A stretch of 64,000 nt of DNA from Cliona cf. orientalis (taxonomy: Eukaryota > Porifera > Demospongiae > Clionaida > Clionaidae): NCBI GenBank assembly GCA_963930775.1, contig OZ005689.1, positions 5,829,141 to 5,893,140 on the forward strand, written 5' to 3'. Position 1 is the first letter of the stretch, and every line of letters begins with the position of its first letter. Of the stretch, positions 1-64,000 are shown piece by piece. A program made the translations under genes and the position numbers. The notes beneath the pieces were generated by a model. It worked only from the letters and a program-made list of their open reading frames with translations, did not search any database and had not been told where the DNA came from.

Positions 1-1480
1 TGCTCACTGCTCGGTGATTGGATGATTCTCGCTGCTCTGACTCTTAGCCAGGAGATACTCGCTTTTATCACCAAAAAGAAGACTTAATTCCTACATATCC
101 TGCTTTTAAAAAGAGGACGTGCATTTCCTACATAATAGGATAGTACAGAATTGATGTACGTGATGAATCTTCCCTAACTAGTAGGAAATTCAAATTGTTA
201 TCTATAGGTAGTGCTCCATTATGTAATGAAGTTAATTTATCAAGTCGAATCCATCATGAAATAAATAATTATCATTACCAAATTATAATTATTATTATTA
301 AGGAAGATCACCACCACAGGAGTCCCACCCCCTATTAGTTCACTAAGTATATAATAATTATATCAAACTTGCCGGTTTAAAGTTTATGAATAACAGGCTG
401 GTGTATTTACACGAACTACTTGATGCATGATTATGGTAACTATGTAGTGGTTCCTCCTCTACATAATATACAGCTTCACTGTGCAGCAATGTATATGGCA
501 CTGTGCAGCAATGTATATGGATGCAGTTATTGTAATCAAGAGATGACTGTCAATTCACAAACAGGCATGTTTGACATAATTATACTGAATGTCATTATAA
601 TCGTGAATGTAACTAACAGGTGTGTTTGTACGTGCTATTTGTCCCATAGTAAAGCTGTATTATGTAGAGGAGGAACCACTACGTATTATGTAGTTACCTG
701 GTGCCATAATCGTGTGTCAGGTGGCTTGTGCAAACACGCGAATTTGTTATTCATGCACTGGCATGTTTGATATTATTATACTGATAATAATGATAGTAAA
801 TGGATTGTGATAACTAGTGTGATATCGTGAGAGTCACGGAAATTACTGTTAACACATATGGAGTCAATTGATAGACTTTATATAATATGTGTACGTAGGG
901 ATTAGTCATAATCATGACTGGCGTGTTTGTGCGTGCTGTTTGTCCCATTATTATGTAGAGGAGGAACCACTACTTATATGTAGTTACCTGGTGCCATAAT
1001 CATGTGTCAGACAGCACATGTAAACACATCAATTTGTTATTCATGCATACACTGGCATGATATTATTTTGATAGAAATAGATTGTGATAACTAAGAGTCA
1101 CGGAAATTATTATCAACACATATGGAGTGAATTGATAGACTTTATACAAGTGTACGCTGGGATGGCCTGATTATTACATAATACATTATAATATCTTGAG
1201 AATGAAACAGATTCAGAGCTTCTATCGTATTCTATATTAGCAATTCTATCAATATGGGGTTTTTTATGGAACCCAGGGGTGGCAAAAATTGTATTTTCTC
1301 CTTCTTTCTTTTCACAGCACTGCAATTTGACACCAAATCAAAGGCTTCAGCTACTTTCGTATCTTTTCTGACTATACAAAAGCCCAGCAGTTTATATCCG
1401 TTGTCAAATGGTTTCAATAAGGCACCATGGCAACTACTATGCCTATATTATGCATAGTGCAATGAATACCATGTGCAAAC
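1..1480. repeat. 5' flank of a family member lying left of the window
   Basis: This stretch is nearly the same as 59739-61130, the region upstream of gene F, and begins inside the promoter-proximal block. The inverted CCAAT box is at 16-21. By analogy with gene F, the start codon of another minus-strand family member should lie about 95 bases left of the window. The flank contains two tandem copies of a spacer repeat (about 661-900 and 952-1150) that starts with TATGTAGAGGAGGAACCACT and contains TAGTTACCTGGTGCCATAAT. No convincing gene is seen; the short open frames are not conserved as protein. Confidence 0.75.
661..1150. repeat. Tandem spacer repeat (TAGTTACCTGGTGCCATAATC family)
   Basis: Two imperfect units of roughly 200-290 bases follow one another. 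Each runs from the GTAGAGGAGGAACCACTA start through GTAGTTACCTGGTGCCATAA and a GTTATTCATGCACTGGCATG block to a GAGTCACGGAAATT block. Related units occur at 9640-9860, 11217-11800, 28975-29230, 47757-47790, 53598-53860, 60370-60900 and 61105-61185. The repeat marks the 5' side of every family gene and probably spread with the duplications. It encodes nothing recognisable. Confidence 0.6.
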
Positions 1481-1489
1481 CCATGAATC

Positions 1490-4350
1490 AAGTTAAAAAA
1501 AACACACCCACTCAACTACATCATCAGGTTTTCATACAGGGTTGGGGGCCATGGAATTTCTCCATGCACTTCTAGCCCACGTTACCCCCTCCAGAATCAT
1601 AGACTCTGTCATATTACTTTGTATTAGTTTCCCCTCCCCATAGCTGCACACACACAAAGGGATGCCTCGATAGTGACAAGTTTCGATGTTTCAATCACAG
1701 AGATGAACTCGACAGCACACGGTTCAAAGCACAATGAAGCGAGTTTTGGATATGCTTTGGAGTCGCTCTGATGCCTAGATGCCTAGATCTCAAACTCTGC
1801 CAATTTTCATGCTGACAACAGATGATAGAGAAAATAGATTGCGCTATCCCTTTGTGCATGCATGCACGGGTAACAATGATCATGCATGAGACATGCACGT
1901 TTCTTGCATGCTATACTATAGACACAGCTATTGGGTATGTGGATGTACATGTTAAATGGCTTCTCATTCCTGCTACATGTGCATGTTACAAATGAATGTA
2001 GCAATTTTCAAGGCTGAGTATTTGTATCAGCTGATTCCTCGTTCTAGTGTTCTCTCTCCCTTTCACTCACTCACTCTCTCTTCGATCAAGTGATAGTTTT
2101 GAGGGCATATGGAAATGCAGAAGCAACTTACAAACCTAAATGAGGTATATAGTGAAGCTAGTAGCACTCTAAGGCAAATTTGAAGGCTGCACATGCTGGT
2201 ATCAAATCTCACATGTGAATGACACTGCAGATCACCAATGGATCTCTCTCTCCAGCTGTGCATTTGCCAACATGCCCAAATTCAACTCAACCCGTCATAT
2301 TCATATTCTGTATAGGCTACAGTAGTATTTTGCAATGTGCAAAAAAATTTCCTGATGTATGTGTTTCAGCTTTGTCTTTGGAGATTGCATGTCACATGAA
2401 ATATCCTTGTGTGTGTGTTTGTGTGCATGTACATGTATGTGAGTGGAAGGGGGGAGGAGTGCAAGGAGAGAGAGAAAAGGATACGAATGTATGTCTAGAT
2501 TATGTGCCTCCCCCTTCAGTAGTTTCTGCATTCCCTGATAGTAAGAGAGAGAAGTGGGTGTGTGTTTGTGATCATATACCCTCTTCCCTATCTATCACCT
2601 CCCCCTCATCCCACCCCCCAACAAGGTAGGTGTGGTGAGAAAAAAGAGTGGGTTCTGGACAGCTACTCAAAGAGAAGGAGATTACCAGCTAAAAAGTGAG
2701 TCATAACATTTGAGGGATATTTTGTATCTGGTACTTGTTAACCCACTTTATGATCACCACGTACCCATACCAATTAATTTCCATGTCCATGTACATGCAT
2801 GTACACATACAATTAAGTACATGTGCATGCATGTCATCACATGCATAAATGATTACATTGCCTAGGGGGATGCATGTGCATGCATACGTGTACGTGTAGG
2901 TGAATGAGATAAGGTATCGGCAGGCAGCTGCAGGGATTTATTCAGAGGGTAGGGTAGCAAGCACAAGGTATATAACTTCCCACTCTTGCAGTTGATTCCC
3001 CTCCCAATTATCATAGAGAATAGTACTAAAGCACTTGAAACATGTCTGATCCCCCCTCCCTCCAAAGGAGAACCATAACCAATAATCTTATATGAGTCCC
3101 TGATTGGGGTTGCTTCCTCTAAGATTTATTGGAGATAAGCTTTTTTTTTTAACTTTTCCATATTCCTGTATGTACTCTTGAGACTATGCACTTAATGGCT
3201 CTCCCTTTAGGTTCACCTGAGCAGGCAACGGAATGGTTGCTCCTTGCATGCAGCAATATCAAAATTATAATGCTTGTTGGCAACCATTACCTACATGTAT
3301 GCTAGGTTGTGCACATGAGCAGAAATACATGGGGTGTGGTTGATAGTCGTGGCCAATAATATGATACAGTGTTTATGACTCTAATGGGCCATACCAAATG
3401 ATTCTAAAAAGGTACACATGTATAGTGAAGCAAATATAATTTAAATGGATTGTTCAAGTTGTGCTTAAGAGTCACTCAGATGCCTAGATATCAAAATCTG
3501 GCAATTATTGTTCCCACAACAGGTGACAGAAAACCGATTGCTTTAAGGCCAGCTCACAATATGACGCAAGATCTTGTGTTACGTTAATTTCGTGAAACGC
3601 AAACATTTTTTGCAATTTTTTTATCGCCTGCTTACTTATAAATTTTCACATAGTCATGAAATTAACGCAATGCAAGACCTTGCGTCATATTGTGAGCTAG
3701 CCCTTACCCTTTGCTGTGCATGCATGCACAGGATAACAATGATTATGCATGAGACACTGACACATGCACACTTCCTGCATCCTAGACACAGCTACATGTG
3801 TGCATGTACATATTATCATGTAGATGTACATGTAGCTGGCTTCTTATCCCTGCTATATGTAGCAAATAAATGTAGCAATTTTCGAGGCTGAATGTTTGTA
3901 TTGGCTGACTCCTCTTTCTGGTGTTTCTCCCTCTCTTTCTCTTTTTCTCTCCTCCTCCACTTCCCACCTCTCCTCTCCCTCCATTCTTTACGTGTATATA
4001 TACCTTCTCCCTGTCATTCTCCTCTCCTTCTCTTATCTAGTCACCCTTTTCCCCTCAATAGCATTTCCCATCCTTAGGTTAGCTTGCTCTAGCGTGTACC
4101 TATACATGCATGTATAATAAGTATTATTCCCCCCCCCCCCCACCTGCCCGTGGCATCAGATTTTCAATCTACATGTATTAATTTGGTCTAACTACCGCTC
4201 TATAGAGCACATACCCCATGCACACGTTGTGGCATTAGTATCAATCTGTATAGAGACAACACTACAGTAATTCTGAGAATATTGAATTTTGTTATACTAT
4301 GTACACATATTATACAACGAAAAATATTTTTCATAGCAACGATTTCCTTA
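1490..4350. other. Intergenic spacer downstream of gene A
   Basis: No gene is seen here. From about 1760 onward it aligns with 38890-41520 downstream of gene E, so it belongs to the A/E duplication. It holds low-complexity tracts: CT-rich runs near 2050-2080 and 3925-4050, GT-rich sequence near 2405-2440, and a 13-C run at 4129-4141. Between about 2775 and 2900 it is dense in alternating TGTACATG and TGCATG palindromes. A foldback MITE at 3544-3706 is listed separately. Confidence 0.6.
3544..3706. mobile_element. Foldback MITE, copy 1
   Basis: A 163-bp element whose ends are long imperfect inverted repeats. The left end reads TAAGGCCAGCTCACAATATG, and the right end is its near complement ending in CATATTGTGAGCTAGCCCTTA. 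The arms continue inward for about 50 bases around a short AT-rich centre. There is no coding capacity. Further copies are at 13139-13301, 22428-22590, 40709-40871, 62424-62581, and a truncated one near 54077-54150. The superfamily cannot be assigned from this window. Confidence 0.7.
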
Positions 4351-4354
4351 TTAT

Positions 4355-4605
4355 AGTCCACATCATTACCTGAGGGTACAAAAAATGCGCTCTACCACAA
4401 GTTCTGAAGGTTCACATTTGGTTAACGATGGCGCCATAGAGATGTATGTGCAGGGGTAGTAATCATGTAATGGACAACACAACCTATTGATTTCCCCTTG
4501 CGCATACGCAGGGTGTAAAAACAAAGACTCAGTGAGTAACAAAGTTAAGAACTGGCATTGAGCATCCGCCTCTATAGGCCCTACTCCTACCTGACACAAA
4601 GCATT
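4355..4605 (-). repeat. Conserved 3'-flank block of the gene family (gene A)
   Basis: This block lies about 250-500 bases beyond the stop codon of gene A. Related blocks occur beyond genes B/C (about 14000-14280 and 23290-23570), D (33316-33570), E (41520-41770), F (55165-55460) and, in part, G (63390-63480). It contains CTTGCGCATACGCAGGGTG-like and GCATTGAGCATCCGCCTCTA segments. Short open frames on the minus strand share a CEPSELV segment, but they differ in start and frame between copies. It is therefore better read as shared 3' untranslated or flanking DNA than as a gene. Confidence 0.5.
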
Positions 4606-4851
4606 AAAAAAAATAAATCTCTTAAGACCTATTACCGCCCCCCGGTATCACATAAAACACTACTACGTATATAGCTCATACACAACTCAAAATGGCCTAT
4701 TACAAAAATTTTCTATTCCTTATAACATGCAGAAAATTAGCACGCTGCTACTCTAATGTAGCATAAGTTTCTAATGTCAAGCAATCCAATTAATAGCAGC
4801 TATTATAATACAGTTTCTGCTGTAGTCTAGAGTTTTCACTCAAGGTTTGTA

Positions 4852-7800
4852 TTACACTTGGCTAACTACTACCTTCTCTTTGACTTGGGTGGCCTCTGCA
4901 GCATCAGATTTGCGTAGTGAGTTGGCCACTTTTTCTGGATCTGGTGGTGCAAGATCATGGGGTTGGTGCACCTCCACCACAGACTTGGTGGGCTTCACTG
5001 GCTCTCGCTGCTTCATTGGCACTTTATAGTCATGAGTATTAACAGGGCGGTCGATCATGTCCAAGAGTTCGTTGAATCGATGAATGTCATCATCAGGTGG
5101 TGGACTCCAATGACGTTCTAGTTTTGGTTTTGGATCAGCGTCAGTGAAGAGCCTGTCAATCATTCTACCAAGCTTTGTGTTATAAATCTTCGAAAAGACT
5201 GAGGTGTATGTGTAGACATGGTAGAGGATGATGAGCAGCAGTACAATGAATGTGATGATGACTGAAGTGGCAGCTGCTTTACGGGTGCTAGCTGGGCTAT
5301 CAAGAGAATACCAGGTGAAAATCACAAAGGATAGGATGTTAAAGTAGGAAAGTGTCTCAAGTACATCCACTGGCCATTTCCTGTACAGTCTGCTGCCAAA
5401 GAACTGCTTAAGGACAAGAATGCAACACAATGTAAAGCTGATAGCTGTAAGAGCAATAGTGGGGTCATTGGAAACATTTGTGGCAGCTACAAGGTACAAG
5501 ATGACACGAATAATCAGCAGCAGTCCAGTCCAGTAGCGTTGCTTGGGAGTGTAGGGCTTGTGGTAGGTTTCAATGAATGTTTGCATCTTAGAATTTCTTG
5601 ACCACTTGAAAATTCTCCACCTTGGAAGGTAGAGGAGCCACTGCCAGGAGAAGAGAAGAGCAGTATAAATCAGACCAACCAGGAGAAGGAGAACAGCTAC
5701 AATGAATAGAGGAATGTGCTTTCCGGAGACGAAGTTGACAGTTGCATCAGGGAGCCACAGCATTTCACTAGAGCCATCAGGATAATCAAGAATGCCAACT
5801 GATAGAGATTTAAAGGAAACTTGAAGAAACTTAGCATAGGAAAGCAGAAGAAGTGTAGCCAGAGTTGCCACTGGATCCTTCTTTCCAATGAGGTTAGAAA
5901 ATTTAGTAGAGTAGGAGCTGATGATGATGACTAAAACAACGAGAAGAATGATGTAGGCAGGAAAAGCTAACTGTAGCCATGTTTTAATGTAAGTGTCCAT
6001 TCCTGGAAAGTAGCAGGTGTCAATTCCTATTTCTAAATTCAACCATGATATGAACACAGTAATGAAGTTTCTTGTTTGAAATGGAAGTGAAATACTCTCG
6101 TTTGCATGTACAACATTGGCATAAAAGATCAGCCCATTTAGAGTTCCAACTGCAACAGTTACGTTGAGTAGTAACAATAAAGCCACCAGTGCTACGCCAG
6201 CTAGAATTGCAGCTATGGTGATGGCTATGAGTAGTGCAGGCCAGTAGCTAGGACATGAGAGACAACGTGAACTACCGAGAGAGAGGCTGAAACCAAGTTG
6301 GCAAGATCCACACAACAGAGATGACCGATTGAAGGCACACTGAATGTCGGCTCCATTTGGCTGGTTGAGATACATGTAAACTGGTGGATTGGTTATTAAA
6401 CAGTAGTCAAACAGACAGTTTGGGTAGACTAAGTAACCAGTTCGATCTGTATCATTGATGTAGGAAATCCAGGCTCTGGTTTGAGGCTGTTTGAGTAATA
6501 ATCCAGTGTGGCTGTCACACTGATGCACATATTGACTGATATTGCTATGGCAGTCACATGTACAGTTTGTGCGATTCACTTCTGAGACTTGTAATCCAAT
6601 TGGACAGCTGCAAGGAAGAAAGTGGATTTTTATTGTTGCTCTTGAGAGTTCAGCATCCTTACATGGACCATCTAAGGCGTAGAGGGACAATGTTTCAGAG
6701 TCATAGGGTGACACAACGTTGAATTTTAAATCAGTACACTTAGCAGGTATTTTCCTAGCCAGTTGGCCTTCAGCTAGACCACTCTCAGTGAAGTGGAGGG
6801 AGGTTTGGATAGTTGCATTAACTAGTTGGCCAACCTGATCAACAGCAACAACTGAGAGTGTGAATGTTTGTCCCTTTTTTACCTCAGTGTAGTATTGGTC
6901 GGTGCAGTCATTGCTTTGATCAGCATTGAAGCAAAGACACACTCGAACTGGTTCAGATGATACTGAGAGATTTATATCAATCACAGTTTCCATATAATAT
7001 ATAGGATATTCTAAACTGTAGTTATAGACGTAATGATATGTAGGAGTGGACACATTCTTAAAGTAAGCAATCCCGTCACCTCTGTCTTTAAAGTCACGTG
7101 AGTACTTTTTATGAACTTCAGCAAATGGACTCACAGTACATCTGTCTAGTAGTCCTCCATAGAGAGTGGAGCCAGAAATGTTAGCATTGTTTTGTGAAAA
7201 GTACATACTTTGTGTCATGAGACGTTGATCTTCAATACTATAGAGAGCGAGCACTTGAATGAAGCATTCTGTCTCTGTGTTACTAGCACATGCACCAGAG
7301 TTGGTATCATCATCCACATGTATTGCTCCACCGTAGTCTGCACTGTTGGCTGTGAATGTTGTTGTATTGCTGTCATTATTGTAATAAAACATCATGTAAT
7401 CATATTTCAGGATATAAAGTTTTGCATTGGCTTCCAGCGATATTCCACCTCCCCTCTCTGCTGCATTTCTACTTATATCTATTATTGCACCAGTGTATAC
7501 ATATTGGGGCCACTTAAAAAGTAAGGATGAAGCTGCCTTGATAGATGAGCCAATGGCATGGAGTCCTCCCCCTTTGCTCACTGCTGTATTTTTATGAAGT
7601 TCAAAGTAGCTTTCTTGTTGGCAGTTTAGTTCGCTACTTAAGAGGTAGACACCTCCTCCATTTCCAGTGGCTGTATTATGTGCTATAATTACGTCACCAT
7701 TCACATAGAGTTTACTCTCAGTGGAATGTATAGCTCCACCATTTTCAGCATAGTTGTGTTCAAGATTGCATTCTCCATCAAAAAATACGTTGCTCTGGAA

Positions 7801-9402
7801 TAGAGTCATTGCACCTCCTTCCTGGAGGTCTCCTGAGACAGTTTGTGATGGTTGGTTATTCACAAATGTAGCATAACCATTGAAAGTGATGTTGCTGTTG
7901 AATGCCAGTAATGATCCCAAATTATTTGAGAATGTTACAGTCGCATTTCCTGAGTCGTCTCCAATGAATTCTGAGTCTGATAAGTATATCACAGCATACC
8001 TATCAGCTATATTGTTGTCGATTAGGAAATAGCTATATGTATGCTGAATCACAGATCTGGATATTGCATGAATAATTGATCCAATAGGTGAAACGTTATT
8101 AGTGAAATTACTGCTAGCTATTGCCATATTACTGGATCTAGCACTCAGCACTCCTCCACTATCGGTGGCATTGTTATCATAAAATTTACTTGCTTCTACT
8201 GTGATAGTACTGTGGCTTGAATACAGTACTCCCCCCAAATAATTGGCATTGTTGTCATGGAATTCACTTGCTTCTATTGTGATGTTACTGCTGCTGGAAT
8301 CCAGTACTTCTCCATTGTAGGCACTGTTATCATAAAATTTACTTGCCATGGTCTCTATTGTGATAGTACTGCTGTTAGAATGCAGTAAATCTTCTACGAA
8401 GGCATTGTAATATTGTAATGCACTTGCTTCTATTCTGATTGCACTGATGGAAGCCAGTACTCCTCCCCAGTAGATAGCACTGTTATTGTGAAATTTACTT
8501 GCCTCTATTGTGATAGCACTGCTGCTGGAAGCCATTATTCCTCCACTGCTGGCACTGTTATCATGGAATTCACTTTCTTTTATTGTGATAGCACTGCTGA
8601 TGGAAGCTAATACTCCTCCTAGGAAGGCATTGTTGTCATGAAATCTACTTGCTTCTATTGTGATAGTACTGCTGCTGGAATGCAGTACACCTCCTCCAAA
8701 GCTGGCACTGTTACTAACAAACATATTACCACTCATGTTAATTATGCCGTCCCGTTCTGCAGATATAGCTCCACCGATGTCTGCTTTGTTATCTTCAAAT
8801 CTGCTTCGGCTGATATCAACTGTACTGTTGGTAGCAATAATTGCACCGCCAATTAATCCCTTAAACAAACAACCAGACTCAGGACCAAATACTTCAATAC
8901 ATCCTCTGTATGATCCTTTTCTGTTGGATAGAAAAGTGCTATTGACAATCTGTGCTGTTGTTTCAGTTAGCTCTAGTGCAGTTGAACTGTTGTCTTGACC
9001 TTCAAACCTTGTATCTTTGACCACAAATTCTTCAACATGTCTCACTTGATTTCCTCCACATCCAATAAACTCCAGGTTAGTGATGTGAATGCTCTGTGAT
9101 TGATAGAAATGCATGGATGAGTCATTTGTACATTTTATTTGTGCTGTTGAGTTCTCAGACTTCATTACAAAGTTTTCCGCATTTGATAATGTCAGGTTGA
9201 CATTGCTGAGGTGGTGTATTCCAGGGAGGAAGACGAGTGTGGTATTGGAGTGGAGGGAATGGCTCGAGTTAGTGGCAAACTGGGAGAGGGTTAGACATGG
9301 CTGCACAGTGCAATGGTCAGATGGGTTGGTTGTGATGTTGTAGACCTCACTGGCTGCTTGATTTAGAGAGCAGAGGATGAGTGATAGAGTCAAGAGATTC
9401 AT
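4852..9402 (-). CDS. Gene A: beta-helix ectodomain, multi-pass membrane protein (intact)
   Basis: This is an uninterrupted 1516-residue frame with an ATG followed by a signal peptide (residues 1 to about 18, MNLLTLSLILCSLNQ). Residues about 30-750 look like a parallel beta-helix of the polymorphic outer-membrane-protein type, with repeated GG-[AV]-[IL] turns and F-x-x-N steps. Residues 237-440 are eight rungs of the GGVLxSSSSTITIEASxFHD kind. Residues about 800-930 look like a beta-sandwich. Residues 929-1050 are Cys-rich (CSC, CTCDC, CGSC, CLSC). Nine or ten hydrophobic segments follow (about 1055-1083, 1086-1099, 1112-1130, 1143-1164, 1176-1200, 1229-1258, 1290-1308, 1314-1334, 1350-1367, 1376-1398). 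The tail, 1398-1516, contains SPPPDDD and ends in SQV. A cell-surface receptor or adhesion role is inferred; ligand and signalling are unknown. I know similar proteins only as uncharacterised invertebrate families. Gene E is a near-identical paralogue. Confidence 0.85.
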   Translation of the reverse strand: MNLLTLSLILCSLNQAASEVYNITTNPSDHCTVQPCLTLSQFATNSSHSLHSNTTLVFLPGIHHLSNVNLTLSNAENFVMKSENSTAQIKCTNDSSMHFYQSQSIHITNLEFIGCGGNQVRHVEEFVVKDTRFEGQDNSSTALELTETTAQIVNSTFLSNRKGSYRGCIEVFGPESGCLFKGLIGGAIIATNSTVDISRSRFEDNKADIGGAISAERDGIINMSGNMFVSNSASFGGGVLHSSSSTITIEASRFHDNNAFLGGVLASISSAITIKESEFHDNSASSGGIMASSSSAITIEASKFHNNSAIYWGGVLASISAIRIEASALQYYNAFVEDLLHSNSSTITIETMASKFYDNSAYNGEVLDSSSSNITIEASEFHDNNANYLGGVLYSSHSTITVEASKFYDNNATDSGGVLSARSSNMAIASSNFTNNVSPIGSIIHAISRSVIQHTYSYFLIDNNIADRYAVIYLSDSEFIGDDSGNATVTFSNNLGSLLAFNSNITFNGYATFVNNQPSQTVSGDLQEGGAMTLFQSNVFFDGECNLEHNYAENGGAIHSTESKLYVNGDVIIAHNTATGNGGGVYLLSSELNCQQESYFELHKNTAVSKGGGLHAIGSSIKAASSLLFKWPQYVYTGAIIDISRNAAERGGGISLEANAKLYILKYDYMMFYYNNDSNTTTFTANSADYGGAIHVDDDTNSGACASNTETECFIQVLALYSIEDQRLMTQSMYFSQNNANISGSTLYGGLLDRCTVSPFAEVHKKYSRDFKDRGDGIAYFKNVSTPTYHYVYNYSLEYPIYYMETVIDINLSVSSEPVRVCLCFNADQSNDCTDQYYTEVKKGQTFTLSVVAVDQVGQLVNATIQTSLHFTESGLAEGQLARKIPAKCTDLKFNVVSPYDSETLSLYALDGPCKDAELSRATIKIHFLPCSCPIGLQVSEVNRTNCTCDCHSNISQYVHQCDSHTGLLLKQPQTRAWISYINDTDRTGYLVYPNCLFDYCLITNPPVYMYLNQPNGADIQCAFNRSSLLCGSCQLGFSLSLGSSRCLSCPSYWPALLIAITIAAILAGVALVALLLLLNVTVAVGTLNGLIFYANVVHANESISLPFQTRNFITVFISWLNLEIGIDTCYFPGMDTYIKTWLQLAFPAYIILLVVLVIIISSYSTKFSNLIGKKDPVATLATLLLLSYAKFLQVSFKSLSVGILDYPDGSSEMLWLPDATVNFVSGKHIPLFIVAVLLLLVGLIYTALLFSWQWLLYLPRWRIFKWSRNSKMQTFIETYHKPYTPKQRYWTGLLLIIRVILYLVAATNVSNDPTIALTAISFTLCCILVLKQFFGSRLYRKWPVDVLETLSYFNILSFVIFTWYSLDSPASTRKAAATSVIITFIVLLLIILYHVYTYTSVFSKIYNTKLGRMIDRLFTDADPKPKLERHWSPPPDDDIHRFNELLDMIDRPVNTHDYKVPMKQREPVKPTKSVVEVHQPHDLAPPDPEKVANSLRKSDAAEATQVKEKVVVSQV

Positions 9403-9530
9403 GCTGTCCCATTAGTTGCAGATTTTGATCACAGTCCTGTTATATTTTGCTTAAATTCTGTATGCTGATAAAGAATTTGAACATATTAGGAGTTTGTCAG
9501 CATGATGATTGACCGCTCAGCGATTGGATG
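9403..9530 (-). promoter_or_regulatory. Putative promoter-proximal region of gene A
   Basis: Reading toward the gene, an inverted CCAAT box (GATTGG on the plus strand, 9522-9527) lies 120-125 bases before the ATG. A GATA-type TGATAA at 9464-9469 and a TATA-like AATATAAC (plus strand 9438-9448) follow. The block around CTTAAATTCTGTATGCTGAT is identical upstream of genes A, C and E. Conservation could simply reflect recent duplication, so promoter function is inferred. Confidence 0.4.
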
Positions 9531-10062
9531 ATTCTCGCTGGTCTGACTCTTAGCTTTGTAGATACTCACTTTTACTATTTGTCCCATGAGAGTCCTCATG
9601 ATTACAATAACTACATCCATATGCACACAGTAAATTAGAGAAAGAACCATAACGTAGTTACTGTAATCATGCGTCAACTCGTTCATGTAAACACACCTAT
9701 TTGTTATTCATCACTGGCATGTTTGAAATAATATTATATTGATAGTAAATGGATTATGATAATATAAGAGTCACAAAAATTATTACTGTCAATAATGGAA
9801 TCGATCGTTATACATGTGTACGTAGGGATGGCCTGGTTGTTACATACACATCATAATAATACATAATGCATTAGTATTACAAAAACAAATATGAAACAGT
9901 TTCAGAAATTCTAACCTTAACCATTGCGTTTTACAAGCTATTTTACACCTATAGAAAATCTATTGATAGGGTTATTAACATATGGAACTCGAGGGTAACA
10001 AAAATCGTGTTTTTGCAATCCCCATGCAAGACTTAGGTTCTGTATGCAGGGTTTCATCCAGT

Positions 10063-10099
<37 letters not shown>
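10063..10099. repeat. Poly(G) run of 37
   Basis: An uninterrupted run of 37 G lies in non-coding spacer just before ACAGGGGGGCAGC. The same run, again exactly 37 G, occurs at 19352-19388. An equal homopolymer length in two copies is hard to explain unless both are the same assembled molecule. The equivalent spacer upstream of gene E lacks the run because of a local deletion. Confidence 0.9.
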
Positions 10100-10101
<2 letters not shown>

Positions 10102-10400
10102 AGGGGGGCAGCTTCCCCTCCAAACTTTCTAGCTTCCCCCTAAACATTTTGACTTTAATTAAATTAAGCATCATAATATCACAATAAGTCACCGAAACTA
10201 ACCACTAGCATTTGTTTTTGATCAAAAATTACCCAAAGTAATCTGGAGGAATTAAAGAAATTCTCCTAAAATTATGCACCCAGGAAGTTGGCGTGCTGAA
10301 TACGCCCACTCATTTATGTCGCTTCCACCCCAAATTTTTGTCGCTAGATGAAACCCTGGTATGTACATTGATTGTGTAAAATTCTCCAGCTAGCCAATAG

Positions 10401-10718
10401 AGGAGGTAGGACAGACTTGATCTTTGGCTAATTGGTCACTAATTAAAGCACTAATATAGGCTTTAGTGAAGGATATTGCTAAGATTTTCGAACTCAGCAC
10501 TATTGCTTTAGTGGGGGAGCCCCTCTTAGTTAGCACTCCAGAGCAATTTTAGGTCATTGGAATGTTAATTACTTTCATTAACATTTCATTAACATTCCAT
10601 TGACCTAAAATTGCTCTGGAGTGCTACATAACAGGGGCTCCCCCACTAAATCAATAGTGCTGAGATGATCTTATTTTTAGTGACCTATTAGCCAAAGGTC
10701 AAGTCTGTCCTATCTCCT
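10401..10718. mobile_element. 318-bp foldback (MITE-like) element
   Basis: The outer ends, AGGAGGTAGGACAGACTTGA and its near complement ending in CCTATCTCCT, and the inner arms (CACTCCAGAGCAATTTTAGG against CCTAAAATTGCTCTGGAGTG) make almost the whole element one imperfect palindrome with a short centre near 10570-10590. It has no coding capacity. The same element is at 19690-20007 (assembly duplicate) and 47062-47383 (upstream of gene E). A target duplication could not be identified. A transcript would form a long hairpin, so a small-RNA source is possible, but nothing here demonstrates it. Confidence 0.7.
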
Positions 10719-10724
10719 TGCTAC

Positions 10725-10972
10725 CTAGTGGTAGCATAACTCTATGTATAAATAGAATGTTGTGTTGCATGCCATATACAGTATGTTAACCCTTGGCGCA
10801 TGCACTGTAGGCACAGTTACAAAAATCATTGACGCTGTTCATCGCCACCTAGTGGTAGCATAACTCTATGTATAAATAGAATGTTGTGTTGCATGCCATA
10901 TACAGTATGTTAACCCTTGGCGCATGCACTGTAGGCACAGTTACAAAAATCATTGACGCTGTTCATCGCCAC
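10725..10972. repeat. Tandem 124-bp duplication with TATA-like motif
   Basis: Two adjacent copies with a 124-base period each contain AGTGGTAGCATAACTCTATG followed by TATAAATAG and end near GACGCTGTTCATCGCCACC. The matching spacer upstream of gene E (about 47390-47515) has one copy, so the duplication arose on the A/C side or was lost on the other. The TATAAATAG has no supported gene downstream; the 60-codon frame that follows is not convincing. Confidence 0.7.
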
Positions 10973-13138
10973 CGCCTTCCCCACTCAGCTCACTGGCGAG
11001 CTTTCGATGGATATGCAGTGCATGAGAATTTTCCATGGGACAAGCTATTCACAAACGGGCATGTTTGACACACATAGCTAATATATTATATGGATCTTGA
11101 TCATGATCAGTTGGATTGTGAATATAACAAACTGGATCATTTGTACGTACTACTTGTCCCATGAGAGTTTCATAATTACAGTAACTGCAGCATCGATATG
11201 GGCACAGTAAAGCTGTATTATGTAGAGGAGGAACCACTAAAATTAGATAATGTTAAGGAGGTTTCAATGTGATTTAGAATACCCAAGGACTCTATAGAAT
11301 CTTGAGCGAAGTGAGGGTTCTATGAGAGCCCTGAGGTTTTATAAGGCACATAGAAACCGAATAGCTAAACAGCAAGTTTAAATCTTATAATTTTGTATTG
11401 CTAGAGTCAGAGGGCAAAACTTGTAGGTGTCTATGAAATGTTGTAGGTGACTATCACACATAGATACGTACCTGTCAGTATAGCCAATCACATTGCAGTA
11501 TTTATTATAGCTATGATCTAAGTACATGTAGTTACCATAATCATGCATCAGGTAGCTCGTGCAAACACGCCAGTTTGTTATTCGTACACTGATGTATTTG
11601 ACATAACAAGATTATACTGATAGTAAGCCGATTGTGATAACTGGAGTGTTATTGTAAATTAAACATCACACAAGTGGCACCAAACTTGCTGTCAACACAT
11701 CATGGAGTTGATTGATAGACTATACATAGGGATGGCCCAGTTGTTACACATATGTAGTATCTTGAGAATGGAACAGTTTTGGAATTTCTAACCTTGACCA
11801 TTGTGTTCTATGAGTGATTTCCACTTAAAAAAATCTATTGATGTGCACAGAAAGGGTCATTTACATATGAAATTCAGGGGGGACATGAATCAAATTTTCT
11901 CCTCCTTTCATTTCACAACAGTGTAACTCGACACCATGCATATCAACAGCTTGAGCTATACTTTTCATATCATTAATTTTCAGCAATAATTGTGTAAAAG
12001 CCCCGTGGTTTTCATAAGATTTGCCGTTTTTGAATTCGGCACCGTGGCAACTACACACATAGTGCAATGGATACCACACCTATGAGTCAGGTAATGCACA
12101 CACACTCAATTGTATCATCAGGAGTTCATGGATGGGGTGGCACCATGGAATTTCCCCACCTTTAGCCCATGTTTCCCCCTCCAGAATCATAGACTCTATC
12201 ATATACTCTGTATATACTCTGTATTAGTTTCCCCTCCCAGAAGTTTGGGTTCCCATGCTTGCAACCCCCACGACTATGTAGCTACGTGTACGTTCATAAT
12301 GCCTTTCTTCCAGTTTATCTACAAAATTAATAAGTAGGCAATAAAAGATAAAGTGGAGTTCCATGGCTGTAACAAAAAGCAGTAGTAATGATGGAAAACT
12401 AATAGTATTATTACTAGGAGACATCTCTACATTAGACTTAATAATGATGATGTACGTTGTATCCTAGTATTAGTTTTCTATCAATACCACTCTTGTTTGA
12501 CTGCCACCCCTACTTTTTCATATTATAATATTATATGTGATATACCATATTATGTATGATGGGACAGGTATAGTGTGCGTGTGCAACTGAGGCTGCCCAT
12601 AATTATTCTTCCAATCGCATGTGCAGCAAGGGGCAAAGCAATTGGTTTTATCCATCTTTCTATTTGTCTGTCTGTCAGCACAAGAATCGCCAGATCTCAC
12701 AATCTGCAGCAGTTACTGTAGGGTTTAGGCCATACAAAATAAGTTGTCTATTTCTCCATGCCAGACACGTCTACCTTTAAATCATAATAGGCACAGGGTC
12801 GTCACTTAAATAATGGCTGTACAAACAAATGCAATGTTTGTTTATGCTCATTGTCTCTAACAAGAATATCAAAATTTAATGCTTATTGATGACCTTTACC
12901 TACATGTATGCTAGGTTGTGCGCATGAGCAGAAATACATGGGGTGTGGTCGATAGGTGTGGCCAGTGTGATACAGTGTTTGTGACGCTCATGGACCTTAC
13001 CAAACGATTCTAAGTACGGTAAGACAAGTTTATCAATGATTTAAATGGATTCGTTGTACTTATGAGTCACTCAGATGCCTAGATCTCAAAATTTGGCAGT
13101 TATTGTGTTGACGACGGATGATAGAAAACTGACTGCTT

Positions 13139-13301
13139 TAAGGCCAGCTCTCAACATGATGCAAGGTCTTGTGTTCCATTAATTTTGTGGAATGCAAATA
13201 TTTATTTTGCAATTTTATACCATCTACTTGATTATAAATTATCGCATATCGCAAAATTAGCGCAACGCAAGACCTTATATCGTATTGTAAACCGGCCTTT
13301 A
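13139..13301. mobile_element. Foldback MITE, copy 2
   Basis: Same family as 3544-3706. Terminal inverted repeats TAAGGCCAGCTC and ACCGGCCTTTA flank a degenerate AT-rich centre. It is duplicated at 22428-22590 through the assembly duplication. Its 3' half alone survives in the gene F spacer (about 54077-54150), where a 1.2-kb deletion removed the other half. Confidence 0.65.
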
Positions 13302-13569
13302 TCCCATGCTGTGCATGCGTGCACAGGGTAACAATGAATATAATAATAATTATTATATTATGAAACACTGGCCAGGGCTGTCACGTGCAAACTCCCTGCA
13401 TCCTAGACACTGTCAGCTATGTGGATGTACATGTGTATACATGTACATGTAGCTGGCTTCTTATCCCTGCTACATGTTGCATCATGTAAATGTAGCAACT
13501 TTTAAGATTGAGCATGATAGTATGTATCAGCTGACTCCTCTTCCTAGTGTTCTCTCTCCCTCCCTCCCT

Positions 13570-13614
<45 letters not shown>

Positions 13615-14522
13615 CCTCTTCTCACCTCTTCTTCTCTAGCTCTCTCCATTCTCTATGTGTATATACCTTCTCCCTGTCATTCTCCTCTCCTTTCCTCCAC
13701 ATCTCTGTCTGGTCCCCCCCCCCCTTCCCCTTTTAAAGTTATAGCATTTCCCACCCTAGCTATAGCTCTGCTTGCTGTAGCTTTGCTGACTCTACCTGTA
13801 CATGCAGTTCTTCAATCTTAGAGCTCTGTAGAGGACATACCCTACATGCACATTATGGCATTAGCATCAATCTGCATGTACATGTGTACATATTATAGAG
13901 ACGACAATACAATAATTCTGGAATCATAATATGTACATATGCAACAAAAAATATTAAATTTTACTGTAACAGTTTTCTTATAATAATATTTTTATAGTCC
14001 GTATCATTACTAACAGAGGGTACAAAAGATGCACTTTCCCACAAGTTCAGAAGGCTCACAATTGGTCAAAATTGTAGTGCCATATGCACAAACGATGGTG
14101 CCATAGAGATGCATGCGCCAGGGATAATAATCAATGAACACTGGACAACATAACCAGGCCCTTGTACATACGCAGGGTGTATAAATTAATGAAACAAAGG
14201 CTCCATGAGTAACAATGTTAAGAACTGGCATTGAGCATGGGCCTCTAGAGCCCCTGCTCCTACTTGATACAAAGCATTAAAACAAAAACTTTAAAAAGGT
14301 AAAACAAGTCTAATATCACATGAAACACTACTAAATAATTTTCTCCTACTTATGCATGACTCTATTACAAAAATTAATTATCGATTCCTTATAATATTAT
14401 CTTACGGAAAATTAGCACACTGCTACTCTAATGTAGCATAAGTTTCTAATAAGCAATCCAGTTAATAGCAGCTATTCAGTTTCTATTTTAGTCTAGAGTT
14501 TTCTATAATTATACTCAAGATT

Positions 14523-17500
14523 TTATTTGACTTGGCTAACTGCTTCCTTCAGAATCTCTTTGACTTGGGCTGCCTCTGCAGCACCAGGTATGTGTAGTGA
14601 GTTGGCCACTTCTTCAGGATCTGGTGCTGCAAGGTGACGGGGTTGGTGCACCTCCACCACAGACTGGGTGGGCTTCACTGGCTCTTGCTGCTTCACTGAC
14701 ACTTTATAGTCATAAGTGTTGACAGGGCGATCAATGATGTCCAAGAGCTCATTAAATCGATGAATGTCATCATCAGGTGGTGGGATCCAGTGACGTTCAG
14801 GTTTTGGTTTTGGATCAGCATCAGCAAACAGTCTGTCAATCATTCTACCAAGCTTTGTGTCATAAATATTTGAGAAGACTGAGGTGTATGTGTAGATATG
14901 GTGGAGGATGATGAGCAGCAGGGTGATGAATGTGATGATGACTGAAGTGGCAGCTGCTTTACGAATGCTAGCTGGGCTATCAAGAGAATACCAGGTGAAA
15001 GTTATAAAGGATAGGATGTTGAAATAGAAGAATGTCTCAAGTACATCCACTGGCCATTTTCTGTACAGTCTGCTGCCAAAGAGTCTGCAAAGAACAAGAA
15101 TGCAACACACTGTAAAGCTGATAGCTGTAAGAGCAATAGTGGGGTCATTGGAAACATTTGTGGCAGCTACAAGATACAAGATGACACGAACAATCAACAG
15201 CAATCCAGTCCAGTAGCGATACTTGGGAATGTAAGGCTTGTGGTAGGTTTCAATGAACGTTTGTATCTTTGGATTCCTTGACCACCTAAAAATTCTCCAC
15301 CTTGGAAGGTAGAGGAGCCACTGCCAGGAGAAGAGAAGAGCAGTGTAGACCAGACCAACCAGGAGAAGGAGAACAGTTGCAATGAATAAAGGAATGTGCT
15401 TTCCAGAGAGATATTTGACAGTTGCATCAGGGAGCCACAGCATTTCACTGGAGCCATCAGGATACTCCAGAATGCCAACTGATAGAGACTTAAAGCAGAT
15501 TTGAAGAAGCTTAGCATAGGAAAGCAGAATAAGTATAGCCAGAGTTGCCACTGGATCCTTCTTTCCAATGAAGTTAGAAAATTTACTAGAGTAGGAGCTG
15601 ATGATGATGACTAAAACCACGAGAAGAATGACGTAGGCAGGAAAAGCTAACTGTAGCCATGTTTTTATGTAAGTGTCCATTCCTGGAAAGTAGCAGGTAT
15701 CAATTCCTAGTTCTAGGTTAAGCCATGATATGAACACAGTAATGAAATTTCTTGTTTGAAATGGAAGTAGAATACTCTCGTTTGCATATACAATATTGGC
15801 ATAAAAAATGAGCCCATTTAGAGTTCCAACTGCAACAGTTACGTTGAGTAGTAACAATAAAGCCACCAGTGCTATACCAGCTAGAATTGCAGTTATGGTG
15901 ATGGCTATGAGTAGTGCAGGCCAGTAGCTAGGACATGAGAGACAGTGTGAACTACCAAGAGAGAGGCTGAAACCAGGTTGGCAAGATCCACACAACAGAG
16001 AAGCCCGGTTGAAGGCACACTGAGCATCAGCTCCATTTGGCTGGTTGAGGTCAACTGGTGGACTGTTTGATAAGCAGTAGTCAAAAGGACAGTTGGCGTA
16101 AACTAAATAACCAGTTTGGTCTATGTCATTGATGTAGGAAATCCAGGCTCTTATTTGAGGCTGTTTGAATACTGATCCAGTGTGGCTGTCACACTGATGC
16201 ACATATTGACTGATATCGCTATGGCAGTCACATGTACAGTTTGTGTTGTTTACTCCTGATTTTTGAAATCCAATTGGACAACTGCAAGGGAGAAAGTGGA
16301 TATCTATTGTTGCCCTAGAGAGTTCAGTATCCTTGCATGGACCATCTGATGCATATAGGGACAAACTTTCAGTAACATGGGATGAAACAATATTGAATGT
16401 CAAATTAGTACACTCAGCAGGTATTCTCCTAGCCAGCTGGCCTTCAGCTAGACCACTCTCAGTGAAGTGGAGGGAGGTTTGAATGGTTGCATTAACTGGT
16501 TGGCCATTCTGATCAACGCACATGTACCAGAGTTAGTATCATCATCCACATGTATTGCTCCACCGTAGTCTGCACTGTTGGCAGTGAATGTTGTTGTTGT
16601 ATTCTTATCATCACTGTATTCATAATACATGTAATTATCATACTTCAGGAAGTAAAGTTTTGCATTGGCTTCCAGCGATAATCCACCTCCCCTCTCTGCT
16701 GCATTTCTACTTATGTCTATTATTGCACCATATTGTGGCCATCCAACCATATAAATAGATGAAGCTGCCTTGATAGATGAGCCAATGGCGTGGAGTCCTC
16801 CCCCTTTGCTCACTGCTGTATTATTATAAAGTTCAAAGTAGCTTTCTCGATGACAGTTTAGTTCGCTAGTTACGAGGTAGACACCTCCTCCATTTCCAGT
16901 GGCTGTGTTGTATGCTATAGTTATGCCACCATTCAGACACATAGAGTTTACTCTCAGTGGAATGTATTGCTCCACCATTTTCAGCATTATTGTGTTCAAG
17001 ATTGCACTCTCCATCAAAATATACATTGCTCTGAAATAGAGTTATTGCACCTCCTTCTTGGAAGTCACCCGAGACAGTTGGTGATGGTTGGTTATTCACA
17101 AATGTAGCATAACCATTGAAAGTAATGTTGCTGTTGAATGCAACTAATGATCCCAAGTTGTTTGAGAATGTTACAGTAGCATTTCCTGAGTCATCTCCAA
17201 TGAATTCTGAGTCTGATAAGTATATCACAGCATATCCATCAGCTATGTTGTTATCGATTAGGAAATAGCCATATGTATGCCGAATCACAGATCTGGATGT
17301 TGCATGAGTAATTGTTCCAATCGGTGAAATGTTATTAGTGAAGCTACTACTAGCCATCGTGATGATGGTGGATCGAGAGTACAGTACTCCACCACTATTG
17401 CTGGCATTGTTATCACAAAATTCACTTGCTTCTATTGTGATAGTGCTGCTGCTAGAATCCAGTACTCCTCCACTGCTGGCATTGTTATCACAAAATTCAC

Positions 17501-18728
17501 TTGCTTCTATTGTGATAGTGCTGCTGCTAGAATCCAGTACTCCTCCACTGCTGGCATTGTTATCACAAAATTCACTTGCTTCTATTGTAATAGCACTGCT
17601 GCTGGAATACAGTACTCCTCCATAGCTGGCACTGTTGTCATGGAATTCACTTGCTTCTATTGTAATAGTACTGCTGTAGGAATCCATTACTCCTCCTTCA
17701 TCGTTGGCACTGTTGTCATGAAATTCACTGCTTGATTCTATTGTGATAGTACTGCTGCTGGAATATAGTACCCCTCCTCTCCTGGCACTGTTATTATGAA
17801 AGTCACTTGCTTCTATTATGATATTACTGCTGCTGGAATACAGTACCCCTCCACTGCTGTAACTGTTATAATGAAATTCACTTGCTTCTATTATGATAGT
17901 ACTGCTCATGGAATATAGTACTCCTCCTCTTGTACTACTGAAGGGAAACGGTACTAATCCTCCACTGCTGTCACTATTATCATGAAATTCACTTGCTTCT
18001 ATTGTGATAGTACTGCTGCTGGAATACAGTACCCCTCCTCTCCTGGCACTGTTATTATGAAAGTCACTTGCTTCTATTATGATATTACTGCTGCTGGAAT
18101 ACAGTACCCCTCCTATATTGGTGACAGTGTTATTATGAAATTCACTTGCTTCGATTGTGATAGTACTGCTGATGGAATACAGTACTCCTCCACTGCTGTA
18201 ACTGTTATCATGAAATTCACTTGCTTCTATTGTGATAGTACTGCTGATGGAATACAGTACTCCTCCTCTCCCGGCACTATTATTATGAAAGTCACTTGCT
18301 TCTATTGTGATATTACTGCTCCTGGAATACAGTACCCCTCCTATATTGGTGACAATGTTATTATGAAATTCACTTGCTTCGATTGTGATAGTACTGCTGA
18401 TGGAATACAGTACTCCTCCACTGCTGTAACTGTTATCATGAAATTCACTTGCTTCTATTGTGATAGTACTGCTGATGGAATACAGTACTCCTCCTCTCCC
18501 GGCACTATTATTATGAAAGTCACTTGCTTCTATTGTGATATTACTGCTCCTGGAATACAGTACCCCTCCTATATTGGTGACAATGTTATTATGAAATTCA
18601 CTTGCTTCGATTGTGATAGTACTGCTGATGGAATACAGTACTCCTCCACTGCTGTAACTGTTATCATGAAATTCACTTGCTTCTATTGTGATAGTACTGC
18701 TGCTGGAATACAGTACTCCTCCTCCCGT
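14523..18728 (-). pseudogene. Gene B: truncated, frameshifted family member (probable assembly copy of gene C)
   Basis: This is identical to the 3' part of gene C, including the same two frame-breaking lesions. A 4-base insertion lies at about 16936-16941 (CATTCAGACACATAGAG against CATTCACATAGAG in gene A). A deletion at about 16516, roughly 442 bases relative to gene A, removed the segment between the last beta-helix turn and the beta-sandwich. The gene runs into the N gap in the middle of the rung repeats, so the first 235 or so residues are missing. Because the copy abuts a placeholder gap and matches the other side base for base as far as I can see, I read it as gene C assembled twice. 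Confidence 0.8.
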
Positions 18729-18928
18729 NNNNNNNNNNNNNNNNNNNNNNNNNNNNNNNNNNNNNNNNNNNNNNNNNNNNNNNNNNNNNNNNNNNNNNNN
18801 NNNNNNNNNNNNNNNNNNNNNNNNNNNNNNNNNNNNNNNNNNNNNNNNNNNNNNNNNNNNNNNNNNNNNNNNNNNNNNNNNNNNNNNNNNNNNNNNNNNN
18901 NNNNNNNNNNNNNNNNNNNNNNNNNNNN
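18729..18928. other. Assembly gap, 200 N
   Basis: Exactly 200 consecutive N, a typical placeholder size. Left of it the sequence stops inside the rung repeats at CTCCTCCCGT. Right of it the sequence starts inside spacer at GAAAGAACCATAACG. The last 9089 bases before the gap (9640-18728) equal the first 9089 after it (18929-28017), so the gap is better explained as an unmerged contig overlap than as missing DNA. Open frames drawn across the N are meaningless. Confidence 0.95.
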
Positions 18929-19351
18929 GAAAGAACCATAACGTAGTTACTGTAATCATGCGTCAACTCGTTCATGTAAACACACCTATTTGTTATTCAT
19001 CACTGGCATGTTTGAAATAATATTATATTGATAGTAAATGGATTATGATAATATAAGAGTCACAAAAATTATTACTGTCAATAATGGAATCGATCGTTAT
19101 ACATGTGTACGTAGGGATGGCCTGGTTGTTACATACACATCATAATAATACATAATGCATTAGTATTACAAAAACAAATATGAAACAGTTTCAGAAATTC
19201 TAACCTTAACCATTGCGTTTTACAAGCTATTTTACACCTATAGAAAATCTATTGATAGGGTTATTAACATATGGAACTCGAGGGTAACAAAAATCGTGTT
19301 TTTGCAATCCCCATGCAAGACTTAGGTTCTGTATGCAGGGTTTCATCCAGT

Positions 19352-19390
<39 letters not shown>

Positions 19391-22300
19391 AGGGGGGCAG
19401 CTTCCCCTCCAAACTTTCTAGCTTCCCCCTAAACATTTTGACTTTAATTAAATTAAGCATCATAATATCACAATAAGTCACCGAAACTAACCACTAGCAT
19501 TTGTTTTTGATCAAAAATTACCCAAAGTAATCTGGAGGAATTAAAGAAATTCTCCTAAAATTATGCACCCAGGAAGTTGGCGTGCTGAATACGCCCACTC
19601 ATTTATGTCGCTTCCACCCCAAATTTTTGTCGCTAGATGAAACCCTGGTATGTACATTGATTGTGTAAAATTCTCCAGCTAGCCAATAGAGGAGGTAGGA
19701 CAGACTTGATCTTTGGCTAATTGGTCACTAATTAAAGCACTAATATAGGCTTTAGTGAAGGATATTGCTAAGATTTTCGAACTCAGCACTATTGCTTTAG
19801 TGGGGGAGCCCCTCTTAGTTAGCACTCCAGAGCAATTTTAGGTCATTGGAATGTTAATTACTTTCATTAACATTTCATTAACATTCCATTGACCTAAAAT
19901 TGCTCTGGAGTGCTACATAACAGGGGCTCCCCCACTAAATCAATAGTGCTGAGATGATCTTATTTTTAGTGACCTATTAGCCAAAGGTCAAGTCTGTCCT
20001 ATCTCCTTGCTACCTAGTGGTAGCATAACTCTATGTATAAATAGAATGTTGTGTTGCATGCCATATACAGTATGTTAACCCTTGGCGCATGCACTGTAGG
20101 CACAGTTACAAAAATCATTGACGCTGTTCATCGCCACCTAGTGGTAGCATAACTCTATGTATAAATAGAATGTTGTGTTGCATGCCATATACAGTATGTT
20201 AACCCTTGGCGCATGCACTGTAGGCACAGTTACAAAAATCATTGACGCTGTTCATCGCCACCGCCTTCCCCACTCAGCTCACTGGCGAGCTTTCGATGGA
20301 TATGCAGTGCATGAGAATTTTCCATGGGACAAGCTATTCACAAACGGGCATGTTTGACACACATAGCTAATATATTATATGGATCTTGATCATGATCAGT
20401 TGGATTGTGAATATAACAAACTGGATCATTTGTACGTACTACTTGTCCCATGAGAGTTTCATAATTACAGTAACTGCAGCATCGATATGGGCACAGTAAA
20501 GCTGTATTATGTAGAGGAGGAACCACTAAAATTAGATAATGTTAAGGAGGTTTCAATGTGATTTAGAATACCCAAGGACTCTATAGAATCTTGAGCGAAG
20601 TGAGGGTTCTATGAGAGCCCTGAGGTTTTATAAGGCACATAGAAACCGAATAGCTAAACAGCAAGTTTAAATCTTATAATTTTGTATTGCTAGAGTCAGA
20701 GGGCAAAACTTGTAGGTGTCTATGAAATGTTGTAGGTGACTATCACACATAGATACGTACCTGTCAGTATAGCCAATCACATTGCAGTATTTATTATAGC
20801 TATGATCTAAGTACATGTAGTTACCATAATCATGCATCAGGTAGCTCGTGCAAACACGCCAGTTTGTTATTCGTACACTGATGTATTTGACATAACAAGA
20901 TTATACTGATAGTAAGCCGATTGTGATAACTGGAGTGTTATTGTAAATTAAACATCACACAAGTGGCACCAAACTTGCTGTCAACACATCATGGAGTTGA
21001 TTGATAGACTATACATAGGGATGGCCCAGTTGTTACACATATGTAGTATCTTGAGAATGGAACAGTTTTGGAATTTCTAACCTTGACCATTGTGTTCTAT
21101 GAGTGATTTCCACTTAAAAAAATCTATTGATGTGCACAGAAAGGGTCATTTACATATGAAATTCAGGGGGGACATGAATCAAATTTTCTCCTCCTTTCAT
21201 TTCACAACAGTGTAACTCGACACCATGCATATCAACAGCTTGAGCTATACTTTTCATATCATTAATTTTCAGCAATAATTGTGTAAAAGCCCCGTGGTTT
21301 TCATAAGATTTGCCGTTTTTGAATTCGGCACCGTGGCAACTACACACATAGTGCAATGGATACCACACCTATGAGTCAGGTAATGCACACACACTCAATT
21401 GTATCATCAGGAGTTCATGGATGGGGTGGCACCATGGAATTTCCCCACCTTTAGCCCATGTTTCCCCCTCCAGAATCATAGACTCTATCATATACTCTGT
21501 ATATACTCTGTATTAGTTTCCCCTCCCAGAAGTTTGGGTTCCCATGCTTGCAACCCCCACGACTATGTAGCTACGTGTACGTTCATAATGCCTTTCTTCC
21601 AGTTTATCTACAAAATTAATAAGTAGGCAATAAAAGATAAAGTGGAGTTCCATGGCTGTAACAAAAAGCAGTAGTAATGATGGAAAACTAATAGTATTAT
21701 TACTAGGAGACATCTCTACATTAGACTTAATAATGATGATGTACGTTGTATCCTAGTATTAGTTTTCTATCAATACCACTCTTGTTTGACTGCCACCCCT
21801 ACTTTTTCATATTATAATATTATATGTGATATACCATATTATGTATGATGGGACAGGTATAGTGTGCGTGTGCAACTGAGGCTGCCCATAATTATTCTTC
21901 CAATCGCATGTGCAGCAAGGGGCAAAGCAATTGGTTTTATCCATCTTTCTATTTGTCTGTCTGTCAGCACAAGAATCGCCAGATCTCACAATCTGCAGCA
22001 GTTACTGTAGGGTTTAGGCCATACAAAATAAGTTGTCTATTTCTCCATGCCAGACACGTCTACCTTTAAATCATAATAGGCACAGGGTCGTCACTTAAAT
22101 AATGGCTGTACAAACAAATGCAATGTTTGTTTATGCTCATTGTCTCTAACAAGAATATCAAAATTTAATGCTTATTGATGACCTTTACCTACATGTATGC
22201 TAGGTTGTGCGCATGAGCAGAAATACATGGGGTGTGGTCGATAGGTGTGGCCAGTGTGATACAGTGTTTGTGACGCTCATGGACCTTACCAAACGATTCT

Positions 22301-22858
22301 AAGTACGGTAAGACAAGTTTATCAATGATTTAAATGGATTCGTTGTACTTATGAGTCACTCAGATGCCTAGATCTCAAAATTTGGCAGTTATTGTGTTGA
22401 CGACGGATGATAGAAAACTGACTGCTTTAAGGCCAGCTCTCAACATGATGCAAGGTCTTGTGTTCCATTAATTTTGTGGAATGCAAATATTTATTTTGCA
22501 ATTTTATACCATCTACTTGATTATAAATTATCGCATATCGCAAAATTAGCGCAACGCAAGACCTTATATCGTATTGTAAACCGGCCTTTATCCCATGCTG
22601 TGCATGCGTGCACAGGGTAACAATGAATATAATAATAATTATTATATTATGAAACACTGGCCAGGGCTGTCACGTGCAAACTCCCTGCATCCTAGACACT
22701 GTCAGCTATGTGGATGTACATGTGTATACATGTACATGTAGCTGGCTTCTTATCCCTGCTACATGTTGCATCATGTAAATGTAGCAACTTTTAAGATTGA
22801 GCATGATAGTATGTATCAGCTGACTCCTCTTCCTAGTGTTCTCTCTCCCTCCCTCCCT

Positions 22859-22903
<45 letters not shown>

Positions 22904-25900
22904 CCTCTTCTCACCTCTTCTTCTCTAGCTCTCTCCATTCTCTATGTGTATATACCTTCTCCCTGTCATTCTCCTCTCCTTTCCTCCACATCTCTGTCTG
23001 GTCCCCCCCCCCCTTCCCCTTTTAAAGTTATAGCATTTCCCACCCTAGCTATAGCTCTGCTTGCTGTAGCTTTGCTGACTCTACCTGTACATGCAGTTCT
23101 TCAATCTTAGAGCTCTGTAGAGGACATACCCTACATGCACATTATGGCATTAGCATCAATCTGCATGTACATGTGTACATATTATAGAGACGACAATACA
23201 ATAATTCTGGAATCATAATATGTACATATGCAACAAAAAATATTAAATTTTACTGTAACAGTTTTCTTATAATAATATTTTTATAGTCCGTATCATTACT
23301 AACAGAGGGTACAAAAGATGCACTTTCCCACAAGTTCAGAAGGCTCACAATTGGTCAAAATTGTAGTGCCATATGCACAAACGATGGTGCCATAGAGATG
23401 CATGCGCCAGGGATAATAATCAATGAACACTGGACAACATAACCAGGCCCTTGTACATACGCAGGGTGTATAAATTAATGAAACAAAGGCTCCATGAGTA
23501 ACAATGTTAAGAACTGGCATTGAGCATGGGCCTCTAGAGCCCCTGCTCCTACTTGATACAAAGCATTAAAACAAAAACTTTAAAAAGGTAAAACAAGTCT
23601 AATATCACATGAAACACTACTAAATAATTTTCTCCTACTTATGCATGACTCTATTACAAAAATTAATTATCGATTCCTTATAATATTATCTTACGGAAAA
23701 TTAGCACACTGCTACTCTAATGTAGCATAAGTTTCTAATAAGCAATCCAGTTAATAGCAGCTATTCAGTTTCTATTTTAGTCTAGAGTTTTCTATAATTA
23801 TACTCAAGATTTTATTTGACTTGGCTAACTGCTTCCTTCAGAATCTCTTTGACTTGGGCTGCCTCTGCAGCACCAGGTATGTGTAGTGAGTTGGCCACTT
23901 CTTCAGGATCTGGTGCTGCAAGGTGACGGGGTTGGTGCACCTCCACCACAGACTGGGTGGGCTTCACTGGCTCTTGCTGCTTCACTGACACTTTATAGTC
24001 ATAAGTGTTGACAGGGCGATCAATGATGTCCAAGAGCTCATTAAATCGATGAATGTCATCATCAGGTGGTGGGATCCAGTGACGTTCAGGTTTTGGTTTT
24101 GGATCAGCATCAGCAAACAGTCTGTCAATCATTCTACCAAGCTTTGTGTCATAAATATTTGAGAAGACTGAGGTGTATGTGTAGATATGGTGGAGGATGA
24201 TGAGCAGCAGGGTGATGAATGTGATGATGACTGAAGTGGCAGCTGCTTTACGAATGCTAGCTGGGCTATCAAGAGAATACCAGGTGAAAGTTATAAAGGA
24301 TAGGATGTTGAAATAGAAGAATGTCTCAAGTACATCCACTGGCCATTTTCTGTACAGTCTGCTGCCAAAGAGTCTGCAAAGAACAAGAATGCAACACACT
24401 GTAAAGCTGATAGCTGTAAGAGCAATAGTGGGGTCATTGGAAACATTTGTGGCAGCTACAAGATACAAGATGACACGAACAATCAACAGCAATCCAGTCC
24501 AGTAGCGATACTTGGGAATGTAAGGCTTGTGGTAGGTTTCAATGAACGTTTGTATCTTTGGATTCCTTGACCACCTAAAAATTCTCCACCTTGGAAGGTA
24601 GAGGAGCCACTGCCAGGAGAAGAGAAGAGCAGTGTAGACCAGACCAACCAGGAGAAGGAGAACAGTTGCAATGAATAAAGGAATGTGCTTTCCAGAGAGA
24701 TATTTGACAGTTGCATCAGGGAGCCACAGCATTTCACTGGAGCCATCAGGATACTCCAGAATGCCAACTGATAGAGACTTAAAGCAGATTTGAAGAAGCT
24801 TAGCATAGGAAAGCAGAATAAGTATAGCCAGAGTTGCCACTGGATCCTTCTTTCCAATGAAGTTAGAAAATTTACTAGAGTAGGAGCTGATGATGATGAC
24901 TAAAACCACGAGAAGAATGACGTAGGCAGGAAAAGCTAACTGTAGCCATGTTTTTATGTAAGTGTCCATTCCTGGAAAGTAGCAGGTATCAATTCCTAGT
25001 TCTAGGTTAAGCCATGATATGAACACAGTAATGAAATTTCTTGTTTGAAATGGAAGTAGAATACTCTCGTTTGCATATACAATATTGGCATAAAAAATGA
25101 GCCCATTTAGAGTTCCAACTGCAACAGTTACGTTGAGTAGTAACAATAAAGCCACCAGTGCTATACCAGCTAGAATTGCAGTTATGGTGATGGCTATGAG
25201 TAGTGCAGGCCAGTAGCTAGGACATGAGAGACAGTGTGAACTACCAAGAGAGAGGCTGAAACCAGGTTGGCAAGATCCACACAACAGAGAAGCCCGGTTG
25301 AAGGCACACTGAGCATCAGCTCCATTTGGCTGGTTGAGGTCAACTGGTGGACTGTTTGATAAGCAGTAGTCAAAAGGACAGTTGGCGTAAACTAAATAAC
25401 CAGTTTGGTCTATGTCATTGATGTAGGAAATCCAGGCTCTTATTTGAGGCTGTTTGAATACTGATCCAGTGTGGCTGTCACACTGATGCACATATTGACT
25501 GATATCGCTATGGCAGTCACATGTACAGTTTGTGTTGTTTACTCCTGATTTTTGAAATCCAATTGGACAACTGCAAGGGAGAAAGTGGATATCTATTGTT
25601 GCCCTAGAGAGTTCAGTATCCTTGCATGGACCATCTGATGCATATAGGGACAAACTTTCAGTAACATGGGATGAAACAATATTGAATGTCAAATTAGTAC
25701 ACTCAGCAGGTATTCTCCTAGCCAGCTGGCCTTCAGCTAGACCACTCTCAGTGAAGTGGAGGGAGGTTTGAATGGTTGCATTAACTGGTTGGCCATTCTG
25801 ATCAACGCACATGTACCAGAGTTAGTATCATCATCCACATGTATTGCTCCACCGTAGTCTGCACTGTTGGCAGTGAATGTTGTTGTTGTATTCTTATCAT

Positions 25901-28017
25901 CACTGTATTCATAATACATGTAATTATCATACTTCAGGAAGTAAAGTTTTGCATTGGCTTCCAGCGATAATCCACCTCCCCTCTCTGCTGCATTTCTACT
26001 TATGTCTATTATTGCACCATATTGTGGCCATCCAACCATATAAATAGATGAAGCTGCCTTGATAGATGAGCCAATGGCGTGGAGTCCTCCCCCTTTGCTC
26101 ACTGCTGTATTATTATAAAGTTCAAAGTAGCTTTCTCGATGACAGTTTAGTTCGCTAGTTACGAGGTAGACACCTCCTCCATTTCCAGTGGCTGTGTTGT
26201 ATGCTATAGTTATGCCACCATTCAGACACATAGAGTTTACTCTCAGTGGAATGTATTGCTCCACCATTTTCAGCATTATTGTGTTCAAGATTGCACTCTC
26301 CATCAAAATATACATTGCTCTGAAATAGAGTTATTGCACCTCCTTCTTGGAAGTCACCCGAGACAGTTGGTGATGGTTGGTTATTCACAAATGTAGCATA
26401 ACCATTGAAAGTAATGTTGCTGTTGAATGCAACTAATGATCCCAAGTTGTTTGAGAATGTTACAGTAGCATTTCCTGAGTCATCTCCAATGAATTCTGAG
26501 TCTGATAAGTATATCACAGCATATCCATCAGCTATGTTGTTATCGATTAGGAAATAGCCATATGTATGCCGAATCACAGATCTGGATGTTGCATGAGTAA
26601 TTGTTCCAATCGGTGAAATGTTATTAGTGAAGCTACTACTAGCCATCGTGATGATGGTGGATCGAGAGTACAGTACTCCACCACTATTGCTGGCATTGTT
26701 ATCACAAAATTCACTTGCTTCTATTGTGATAGTGCTGCTGCTAGAATCCAGTACTCCTCCACTGCTGGCATTGTTATCACAAAATTCACTTGCTTCTATT
26801 GTGATAGTGCTGCTGCTAGAATCCAGTACTCCTCCACTGCTGGCATTGTTATCACAAAATTCACTTGCTTCTATTGTAATAGCACTGCTGCTGGAATACA
26901 GTACTCCTCCATAGCTGGCACTGTTGTCATGGAATTCACTTGCTTCTATTGTAATAGTACTGCTGTAGGAATCCATTACTCCTCCTTCATCGTTGGCACT
27001 GTTGTCATGAAATTCACTGCTTGATTCTATTGTGATAGTACTGCTGCTGGAATATAGTACCCCTCCTCTCCTGGCACTGTTATTATGAAAGTCACTTGCT
27101 TCTATTATGATATTACTGCTGCTGGAATACAGTACCCCTCCACTGCTGTAACTGTTATAATGAAATTCACTTGCTTCTATTATGATAGTACTGCTCATGG
27201 AATATAGTACTCCTCCTCTTGTACTACTGAAGGGAAACGGTACTAATCCTCCACTGCTGTCACTATTATCATGAAATTCACTTGCTTCTATTGTGATAGT
27301 ACTGCTGCTGGAATACAGTACCCCTCCTCTCCTGGCACTGTTATTATGAAAGTCACTTGCTTCTATTATGATATTACTGCTGCTGGAATACAGTACCCCT
27401 CCTATATTGGTGACAGTGTTATTATGAAATTCACTTGCTTCGATTGTGATAGTACTGCTGATGGAATACAGTACTCCTCCACTGCTGTAACTGTTATCAT
27501 GAAATTCACTTGCTTCTATTGTGATAGTACTGCTGATGGAATACAGTACTCCTCCTCTCCCGGCACTATTATTATGAAAGTCACTTGCTTCTATTGTGAT
27601 ATTACTGCTCCTGGAATACAGTACCCCTCCTATATTGGTGACAATGTTATTATGAAATTCACTTGCTTCGATTGTGATAGTACTGCTGATGGAATACAGT
27701 ACTCCTCCACTGCTGTAACTGTTATCATGAAATTCACTTGCTTCTATTGTGATAGTACTGCTGATGGAATACAGTACTCCTCCTCTCCCGGCACTATTAT
27801 TATGAAAGTCACTTGCTTCTATTGTGATATTACTGCTCCTGGAATACAGTACCCCTCCTATATTGGTGACAATGTTATTATGAAATTCACTTGCTTCGAT
27901 TGTGATAGTACTGCTGATGGAATACAGTACTCCTCCACTGCTGTAACTGTTATCATGAAATTCACTTGCTTCTATTGTGATAGTACTGCTGCTGGAATAC
28001 AGTACTCCTCCTCCCGT
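18929..28017. repeat. Second copy of 9640-18728 (likely false duplication)
   Basis: All features recur at a constant offset of 9289. These include the 37-G run (19352-19388), the foldback (19690-20007), the 124-bp duplication (20014-20261), the MITE (22428-22590), the CT microsatellite (about 22846-22904), both frameshift lesions and the rung repeats. No difference was found in the stretches compared by eye. If the duplicate is removed, the window holds about 54.7 kb of unique assembly. Confidence 0.85.
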
Positions 28018-28722
28018 GCGGGTGGCACTATTACTAATAAACACACTACCATTGATGTTAATAATGCTATCCTGTACTGCATATATAGCTCCACCAAAGT
28101 CTGCTCTATTATCTTCAAATCTGCTTTGGCTGATATCAACAGTACTGTTGGTGGCAATAATTGCACCACCAATGAATCCATTGTAAGGTAAACAACCATA
28201 CTCAGGGCCAAGTACAATACATTCTCTGTATGATCCTTTTCTATTAGATAGAAAAGTGCTGTTGACAAACTGTGCTGTTGTTTCAATTAGCTGTAGTGCA
28301 GTTGAGCTGTCGTCTTGACCTTTAAACTTTATATTTTTGACCACAAGTTCTTCAACTTGTCTCACTTGATTTCCTCTACATCCAATAAACTCCAGATTAG
28401 CAATATGAATGATCTGTGATTGATGGAATTGCATACTTGAGTCACTTGTACATTTGATTTGTGCTGTTGAGTTCTCAGACTTCATTATAAAATTATCCAC
28501 ATTTGATAATATCAGGTTGACATTGCTGAGGTGGTGTGCTCCAGGGAGGAAGACCAGTGTGGTGTTGGAGTGGAGAGAATAGCTCGAGTTTGCAGCAAAC
28601 AGGGAGAGGGTTAAACATGGTTGCATGGTGCAAGGTTCGGTTGTAATTGAATTGATGTAATAGATCTCACTGGCTGCTTGGTTTAGAGAGCAGAGGACGA
28701 GTGATAGAGTCAGGAGATTCAT
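23812..28722 (-). pseudogene. Gene C: family member with 18 rungs, broken by a 4-base insertion and a 442-base deletion
   Basis: The start (MNLLTLSLVLCSLNQAASEI) and N-terminal half match gene A, but the variable region has 18 rungs instead of eight. Several of these are copies of a three-rung, 76-residue block. The frame is open for 855 residues to 26155. A 4-base insertion near 26225-26230 then shifts it, and a deletion near 25805 (about 442 bases relative to gene A) shifts it back, so the last 666 residues return to the original frame. The deletion removes residues about 709-852 of the gene A protein. The membrane domain is complete. The normal stop has changed to a lysine codon, so the tail ends SQVK, which would spoil the C-terminal PDZ-ligand pattern. 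It is probably a pseudogene; splicing around the damage cannot be excluded. Confidence 0.8.
27310..28016 (-). repeat. 228-bp higher-order repeat inside gene C
   Basis: Three nearly identical 228-base units (76 codons, three beta-helix rungs each) follow one another. The TATATTGGTGACARTGTTAT marker recurs at about 27402, 27630 and 27858. Each rung has the GGVLYSxSSTITIEASEFH pattern. Period and frame match, so gain or loss of units lengthens or shortens the ectodomain without a frameshift. The probable duplicate in gene B is at about 18021-18727. Confidence 0.85.
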
Positions 28723-28860
28723 GCTGTCCCACTTGTTGCAGGTTTAATCACAGTCTCTGTTATAGTCTGCTTAAATTCTGTATGCTGATAAAGAATTTGA
28801 ACATATTAGGAATTTGTTTAAAGTTTAGCATGATGATTGACTGCTCAGCGATTGGATGAT
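28723..28860 (-). promoter_or_regulatory. Putative promoter-proximal region of gene C
   Basis: An inverted CCAAT box (28850-28855) lies 128-133 bases before the ATG. The TGATAA element and the CTTAAATTCTGTATGCTGAT block are identical to those of genes A and E. A TATA-like CTATAACA (plus strand TGTTATAG at 28758-28765) lies nearest the start. Function is inferred from position and conservation only. Confidence 0.35.
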
Positions 28861-29524
28861 TCTCGCTGGTCCGACTCTTAGCTTTGTAGATACTCACTTT
28901 TACTATTTTTCCCATGAGTTCTCATGATTACAATAACTGTATAAATATGTACACATGCAGTAAAGCTGTATTATGTAGAGGAAGAACCATAAATTAAATG
29001 TATAGTTACCATAATCATGCATCAAGTATTTCGTGTAAACACGCCAATTTTTTGTTCATCACTGGCATGTTTGTTATTTTTTTACTGATTATAAATGGAT
29101 TGTTATAACTAGTGTATTTGAATATGACATGAGAGTCACGAAATTGTTACTGTCAATATATAATTATGGAATCAATTGATAGACTTTATACATGTGTATG
29201 TAGGGTGGCCTGACTGTTACATATTATACATAATGCATTACAAAAATGAAAATAATATTATCTCGAGAATGAAACAGTTTGAGAACTTCTAACCTTAACC
29301 ATCATGTGTTATGAGCTATTCTACATCCACAGAAATTTTAATTTAGGATTATTGACATACAGAACTCGAGGGTAACAAAAATTGTGTTTTCGCAATCCCC
29401 ATGCATGATTTAGATCCTGTACATACATTGACCGTGTATAGTGGGAAATTTTCAAGGGAGAAAACTTTCACTGACAAAACTTTATAGCGGAATGATAAAT
29501 TGATTACATAGATGGGTATGTGTA
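28861..29524. other. Spacer upstream of gene C
   Basis: This is ordinary family 5' flank, with one copy of the TAGTTACCATAATCATGCAT spacer repeat, ending in a stretch (about 29450-29524) not matched elsewhere in the window. No gene is seen. The sequence corresponding to about 10370-14000 of the A-C spacer is missing here, and the LINE occupies the junction. Confidence 0.5.
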
Positions 29525-29690
29525 TTATTATTATTATTATTATTATTATTACTGCTTTACAGCTACCATGTAGCTGAAGGTCTGTTACATGATTGCAACA
29601 GCCTGACAAGATAGCAAAGAGATAATATAATAAGTATAATGTAAATCGTTCTAGGCTAGAAAAGTACAATTGATGCAGCTCTTGTGCCAG

Positions 29691-32603
29691 TTAGTTGAAG
29701 CAGGATTTTGGTACGGAGAAACACCTTGGGCAGGGACATGCGAAATAGTATGAGCAGCTGATATCTGGGTTGAAATTGGTGAGAAATGACTTCCAGAAGA
29801 TGTCAATTAATTGTTTTCTGATGGTTATGAATGATAAGTTTAGATCAATGGGAGGTAGCGAGTTCCATAGATGGGGTAGTCTGTAAAAGTAGAATTGTTT
29901 GTCTCTATTGTGTTTAATAGGAGGTTGAACTAGCTTATTAAAAGTACCAGACCTGGTGTTGTTGTGGCTAAAGAAAACGTGGTCGGAGATGTTGAATGAT
30001 TGGTTGGGTGACTCATGGAGTTTCAAAGACTTAACAAAGAAACACAGGTCACTGAGCTCAAGCAACATTGACATTGGTAGAATATTAAGTGTGATTAATC
30101 TGGTCCTGTAGTCAGAAGTGTAATCATTCAGTATATATTTCGTTGCACGACGTTGAATATGTTCGATTGGGTTCATATCTTTTTGAAGGAGTGGTCTCCA
30201 AACTTGGGATCCATAGGTAAGTTGAGATCGTACCAGGGAGATATAAAGTTTTTTCTTGGTGATGACGTTGTTGGATGAAGCAAATGTGCGACGGAGAAGA
30301 CATAGTATTTTGTAGGCTCTGGAAGTTATTCTTGAGATATGGTGAGACCAGGATAGGTCTGATGATATTAATATTCCGAGATCTTTTTGTTGGTTACATC
30401 GGGCGATAGATAGACCATTGATGAGGTAATCCGTCTGGGTGTCACAGTGATTGGAGGAGGCATGGGAAGAGATGGATAACATAGAACATTTTGTCTCGTT
30501 GAACTTTAGTTTCCAGTCAGCGCTCCACAAGGATAGTGCATCAAGATCAGATTGGAGGAGGATACAGTCATGAGGGGAGCAAACTGGCCGAAGACATTTG
30601 GTGTCATCAGCAAACAGGAAAGTTTTGGAGTGTTTCACTGAGGAGGATAAGTCATTGATGTAGATGAGAAATAGGAAAGGACCAAGAATGCTTCCCTGAG
30701 GAACTCCTGAGACTACAGGTAGAGTGGAGGATTTACTGTTGTTAATGCTTACATGTTGGTATCTGTTGGTTAGGTATTCTCTGAACCATTTCCACAGACT
30801 TCCCACGATGCCAGTCTTCCACAGTTTCAACAAAAGCTCTTGGTGAGGTACACTGTCAAACGCCTTCTTAAAGTCAAGATAGATAATATCACATTGAGAA
30901 CAGCTGCAATTGTTGAGGGCACTGAGTATGTCACTTAAAAAGATCAGCAATTGCTGGGTTGTGGAGTGATGCTGACGGAAACCGAATTGGTGATGGTAAA
31001 AGATATTATTAGTTGTGATGAACTTACTTATTTTAATAAAGATAAGGTGTTCCAAGACTTTAGACACTATACACAGAAGAGATATTGGTCGGTAGTTTAT
31101 GACTTGGGATTTATCACCAGATTTGAAGATGGGAGTAATAGAATGGCACTTCCATTCATGGGGGATACATTGTTTAGATAGGCTCACAGAGAAGAGGTGG
31201 TGTAGTGGTAAGTAGAGTGCTATGGCACAGTGTTTAATCAGTTTGGAGCCAATACCATCGCAGCCGCTTGATTTCGTAGGGTCAAGTGATGAAAGGGCAT
31301 CAAATACTTCGGAGTCTGTAAAAGATATAGTGCATAAGCAAGAAGGTGGCATGGGAAGAGTACTCATGTCCGGTAGAGAAAAAGAGCTACCTGTGAAGAC
31401 TGAGTGAAAGAAGGTATTGAAGAGCTCAGCTTTGTCAGTATCGGAAGTCGCATTGGAGTTATTAAGAGAAACAATAGGGGGTATGGTGCTATTCTTACAT
31501 AGGGTTCGGATGTAATCATATATTTTTGAGTTGTGTGAACCAGCAAAAGATTGGATTAGTTGGGATTCATAGTTGGATTTGGCAAGTAATGTCTTGCTGC
31601 GGTACTCAGATTCAAGGTCATTTATTTTGTGTTGGAGATGAGGTGTTGTGTGTTTACTGGACCTTTTCTTGATCGAGCGTAGGCATTTTGAAAGGTGCCT
31701 AAGCTCAGGTGTATACCAGCAAGGGAATTGGTGTCTCCTAAGCCTGACCTTTGGTATGAACATGTTCATGGCATTATGAATAGAATTCTTTATTTCATGC
31801 CAGATGAATTCGACATCCTGACTTCGTAAGCAGGGTGAGTATTCGAAGTCGAGTAGATAAGACAGTATGGCACTGAAATTGGCTTTCGGGAAGTCATAGA
31901 CATATTTGGGAATGGTGGGTGAAGTTCGAATGAGTTGCTGGGCTAAACTGAATGCGATAACAAAATGATCAGAGGATATCCAGTTGTTGATGGGGGATAT
32001 GGTGAGGTTGGTTACCAGTTCGTCTGTGTTTGAGAGTAAAAGATCAAGGATGTTGCCTTTGGTGTGGGTAGGTTGGTCAATTAGTTGTGACAATGAGTTG
32101 TCGAAGATAAAGTCACAGAAGGCATTTGATAGTGTGGAGGTTGAGGAAAGAGTGTGCCAATTAATGTCAGGTAGATTAAAGTCACCGATAATAATAACAT
32201 ATGTTGATAGGTTGGATTGGACGATTTGAGTCAGGTCCAAGATTAAATCATACATGAGGGAATCGCTAGGGTTGGGAGGAGAGTAAACACAGCTGAGTGT
32301 AACAGGTTTGCTGAGGTTAAGCCGAACCGTTAAGATTTCAAGTGAATTGTTAGGTGAGTCAGATGAGATAACAGAAACAGGAATAGTGCTTTTTGTAGCA
32401 ATTAACACTCCACCTCCACGTGAGGGTCTATCTTTACGGTGGATGTTGTAGTTTGTAGGGAGAATTTCCTGGTCGAATACAGATTCTGATAGCCACGTCT
32501 CGGTTAGACAGATTACATCAAAATCGGAGGAGTATACATAAGATTGGAATAGAGATAATTTGTTAACTATACTTCTAATGTTAAGATAGCAGCAGGTAAT
32601 CAT
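29691..32603 (-). CDS. LINE ORF2: endonuclease and reverse transcriptase, intact
   Basis: The 970-residue frame has no interruption. The N-terminal apurinic-like endonuclease domain (about residues 1-225) shows YLNIRSI, LTETWL, GDFNLPDINW and SDHF. The reverse transcriptase has RPISLL, YLDFKKAFDSVPH, GVPQGSILGPFLFLIYINDL and the catalytic FADD box. The C-terminal part has the LPHLWNSLP motif found in CR1/L2/Rex-type elements and ends with clustered cysteines. The product would nick target DNA and copy the element RNA there. An undamaged frame suggests recent insertion, although this copy cannot make a full ORF1 protein. Confidence 0.9.
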   Translation of the reverse strand: MITCCYLNIRSIVNKLSLFQSYVYSSDFDVICLTETWLSESVFDQEILPTNYNIHRKDRPSRGGGVLIATKSTIPVSVISSDSPNNSLEILTVRLNLSKPVTLSCVYSPPNPSDSLMYDLILDLTQIVQSNLSTYVIIIGDFNLPDINWHTLSSTSTLSNAFCDFIFDNSLSQLIDQPTHTKGNILDLLLSNTDELVTNLTISPINNWISSDHFVIAFSLAQQLIRTSPTIPKYVYDFPKANFSAILSYLLDFEYSPCLRSQDVEFIWHEIKNSIHNAMNMFIPKVRLRRHQFPCWYTPELRHLSKCLRSIKKRSSKHTTPHLQHKINDLESEYRSKTLLAKSNYESQLIQSFAGSHNSKIYDYIRTLCKNSTIPPIVSLNNSNATSDTDKAELFNTFFHSVFTGSSFSLPDMSTLPMPPSCLCTISFTDSEVFDALSSLDPTKSSGCDGIGSKLIKHCAIALYLPLHHLFSVSLSKQCIPHEWKCHSITPIFKSGDKSQVINYRPISLLCIVSKVLEHLIFIKISKFITTNNIFYHHQFGFRQHHSTTQQLLIFLSDILSALNNCSCSQCDIIYLDFKKAFDSVPHQELLLKLWKTGIVGSLWKWFREYLTNRYQHVSINNSKSSTLPVVSGVPQGSILGPFLFLIYINDLSSSVKHSKTFLFADDTKCLRPVCSPHDCILLQSDLDALSLWSADWKLKFNETKCSMLSISSHASSNHCDTQTDYLINGLSIARCNQQKDLGILISSDLSWSHHISRITSRAYKILCLLRRTFASSNNVITKKKLYISLVRSQLTYGSQVWRPLLQKDMNPIEHIQRRATKYILNDYTSDYRTRLITLNILPMSMLLELSDLCFFVKSLKLHESPNQSFNISDHVFFSHNNTRSGTFNKLVQPPIKHNRDKQFYFYRLPHLWNSLPPIDLNLSFITIRKQLIDIFWKSFLTNFNPDISCSYYFACPCPRCFSVPKSCFN

Positions 32604-32696
32604 GGAGTTGGTGGAATTTGTGGGATGATTTGTAACATGATCATGATTGTAGAGAATTGTTGCATCTGAATTTAAATTGTTGTTGGAAGGTACTAG

Positions 32697-33312
32697 TCAG
32701 TCTTGATTGGGTAGCAGGGTTGAGGGAGACGTAGTTCCTGCAACTCTGGTGTTGTGGGTGTCACTGGTAGATATGGCATTGGCAGTGTTGCTTGTAAGAG
32801 AGATGTTGTTTGGGTCACTTGTAGTTGTAAACATGGCATTATTAGTGTTGGTGTTGTCTGAAGACAGTGTACTGTTAGACATGGCGTTGGAGCTTGAGGT
32901 GCCGTTGGGATTGCTACTTGTAGACATTGACATGGTGATAGAACTGTTGTTGACTGTTGGCGTACAATCACGCGGTAAACCGTGGGTACTGTGTTGATTG
33001 AGTCGAATGAAGGTGTCTTCGTTGGCTGAGCCTACTTTGGTTCCGTTTACGTATATAGAGTTACCACGTATTTTGATGAGCCTTCTCTCGACTCCATTGT
33101 CTATGAGGGTTCTTCTCTCTTTGAGTAGTGTAGACTCAATTTTTCGTTCAATGGTTGACATGAAGGGTTTGATATACACATTGGGGTGTTCGGATTTGGA
33201 TATTCTGAACCTGTTTGAGAGAACTGTGGCAACATCATAAGAGCGGGCAAATTTAACAATTAAAGGTCTTGTTCTGGCCTCGGAGTATGAACCAATCCTG
33301 CTGCAGTCACAT
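32697..33312 (-). pseudogene. LINE ORF1, 5'-truncated
   Basis: The frame keeps the C-terminal nucleic-acid-binding-like region (RPLIVKFARS, NVYIKPFMS, LLKERRTLI), then a long Ser/Thr/Asn-rich tail, and stops at 32697. The apparent ATG at 33341 lies in gene D flanking DNA, so the first dozen residues of the open frame do not belong to ORF1. The missing part would normally carry the coiled-coil or PHD-like N-terminus. Truncation at the 5' end is typical of incomplete reverse transcription. Confidence 0.7.
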
Positions 33313-33861
33313 ATAGGTATACAAAAGGTGTGCTCTGCCACAAGTTCAGAAGGCTAATGATTGGTCAGAATTGTGCACAAACGATGGTGCCATAGTGATG
33401 CATGCGCCGGGGATAATAATCCATGAATACTGGACAACATAGCCGCCCCTTGCGCATATGTGGGGTGTAAAAATTAATGAAACAAAGGCTTAATCAGTAA
33501 CATAGTTAAGAATTGGCATTGAGCGTCCGCCTCTATAGGCTCTGCTCCTACTTGATACAAAGCATTAAAGGTAATTAAAACATTTGAGTCCTTTAACACC
33601 TAATATCACATGAAACACTACTAAATGATTTTCTCCTGCTTATGCATAATTATCTCAAAAAGGTCTATTACAAAAATATCGATTCCTTAGCTATAACATT
33701 GCCGGTATCTTGCAGAAAATTAGTTATCGATTCCTTATATGCAAAAATAGCACACCGCTACTCTAATGTAGCATAAGTTTCTAATAAGCGATCCAGTTAA
33801 AAGCAGATATTCAGTTTCTATTATAGTCTAGAGTTTTCTATAATTATACTTGAGGTTTGCG

Positions 33862-36800
33862 TTAGACTTGGCTAATTGCTTCCTTCTCTTTGACTTGGGC
33901 TGCCTCTTCAGCACCAGGTATGTGTATTGAATTGGCCACTTCTTCAGGATCTGGTGCTGCAAGGTCACGGGGTTGGTGCACCTCCACCACAGACTGGGTA
34001 GGCTTCACTGGCTCTTGCTGTTTGACTGGCACTGTATAGTCATAAGTGTTAACAGGGCGGTCAATCATATCCAAGAGTTCTTTGAATCGGTGAATGTCAT
34101 CATCAGGTGGTGGGCTCCAGTGACGTTCAGGTTTCGGTTTTGGATCAGCGTCAGTGAACAGTCTGTCAATAATTCTACCGAGCTTTGTCTTATAAATCTT
34201 TGAGAAGACTGAGGTGTATGTGTAGACATGGTAGAGGATGATGAGCAGCAGTACAATGAATGTGATGATGACTGAAGTGGCAGCTGCTTTACGGATGCTA
34301 GCTGGGCTATCAAGAGAATACCAGGTGAAAATTACAAAGGATAGGATGTTGAAGTAAAAAAAATGTCTCGAGTACATCCACTGGCCATTTCCTGTACAGT
34401 CTGCTGCCAAAGAACAGTCTGAGAGCAAAAATGCAACAAACTGTGAAGCTGATAGCTGTAAGAGCAATAGTAGGGCCATTGGGAACATTTATGGTAGCTA
34501 CAAGGTACAAGATGACACGAAAAATCAGCAGCAGTCCAGTCCAGTAGCGATGCTTGGGAGTGTAAGGTTTGTGGTAGGTTTCAATGAAAGTTTGTATCCT
34601 TGGATTCCTTGACCACCTGAAGATTTTCCACCTTGGAAGGTAGAGGAGCCACTGCCAGGAGAAGAGAAGAACAGCGTAGACCAGACCAACCAGGAGAAGG
34701 AGAACAGCTGCGATGAATAAAGGAATGTGCTTTCTGGAGTGATATTTGACAGTTGCATCAGGGAGCCACAGCATTTCAATAGAGCCATCAGGATACTCCA
34801 GAATGCCAAATGATATAGATTTAAAGCAGACTTCAAGAAGCTTAGCATAGGAAAGTAGAATTAGTGTGGCTGGAGTTGCCACTGGATCCTTCTTTCCTAT
34901 GAGGTTAGTGAATTTAGTAGAGTAGGAGCTGATGATGATGACTAAGACCTCAAGAAGAATGATATAGGCAGGATAAGCTAATTCTAGCCAAGTTTTAATG
35001 TAAGTGTCCATTCCTGGAAAGTAGCAAGTGTCGATTCCTAGTTCTAGGTTAAGCCATGATATGAATACAGTACTGAAGCTTCTTGTTTCAAATGGAAGTA
35101 GAATACTCTTGTTTGCATGTACAACATTGGCATAAAAGATCAGCCCATTTAGAGTTCCAACTGCAACAGTTACATTGAGTAGTAACAATAAAGTCATCAG
35201 TGCTATACCAGTTAGAATTGCAGTTATGGTGATGGCTATGAGTAGTACATGCCAGTAGCTAGGACATGAGAGACAGCGTGAACTACCGAGAGAGAGGCTG
35301 AAACCAGGTTGGCAAGATCCACAAAACAGAGATGACCGGTTGAAGGCACACTGAGCGTCAGCTCCATTTTGCTCGTTGAGGTCAACTGGTGGACTGATTG
35401 ACAAACAGTAGTCAAAAGGACAGTTAGGGTAGACTAAATAACCAGTTCGGTCTTTATCATTGATGTAGGAAATCCAGGCTCTTGTTTGAGGCTGTTTGAA
35501 TAATAATCCAGTGTGGCTGTTACACTGATGCATATATTGACTGATATCACTGTGGCAGTCACATATACAGATTGTGTTGTTCATTCCTGAGACTTGTAAT
35601 CCAATTGGACAGCTACAAGGGAGAAAGTGGATTTCTATTTTTGCACTAGAGAGTTCAGTATCTTTGCATGGACCATCTGAGGCGTAGAGGGACAGATTTT
35701 CAGACACATGGGGTGAAAAAACATTGAATGTTAAATTAATACACTCAGCAGGTATTTTCCTAGCCAACTGGCCTTCACCCAGACCATTTTCAGTGAAATA
35801 GAGGGAGGTTTGGATGGTTGCACTAACTGGTTGGCCATTTTGATCAACAGCAACAACTGAGAGTGTGAATGTTTGTCCCTTTTTAACCTCAGTGTAGTGT
35901 TGGTGGGTGCAGTCATTGGTATTGTTTTGATCAGCATTGAAGCAAAGGCACATTCGAACTGGATCAGATGATACTGAGAGGTTTGTGTCAATCATAATTT
36001 CCATACGTCGTCGATATCCTAAGCTGTAGTCATAGATGTAATATGTAGGAGTGGACAAATTCTTAAAGTAAGCAATCCCATCACCTCTGTCTTTAAAGTC
36101 ACGTGGGTACTTATTGTGAACTTCAGCAAATGGACTCACAGCACATCTGTCTAGTAGTCCTCCATAGAGAGTGGAGCCAGAAATGTTAGCATGGTTTTGT
36201 GAGAAGTGCATACTCTGTATCCCAAGGCGTGATTCAGAATATATGTAACTATGGAGAGCAAGTACTTGAAAGAAGCATTCTGTCTCTGTGCTGCTAGCAC
36301 AGGTACCAGAGTTGGTATCATCAGCCACATATATTGCTCCACCATAGTGTGCACTGTTGGCAGTGAATATTGTTGTATTGAAATCAACATAATCATACTT
36401 CAGAATATAAAGTTTTGCATTGGCTTCCAGTGATAATCCACCTCCCCTCTCTGCTGCATTTCTACTTATGTCTATTATTGCACCAGTGTTTTCATATTGG
36501 GGCCTTCCAATAAAGGATGAAGCTGCCCTGATAGATGAGCCAATGGCGTGGAGTCCTCCCCCTTTGCTCAATGCTGTATTATTATGAAGTTCAAAGTTGC
36601 TTTGTTGTTGGCAGTTTAGTTCGCTAGTTGAGAGGTAGACACCTCCTCCATTTCCAGTGGCCCTGTTGTGTGCTATAGTTACATCACCATTCACATAGAG
36701 TTTACTCTCAGTGGAATGTATTGCTCCACCATTTTCAGCATAGTTGTGTTCAAAATTGCATTCTCCATCAAAGAATATATTGCTCTGGAATAGAGTTATT

Positions 36801-37918
36801 GCACCTCCTTCTTGTATATCTCCTGAGACAGTTTGTGATGGTTGGTTATTCACAAATATCGCATTACCATTGAAAGTAATGTTGCTATTGAATGCCACTA
36901 ATGATCCCAAGTTGTTTGAGAATATTACAGTAACATTTCCTGAGTCATCTCCAATGAATTCTGAGTCTGATAAGTATATCACAGCATACCTATCAGCTAT
37001 ATTGTTGTCCATTAGGAAATAGCTATATGTATGCTGAATCACAGATCTGGATTCTGCATATTAAATAATTGCTCCAATTGGTGAAACGTTATTAGTGAAG
37101 TTACTACTAGCTATTGTGATATTACTGTAGTCAGAATATAGTATTCCTCCTCTATTGGTGGCATTGTTACCATAAAATTCACTTTCTTCTATTGTGATAG
37201 TACTGCTGCTGGAATACAGTACACCTCCTCCCCCGTTGGTGGCACTGTTACTAACGAACACACTACCATTTGAAGTAATGATGCTGTCCTGTTCTGCAAA
37301 TATAGCTCCACCGATATCTGCTCTATTACCTTCAAATCTGCTTCGGCTGATATCAACTGTACTGTTGATAGCAATAATTGCACCACCAATGAGTCTATCA
37401 ATAGGTGTAATATATTTTCTGTATGATCCTTTTCTATTGGATACAAAAGTGCTGTAGACAAATTGTGCTGTTATTTCAATTAGCTCTAGTGCAGTTGAAC
37501 TGCTGCCTTGACCTTCAAACTTTGTATTTTTGACCATAAATTCTTCAACATGTCTCACTTGATTTCCTCCACATCCAATAAACTCCAGGTTAGTGATGTG
37601 AATGCGCTGTGAGCGACTGAAATGCATAGTTGAGTCAATTGTACAATTAATTTGTGCTGTATAATTTGCAGACTTCATTACAAAGTTGTCCACATTTGAC
37701 AATGTCAGGTTGACATTGCTGAGGTGGTGTGTTCCAGGGAGGAAGACCAGTGTGGTGTTGGAGTGGAGGGAATAGCTCGAGTTAGCAGCAAACTGGGAGA
37801 GGGTTAAAGACAGCCACACTGTAGTTGAGTTGGTTGTAATATAATAGACCTCGCTGGTTGCTTGGTTTGGAGAGCAGAGGACAAGTGTGAATAGAGTCAG
37901 GAGACAAAGGTGAGTCAT
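33862..37918 (-). pseudogene. Gene D: family member with only two rungs, one nonsense codon and one frameshift
   Basis: The protein begins with a signal peptide (MTHLCLLTLFTLVLCSPNQ) and the usual N-terminal domain but has only two rungs. An in-frame TAA (37058-37060), produced by a small local rearrangement (GATTCTGCATATTAAATAAT against GATGTTGCATGAATAATT), ends the first frame at 285 residues. The frame then continues for 910 residues through the Cys-rich stalk and most membrane segments. A one-base expansion of an A run near 34357-34364 shifts the frame, and the last part (208-residue frame) contains the final membrane segments and the SQV tail. With only two small lesions, sequencing error or a very young pseudogene are both possible. 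The 5' flank lacks the CCAAT block of the other members. Confidence 0.8.
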
Positions 37919-38880
37919 ACTGACTTACAGTCTCGGATGCAGCGTGTAGCGCAATTTTTTTGTCTTGGAGCTGGTACAGTCAGGTCTAGATAGTTGGAAA
38001 AATACTGAGCTCCCACTATGACAGCAGATTTAGAGAGGTAGCTAACTACAAGCAGCTAATGCTTCCGTATTTTACTGACAGGCTGTCCAGTCTGCCCCCT
38101 TTTATAGGCACTGTGGCTATGAGTGTGCATGCAGTGAAGGGGATATATGTTCCAGCAGGAATGAGTTCTTGGGTATGACCTTATCAGCCTAATTAAAACT
38201 GTCTGATTCTATGTAGGTAATTTGTAGTACAAGAGACTTCACTAGAAACGTGATCATATAATATGCAGGGAATGTAGGTGGTTTCCTCGATATTATACAT
38301 CAGTATACATCACTGTAAGAAATTAATCGTTACTTTGACCATAATTAGGTAACTGTCTCGGTTTCATGCCAGGCCCTCCTTTCTATATAGATCATTAACC
38401 ATGTAATGTAAATCTCATTGTCTGAATATTCCAAATTCCTAATTGTAAACAACTTAATTTGTACTTTCTGGAACATTAGTTAATCATGCAGAGGAGTCAG
38501 GTACAATCATAGACTATTTAAGTAATAATACATTAAAAATTTAATGAGTACCTTAAGGGTGCTTCACCACCACCCACGCACATTTTCGAGCGGTTCCTAG
38601 GGACTATATCTCATAAACTATAGCAGCTACTTGAATAAAACAAGCGCCAGTTTGGAGACAGTTTAGAGCCTAGTCTATATGCCAACCCCAAGTGCTAGCT
38701 CTTGAAGAACAACAGGGGTAATGTTATAGATGCGACCACCTACAACCTTCAAATCACCTTGTGTACACTTCTAGAAGCTCAATTTTTTGTTACATACATG
38801 CTGCCGTCATGCATTCCAGCCAGCCTAATTGGATACATAATGATCCTAATTCGCTAATAATTATTAGTAGGCCAACAGCA
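37919..38880. other. Unique spacer upstream of gene D
   Basis: This sequence has no match elsewhere in the window and no recognised gene, repeat or promoter motif. In particular it lacks the inverted CCAAT box and the CTTAAATTCTGTATGC block found upstream of genes A, C, E and F. A TAAAA-rich stretch near 38520-38560 is low complexity. The gene D side of the junction is within 20 bases of the start codon, so the breakpoint that brought this flank in lies almost at the gene start. Confidence 0.5.
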
Positions 38881-40708
38881 CTGACACACCAAAGGAGTCA
38901 CTCTGATGCCTGGATCTCAAAATCTTGCAATTTTCGTGCCAATGACGGATAACAGAGGAAATAGATTGCTTTGTGCCGTTCTATGCCTGCATGCACGGGG
39001 TAACAATGATCATGCATGAGACAGTGGCCAGGGCTGGCACATGCACATTTCCTGCATCCTAGACACAGCTATGTGGATGCACATATAGCTGGCTTCTCAT
39101 CCCTGCTACATATTGCAAATGAATGTAGCAATTTTTAAGGCTGAGTATTTGTATCAGCTGACTCTTTATTCTGATGTTCTCTCTCCCTCTCACTCACTCA
39201 CTCTCTCTTCAATCGAGTGACAGTTTTGAGGGCACACGGAAAATATAGAAGCAACTTGCAAATCTACGCTAAATGAGGCAGTAAAGCTAGTAGCACTCTA
39301 AGGAAAATTCTGACTAGATATTGAAGGCTGCACATGCTGGTATCAAATCTCACATGTGAATGTACATGTAATTGCAGGTCACCAAGGGATATCTCTCTCT
39401 CCCACTCTCTCTCTCCAGCTATGCATTTGCCAAGATGCCCAAATTCAACCAAGTCCGGGGTAAGATTCAGTGTGCATAACTCTACCTGTCATGTTCATAT
39501 TCTGTATAGACTACAGATAGTATTTTGCAATGTACAAAAAAATTTCCTGATGTGTGTGTTTCAGCTTTGTCTTTGGAGATTGCACATCACATATGAAATA
39601 TCCTTGTGTGTGTGTGTGTGTGTGTGCATGTACATGCATGTGAGTGGAAGGGGGAAGGAGTGTAAGGAGACAAAAAAAGGATATGAGTGTATGTCTATGT
39701 TATGTGCCCCCTTCTATAGTTTCTGTATTCCCTGATAGAAAGAGAAGTGTGTGTGTGTGTGTGTGTGTGTGTGTATTTGTGATCATATACCCTCTTTCCT
39801 ATTTATTACCTCCCCCTCACCCCAACAAGGTAAGTGTGGTGAGAAAGGGGATGGATTCTAGACAGCTACTCAAAGAGAAAAAGATTACTGGCTAAAAAGT
39901 GAGTCACAACATTCGATTTTTTATATCTGGTACTCGTTAACCCAGTCTATGATGACCACGTACCCATAACAATTAATGCTAATCAATTTCCATGTACATG
40001 TACATGTTCATGTACAATTAAGTACATGTGCATGCATGTCACCACATGCATAAATGATTACATTGCCTAAGGGATGCATGTGCATGCATACATGTACTGC
40101 AGGGATTTATTCAGAGGGTAGGGTAAGGTAGCGAGCACAAAGTAATTTCCCACTCTTGCAGTTGATTCTCCTCCCAATATCATAGAGAATAGTATATTAT
40201 TATACAAAAGCACTTGAGATGTGTCTGTCCCTCCAAAGGAGAACCATAACCAATAATCTTGTATGAATCCCTGATTGGAGTGCCCTTCCTCTAAGATTTA
40301 TCTTTTTTTTTTAACTTTTCCATATTCCTGTATGTACACTTGAGACTATGCACTTAAGTGGCTCTCCCTTTAGGTTTACCTGAGCAGGCAACGGAATGGT
40401 TGCTCCGAGCAGCAATATCAAAATTTTAATGTTTGTTGGCAACCATTACCTACATGTATGCTAGGTTGTGCGCATGAGCAGAAATACATGGGGTGTGGTT
40501 GATAGTCGTGGCCAATAATATGATACAGTGTTTATGACTCTAATGGGCCATACCAAATGATTCTAAAAAGGTACACATGTATAGTGAAGCAAATATAATT
40601 TATTAATAAATGGATTGTTCAAGTTGTGCTTAAGAGTCACTCAGATGCCTAGATATCAAAATCTGGCAATTATTGTTCCCACAACAGGTGACAGAAAACC
40701 GATTGCTT

Positions 40709-40871
40709 TAAGGCCAGCTCACAATATGACGCAAGATCTTGTGTTACGTTAATTTCGTGAAACGCAAACATTTTTTGCAATTTTTTTATCGCCTGCTTAC
40801 TTATAAATTTTCACATAGTCATGAAATTAACGCAATGCAAGACCTTGCGTCATATTGTGAGCTAGCCCTTA
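40709..40871. mobile_element. Foldback MITE, copy in the gene E spacer
   Basis: Same as 3544-3706, carried along by the A/E duplication at offset 37165. The length is 163 bases in both copies, so the element predates the duplication. It has no coding capacity. Confidence 0.7.
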
Positions 40872-41519
40872 CCCTTTGCTGTGCATGCATGCACAGGATA
40901 ACAATGATTATGCATGAGACACTGACACATGCACACTTCCTGCATCCTAGACACAGCTACATGTGTGCATGTACATATTATTATGTAGATGTGCATGTAG
41001 CTGGCTTCTTATCCCTGCTACATGTTGAAAATAAATGTAGCAATTTTCGAGGCTGAATGTTTGTATTGGCTGACTCCTCTTGCTGGTGTTTCTCTCTTTC
41101 TCTTTCTCTTTCTCTCTCTCCCCCTCCACTTCTCACCTCTCCTCTCACTCCATTCTTTACATGTATACTTCCTCCCTATCATTCTCCTCTCCTCTTATCT
41201 AGTCACCCTTTTCCCCTCAATAGCATTTCCCATCCTTAGGTTAGCTTGCTCTAGCTTGTACCTATGCATGTATAATAATTATTATTCCCCCCCCCCCCCA
41301 CCCCCACCTGCCCGTGGCATCAGATTTTCAATCTACATGTATCAATTTGGTCTAACTACCGCTATATATAGAGCACACACCCCATGCACACGCTGTGGCA
41401 TTAGTATCAATCTGTATAGAGACGACACTACAGTAATTCTGAGAATATTGAATTTTGTTATACTATGTACACATATCATAACGAAAAATATTTTTCATAG
41501 CAACGATTTCCTTATTATA

Positions 41520-42018
41520 GTCCACATCATTACCTGAGGGTATAAAAAATGCGCTCTACCACAAGTTCTGAAGGTTCACATTTGGTTAACGATGGCGCCA
41601 TAGAGATGTATGTGCAGGGGTAGTAATCATGTAATGGACAACACAACCTATTGATTTCCCCTTGCGCATACGCAGGGTGTAAAAACAAAGACTCAGTGAG
41701 TAACGAAGTTAAGAACTGGCATTGAGCATCCGCCTCTATAGGCCCTACTCCTACCTGACACAAAGCATAAATCTCTTAAGACCTAATACCGCCCCCCCCC
41801 CCCCCCCCCCGGTATCACATAAAACACTACTACGTATATAGCTCATACACAACTCAAAATGGCCTATTACAAAAATTTTCTATTCCTTATAACATGCAGA
41901 AAATTAGCACGCTGCTACTCTAATGTAGCATAAGTTTCTAATGTCAAGCAATCCAATTAATAGCAGCTATTATAATACAGTTTCTGTTGTAGTCTAGAGT
42001 TTTCACTCAAGGTTTGTA
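41520..42018 (-). repeat. Conserved 3'-flank block of gene E
   Basis: It matches 4355-4851 downstream of gene A, with the poly(C) expansion to 19 as the main difference. As in the other copies, the CEPSELV-containing open frame is not convincing as a gene. No AATAAA polyadenylation signal was found on the minus strand close to the stop codon. Confidence 0.5.
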
Positions 42019-45000
42019 TTACACTTGGCTAACTACTACCTTCTCTTTGACTTGGGTGGCCTCTGCAGCATCAGATTTGCGTAGTGAGTTGGCCACTTTT
42101 TCTGGATCTGGTGGTGCAAGATCATGGGGTTGGTGCACCTCCACCACAGACTTGGTGGGCTTCACTGGCTCTCGCTGCTTCATTGGTACTTTATAGTCAT
42201 GAGTATTTACAGGGCGGTCGATCATGTCCAAGAGTTCATTGAATCGATGAATGTCATCATCAGGTGGTGGACTCCAATGACGTTCTAGTTTTGGTTTTGG
42301 ATCAGCGTTAGTGAAGAGCCTGTCAATCATTCTACCAAGCTTTGTGTTATAAATCTTCGAGAAGACTGAGGTGTATGTGTAGACATGGTAGAGGATGATG
42401 AGCAGCAGTACAATGAATGTGATGATGACTGAAGTGGCAGCTGCTTTACGGGTGCTAGCCGGGCTATCAAGAGAATACCAGGTGAAAATCACAAAGGATA
42501 GGATGTTAAAGTAGGAAAGTGTCTCAAGTACATCCACTGGCCATTTCCTGTATAGTCTGCTGCCAAAGAACTGCTTAAGGACAAGAATGCAACACAATGT
42601 AAAGCTGATAGCTGTAAGAGCAATAGTGGGGTCATTGGAAACATTTGTGGCAGCTACAAGGTACAAGATGACACGAATAATCAGCAGCAGTCCAGTCCAG
42701 TGGCGTTGCTTGGGAGTGTAGGGCTTGTGGTATGTTTCAATGAATGTTTGCATCTTAGAATTTCTTGACCACTTGAAAATTTTCCACCTTGGAAGGTAGA
42801 GGAGCCACTGCCAGGAGAAGAGAAGAGCAGTATAAATCAGACCAACCAGGAGAAGGAGAACAGCTGCAATGAATAGAGGAATGTGCTTTCCGGAGACGAA
42901 GTTGACAGTTGCATCAGGGAGCCACAGCATTTCACTAGAGCCATCAGGATAATCAAGAATGCCAACTGATAGAGATTTAAAGGAAACTTGAAGAAACTTA
43001 GCATAGGAAAGCAGAATAAGTGTAGCCAGAGTTGCCACTGGATCCTTCTTTCCAATGAGGTTAGAAAATTTAGTAGAGTAGGAGCTGATGATGATGACTA
43101 AAACAACGAGAAGAATGATGTAGGCAGGAAAAGCTAACTGTAGCCATGTTTTAATGTAAGTGTCCATTCCTGGAAAGTTGCAGGTGTCGATTCCTAGTTC
43201 TAGGTTAAGCCATGATATGAACACAGTAATGAAGTTTCTTGTTTGAAATGGAAGTAGAATACTCTCATTTGCATGTACAACATTGGCATAAAAGATCAGA
43301 CCATTTAGAGTTCCAACTGCAACAGTTACGTTGAGTAGTAACAATAAAGCCACCAGTGCTACGCCAGCTAGAATTGCAGCTATGGTGATGGCTATGAATA
43401 GTGCAGGCCAGTAGCTAGGACATGAGAGACAACGTGAACTACCGAGAGAGAGGCTGAAACCAAGTTGGCAAGATCCACACAACAGAGATGACCGATTGAA
43501 GGCACACCGAGTGTCGGCTCCATTTGGCTGGTTGAGATACATGTAAACTGGTGGATTGGTTATTAAACAGTAGTCAAACAGACAGTTTGGGTAGACTAAG
43601 TAACCAGTTCGATCTGTATCATTGATGTAGGAAATCCAGGCTCTGGTTTGAGGCTGTTTGAGTAATAATCCAGTGTGGCTGTCACACTGATGCACATATT
43701 GACTGATATTGCTATGGCAGTCACATGTACAGTTTGTGCGATTCACTTCTGAGACTTGTAATCCAATTGGACAGCTGCAAGGAAGAAAGTGGATTTTTAT
43801 TGTTGCTCTTGAGAGTTCAGCATCCTTACATGGACCATCAAAGGCGTAGAGGGACAATATTTCAGAGTCATGGGGTGACACAACGTTGAATTTTAAATCA
43901 GTACACTTAGCAGGTATTTTCCTAGCCAGTTGGCCTTCAGCTAGACCACTCTCAGTGAAGTGGAGGGAGGTTTGGATAGTTGCATTAACTAGTTGGCCAA
44001 CCTGATCAACAGCAACAACTGAGAGTGTGAATGTTTGTCCCTTTTTTACCTCAGTGTAGTATTGGTCGATGCAGTCATTGCTTTGATCAGCATTGAAGCA
44101 AAGACACACTCGAACTGGTTCAGATGATACTGAGAGATTTATATCAATCACAGTTTCCATATAATATATAGGATATTCTAAACTGTAGTTATAGACGTAA
44201 TGATATGTAGGAGTGGACACATTCTTAAAGTAAGCAATCCCGTCACCTCTATCTTTAAAGTCACGTGAGTACTTTTTATGAACTTCAGCAAATGGACTCA
44301 CAGTACATCTGTCTAGTAGTCCTCCATAGAGAGTGGAGCCAGAAATGTTAGCATTGTTTTGTGAAAAGTACATACTTTGTGTCATGAGACGTTGATCTTC
44401 AATACTATAGAGAGCGAGCACTTGAATAAAGCATTCTGTCTCTGTGTTACTAGCACATGCACCAGAGTTGGTATCATCATCCACATGTATTGCTCCACCG
44501 TAGTCTGCACTGTTGGCTGTGAATGTTGTTGTATTGCTGTCATTATTGTAATAAAACATCATGTAATCATATTTCAGGATATAAAGTTTTGCATTGGCTT
44601 CCAGCGATATTCCACCTCCCCTCTCTGCTGCATTTCTACTTATATCTATTATTGCACCAGTGTATACATATTGGGGCCACTTAAAAAGTAAGGATGAAGC
44701 TGCCTTGATAGATGAGCCAATGGCATGGAGTCCTCCCCCTTTGCTCACTGCTGTATTTTTATAAAGTTCAAAGTAGCTTTCTTGTTGGCAGTTTAGTTCG
44801 CTACTTAAGAGGTAGACACCTCCTCCATTTCCAGTGGCTGTATTATGTGCTATAATTACGTCACCATTCACATAGAGTTTACTCTCAGTGGAATGTATAG
44901 CTCCACCATTTTCAGCATAGTTGTGTTCAAGATTGCATTCTCCATCAAAAAATACGTTGCTCTGGAATAGAGTCATTGCACCTCCTTCCTGGAGGTCTCC

Positions 45001-46569
45001 TGAGACAGTTTGTGATGGTTGGTTATTCACAAATGTAGCATAACCATTGAAAGTGATGTTGCTGTTGAATGCCACTAATGATCCCAAATTATTTGAGAAT
45101 GTTACAGTCGCATTTCCTGAGTCGTCTCCAATGAATTCTGAGTCTGATAAGTATATCACAGCATACCTATCAGCTATATTGTTGTCGATTAGGAAATAGC
45201 TATATGTATGCTGAATCACAGATCTGGATATTGCATGAATAATTGATCCAATAGGTGAAACGTTATTAGTGAAATTACTGCTAGCTATTGCCATATTACT
45301 GGATCTAGCACTCAGCACTCCTCCACTATCGGTGGCATTGTTATCATAAAATTTACTTGCTTCTACTGTGATAGTACTGTGGCTCGAATACAGTACTCCC
45401 CCCAAATAATTGGCATTGTTGTCATGGAATTCACTTGCTTCTATTGTGATGTTACTGCTGCTGGAATCCAGTACTTCTCCATTGTAGGCACTGTTATCAT
45501 AAAATTTACTTGCCATGGTCTCTATTGTGATAGTACTGCTGTTAGAATGCAGTAAATCTTCTACGAAGGCATTGTAATATTGTAATGCACTTGCTTCTAT
45601 TCTGATTGCACTGATGGAAGCCAGTACTCCTCCCCAGTAGATAGCACTGTTATTGTGAAATTTACTTGCCTCTATTGTGATAGCACTGCTGCTGGAAGCC
45701 ATTATTCCTCCACTGCTGGCACTGTTATCATGGAATTCACTTTCTTTTATTGTGATAGCACTGCTGATGGAAGCCAATACTCCTCCTAGGAAGGCATTGT
45801 TGTCATGAAATCTACTTGCTTCTATTGTGATAGTACTGCTGCTGGAATGCAGTACACCTCCTCCAAAGCTGGCACTGTTACTAACAAACATATTACCACT
45901 CATGTTAATTATGCCGTCCCGTTCTGCAGATATAGCTCCACCGATGTCTGCTTTGTTATCTTCAAATCTGCTTCGGCTGATATCAACTGTACTGTTGGTA
46001 GCAATAATTGCACCGCCAATTAATCCCTTAAACAAACAACCAGACTCAGGACCAAATACTTCAATACATCCTCTGTATGATCCTTTTCTGTTGGATAGAA
46101 AAGTGCTATTGACAATCTGTGCTGTTGTTTCAGTTAGCTCTAGTGCAGTTGAACTGTTGTCTTGACCTTCAAACCTTGTATCTTTGACCACAAATTCTTC
46201 AACATGTCTCACTTGATTTCCTCCACATCCAATAAACTCCAGGTTAGTGATGTGAATGCTCTGTGATTGATAGAAATGCATGGATGAGTCATTTGTACAT
46301 TTTATTTGTGCTGTTGAGTTCTCAGACTTCATTACAAAGTTTTCCGCATTTGATAATGTCAGGTTGACATTGCTGAGGTGGTGTATTCCAGGGAGGAAGA
46401 CGAGTGTGGTGTTGGAGTGGAGGGAATGGCTCGAGTTAGTGGCAAACTGGGAGAGGGTTACACATGGCTTCACAGTGCAATGGTCAGATGGGTTGGTTGT
46501 GATGTTGTAGACCTCACTGGCTGCTTGATTTAGAGAGCAGAGGATGAGTGATAGAGTCAAGAGATTCAT
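42019..46569 (-). CDS. Gene E: beta-helix ectodomain, multi-pass membrane protein (intact)
   Basis: The 1516-residue frame has the same architecture and length as gene A: signal peptide, beta-helix with eight rungs, Cys-rich stalk, nine or ten hydrophobic segments and a tail ending SQV. Of the roughly 20 residue differences from A, several lie in the membrane domain (for example ELGIDTCNF against EIGIDTCYF). At about 43186-43220 the DNA follows the gene C/D type (TTCCTAGTTCTAGGTTAAGC) while the surroundings follow gene A, which suggests a short conversion tract. The Tyr to Asn change in CNF is not shared with the others. The intact frame after duplication argues for selection or for very recent origin. 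Confidence 0.85.
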   Translation of the reverse strand: MNLLTLSLILCSLNQAASEVYNITTNPSDHCTVKPCVTLSQFATNSSHSLHSNTTLVFLPGIHHLSNVNLTLSNAENFVMKSENSTAQIKCTNDSSMHFYQSQSIHITNLEFIGCGGNQVRHVEEFVVKDTRFEGQDNSSTALELTETTAQIVNSTFLSNRKGSYRGCIEVFGPESGCLFKGLIGGAIIATNSTVDISRSRFEDNKADIGGAISAERDGIINMSGNMFVSNSASFGGGVLHSSSSTITIEASRFHDNNAFLGGVLASISSAITIKESEFHDNSASSGGIMASSSSAITIEASKFHNNSAIYWGGVLASISAIRIEASALQYYNAFVEDLLHSNSSTITIETMASKFYDNSAYNGEVLDSSSSNITIEASEFHDNNANYLGGVLYSSHSTITVEASKFYDNNATDSGGVLSARSSNMAIASSNFTNNVSPIGSIIHAISRSVIQHTYSYFLIDNNIADRYAVIYLSDSEFIGDDSGNATVTFSNNLGSLVAFNSNITFNGYATFVNNQPSQTVSGDLQEGGAMTLFQSNVFFDGECNLEHNYAENGGAIHSTESKLYVNGDVIIAHNTATGNGGGVYLLSSELNCQQESYFELYKNTAVSKGGGLHAIGSSIKAASSLLFKWPQYVYTGAIIDISRNAAERGGGISLEANAKLYILKYDYMMFYYNNDSNTTTFTANSADYGGAIHVDDDTNSGACASNTETECFIQVLALYSIEDQRLMTQSMYFSQNNANISGSTLYGGLLDRCTVSPFAEVHKKYSRDFKDRGDGIAYFKNVSTPTYHYVYNYSLEYPIYYMETVIDINLSVSSEPVRVCLCFNADQSNDCIDQYYTEVKKGQTFTLSVVAVDQVGQLVNATIQTSLHFTESGLAEGQLARKIPAKCTDLKFNVVSPHDSEILSLYAFDGPCKDAELSRATIKIHFLPCSCPIGLQVSEVNRTNCTCDCHSNISQYVHQCDSHTGLLLKQPQTRAWISYINDTDRTGYLVYPNCLFDYCLITNPPVYMYLNQPNGADTRCAFNRSSLLCGSCQLGFSLSLGSSRCLSCPSYWPALFIAITIAAILAGVALVALLLLLNVTVAVGTLNGLIFYANVVHANESILLPFQTRNFITVFISWLNLELGIDTCNFPGMDTYIKTWLQLAFPAYIILLVVLVIIISSYSTKFSNLIGKKDPVATLATLILLSYAKFLQVSFKSLSVGILDYPDGSSEMLWLPDATVNFVSGKHIPLFIAAVLLLLVGLIYTALLFSWQWLLYLPRWKIFKWSRNSKMQTFIETYHKPYTPKQRHWTGLLLIIRVILYLVAATNVSNDPTIALTAISFTLCCILVLKQFFGSRLYRKWPVDVLETLSYFNILSFVIFTWYSLDSPASTRKAAATSVIITFIVLLLIILYHVYTYTSVFSKIYNTKLGRMIDRLFTNADPKPKLERHWSPPPDDDIHRFNELLDMIDRPVNTHDYKVPMKQREPVKPTKSVVEVHQPHDLAPPDPEKVANSLRKSDAAEATQVKEKVVVSQV

Positions 46570-46705
46570 GCTGTCCCATTAGTTGCAGATTTTGATCACA
46601 GTCCTGTTATATTCTGCTTAAATTCTGTATGCTGATAAAGAATTTGAACATATTAGGAGTTTGTTTAAAATTCAGCATGATGATTCACCGCTCAGCGATT
46701 GGATG
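46570..46705 (-). promoter_or_regulatory. Putative promoter-proximal region of gene E
   Basis: Same arrangement as for gene A, with the inverted CCAAT box at 46697-46702, 128-133 bases before the ATG. The TATA-like segment reads AATATAAC. It retains the TTTAAAATTC segment that gene A lost, so gene A carries the local deletion. Confidence 0.4.
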
Positions 46706-47880
46706 ATTCTCGCTGGTCTGACTCTTAGCTTTGTAGATACTCACTTTTACTATTTGTCCCATGAGAGTCCTCATGATTACAATAACTACATCCATATGCA
46801 CACAGTAAATTAGAGAAACAACCATAACGTAGTTACTGTAATCATGCGTCAACTCGTTCATGTAAACACACCTATTTGTTATTCAAAAATTACCCAAAGT
46901 AATCTGGAGGAATTAAAGAAATTCTCCTAAAATTATGCACCCAGGAAGTTGGCGTGCTGAATACGCCCACTCATTTATGTCGCTTCCACCCCAAATTTTT
47001 GTCGCTAGATGAAACCCTGGTATGTACATTGATTGTGTAAAATTCTCCAGCTAGCCAATAGAGGAGATAGGACAGACTTGATCTTTGGCTAATTGGTCAC
47101 TAATTAAAGCACTAATATAGGCTTTAGTGAAGGATATTGCTAAGATTTTCGAACTCAGCACTATTGCTTTAGTGGGGGAGCCCCTCTTAGTTAGCACTCC
47201 AGAGCAATTTTAGGTCATTGGAATGTTAATTACTTTCATTAACATTTCATTAACATTCCATTGACCTAAAATTGCTCTGGAGTGGTAGCTACATAACAGG
47301 GGCTCCCCCACTAAATCAATAGTGCTGAGATGATCTTATTTTTAGTGACCTATTAGCCAAAGGTCAAGTCTGTCCTATCTCCTTGCTACCTAGTGGTAGC
47401 ATAACTCTATGTATAAATAGAATGTTGTGTTGCATGCCATATACAGTATGTTAACCCTTGGCGCATGCACTGTAGGCACAGTTACAAAAATCATTGACGC
47501 TGTTCATCGCCACCGCCTTCCCCACTCAGCTCACTGGCGAGCTTTCGATGGATATGCAGTGCATGAGAATTTTCCATGGGACAAGCTATTCACAAACGGG
47601 CATGTTTGACACACATAGCTAATATATTATATGGATCTTGATCATGATCAGTTGGATTGTGAATATAACAAACTGGATCATTTGTACGTACTACTTGCCC
47701 CATGAGAGTTTCATAATTACAGTAACTGCATCGATATGGGCACAGTAAAGCTGTATTATGTAGAGGAGGAACCACTAAAATTAGACACTGTTAAGGAGGT
47801 TTCAATGTGATTTAGAATACCCAAGGACTCTACAGAATCTTGAGCGAAGTGAGGGTTCTATGAGAGCCCTGAGGTTTTAT
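46706..47880. other. Spacer upstream of gene E, first part
   Basis: It aligns with 9531-11340 but lacks about 514 bases (9711-10224), with a 3-base TCA overlap at the join; the poly(G) run is among the lost sequence. It has one copy of the 124-bp unit, against two in the A-C spacer. The foldback element is at 47062-47383. No gene is seen. It ends at the GGTTTTAT target site of the satellite-bearing element. Confidence 0.6.
47062..47383. mobile_element. Foldback element, copy in the gene E spacer
   Basis: 322-bp copy of the element at 10401-10718. Here the outermost ten bases are perfectly complementary (AGGAGATAGG and CCTATCTCCT). A 4-base difference (GTGGTAGCTACA against GTGCTACA) lies near the inner arm. 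It was present before the A/E spacer duplication. Confidence 0.65.
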
Positions 47881-48072
47881 GAGGAAGGTGCAATATTGGC
47901 TATTTATACTTTATACCTATTATATATAAGTGTATATAGTATGGTATTATTTAGTATTAAGTGTAGACTATAAAGTGTAATAGTCTAAAGTGTAAAGTAT
48001 CAAAAGTACCACTACATTTTATCAAGCAATACACAATATTATTATGGACTTAACATAAGTTATTACCAGAGA

Positions 48073-49396
48073 ATGTCTAAAGTGTCTAATGTGTCAATAT
48101 TGCATTGATTAGACTCACTATATACACACATTAGACTGCAGTTCACAATAGACTGTATAGAGTTGGTGTGTATAAACTAGATCTACGGTAACTTTAATTA
48201 ATAGATCTATAATGCGAGGCCATGTCTAAAGTGTCTAAAATGTCAATATTGCATTGATTAGACTCACTATATACACACATTAGACTGCAGTTAACAATAG
48301 ACTGTATAAAGTTGGTGTGTATAAACTAGCTATAGATCTACAGTATAACTTTAGTTAATAGATCTATAATGCGAGGCCATGTCTAAAGTGTCTAAAATGT
48401 CAATATTGCATTGATTAGACTCACTATATACACACATTAGACTGCAGTTAACAATAGACTGTATAAAGTTGGTATGTATAAACTAGATCTACGGTATAAC
48501 TTTAATTAATAGATCTATAATGCGAGGCCATGTCTTAAGTGTCTAAAATGTCAATATTGCATTGATTAGACTCACTATATACACATATTAGACTGCAGTT
48601 AACAATAGACTGTATAAAGTTGGTGTGTATAAACTAGATCTACGGTAACTTTAATTAATAGATCTATAATGCGAGGCCATGCATGTCTAAAGTGTCTAAA
48701 GTGTCAATATTGCATTGATTAGACTCAGTATATACACACATTAGACTGCAGTTCACAATAGACTGTATAGAGTTGGTGTGTATAAACTAGATCTACGGTA
48801 ACTTTAATTAATAGATCTATAATGCGAGGCCATGTCTAAAGTGTCTAAAATGTCAATATTGCATTGATTAGACTCACTATATACACACATTAGACTGCAG
48901 TTAACAATAGACTGTATAAAGTTGGTGTGTATAAACTAGCTATAGATCTACAGTATAACTTTAGTTAATAGATCTATAATGCGAGGCCATGTCTAAAGTG
49001 TCTAAAATGTCAATATTGCATTGATTAGACTCACTATATACACACATTAGACTGCAGTTAACAATAGACTGTATAAAGTTGGTATGTATAAACTAGATCT
49101 ACGGTATAACTTTAATTAATAGATCTATAATGCGAGGCCATGTCTTAAGTGTCTAAAATGTCAATATTGCATTGATTAGACTCACTATATACACATATTA
49201 GACTGCAGTTAACAATAGACTGTATAAAGTTGGTGTGTATAAACTAGATCTACGGTAACTTTAATTAATAGATCTATAATGCGAGGCCATGCATGTCTAA
49301 AGTGTCTAAAGTGTCAATATTGCATTGATTAGACTCAGTATATACACACATTAGACTGCAGTTCACAATAGACTGTATAGAGTTGGTGTGTATAGA
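48073..49396. repeat. Satellite array: about nine 149-157 bp monomers in a 610-bp higher-order unit
   Basis: Monomers share GTCAATATTGCATTGATTAG, ATTAGACTGCAGTT and a GATCTATAATGCGAGGCCAT end. Monomer lengths run 157, 151, 149, 153, and the sequence repeats with a period of exactly 610. For example, the GCGAGGCCAT joins at 48371, 48521 (one base shifted) and 48671 recur at 48981, 49131 and 49281. The first monomer differs slightly from its counterpart. This is higher-order organisation on a small scale, inside a transposon-like unit. Confidence 0.85.
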
Positions 49397-49563
49397 CTAC
49401 ATACAATTACTTTATAATAGAATAGAATGCCAAAAGTGTCAATGGTCGAGTGCTTTCGTTTTAATGACATATAAAATTATTTGAGGGGAAATGACTGGTC
49501 TCATTATCATTAATGTTTGGCAGAGTCGTCGAGTGCTTGAACAGTAAAAATAATATATTAGCT

Positions 49564-49880
49564 ATTTGGCAGGGCATTTAAACATTACGTTTGGCAGGGG
49601 GTCGAGGTATTCAAACATTACATTTAATACACTCGGCGGGGGTCGTGGCATTTAAACATTGAAATACGTTTGGCAGGGGGGTCGTGGCGTTTAAACATTA
49701 AATAGTATGCCAGGGGGTTGTGGCATTTAAACATTAAAATATGTTTGGCAGGGGTATCGTGGCGTTTAAACATTAAATAGTTTGGCAGGGGGGTCATGGC
49801 GTTTAAACATTAAATGGTTTGGCAGGGGGGTTGTGGTATTTAAACATTAAATAGTTTGGCAAGGGGGTTGAGGCACTTTA
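49564..49880. repeat. Minisatellite, nine units of about 36-43 bp
   Basis: Units follow TTTGGCAGGGGGGTCGTGGC and then GTTTAAACATTAAATA. The G run varies from three to six, and single bases vary in most units. Starts are near 49564, 49590, 49633, 49669, 49708, 49744, 49782, 49818 and 49854. It is non-coding and lies in the 3' half of the satellite-bearing element. Confidence 0.8.
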
Positions 49881-50170
49881 TATACATTATACACAATGTC
49901 ATACAGTATAATGTTGCACATAATATATTATCTGTATAGAGTGTGTATATAGCGCATATAATGTGACAACTGTAGACACTTTAGACACTGTAGACACTTC
50001 AGACAAGATTATAAGTTTAAAGACTGAATTTATACAATATTATGTGACATCATCTAATGTATGTATACAAGGTATCTAATATTGGAGAACCATCTACAAT
50101 TCACTTTAGACAGTCTACAGTCTATAGTTATCGTATAATGTGTCTAATCTGCCAATATTGCACCCTTATG

Positions 50171-50379
50171 GGTTTTATAAGGCACATAGAAACTGAATAG
50201 CTAAACAGTGTCTAACAAGTTTAAATCTTATAATTTTGTATTGCTAGAGTCAGAGGGCAAAACTTGTAGGTGTCTATGAAAATTTAATGTTGTAGGTGAC
50301 TATCACACATAGATACGTACCTGTCAGTATAGCCAATCACATTGCAGTATTTGTTATAGCTATGATCTAAGTACATGTA
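50171..50379. other. Short spacer segment between two insertions
   Basis: This is ordinary spacer matching about 11333-11530, from GGTTTTATAAGGCACATAGA to GATCTAAGTACATGTA. It has small insertions (for example TGTCTAA near 50210 and AATTTAAT near 50282). No gene. It ends with the TA used by the Tc1-like element. Confidence 0.7.
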
Positions 50380-50525
50380 CAACGGATTTCAGTTGCGTTC
50401 GAATTTCCGTTCCGTAACGAGTTCCACGGGATTTCGCGCGGCATGCACGCATAATATTGCGCATACGCGCTTATTGGTACAGCGTCTAAAATTTCAAATT
50501 CTGAGCAAAATTAATTGCGAGCACA

Positions 50526-51515
50526 ATGTCCGCCGAGCCAGGGAGAAAACGCGCATATTCCACTGACATTCGATTGCGCATCGTCTATCAACGAATAGGA
50601 ATGGGTCTCACATTCAACACCATTGCAAGACATTTGAATGTTGCTACCAGCACTGTTCATCGAATATTCAAACAGTTCGAATTGAATGGAGATATTGTTG
50701 CTGCAAGTCCTCGAAGTCACAGACCAGAGATTAGACTGCTAGATGAACGTTGTGAGTTAATTGTAATAGGTTTGATTCTAGAGAGTCCAACACTGTACTT
50801 GCATGAAGTGTGTCAGCAAATTCAAGAGATTACCTCCCTCTCAGTTTCTCAGGCAACCATCTGTAGACTTCTTCAGCGCTATGGCTTGACCCGTAAAAAG
50901 GTTAAGCAAGTTGCACTGCAGAGATGCTATATGCTCCGGGGAGCATTTATGGCTCAATGTTCTCTGTTTTCAAGAGAACAACTTGTCTGGCTTGATGAAA
51001 CGGGCTCCAATTCAAAAGATCATATTCGTAGATTTGGCTACGCAATCAGAGGTACCACTCCAGTATCACATCGTTTGCTTATAAGGGGGAAGAGAGTCAA
51101 TGCCATTGCTGCACTTGCATCAGATGGAATCATTGCAGTAGATACAGTGGTAGGGACGGTCGATGGACAGACCTTCTTTGATTTCCTCCGGGGAACACTT
51201 ATTCCACGTATGAGAGCTTTCAACGGAAGTAATCCTAATTCAGTCATCATAATGGACAATTGTTCTATCCATCACATCCAAGAAGTAAAACAACTACTCA
51301 ACCAAGCAGGAATTCTAGCTCTCTTTCTTCCTCCCTACAGCCCCGATTTAAACCCTATTGAAGAAGCCTTCAATTATGTCAAGTCATATTTGAGAAAGCA
51401 TGATATTCTATTGCAGTCTGGAGCCCCAATGCCAACCATTGTTGAAGCTGCTTTTGAGTCAATAACAATTAATCAGTGCAATTCATGGATCACTGACTCT
51501 GGGTATCCAATGTAA
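50526..51515 (+). CDS. Tc1/mariner-type DD34E transposase
   Basis: 329 residues, starting at ATG in ACAATGTCCGCC. Residues about 8-65 form a helix-turn-helix of the paired-like type (FNTIARHLNVATSTVHRIFK). The catalytic triad is D157 (VWLDETG), D244 (IIMDNCSIHH) and E279 (YSPDLNPIEEAF), with 34 residues between the second Asp and the Glu. Length and motifs are normal for an IS630/Tc1 transposase. It should bind the terminal repeats and cut and paste the element into TA sites. An ATTAAA near 51573 could serve as polyadenylation signal. All catalytic residues are present and no frame break is seen. Confidence 0.93.
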   Translation: MSAEPGRKRAYSTDIRLRIVYQRIGMGLTFNTIARHLNVATSTVHRIFKQFELNGDIVAASPRSHRPEIRLLDERCELIVIGLILESPTLYLHEVCQQIQEITSLSVSQATICRLLQRYGLTRKKVKQVALQRCYMLRGAFMAQCSLFSREQLVWLDETGSNSKDHIRRFGYAIRGTTPVSHRLLIRGKRVNAIAALASDGIIAVDTVVGTVDGQTFFDFLRGTLIPRMRAFNGSNPNSVIIMDNCSIHHIQEVKQLLNQAGILALFLPPYSPDLNPIEEAFNYVKSYLRKHDILLQSGAPMPTIVEAAFESITINQCNSWITDSGYPM

Positions 51516-51633
51516 TATTATTATAATTATTGTAAATATTATACATACTGGCAATGACATTGTGTTCCAACATTAAAGTAAATGATAATTGAGCGATCAA
51601 TAATAATTATTATTATTATCTCACCAAAAGTGG

Positions 51634-52884
51634 TCACATTTTTTTAATGTCACCGAGGATAGTTTCCTTTAATTCGTCATACTGGGTCTGGTCAATTGCT
51701 CCTGCATTCAGTAACTCATGCCACTTGCTCAACTGGTCAATGCACTGGGTTCTTAAACCGACTCGCTTAGATGGTGAATTACAGGTAGGTCCACTGGGTG
51801 AGGCAGCTACTTTGTCATTTATTTGAACCTTTTTCTTGCACTTCTTAAAGAATGGGAAGTCTGGTGGCTCCTCATAGGATGAGTGTTTACCAACATTGAG
51901 CATATGAGCCCAACAATTGAGCTTCTCCACCGAGTATGCATCACCATGTTTCTCCTTCAGCTTCTTAATAATATCCTCCACTTCATTGATACTTTTTGCA
52001 ATAGCTTGCCGCTTGCCAGGTGGTGGAGCATCAGTATTGGAAGCTTGCTTACGCTTACGTTGTGGAGGAGGATTAAAACCGGTCTGCTCACCAACATCAC
52101 CATAGCACCACAATAAAATTTCCTGCTTACGTTTATAAAGGACGTACATTTCTTTGAGATCATCATCGGTAGTTAGCTCTCTGAGCTTTCCTTTTTGTCC
52201 GTGTCCAGGTTCAATATATCCTAGTACGTCATCCTTCATCCCACTAATCCCTTCCTTAACACATCTTACGAGATCACTGAGTGTAGAAAACTGATGCCGA
52301 TTGACAAGATGCTTTATTGAGTAGATGGACTTCTTTAAACTGTTGATCACTTTCACGTTATAAGTAAACACCTGGTCTTTCCCCACAACAGAAGTAACCC
52401 TGGTTGTGTTGCGTGACTGTAATTGTAGAAAATTACGGGTCAGTGATATATACTTGAGTACTGGATACACATAGTATAGCTACTACTCTGCATCAAAAAC
52501 GCATGTGTGTGGTAATCGTGTCTATATAATGCACATCAAGGGTGAAAAACTAACTTGGCAAACCGTCTCCCCTGCTGTCTGCCTGCCACACTACATAACC
52601 TCATGACTTAGCTACCTATTACCACCTTACCGTACCTCTACTTCATATCCAGCCGGATCATATGAGCGCGTGATGGGTACAGGTGGCGGGTAGAAGCCTG
52701 TTTGAGCATAATACATTGGATGAGGTGGTTGCGGAACAAAATCTGGAGCTCCCGGGGCCAGGCTGGTGCCGCTGCGATAAGGATAATCGTAGTACGTATA
52801 ATCAGGATAGTGCCCTGCTGCCTCATAACGGCCTTGTTCATACTCGCCCTCATCTTCCGAAGACGTCCCCAGCTCCGGCTCCAT
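51634..52884 (-). CDS. Second transposon gene, two exons, function unknown
   Basis: Exon 1 (52884-52636, 83 codons, start MEPELGTSSEDEGEYEQG) is acidic and Tyr/Pro-rich and ends at a donor, GAG|GTACGG. Exon 2 (52416-51634) starts after a good acceptor, TTCTACAATTACAG, in the same phase, giving about 343 residues; the 219-base intron has stops in frame. Exon 2 has a GYIEPGHGQKGKLRELTTDD region, a Lys/Arg-rich stretch (QRKRKQ, GKRQAI), a YSVEKLNCWAHML segment followed by PPDFPFF, and a C-terminal helix pair (LSKWHELLNAGAIDQTQYDE) resembling SHOCT-type short domains. I have an impression of similar unnamed proteins in other marine invertebrates but cannot assign a function. An accessory DNA-binding or regulatory role is a guess. 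The splice sites are read by eye. Confidence 0.65.
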
Positions 52885-53045
52885 TGTTGGCCGCTCACGT
52901 GGTGTTTGTTAATACACATTATTATAGTACATGTACATATGCATGCATGTACTATATTATGTACTATCATGTATTATACGCGAGCCCGCGTTTTCCGTAA
53001 AATTTGGCGCGGTACGGAAAATTCGAACGCAACTGAAATCCGTTG

Positions 53046-53597
53046 TAGTTATATATATACAACGAAAAATATTTTCAAGTCAGAGCGACAATTTTCTTAT
53101 ATAGTCCGTGTCATTACATGAGGGCATGGATACGCGTCTTGGAAGCGCCCGGTTGCTATGAACGAGCCGCACTACAAGGCTCAGGATTGGTCAGAACTGT
53201 AGGGCCGTGTGCACAAAGAAGAGTAGCCTTAATGCCTCGGGCCATAGCTACAGCTAGCGACGCATTGTCGATCGAACGATCGGCGCGAAGCGCCGCGCGT
53301 TTCAAAAGGCCTGCTAAGCAGGCGCTGGCGCTAGCCACCGAGCCTCGAGCGAAGCGAGAGACGAGGTCTGTTCATACCTGTCAGTAGTCGGTAGCAACGT
53401 TCGAGCAGAGCGAGAACGTTGCCATAGCACACTTGCTTGCTTTGCCAAGGGGTGTGGCCTCTGCAACCGTTTCCATTTGCGCATGCGCACGGTACCAATG
53501 GACAATTTTGTCCAGGCAGGATACTGAACTATGTACTGTTAATAGATGATCATGCATGCTAGCCACACCATCCCATGATTGTGACATTAAACATACT
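53046..53597. other. GC-rich, palindrome-dense segment
   Basis: After the transposon, about 53061-53220 resembles a diverged family 3'-flank block (TACAACGAAAAATATTTTCA, then a GAGGGCAT and CAAGGCTCAGGATTGGTCAG part). Positions about 53255-53425 are unlike the rest of the window. This part is GC-rich and packed with small inverted repeats: CGATCGAACGATCG, GGCGCGAAGCGCC, GCCTGCTAAGCAGGC, CTCGAGCGAAGCGAG and CGTTCGAGCAGAGCGAGAACG. It is absent from the equivalent place in the A-C spacer. No gene is supported; the short open frames run through palindromes. Confidence 0.55.
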
Positions 53598-55668
53598 TGT
53601 TACCATAATCATGCATCAGGTAGCTCGTGCAAACACGCCAGTTTGTTATTCGTACACTGATGTATTTGACATAACAAGATTATACTGATAGTAAGCCGAT
53701 TGTGATAACTGGAGTGTTATTGTAAATTAAACATCACACAAGTGGCACCAAACTTGCTGTCAACACATCATGGAGTTGATTGATAGACTATACATAGGGA
53801 TGGCCCAGTTGTTACATATATGTAGTATCTTGAGAATGGAACAGTTTTGGAATTTCTAACCTTGACCATTGTGTTCTATGAGTGATTTCCACTTAAAAAA
53901 ATCTATTGATGTGCACAGAAAGGGTCATTTACATATGGAATTCAGGGGGGACATGAATCAAATTTTCTCCTCCTTTCATTTCACAACAGTGTAACTCGAC
54001 ACCATGCATATCAACAGCTTGAGCTATACTTTTCATATCATTAATTTTCAGCAATAATTGTGTAAAAGCCCCGTCTACTTGATTATGCATATCGCAAAAT
54101 TAACGCAACGCAAGACCTTACATTGTATTGTAAACCAGCCTTTATCCCTTACTGTGCATGTGTGTACAGGGTAACAATGAATATAATAATATTATTATAT
54201 GAAACACTGGCCAGGGCTGTCACGTGCAAACTCCCGGCATCCTAGACACTGTCAGCTATGTGGATGTACATGTGCATACTTGTACATGTAGCTGGCTTCT
54301 TATCCCTGCTACAGTAAATGTAGCAATTTTTAAGATTGAGCATGATAGTATGTATCAGCTGACTCCTCTTCCTAGCTAGTGTTCTCCCTCCCTCCCAGTG
54401 GCGGATCCAGGGGGGGTAAGGGGGGTGCAAGTGTACTCCCCTTTGGGCTGCATCAAACACTAAGAAGTACTGATGATGAACTAAATGGAACCCCCCTTTC
54501 TGGCTATAGAACTAAGAAAACTCCTACTATGGCTCACCTTAGAATGCTTTAGAAGAAAATTCGTTCGAAAACGGATCGATTGGACTGGTAAGGCTGGCAG
54601 TTTGTCTCAAAAACGATCGAAAATGGGCGTGGTTATTCCCCAAAGTGGGCGTGGCTTCTCAAAATTCGCGCGCGCTTCGCGCGCAAGAGTCTATTACAAC
54701 CCCCCTTTTAGAAATCCTGGATCCGCCACTGCCTGCCTCCCTCCCTCTCTCTCTCTCTCACTCTCTCTCTCTCTCTCTCTCCTCTCCTCTCCTCTTCTCA
54801 CCTCTTCTTCTCTAGCTCTCTCCATTCTCTATGTGTATATACCTTCTCCCTGTCATTCTCCTCTCCTTTCCTCCACATCTCTGTCTGGTCCCCACCTTCC
54901 CCTTTATAGCATTTCCCACCCTTAGCTCTGCTTGCTGTAGCTTTGCTGACTCTATACCTGTACATGCAGTTCTTCAATCTTGTCTAACTAGAGCTCTGTA
55001 GAGGACGTACCCTACATGCACATTATGGCATCAGCATCAATCTGCATGCACGTGTGTACATGTAGAGACGACAATACAATAATTCCGGAATCATTATACA
55101 TTTACATGTACTATATACATATACAACAAAAAATATTCACAGTTTTCTTATGATATTTTTATAGTCCGTATCATTACTAACAGAGGGTACAAAAGATGCG
55201 CTTTGCCACAAGTTCAGAAGGCTCACAATTGGTCAAAATTGTAGTGCCATATGCACAAACAATGGTGCCAAAGAGATGCATGCACCAGGGATAATAATCA
55301 ATGAACACTGGACAACATAACCAGGCCCTTGCGCATATGTGGAGTGTAAAAATTAATGAAACAAATTTGTTTCTAGGCTCCATCAGTAATATTGTTAAGA
55401 ACTGGCATTGAACGTCCGCCTCTATAGGCTCTGCTCCTACTTGATACAAAGCATTAAAGATAAAACAAGTCTTTTAACACCTATTATCACATGAAACACT
55501 ACAAAATGATTTTCTCCTGCTTATGCACAACTCAAAAAAGCCTATTACAAAATTTAGCACACTGCTACTCTAATGTAGTGTAAGTTTCTAATAAGCAATC
55601 CAGTTAATAGCAGCTATTCAGTTTCTATTTTAGTCTAGAGTTTTCAATAATTTTACTCGAAATTTGCA
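53598..55668. other. Spacer downstream of gene F
   Basis: It matches 11530-12006 and then, after a deletion of about 1217 bases (12007-13223), continues with 13224-14522. It includes the right half of a MITE (54077-54150), a CT microsatellite interrupted by a 336-bp insertion (54396-54731), and the conserved 3'-flank block at 55165-55460. No gene is seen. Confidence 0.6.
54396..54731. mobile_element. 336-bp MITE inserted in a CT microsatellite
   Basis: The terminal inverted repeats are CAGTGGCGGATCCAGG (16 bases, perfect). The matching C-type spacer has uninterrupted CT-rich sequence at this point (13555-13615). Inside lies the palindrome GCGCGCGCTTCGCGCGC and G-rich ends. The open frame that crosses it is not a gene. 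The target duplication cannot be read because the site is low complexity. Termini of this type are common in invertebrate genomes, but I cannot name the superfamily from the sequence alone. Confidence 0.8.
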
Positions 55669-58600
55669 TTAGACTTGGCTGAATGCTTCCTTCTCTTTGA
55701 TTTGGGTTGCCTCTGCAGCACCAGGTATGTGTAGTGAGTTGGCCACTTCTTCAGGATCTGGTGCAGCAAGGTCACGGGGTTGGTGCACCTCCACCACAGA
55801 CTGGGTGGGCTTCACTGGCTCTTGCTGTTTCACTGGAACTTTGTAGTCATGAGTATTAACAGGGCGGTCAATCATGTCCAAGAGTTCATTGAATCGATGA
55901 ATGTCATCATCAGGTGGTGGGCTCCAGTGACGTTCAGGTTTTGATTTTGGATCAGCGTCAGTGAAGAGCCTGTCAATCATTCTACCAAGCTTTGTGTTAC
56001 AAATCTTTGAGAAGACTGAGGTGTATGTGTAGACATGGTAGAGGATAATGAGCAACAGTACAATGAATGTGATGATGACTGAAGTGGCAGCTGCTTTACG
56101 GGTGCTAGCTGGGCTGTCAAGAGAATACCAGGTGAAAATTACAGAAGATAGGATGTTGAAGTAGGAAAGTGTCTCAAGTACATCCATTGGCCATTTCTTG
56201 TACAGTCTGCTGCCAAAGAACTGCTTTAGGACAAGAATGCAACACACTGTAAAGCTGATAGCTGTAAGAGCAATAGTGGGGTCATTGGAAACATTTGTGG
56301 CAGCTACAAGGTACAAGACAACACGAATAATCAGCAGCAGTCCAGTCCAGTAGCGTTGCTTGGGAGTGTAGGGCTTGTGGTAGGTTTCAATGAATGTTTG
56401 CATCTTAGAATTTCTTGACCACTTGAAAATTCTCCACCTTGGAAGGTAGAGGAGCCACTGCCAGGAGAAGAGAAGAGCAGTATAAATCAGACCAACCAGG
56501 AGAAGGAGAACAGCTGCAATAAATAGAGGAATGTGCTTTCCGGAGACGAAGTTGACAGTTGCATCAAGGAGCCACAGCATTTCACTAGAGCCATCAGGAT
56601 AATCAAGAATGCCAACTGATAGAGATTTAAAGGAAACTTGAAGAAACTTAGCATAGGAAAGCAGAATAAGTGTAGCCAGAGTTGCCACTGGATCCTTCTT
56701 TCCAATGAGGTTAGAAAATTTAGTAGAGTAGGAGCTGATGATGATGACTAAAACAACGAGAAGAATGATGTAGGCAGGAAAAGCTAACTGTAGCCATGTT
56801 TTAATGTAAGTGTCCATTCCTGGAAAGTAGCAGGTGTCAATTCCTATTTCTAAATTCAACCATGATATGAACACAGTAATGAAGTTTCTTGTTTGAAATG
56901 GAAGTAGAATACTCTCGTTTGCATGTACAACATTGGCATAAAAGATCAGCCCATTTAGAGTTCCAACTGCAACAGTTACGTTGAGTAGTAACAATAAAGC
57001 CACCAGTGCTACGCCAGCTAGAATTGCAGCTATGGTGATGGCTATGAGTAGTGCAGGCCAGTAGCTAGGACATGAGAGACAACGTGAACTACCGAGAGAG
57101 AGGCTGAAACCAAGTTGGCAAGATCCACACAACAGAGATGACCGATTGAAGGCACACTGAGTGTCGGCTCCATTTGGCTGGTTGAGATACATGTAAACTG
57201 ATGGATTTGTTGGTAAGCAGTAGTCAAAAGGACAGTTTGGGTAGACTAAGTAACCATTTAGATCTGTGTCATTGATGTAGGAAATCCAGGCTCTTGTTTG
57301 AGACTGTTTGAATAATAATCCAGTGTGGCTGTCACACTGATGCACATATTCACTGATAGTGCTATGGCAGTCACATGTACAGTTTGTGTTGTTCATTCTA
57401 GATTCTTGTAATCCAATTGGACAACTGCAAGGAAGAAAATGGATTTCTATTGTTGCCCTAGAGAGTTCAGCATCTTTGCATGGACCATCTGAGGCGTAGA
57501 GGGACAAAATTTCAAAGGCATTGGGTGAAACAATGTTGAATGTCAAATTAGTACACTCAGCAGGTAATTTCCTAGCCAGCTGGCCTTCAGCTAGACCACT
57601 CTCAGTGAAGTGGAGGGAGGTTTGGATAGTTGCATTAACTGGTTGGCCGATCTGATCAACAGCAACAACTGAGAATGTTACTGTTTGTCCCTTTACAACC
57701 TCAGTGTAGAAGTGGTCATTGCAGTCATTGTTTTGATCAACATTGAAGCAAAGGCACACTCGAACTGGATCAGATGATAATGAGAGAGTTGTGTCAATCA
57801 CTTCCATATGTCGTTGATATCCTGAACTGTAGTCATAGATGTAATATGCAGGAGTGGATACATCCTTAAAGTAAGCAATCCCATCACCTCTGTCTTTAAA
57901 GTCATGTGGGTACTTATTGTGAACTTCAGCAAACGAACTCACAGCACATCTGTCTAGTAGTCCTCCATAGAGAGTGGAGCCAGAAATGTTAGCATGATTT
58001 TGTGAGAAGTGAATGCTTTGTGTTCTGAAATATTGAGGTTCATAACTATGAAGAGCAAGTACTTGAAAGAAGCATTCTGTTTCTGTGTTGCTAGCACATG
58101 TACCAGAGTTGGTATCATCATCCACCATTTTCAGCATAGTTATGTTCAAGATTGCATTCTCCATCAAAAAATACGTTGCTCTGGAATAGAGTCATTGCAC
58201 CTCCTTCCTGGAAGTCACCTGGGACAGTTTGTGATGGCTGATTATTCACAAATGTAGCATAACCATTGAAAGTGATGTTGCTGTTGAATGCCACTAATGA
58301 TCCCAAGTTGTTTGAGAATGTTACAGTAGCATTTCCTGAATCGTCTCCAATGAGTTCTGAGTCTGATAAGTATATCACAGCATACCTATCAGCTATGTTG
58401 TTATGAATTAGGAAATAGCTATGTGTATGCTGAATCACAGATCTGGATGTTGCATGAATAATTGCCCCAATTGGTGAAACATTACTAGTGAAGTTACTAC
58501 TAGCTATTGTGATATTACTGGAGATAGAATATAGTACTCCTCCTCCATACCTGGCACTGTTATCGTGAAATTCACTTGCTTCTATTGTGAGATTACTGCT

Positions 58601-59644
58601 GCTCAAATACTGTACTCCTCCTGCTTCAGCACTGTTGTCATGGAATTCACTTGTTTCTATTGTAATAGTATTATTGTGGTAGGAAGCCAGTACTCCTGCT
58701 AACCTGGCACTGTTATGATGAAATTCACTTGCTTTTATTTTAATGGTACTGTTGTAGAAGGAATGCAGTACTCCTCCTTCTTCAGCACTGTTATCATGGA
58801 ATTCACTTGCTTCTATTGTAATAGTGCTATAGAGGGAGGAAGCCAGTACTCCTGCTGCCGAGGCACTGTTATCATAGAATTCACTTGCTTCTATTGTAAT
58901 AGTACTGCTGTAGATGGAACCCAATACTCCTCCTCCCCAATTAACACTGTTACTAACAAATACACTACCATTGATATTAATGATGCTATCCTGTTCTGCA
59001 AATATAGCTCCACCCCAGTCTGCTCCATTATCTTCAAATCTGCTTTGGCTGATATTAACTGTACTGTTGGTAACAATAATTGCACCACCAATGAATCCAC
59101 CATAAGGTTCACAATCATGCTCAAGGCCAAGTACAAAACATTCTCTGTATGATCCATTTCTATTGGATACAAAAGTGCTGTTGAGAATCTGTGCTGTTGT
59201 TTCAATTAGCTCTAGTGCTGTTGAACTGCTGTCTTGACCTTCAAACATTGTATCCTCGACCACAAATTCTTTGACATATCTCACTTAATTTCCTCCACAT
59301 CCAATAAACTCCAGGTTAGTGATATGAAAGCACTGTGATTGGTAGAATTGCATAGCTGATTCAATCGTACATTTGATTTGTGCTGTTGAGTTCTCAGACT
59401 TCATTAGAAAGTTGTTCACATTTGACAATGTCAGGTTGACATTGCTGAGGTTGTGTATTCCAGGGAGGAAGACCAGTGTGGTGTTGGAATGGAGGGAATG
59501 GCTTGAGTTAGCAGCAAACTGAGAGAGGGTTAAACATGGTTGTACGGTGCAAAGGTCAGATGAGTTTGTTGTGATGTAATAGACCTCACTGGATGCTTGG
59601 TTTAGAGAGCAGAGGATAACAAGTGATAGAGTCAAGAGACTCAT
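55669..59644 (-). pseudogene. Gene F: family member with six rungs, broken by a nonsense codon and a 422-base deletion
   Basis: The start (MSLLTLSLVILCSLNQ) and N-terminal domain are normal for 119 residues, then a CAA to TAA change (59285 region, the Gln of GGNQVR) ends the frame. The frame remains open for 388 more residues, covering six rungs. A deletion of about 422 bases relative to gene A then joins AENGG to VDDDTNSG at a 5-base TCCAC overlap near 58124-58130 and shifts the frame. The remaining 832-residue frame contains the beta-sandwich, Cys-rich stalk, membrane domain and a tail ending SQV. From about 55850 to 57190 the DNA follows genes A/E; outside it follows the C/D/G type. This is a mosaic, most easily explained by gene conversion. 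Confidence 0.8.
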
Positions 59645-59760
59645 GCTGTCTTGCTTGAGGCAGGTTCTGGTTGCTTGTTATTCTGCTCGAATTCTGTATA
59701 ATTTAGACGTATTAGGAAAAATTAGTGTAATGATTGACTGCTCACTGCTCGGTGATTGGA
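59645..59760 (-). promoter_or_regulatory. Putative promoter-proximal region of gene F
   Basis: The inverted CCAAT box at 59754-59759 lies 110-115 bases before the ATG. The AATTCTGTAT part of the conserved block is kept, but the GATA-like and TATA-like parts are altered. The same version occurs at the left edge of the window (1-30). Confidence 0.35.
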
Positions 59761-61183
59761 TGATTCTCGCTGCTCTGACTCTTAGCCAGGAGATACTCGC
59801 TTTTATCACCAAAAAGAAGACTTAATTCCTACATATCCTGCTTTTAAAAATAGGACGTGCATTTCCTACATAATAGGATAGTACAGAATTGATGTACGTA
59901 ATGAATCTTCCCTAACTAGTAGGAAATTCAAATTGTTATCTATAGGTAGTGCTCCATTATGTAATGAAGTTAATTTATCAAGTCGAATCCATCATGAAAT
60001 AAATAATTATCATTACCAAAAATTAATTATAATTTTTATTAAGGAAGATCACCACCACAGGAGTCCCACCCCCTATTAGTTCACTAAGTATATAATAATT
60101 ATATCAAACTTGCCGGTTTAAAGCTTATGAATAACAGGCTGGTGTATTTACACGAACTACTTGATGCATGATTATGGTAACTATGTAGTGGTTCCTCCTC
60201 TACATATAATATACAGCTTCACTGTGCAGCAATGTATATGGATGCAATTATTGTAATCAAGAGATGACTGTCAATTCACAAACAGGCATGTTTGACATAA
60301 TTATACTGAATGTCATTATAATCGTGAATGTACTAACAGGTGTGTTTGTACGTGCTATTTGTCCCATAGTAAAGCTGTATTATGTAGAGGAGCTAGGAAC
60401 CACTACGTATTATGTAGTTACCTGGTGCCATAATCGTGTGTCAGGTGGCTTGTGCAAACACGCGAATTTGTTATTCATGCACTGGCATGTTTGCTATAAT
60501 AATATTATTATACTGATAGTAAGTGGATTGTGATAACTAGTGTGATATCATGAGAGTCACGGAAATTACTGTTAACACATATTATATGGAGTCTATTGAT
60601 AGACTTTGTATATATATGTGTACGTATACGGATTAGTCATTATAATCGTGACTGGTGTGTTTATTCATGCTGTTTGTCCCATTATTATGTAGAGGAGGAA
60701 CCACTACTTATATGTAGTTACCTGGTGTCATAATCATGTGCCAGGCAGCACGTGTAAACACACCAATTTGTTATTCATACACTGGCATGTGTGATACAAT
60801 ATTATTTTGATAGAAATAGATTGTGATAACTAATGTGATTTCATAAGAGTCACGGAAATTATTGCCAACACATATGAGTCGATTGATAGACTTTATACAT
60901 GTGTACATAGGGATTGCCTGGTTGCTACATACATAATACAAAAATATCGCAAGAAGGAAACAGTCTCAGAACTTCTATCGTGTTCTATGAGCAATTTTAT
61001 GAATAATATTATACTCAAAAAAGGGTTTTAAAAATTGTATTTTTCTCCATTCTTTTCGCAACAGTGCAATTCGATGCCAAATCAACAGTTTGAGCTACTT
61101 TTCATGTATGTAGTTACCTGGTGCCATAATCATGTGCCAGGCAGCACATGTAAACACACCAATTTGCTATTGATACACTGGCA
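59761..61183. repeat. 5' flank of gene F, duplicate of the left window edge
   Basis: It aligns with 23 to about 1480 at an offset near 59738, with scattered indels (for example AGCT inserted within GAGG near 60391). It contains three units of the TAGTTACCTGGTGCCATAAT spacer repeat (about 60370-60600, 60690-60900 and 61105-61183), the last cut by the recombinase remnant. No gene is seen. Confidence 0.65.
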
Positions 61184-61684
61184 TTCACAAGCCCACTGTC
61201 CCAAGATCCTGACACATGCACTCTGTCTGTGGCAGACGTGGCTATCAATTCCAGACAGAATCCACAGATCTTGACCGTTTTAATCCATCGGAGTAAAACC
61301 GACCAGACAGGCGCTGGGACCCATCTCTACTTGGGACGAACAGGTAACATCCTGTGTCCTGTGTCCGCGGTGTTGACATACCTCACAATCCGCCCTCCCA
61401 CCCCTGGACCGCTATTTTTGTTTCAGGATGGTACCCCTCTGAGCAGAGACCGACTGGTTACACATATGCGGGATGCTCTCTATCAGTTGGGAATTGATGC
61501 CACGAATTTTTCAGGCCACAGTTTTTGAATAGGTGCAGCAACAGCAGCAGAAAAGGCTGGCTTCGACGATTCTTTCATTCAGACATTGGGAAGGTGGAAA
61601 TCAAATGCATTTACAACATATATCCGAACATCAGTAGAGGACGTAGCAGCAGCCTCAGCAATTTTATCGCATGCTAACCCTTAG
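61184..61684 (+). pseudogene. Tyrosine recombinase (phage-integrase fold) remnant with a stop at the catalytic Arg
   Basis: One frame runs from about 61184 to the stop at 61682-61684 with a single internal stop. It shows HRSKTDQTG (the Lys region), YLGRTGNILCPVSAVLTYL, GPLFLFQDGTPLS, then GHSF-stop-IGAAT, FIQTLGRWKS and TTYIRTS with the nucleophile-position Tyr. In tyrosine recombinases the motif is HxxR; here the Arg codon position (61526-61528) is TGA, as expected from CGA to TGA. The N-terminal half, with the first catalytic Arg, is missing and replaced by spacer repeat. The source could be a Crypton, a DIRS-like element or a recombinase-bearing transposon; no termini were recognised. Confidence 0.8.
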
Positions 61685-62423
61685 TCGTTTCTATTGCTGG
61701 CAATTTATCTTCTTTTTTTTGTTTCTTATTCATACCACAGATTCACTCTCCACTATTACAATATTATTACATTGTGATTTTATACAGATACCTCCTAACA
61801 ATTAATAATTACTGTTTGGGAGAGTGTAGTGCATGCTGCACTAGTGGGGATGTCACTGACATACACTCTCCCTCCTTTGGTGGTTCCACGTGTGTCATTT
61901 AATTTATTAGTTAATAGTATTATGCCTGGCATTATAGTAACTATTGCTATCCGTAAGCTTCAGTTGGCATATATATATTTGGCTAATCCTGTTGCTATTT
62001 GTATGCAGTACAATATCTGTATTTGGCTGTTTGCAATAATTTGGCCGTGTGGCCTATATGCTAATTGCTTATAATTATTATCTATCTGTATTGTATTTGG
62101 CTGTTTGCTGCAATAATTTGGCCGTGCGGCCTATATATATGCTAATTGCTTATAATTATTATCAAAGGCAATAATGGAGGAGTGGCCCCTGCAGCGTTAC
62201 CAAGTATCTATTCCTCTCTATGGGGAAGCCATAGATTAGGGCGCATGTTACTTTAGTCAATACTTATAGGTGTTGATGCTTATCAAAGGATTCAAAGTAT
62301 AGTGAAGCAAGTTTATCGATGTTTTAGACAGATTTGTTGTGCTTACAAGTCACTCTGATGCCTAGATCTCAAAATTTGGCAAGTTTCGTGTGGACAACAG
62401 ATGACAGAGAAAACTGATTGCTT
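61685..62423. other. Unassigned sequence after the recombinase remnant
   Basis: No gene is recognised. A direct repeat of about 73 bases occurs at about 62022-62088 and 62095-62163 (TTTGGCTGTTTG, CAATAATTTGGCCGTG and CCTATATATGCTAATTGCTT). The part before 62200 is not found elsewhere in the window and may be the remainder of the recombinase element. From about 62280 the usual family 3' spacer (TGATGCCTAGATCTCAAAAT) resumes. Confidence 0.5.
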
Positions 62424-62581
62424 TAAAGCTGGTTCACAATACGACGCAAGGTCTTGTGTTATGTTAATTTCATGAAGCGCAAATATTTATTTTTTACAGT
62501 CTGCTTAATTATAAAGTTCGCATCAAGTTTGCAAAATTAATGCAACACAAAACCTTGTATCGTATTGTAAACCGGCCTTTA
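62424..62581. mobile_element. Foldback MITE, copy in the gene G spacer
   Basis: 158-bp copy of the element at 3544-3706, more diverged. The left end is TAAAGCTGGTTCACAATACG and the right end is CGTATTGTAAACCGGCCTTTA. No coding capacity. Confidence 0.65.
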
Positions 62582-62710
62582 CTCCCTTTCTGTACATATG
62601 TATGCGTGGGGTACTGGTAACTATGATTATGCATGAAACACTGGCCAGGGCTGATACATCCACACCTCCTGCATCTTAGACATAGCTACATGTATGTGGA
62701 TGTACAAGTA

Positions 62711-63131
62711 CAGTGTCAGCAGTGCAAGAGGAGTACTGTATTCCAGCAGCAGTACTATCACAATAGAAGCAAGTAAATTCCATGATAACAGCGCCAGCAC
62801 TGGAGGAGTACTATAATATTCCAGCAGCAGTAACATCACAATAGAAGCAAGTGAATTCCATGACAACAGTGCTGGCACTGGAGGAGTACTATATTCCAGC
62901 AGCAGTAATATCACAATAGAAGCAAGTGAATTTTCTGATAATAATGCCACCAATAGAGGAGGAGTACTATATTCTGGTTCCAGTAATATCACAATAGCTA
63001 GTAGTAGTAACTTCACTAATAACGTTTCACCGATTGGAGCAATTATTCATGCAGCAGCCAGATCTGTGATTCAGCATATATATGGCTATTTCCTAATCGA
63101 CAATAATATAGCTGATAGGTATGCTGTGATA
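62711..63131 (+). pseudogene. Inverted fragment of a family gene (four rungs)
   Basis: On the plus strand this reads as four beta-helix rungs (SSSSTITIEASKFHDNSAS and similar), then the NVSPIGAIIHA segment and YFLIDNNIADRYAVI. It ends abruptly at 63131, where the next residues in the family would be YLSDSEF. An extra TAA codon sits in the first rung junction (GTACTATAATATTCC against GTACTATATTCC). It is opposite in orientation to all other family genes and lies within the 3' spacer of gene G. No start, membrane domain or tail is present. Confidence 0.85.
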
Positions 63132-63667
63132 AAATACTGTGAATTTAAGAGAAATCTATGTGAGGCATGCATAGACATGGAGTGCTACCACCTACACTTG
63201 GTTTTACTGTACTTATTCTAACAAATTCTCATAATGTTTATATACGGAGCGATTGATGACCTTTACCTGAAAAACAGTTTTCAACCATTAAAGTTTTTTT
63301 CAATGTGTTCTATAGGTCTAACTAAGAATAAGTACGGTAATACACTCTGATTTGGTTACATATCATGAACATTATTTAAGATATCCCTTGCGCATGCGTG
63401 GGGATAAAACAAAAACTTGATCAGTGAGTAACAAAGTTAAGTACTGGAATTGAACACCCAATATCACATGAAACACTACTACATGACTTATACACAACTC
63501 AAAAAGGGCTTTTTGATTCCTTATAACATTATCATGCCAAAATTAGCACACTGCTACTCTAATGTAGCAGAAACTGTAAGTTTCTAACAAGTAATCCAGT
63601 TAATAGCAGCTACTCAGTTTCTATGTTAGTCTAGAGTTTTCTTTAATAATTATACTCGAGATTTGCG
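63132..63667. other. Spacer downstream of gene G
   Basis: About 63132-63370 is unmatched and without a gene. From about 63385 the conserved 3'-flank block is recognisable in shortened form (CTTGCGCATGCGTGGGG, then AATATCACATGAAACACTAC) and leads to the gene G stop codon. Confidence 0.5.
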
Positions 63668-64000
63668 TTAGACTTGACTAACTGCTTCCTTCTCTTTGAC
63701 TGGGGCTGCCTCTGCAGCACCAGGTATGTGTAGTGAGTTGGCCACTTCTTCAGGATCTGGTGCTGCAAGGTCACGGGGTTGGTGCACCTCCACCACAGAC
63801 TGGGTGGGCTTCACTGGCTCTTGCTGCTTCACTGGCACTTTATAGTCATAAGTGTTAACAGGGCGGTCAATCACATCCAAGAGTTCGTTGAATCGATGAA
63901 TGTCATCATCAGGTGGTGGGCTCCAGTGACGTTCAGGTTTTGGTTTTGGATCAGCATCAGTGAATAGTTTGTCAATCATTCTACCGAGCTTTGTCTTATA
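63668..64000 (-). CDS. Gene G: family member, C-terminal tail only (runs off the window)
   Basis: The frame is open from the stop at 63668 to the window edge, giving the last 110 or so residues of a family protein: YKTKLGR, SPPPDDDIHRFNELLD, PVKQQEPVKPTQSVVEVHQP and the SQV end. The apparent start in this window is an internal Met. The tail is of the D/F type (PRDLAAPDPEEVANS) rather than the A/E type. Whether the rest of the gene is intact cannot be seen. Confidence 0.85.
   Translation of the reverse strand, partial: YKTKLGRMIDKLFTDADPKPKPERHWSPPPDDDIHRFNELLDVIDRPVNTYDYKVPVKQQEPVKPTQSVVEVHQPRDLAAPDPEEVANSLHIPGAAEAAPVKEKEAVSQV

Follow-up and report, generated by a model that had tools for sequence, protein, structure and literature searches.

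We consider it about evenly balanced whether a set of predicted beta-helix membrane proteins in the sponge Cliona cf. orientalis makes up a large, lineage-expanded and diversifying family of surface receptors. The family spans the whole genome and is wider than the local array from which a sequence-only reading had described it. From protein layout and evolutionary pattern, we infer for its members a surface location, ligand binding, signalling and a role in recognition. The analysis started from a window of 64,000 nucleotides (C1:5829141-5893140) in a genome of 216.8 Mb in 149 contigs.

Organization of the gene array

Stop-to-stop frames and their translations identified five distinct family genes in the window, all on the minus strand, as well as the edge of a sixth member and one inverted fragment. 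The features are as follows.

4852-9402, minus: gene A, open single-exon frame, 1516 aa
9640-18728: first copy of an exact repeat of 9089 bases, up to the N gap; artefact of overlapping contig ends left unmerged
14523-18728, minus: 'gene B', previously taken for a partial member; gene C seen twice
18729-18928: assembly gap of 200 N, the window's only N run
18929-28017: second copy of the 9089-base repeat, starting at the N gap
23812-28722, minus: gene B/C, interrupted by two frame breaks; rung block of 487 aa, the longest
27247-28013, minus: rung array in B/C, unit of 228 bases (three rungs), 3.4 copies, 98% matches
33862-37918, minus: gene D, broken by an in-frame stop and a frame break; shortest rung block (70 aa)
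42019-46569, minus: gene E, open, 1516 aa; paralogue almost identical to A
55669 to about 59640, minus: gene F, broken by a deletion and frame breaks; codons 1001-1400 96-99% identical to A
62710-63131, plus: inverted rung fragment with reverse matches to A, B/C, E and F
63461-64000, minus: 3' end of member G, which continues outside the window as L004

The protein of gene A is predicted to begin with a signal-like N-terminus and a beta-helix; a stalk rich in Cys, about nine membrane helices and a tail follow. The two intact members of the sequence-only reading correspond to the open frames A and E, and its three broken members to B/C, D and F. The frame breaks of B/C lie near 26155-26330 and 25737-25821, whereas D carries an in-frame stop at 37061-37063 besides a frame break near 34310-34488. 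In gene F, a deletion and a frame break lie near 58118-58191, and homology that continues upstream points to a further break near 59284. As to the number of genes, the five members, the flank of a sixth and the inverted fragment stand, but the supposed partial member is an assembly duplicate.

Other features share the window with these genes. A LINE-like element with endonuclease and reverse transcriptase occupies 29691-33353 on the minus strand, between genes C and D, and a Tc1-mariner-like (DDE_3) transposase frame lies on the plus strand at 50505-51512 (E 1.1e-29). Satellite-like tandem arrays at 48073-49399 and 49638-49889 have units of 151 bases (8.7 copies, 92%) and 37/75 bases. The C-terminus of a 281-aa minus-strand frame at 51634-52479 weakly resembles SHOCT (18.5 bits, cut-off 27).

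Assembly duplicate at the gap

Positions 9640-18728 and 18929-28017 agree exactly over all 9089 bases. Because both copies end exactly at the only N run, we interpret them as two overlapping contig ends that were scaffolded unmerged, so that B and C are one gene and the break point of the assembly sits within its rung array. A real tandem duplication is unlikely, as nothing would make it stop at the gap on both sides. Gene B, lying inside the exact copy that abuts the gap, is thus ruled out as a separate member, and the unmerged overlap at 9640-28017 will inflate gene counts made from this assembly.

It might be asked whether the window's whole multi-gene array is mainly a haplotype or overlap artefact. 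The exact duplication at the gap is indeed one, and most windows show 99-100% identity between A and E, a closeness resembling that of alleles. However, divergence in rung windows reaches 25% among B/C, D and F and between these genes and A, rung numbers vary, and members are found on many other contigs; we regard an artefactual array as very improbable.

Extent of the family in the genome

The DNA signature of the membrane motif PVATLATL has 258 exact matches genome-wide, compared with none for the reversed control pattern. At least 92 membrane-domain matches occur in the genome (90 of 1661 first-look candidates were scored), and 122 Beta_helix stretches exceed the curated cut-off, several of them per gene and many in the same frames. 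Of the 92 membrane-domain matches listed, 51 are free of stops and belong to frames of 1250 aa or more, and 16 contain a stop; these stops and the three broken window genes bear out the many pseudogenes that had been claimed. L031-L041 and L043-L045 each run in a single frame from a signal-like N-terminus through to the stop, and the coding part is thus intronless in these members; the 5' side of L042 is cut off. On the same contig, the matches listed between 5.698 and 5.910 Mb include three plus-strand members at 5.698-5.717 Mb and none between 5.717 Mb and 5.814 Mb.

A second large cluster of the superfamily is located on another contig (G000:C2, about 3.24-3.70 Mb), where members occupy both strands and each strand has its own DNA spelling of the PVATLATL signature. 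Two divergent membrane-domain members, L073 and L083 (G000:C3, 7.90-7.93 Mb; 43% and 35% to gene A), carry a LGSNPVATLATL version and may connect to relatives in other animals. The membrane domain presumably resembles sponge and cnidarian proteins. Elsewhere in the genome, we noted three loci of wnt, a gene specific to animals, and an intron-bearing array of cathepsin L-like genes (G000:C19:4508728-4580694), one exon of which contains GSCYAFSATGALEGA.

Predicted beta-helix ectodomain

By profile match, the N-terminal part is predicted to be a right-handed parallel beta-helix of the chlamydial-Pmp type (PF13229 / PF02415). Gene C scores 145.8 bits with Pfam Beta_helix (cut-off 25.9, E 1.1e-42) and 51.1 bits with Chlam_PMP (cut-off 20.6, E 6e-14). 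Gene A falls below the Chlam_PMP cut-off (19.1 vs 20.6 bits), with only POMP_repeat passing (19.0 vs 15). All five full-length relatives scanned (L031, L038, L043, L044 and L045) exceed the Chlam_PMP cut-off, though L031 does so narrowly (20.9 vs 20.6). These profile matches, over cut-off for both Beta_helix and Chlam_PMP in C and for POMP_repeat alone in A, favour the beta-helix ectodomain proposed earlier. Gene A has 30 N-glycosylation sequons in the ectodomain, three in the membrane part and none in the tail; its Cys residues number 12 in the helix, 16 in the stalk, five in the membrane part and none in the tail.

Between two constant flanks, the rung block measures 222 aa in both A and E, 487 aa in B/C, 70 aa in D and 173 aa in F, a range of 70-487 aa that agrees with the variable rung number already suspected. 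Elsewhere in the family, L038 has more rungs than A, and the ectodomain of L033 is shorter. The 228-base array of B/C, which recurs at 17958-18724 in the assembly duplicate, indicates recent rung gain by tandem duplication, given its 3.4 copies at 98% match.

Predicted polytopic membrane domain

Averaged hydropathy gives 9-10 hydrophobic segments (43 of the 45 rows of alignment A4), matching the nine or ten previously counted. The membrane domain (375 residues) was modelled with AlphaFold from 45 paralogue rows, giving a pLDDT of 87.7 and a pTM of 0.84. In the model, eight long helices are accompanied by several shorter ones and by a beta-hairpin at 166-180, and residues 53-69 and 77-85 form short helices in hydrophobic stretches. 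From the model helices and positive loop charge, we infer nine crossings, with the N-terminus probably outside and the tail inside. The ten invariant columns of alignment A4 are not independent evidence, for most rows were chosen by PVATLATL and that motif holds seven of the ten.

Similarity between the membrane domain and a family whose role is known would have spoken against the sequence-only reading; it was looked for and not detected, nor did we find a Pfam or PDB sequence relative or a significant PDB fold match. With no Pfam or PDB counterpart detected, a solved structure of the domain would probably add a new membrane protein family. The 7tm and GPS families are absent among matches at E up to 1 for 45 membrane domains and for full-length proteins. 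Adhesion GPCRs (class B2) were considered and set aside, with no 7tm_2 or GAIN/GPS match in either the membrane domains or the full-length proteins.

Conserved tail motif

The pattern [TSA][YQSHF]S[VIY][VI][ED] is present in 37 of 40 distinct tails, compared with a shuffled rate of 0.0009; since the tails are related, this number should not be taken as a probability. The remaining three, including that of gene A, have the near variants PTKSVVE, PTESVVE and PTQSTVE. Gene E, outside the 40, ends like A in PTKSVVE, which the regular expression rejects. Among seven further deep tails, six show a related sequence by eye, the exception being L090. The natural reading of the PTxSVVE-like motif is a conserved, putative docking site.

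The x position is occupied by Tyr in L036, L044-L047, L085, L087, L088 and L091, and by Q or K in the window genes. In the ITIM and ITSM tail motifs of inhibitory receptors, the tyrosine consensus is [SILV]xYxx[ILV] or TxYxx[VI]. This consensus fits the tails of L036, L044/L085/L087, L045 and L091, but not those of the window genes; the ITIM/ITSM-like sequences are TTYSIV, VTYSYV, ITYSVV and VTYTEI in L036, L044, L045 and L091. Tyr-bearing and Tyr-less members may possibly be paired receptors.

Rates of change and gene conversion

Pairwise rates were computed with the broken copy L086 left out and with L087, which has an in-frame stop, compared over its first 1013 residues only. The rungs of the tandem pair L044-L085 have an omega of 0.90; the remaining helix gives 0.35-0.41, the stalk 0.37 and the membrane domain 0.125. 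Rung omega is 0.70 for L085-L087, whereas L044-L087, a much closer pair, shows no rung excess (0.23). The membrane domain gave 0.125-0.29 in the five pairs computed. Within the rungs, five of six pairs gave core values of 0.40, 0.46, 0.18, 0.10 and 0.12 and non-core values of 0.81, 0.75, 1.13, 0.48 and 0.54; these omegas are point values, come from pairs that share genes and rely on a regular expression that catches rungs only partially (4-8 in the reference genes giving values), with L031-L032, where it failed, dropped. Non-core omega exceeds 1 in one of the five pairs, which relaxed constraint would explain. Over 31 sequences, broken genes such as F included, the membrane domain has the lowest median omega (0.235), followed by the stalk (0.307) and the tail (0.387); of the 465 pairs, 433-460 gave finite values.

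In 100-codon windows, non-sister genes of the window are 74-84% identical in the rung region (codons 201-400), and window genes are 88-99% identical in the membrane region (codons 1001-1400). The diversified ectodomain of the sequence-only reading holds in that rungs outpace the membrane domain in most pairs, but fails for L044-L087. A and E have identical rung blocks with no nonsynonymous difference, so the window's two open genes do not illustrate diversification.

Outside the membrane domain, nearly all informative sites group A with E against F (in codons 201-300, 71 sites with A=E and one with E=F). In codons 1101-1200, the corresponding counts are A=E 0, A=F 8 and E=F 3, with seven consecutive A=F sites within 31 bases, and A is 99.0% identical to F but 96.3% to E. 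A being closer to F than to E here, neighbouring genes have exchanged part of their membrane domain. This tract, set against A=E elsewhere, is direct evidence from A and F that the membrane domain is partly homogenised by gene conversion, and vindicates the homogenisation already proposed.

Comparison with known systems

Among eukaryotes, the trichomonad Pmps come closest to the family, as far as we know. In Trichomonas, the Pmp-like proteins are expanded, carry Pmp repeats, a membrane anchor and endocytic tail motifs, and raise adhesion; T. vaginalis has 48 of them, with a transmembrane domain and an ATPITK motif at the C-terminus, and they are also reported to be retained within internal compartments (PMC6701047). 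On our reading of that source, these proteins have a single transmembrane segment and no multi-pass domain, and differ from the present family, which has about nine helices, another tail motif and hundreds of genes. The 9-10 hydropathy segments and eight long model helices found here do not fit a trichomonad-type anchor of one C-terminal transmembrane segment.

Chlamydial Pmps (PF02415, TIGR01376) are like the family in their FxxN and GG[AV][IL] rungs, beta-helix and variable rung number, and both are classed as surface proteins, the family putatively so. One study gives 9-25 rungs for chlamydial Pmp repeat regions, with the FxxN/GGA motifs buried and the loops exposed in AlphaFold models (PMC10715098). 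As described there, chlamydial Pmps end in an autotransporter beta-barrel, whereas the family ends in a Cys-rich stalk, about nine helices and a tail. Pfam scans yielded no autotransporter beta-barrel (PF03797), and the C-terminal part is helical in the model. With this barrel absent, an assignment of the family to the Pmps themselves was rejected.

Large invertebrate families thought to serve recognition include SRCR, SpTransformer and the sponge aggregation factor, the last built of Calx-beta and Wreath domains. The family differs from these in its predicted beta-helix ectodomain and polytopic anchor, and Pfam scans of the window proteins and full-length relatives gave no match to either Calx-beta or SRCR (PF00530). 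The odorant and V1R repertoires of vertebrates number hundreds of receptor genes, single-exon and clustered, and include many pseudogenes. The family may be compared to them, by analogy only, in its single-exon clusters and pseudogenes, but has a very large ectodomain, no 7tm match and no homology by the tests made. We found no description of the family in the open-licence literature.

Discussion

If these proteins are receptors, the beta-helix would stand outside the cell on its Cys-rich stalk, with rungs of ~25 residues forming a putative ligand-binding face; the nine-helix membrane domain would serve as anchor, and the PTxSVVE-like motif would link the receptor to cytoplasmic partners. Specificity could shift as rungs are gained and lost when 75/228-base units duplicate in tandem, and as residues change at non-core positions of the rungs, while gene conversion and purifying selection would hold the membrane module uniform. 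A likely use would be the recognition of microbes or other cells in an animal without adaptive immunity. Of the recognition family put forward in the sequence-only reading, the evolutionary pattern largely holds, but the rungs of A/E and L044/L087 go against a recognition role.

Several other readings share part of this evidence. The proteins could be structural adhesins or coat proteins, with the beta-helix a rigid spacer or matrix glue of freely varying length and the membrane domain merely an anchor. Rung number does vary widely within one cluster, and the trichomonad Pmp proteins, which also have Pmp repeats, raise adhesion (PMC6701047). Yet about nine helices kept at a median omega of 0.235 are more than a pure anchor needs, as is a conserved tail motif, and we think this reading rather unlikely. 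That the membrane domain is the most conserved part could instead mean that it does the work, in mechanosensory or chemosensory channels or transporters gated by an ectodomain that acts as lever or sensor; the short model helices at 53-69 and 77-85, lying in hydrophobic stretches, could be re-entrant. Such channels or transporters strike us as distinctly unlikely.

Size and rung variation might also be by-products of tandem duplication in a neutral birth-and-death family, with no diversifying role. Broken copies are common (three of five window genes, 16 of 92 listed matches with stops) and the A/E pair shows no rung change. Against neutrality, 51 of the 92 listed matches lie in long frames free of stops in the match, and constraint is structured, with core below non-core in five pairs and membrane domain below rungs in L044-L085. 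We judge a purely neutral origin quite improbable. The surface-receptor reading can also be extended, to an undescribed class of animal receptor that would combine a polytopic domain of new fold with a beta-helix tuned by rung number. Its ~260-400 single-exon copies would serve an early-branching animal as the chief repertoire for telling self from non-self or for sorting microbes, and members with Tyr in the tail, of inhibitory type, would be paired with members lacking it. This larger proposal is speculative, and we hold it unlikely as it stands.

To our knowledge, how self, symbionts and pathogens are told apart without adaptive immunity is still an open question, and early animals offer few large, variable families of candidate receptors. 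The family brings to this question size, structured variability and a conserved coupling module, in tractable parts: one rung block, one membrane domain that is modelled confidently from paralogues alone and one tail motif.
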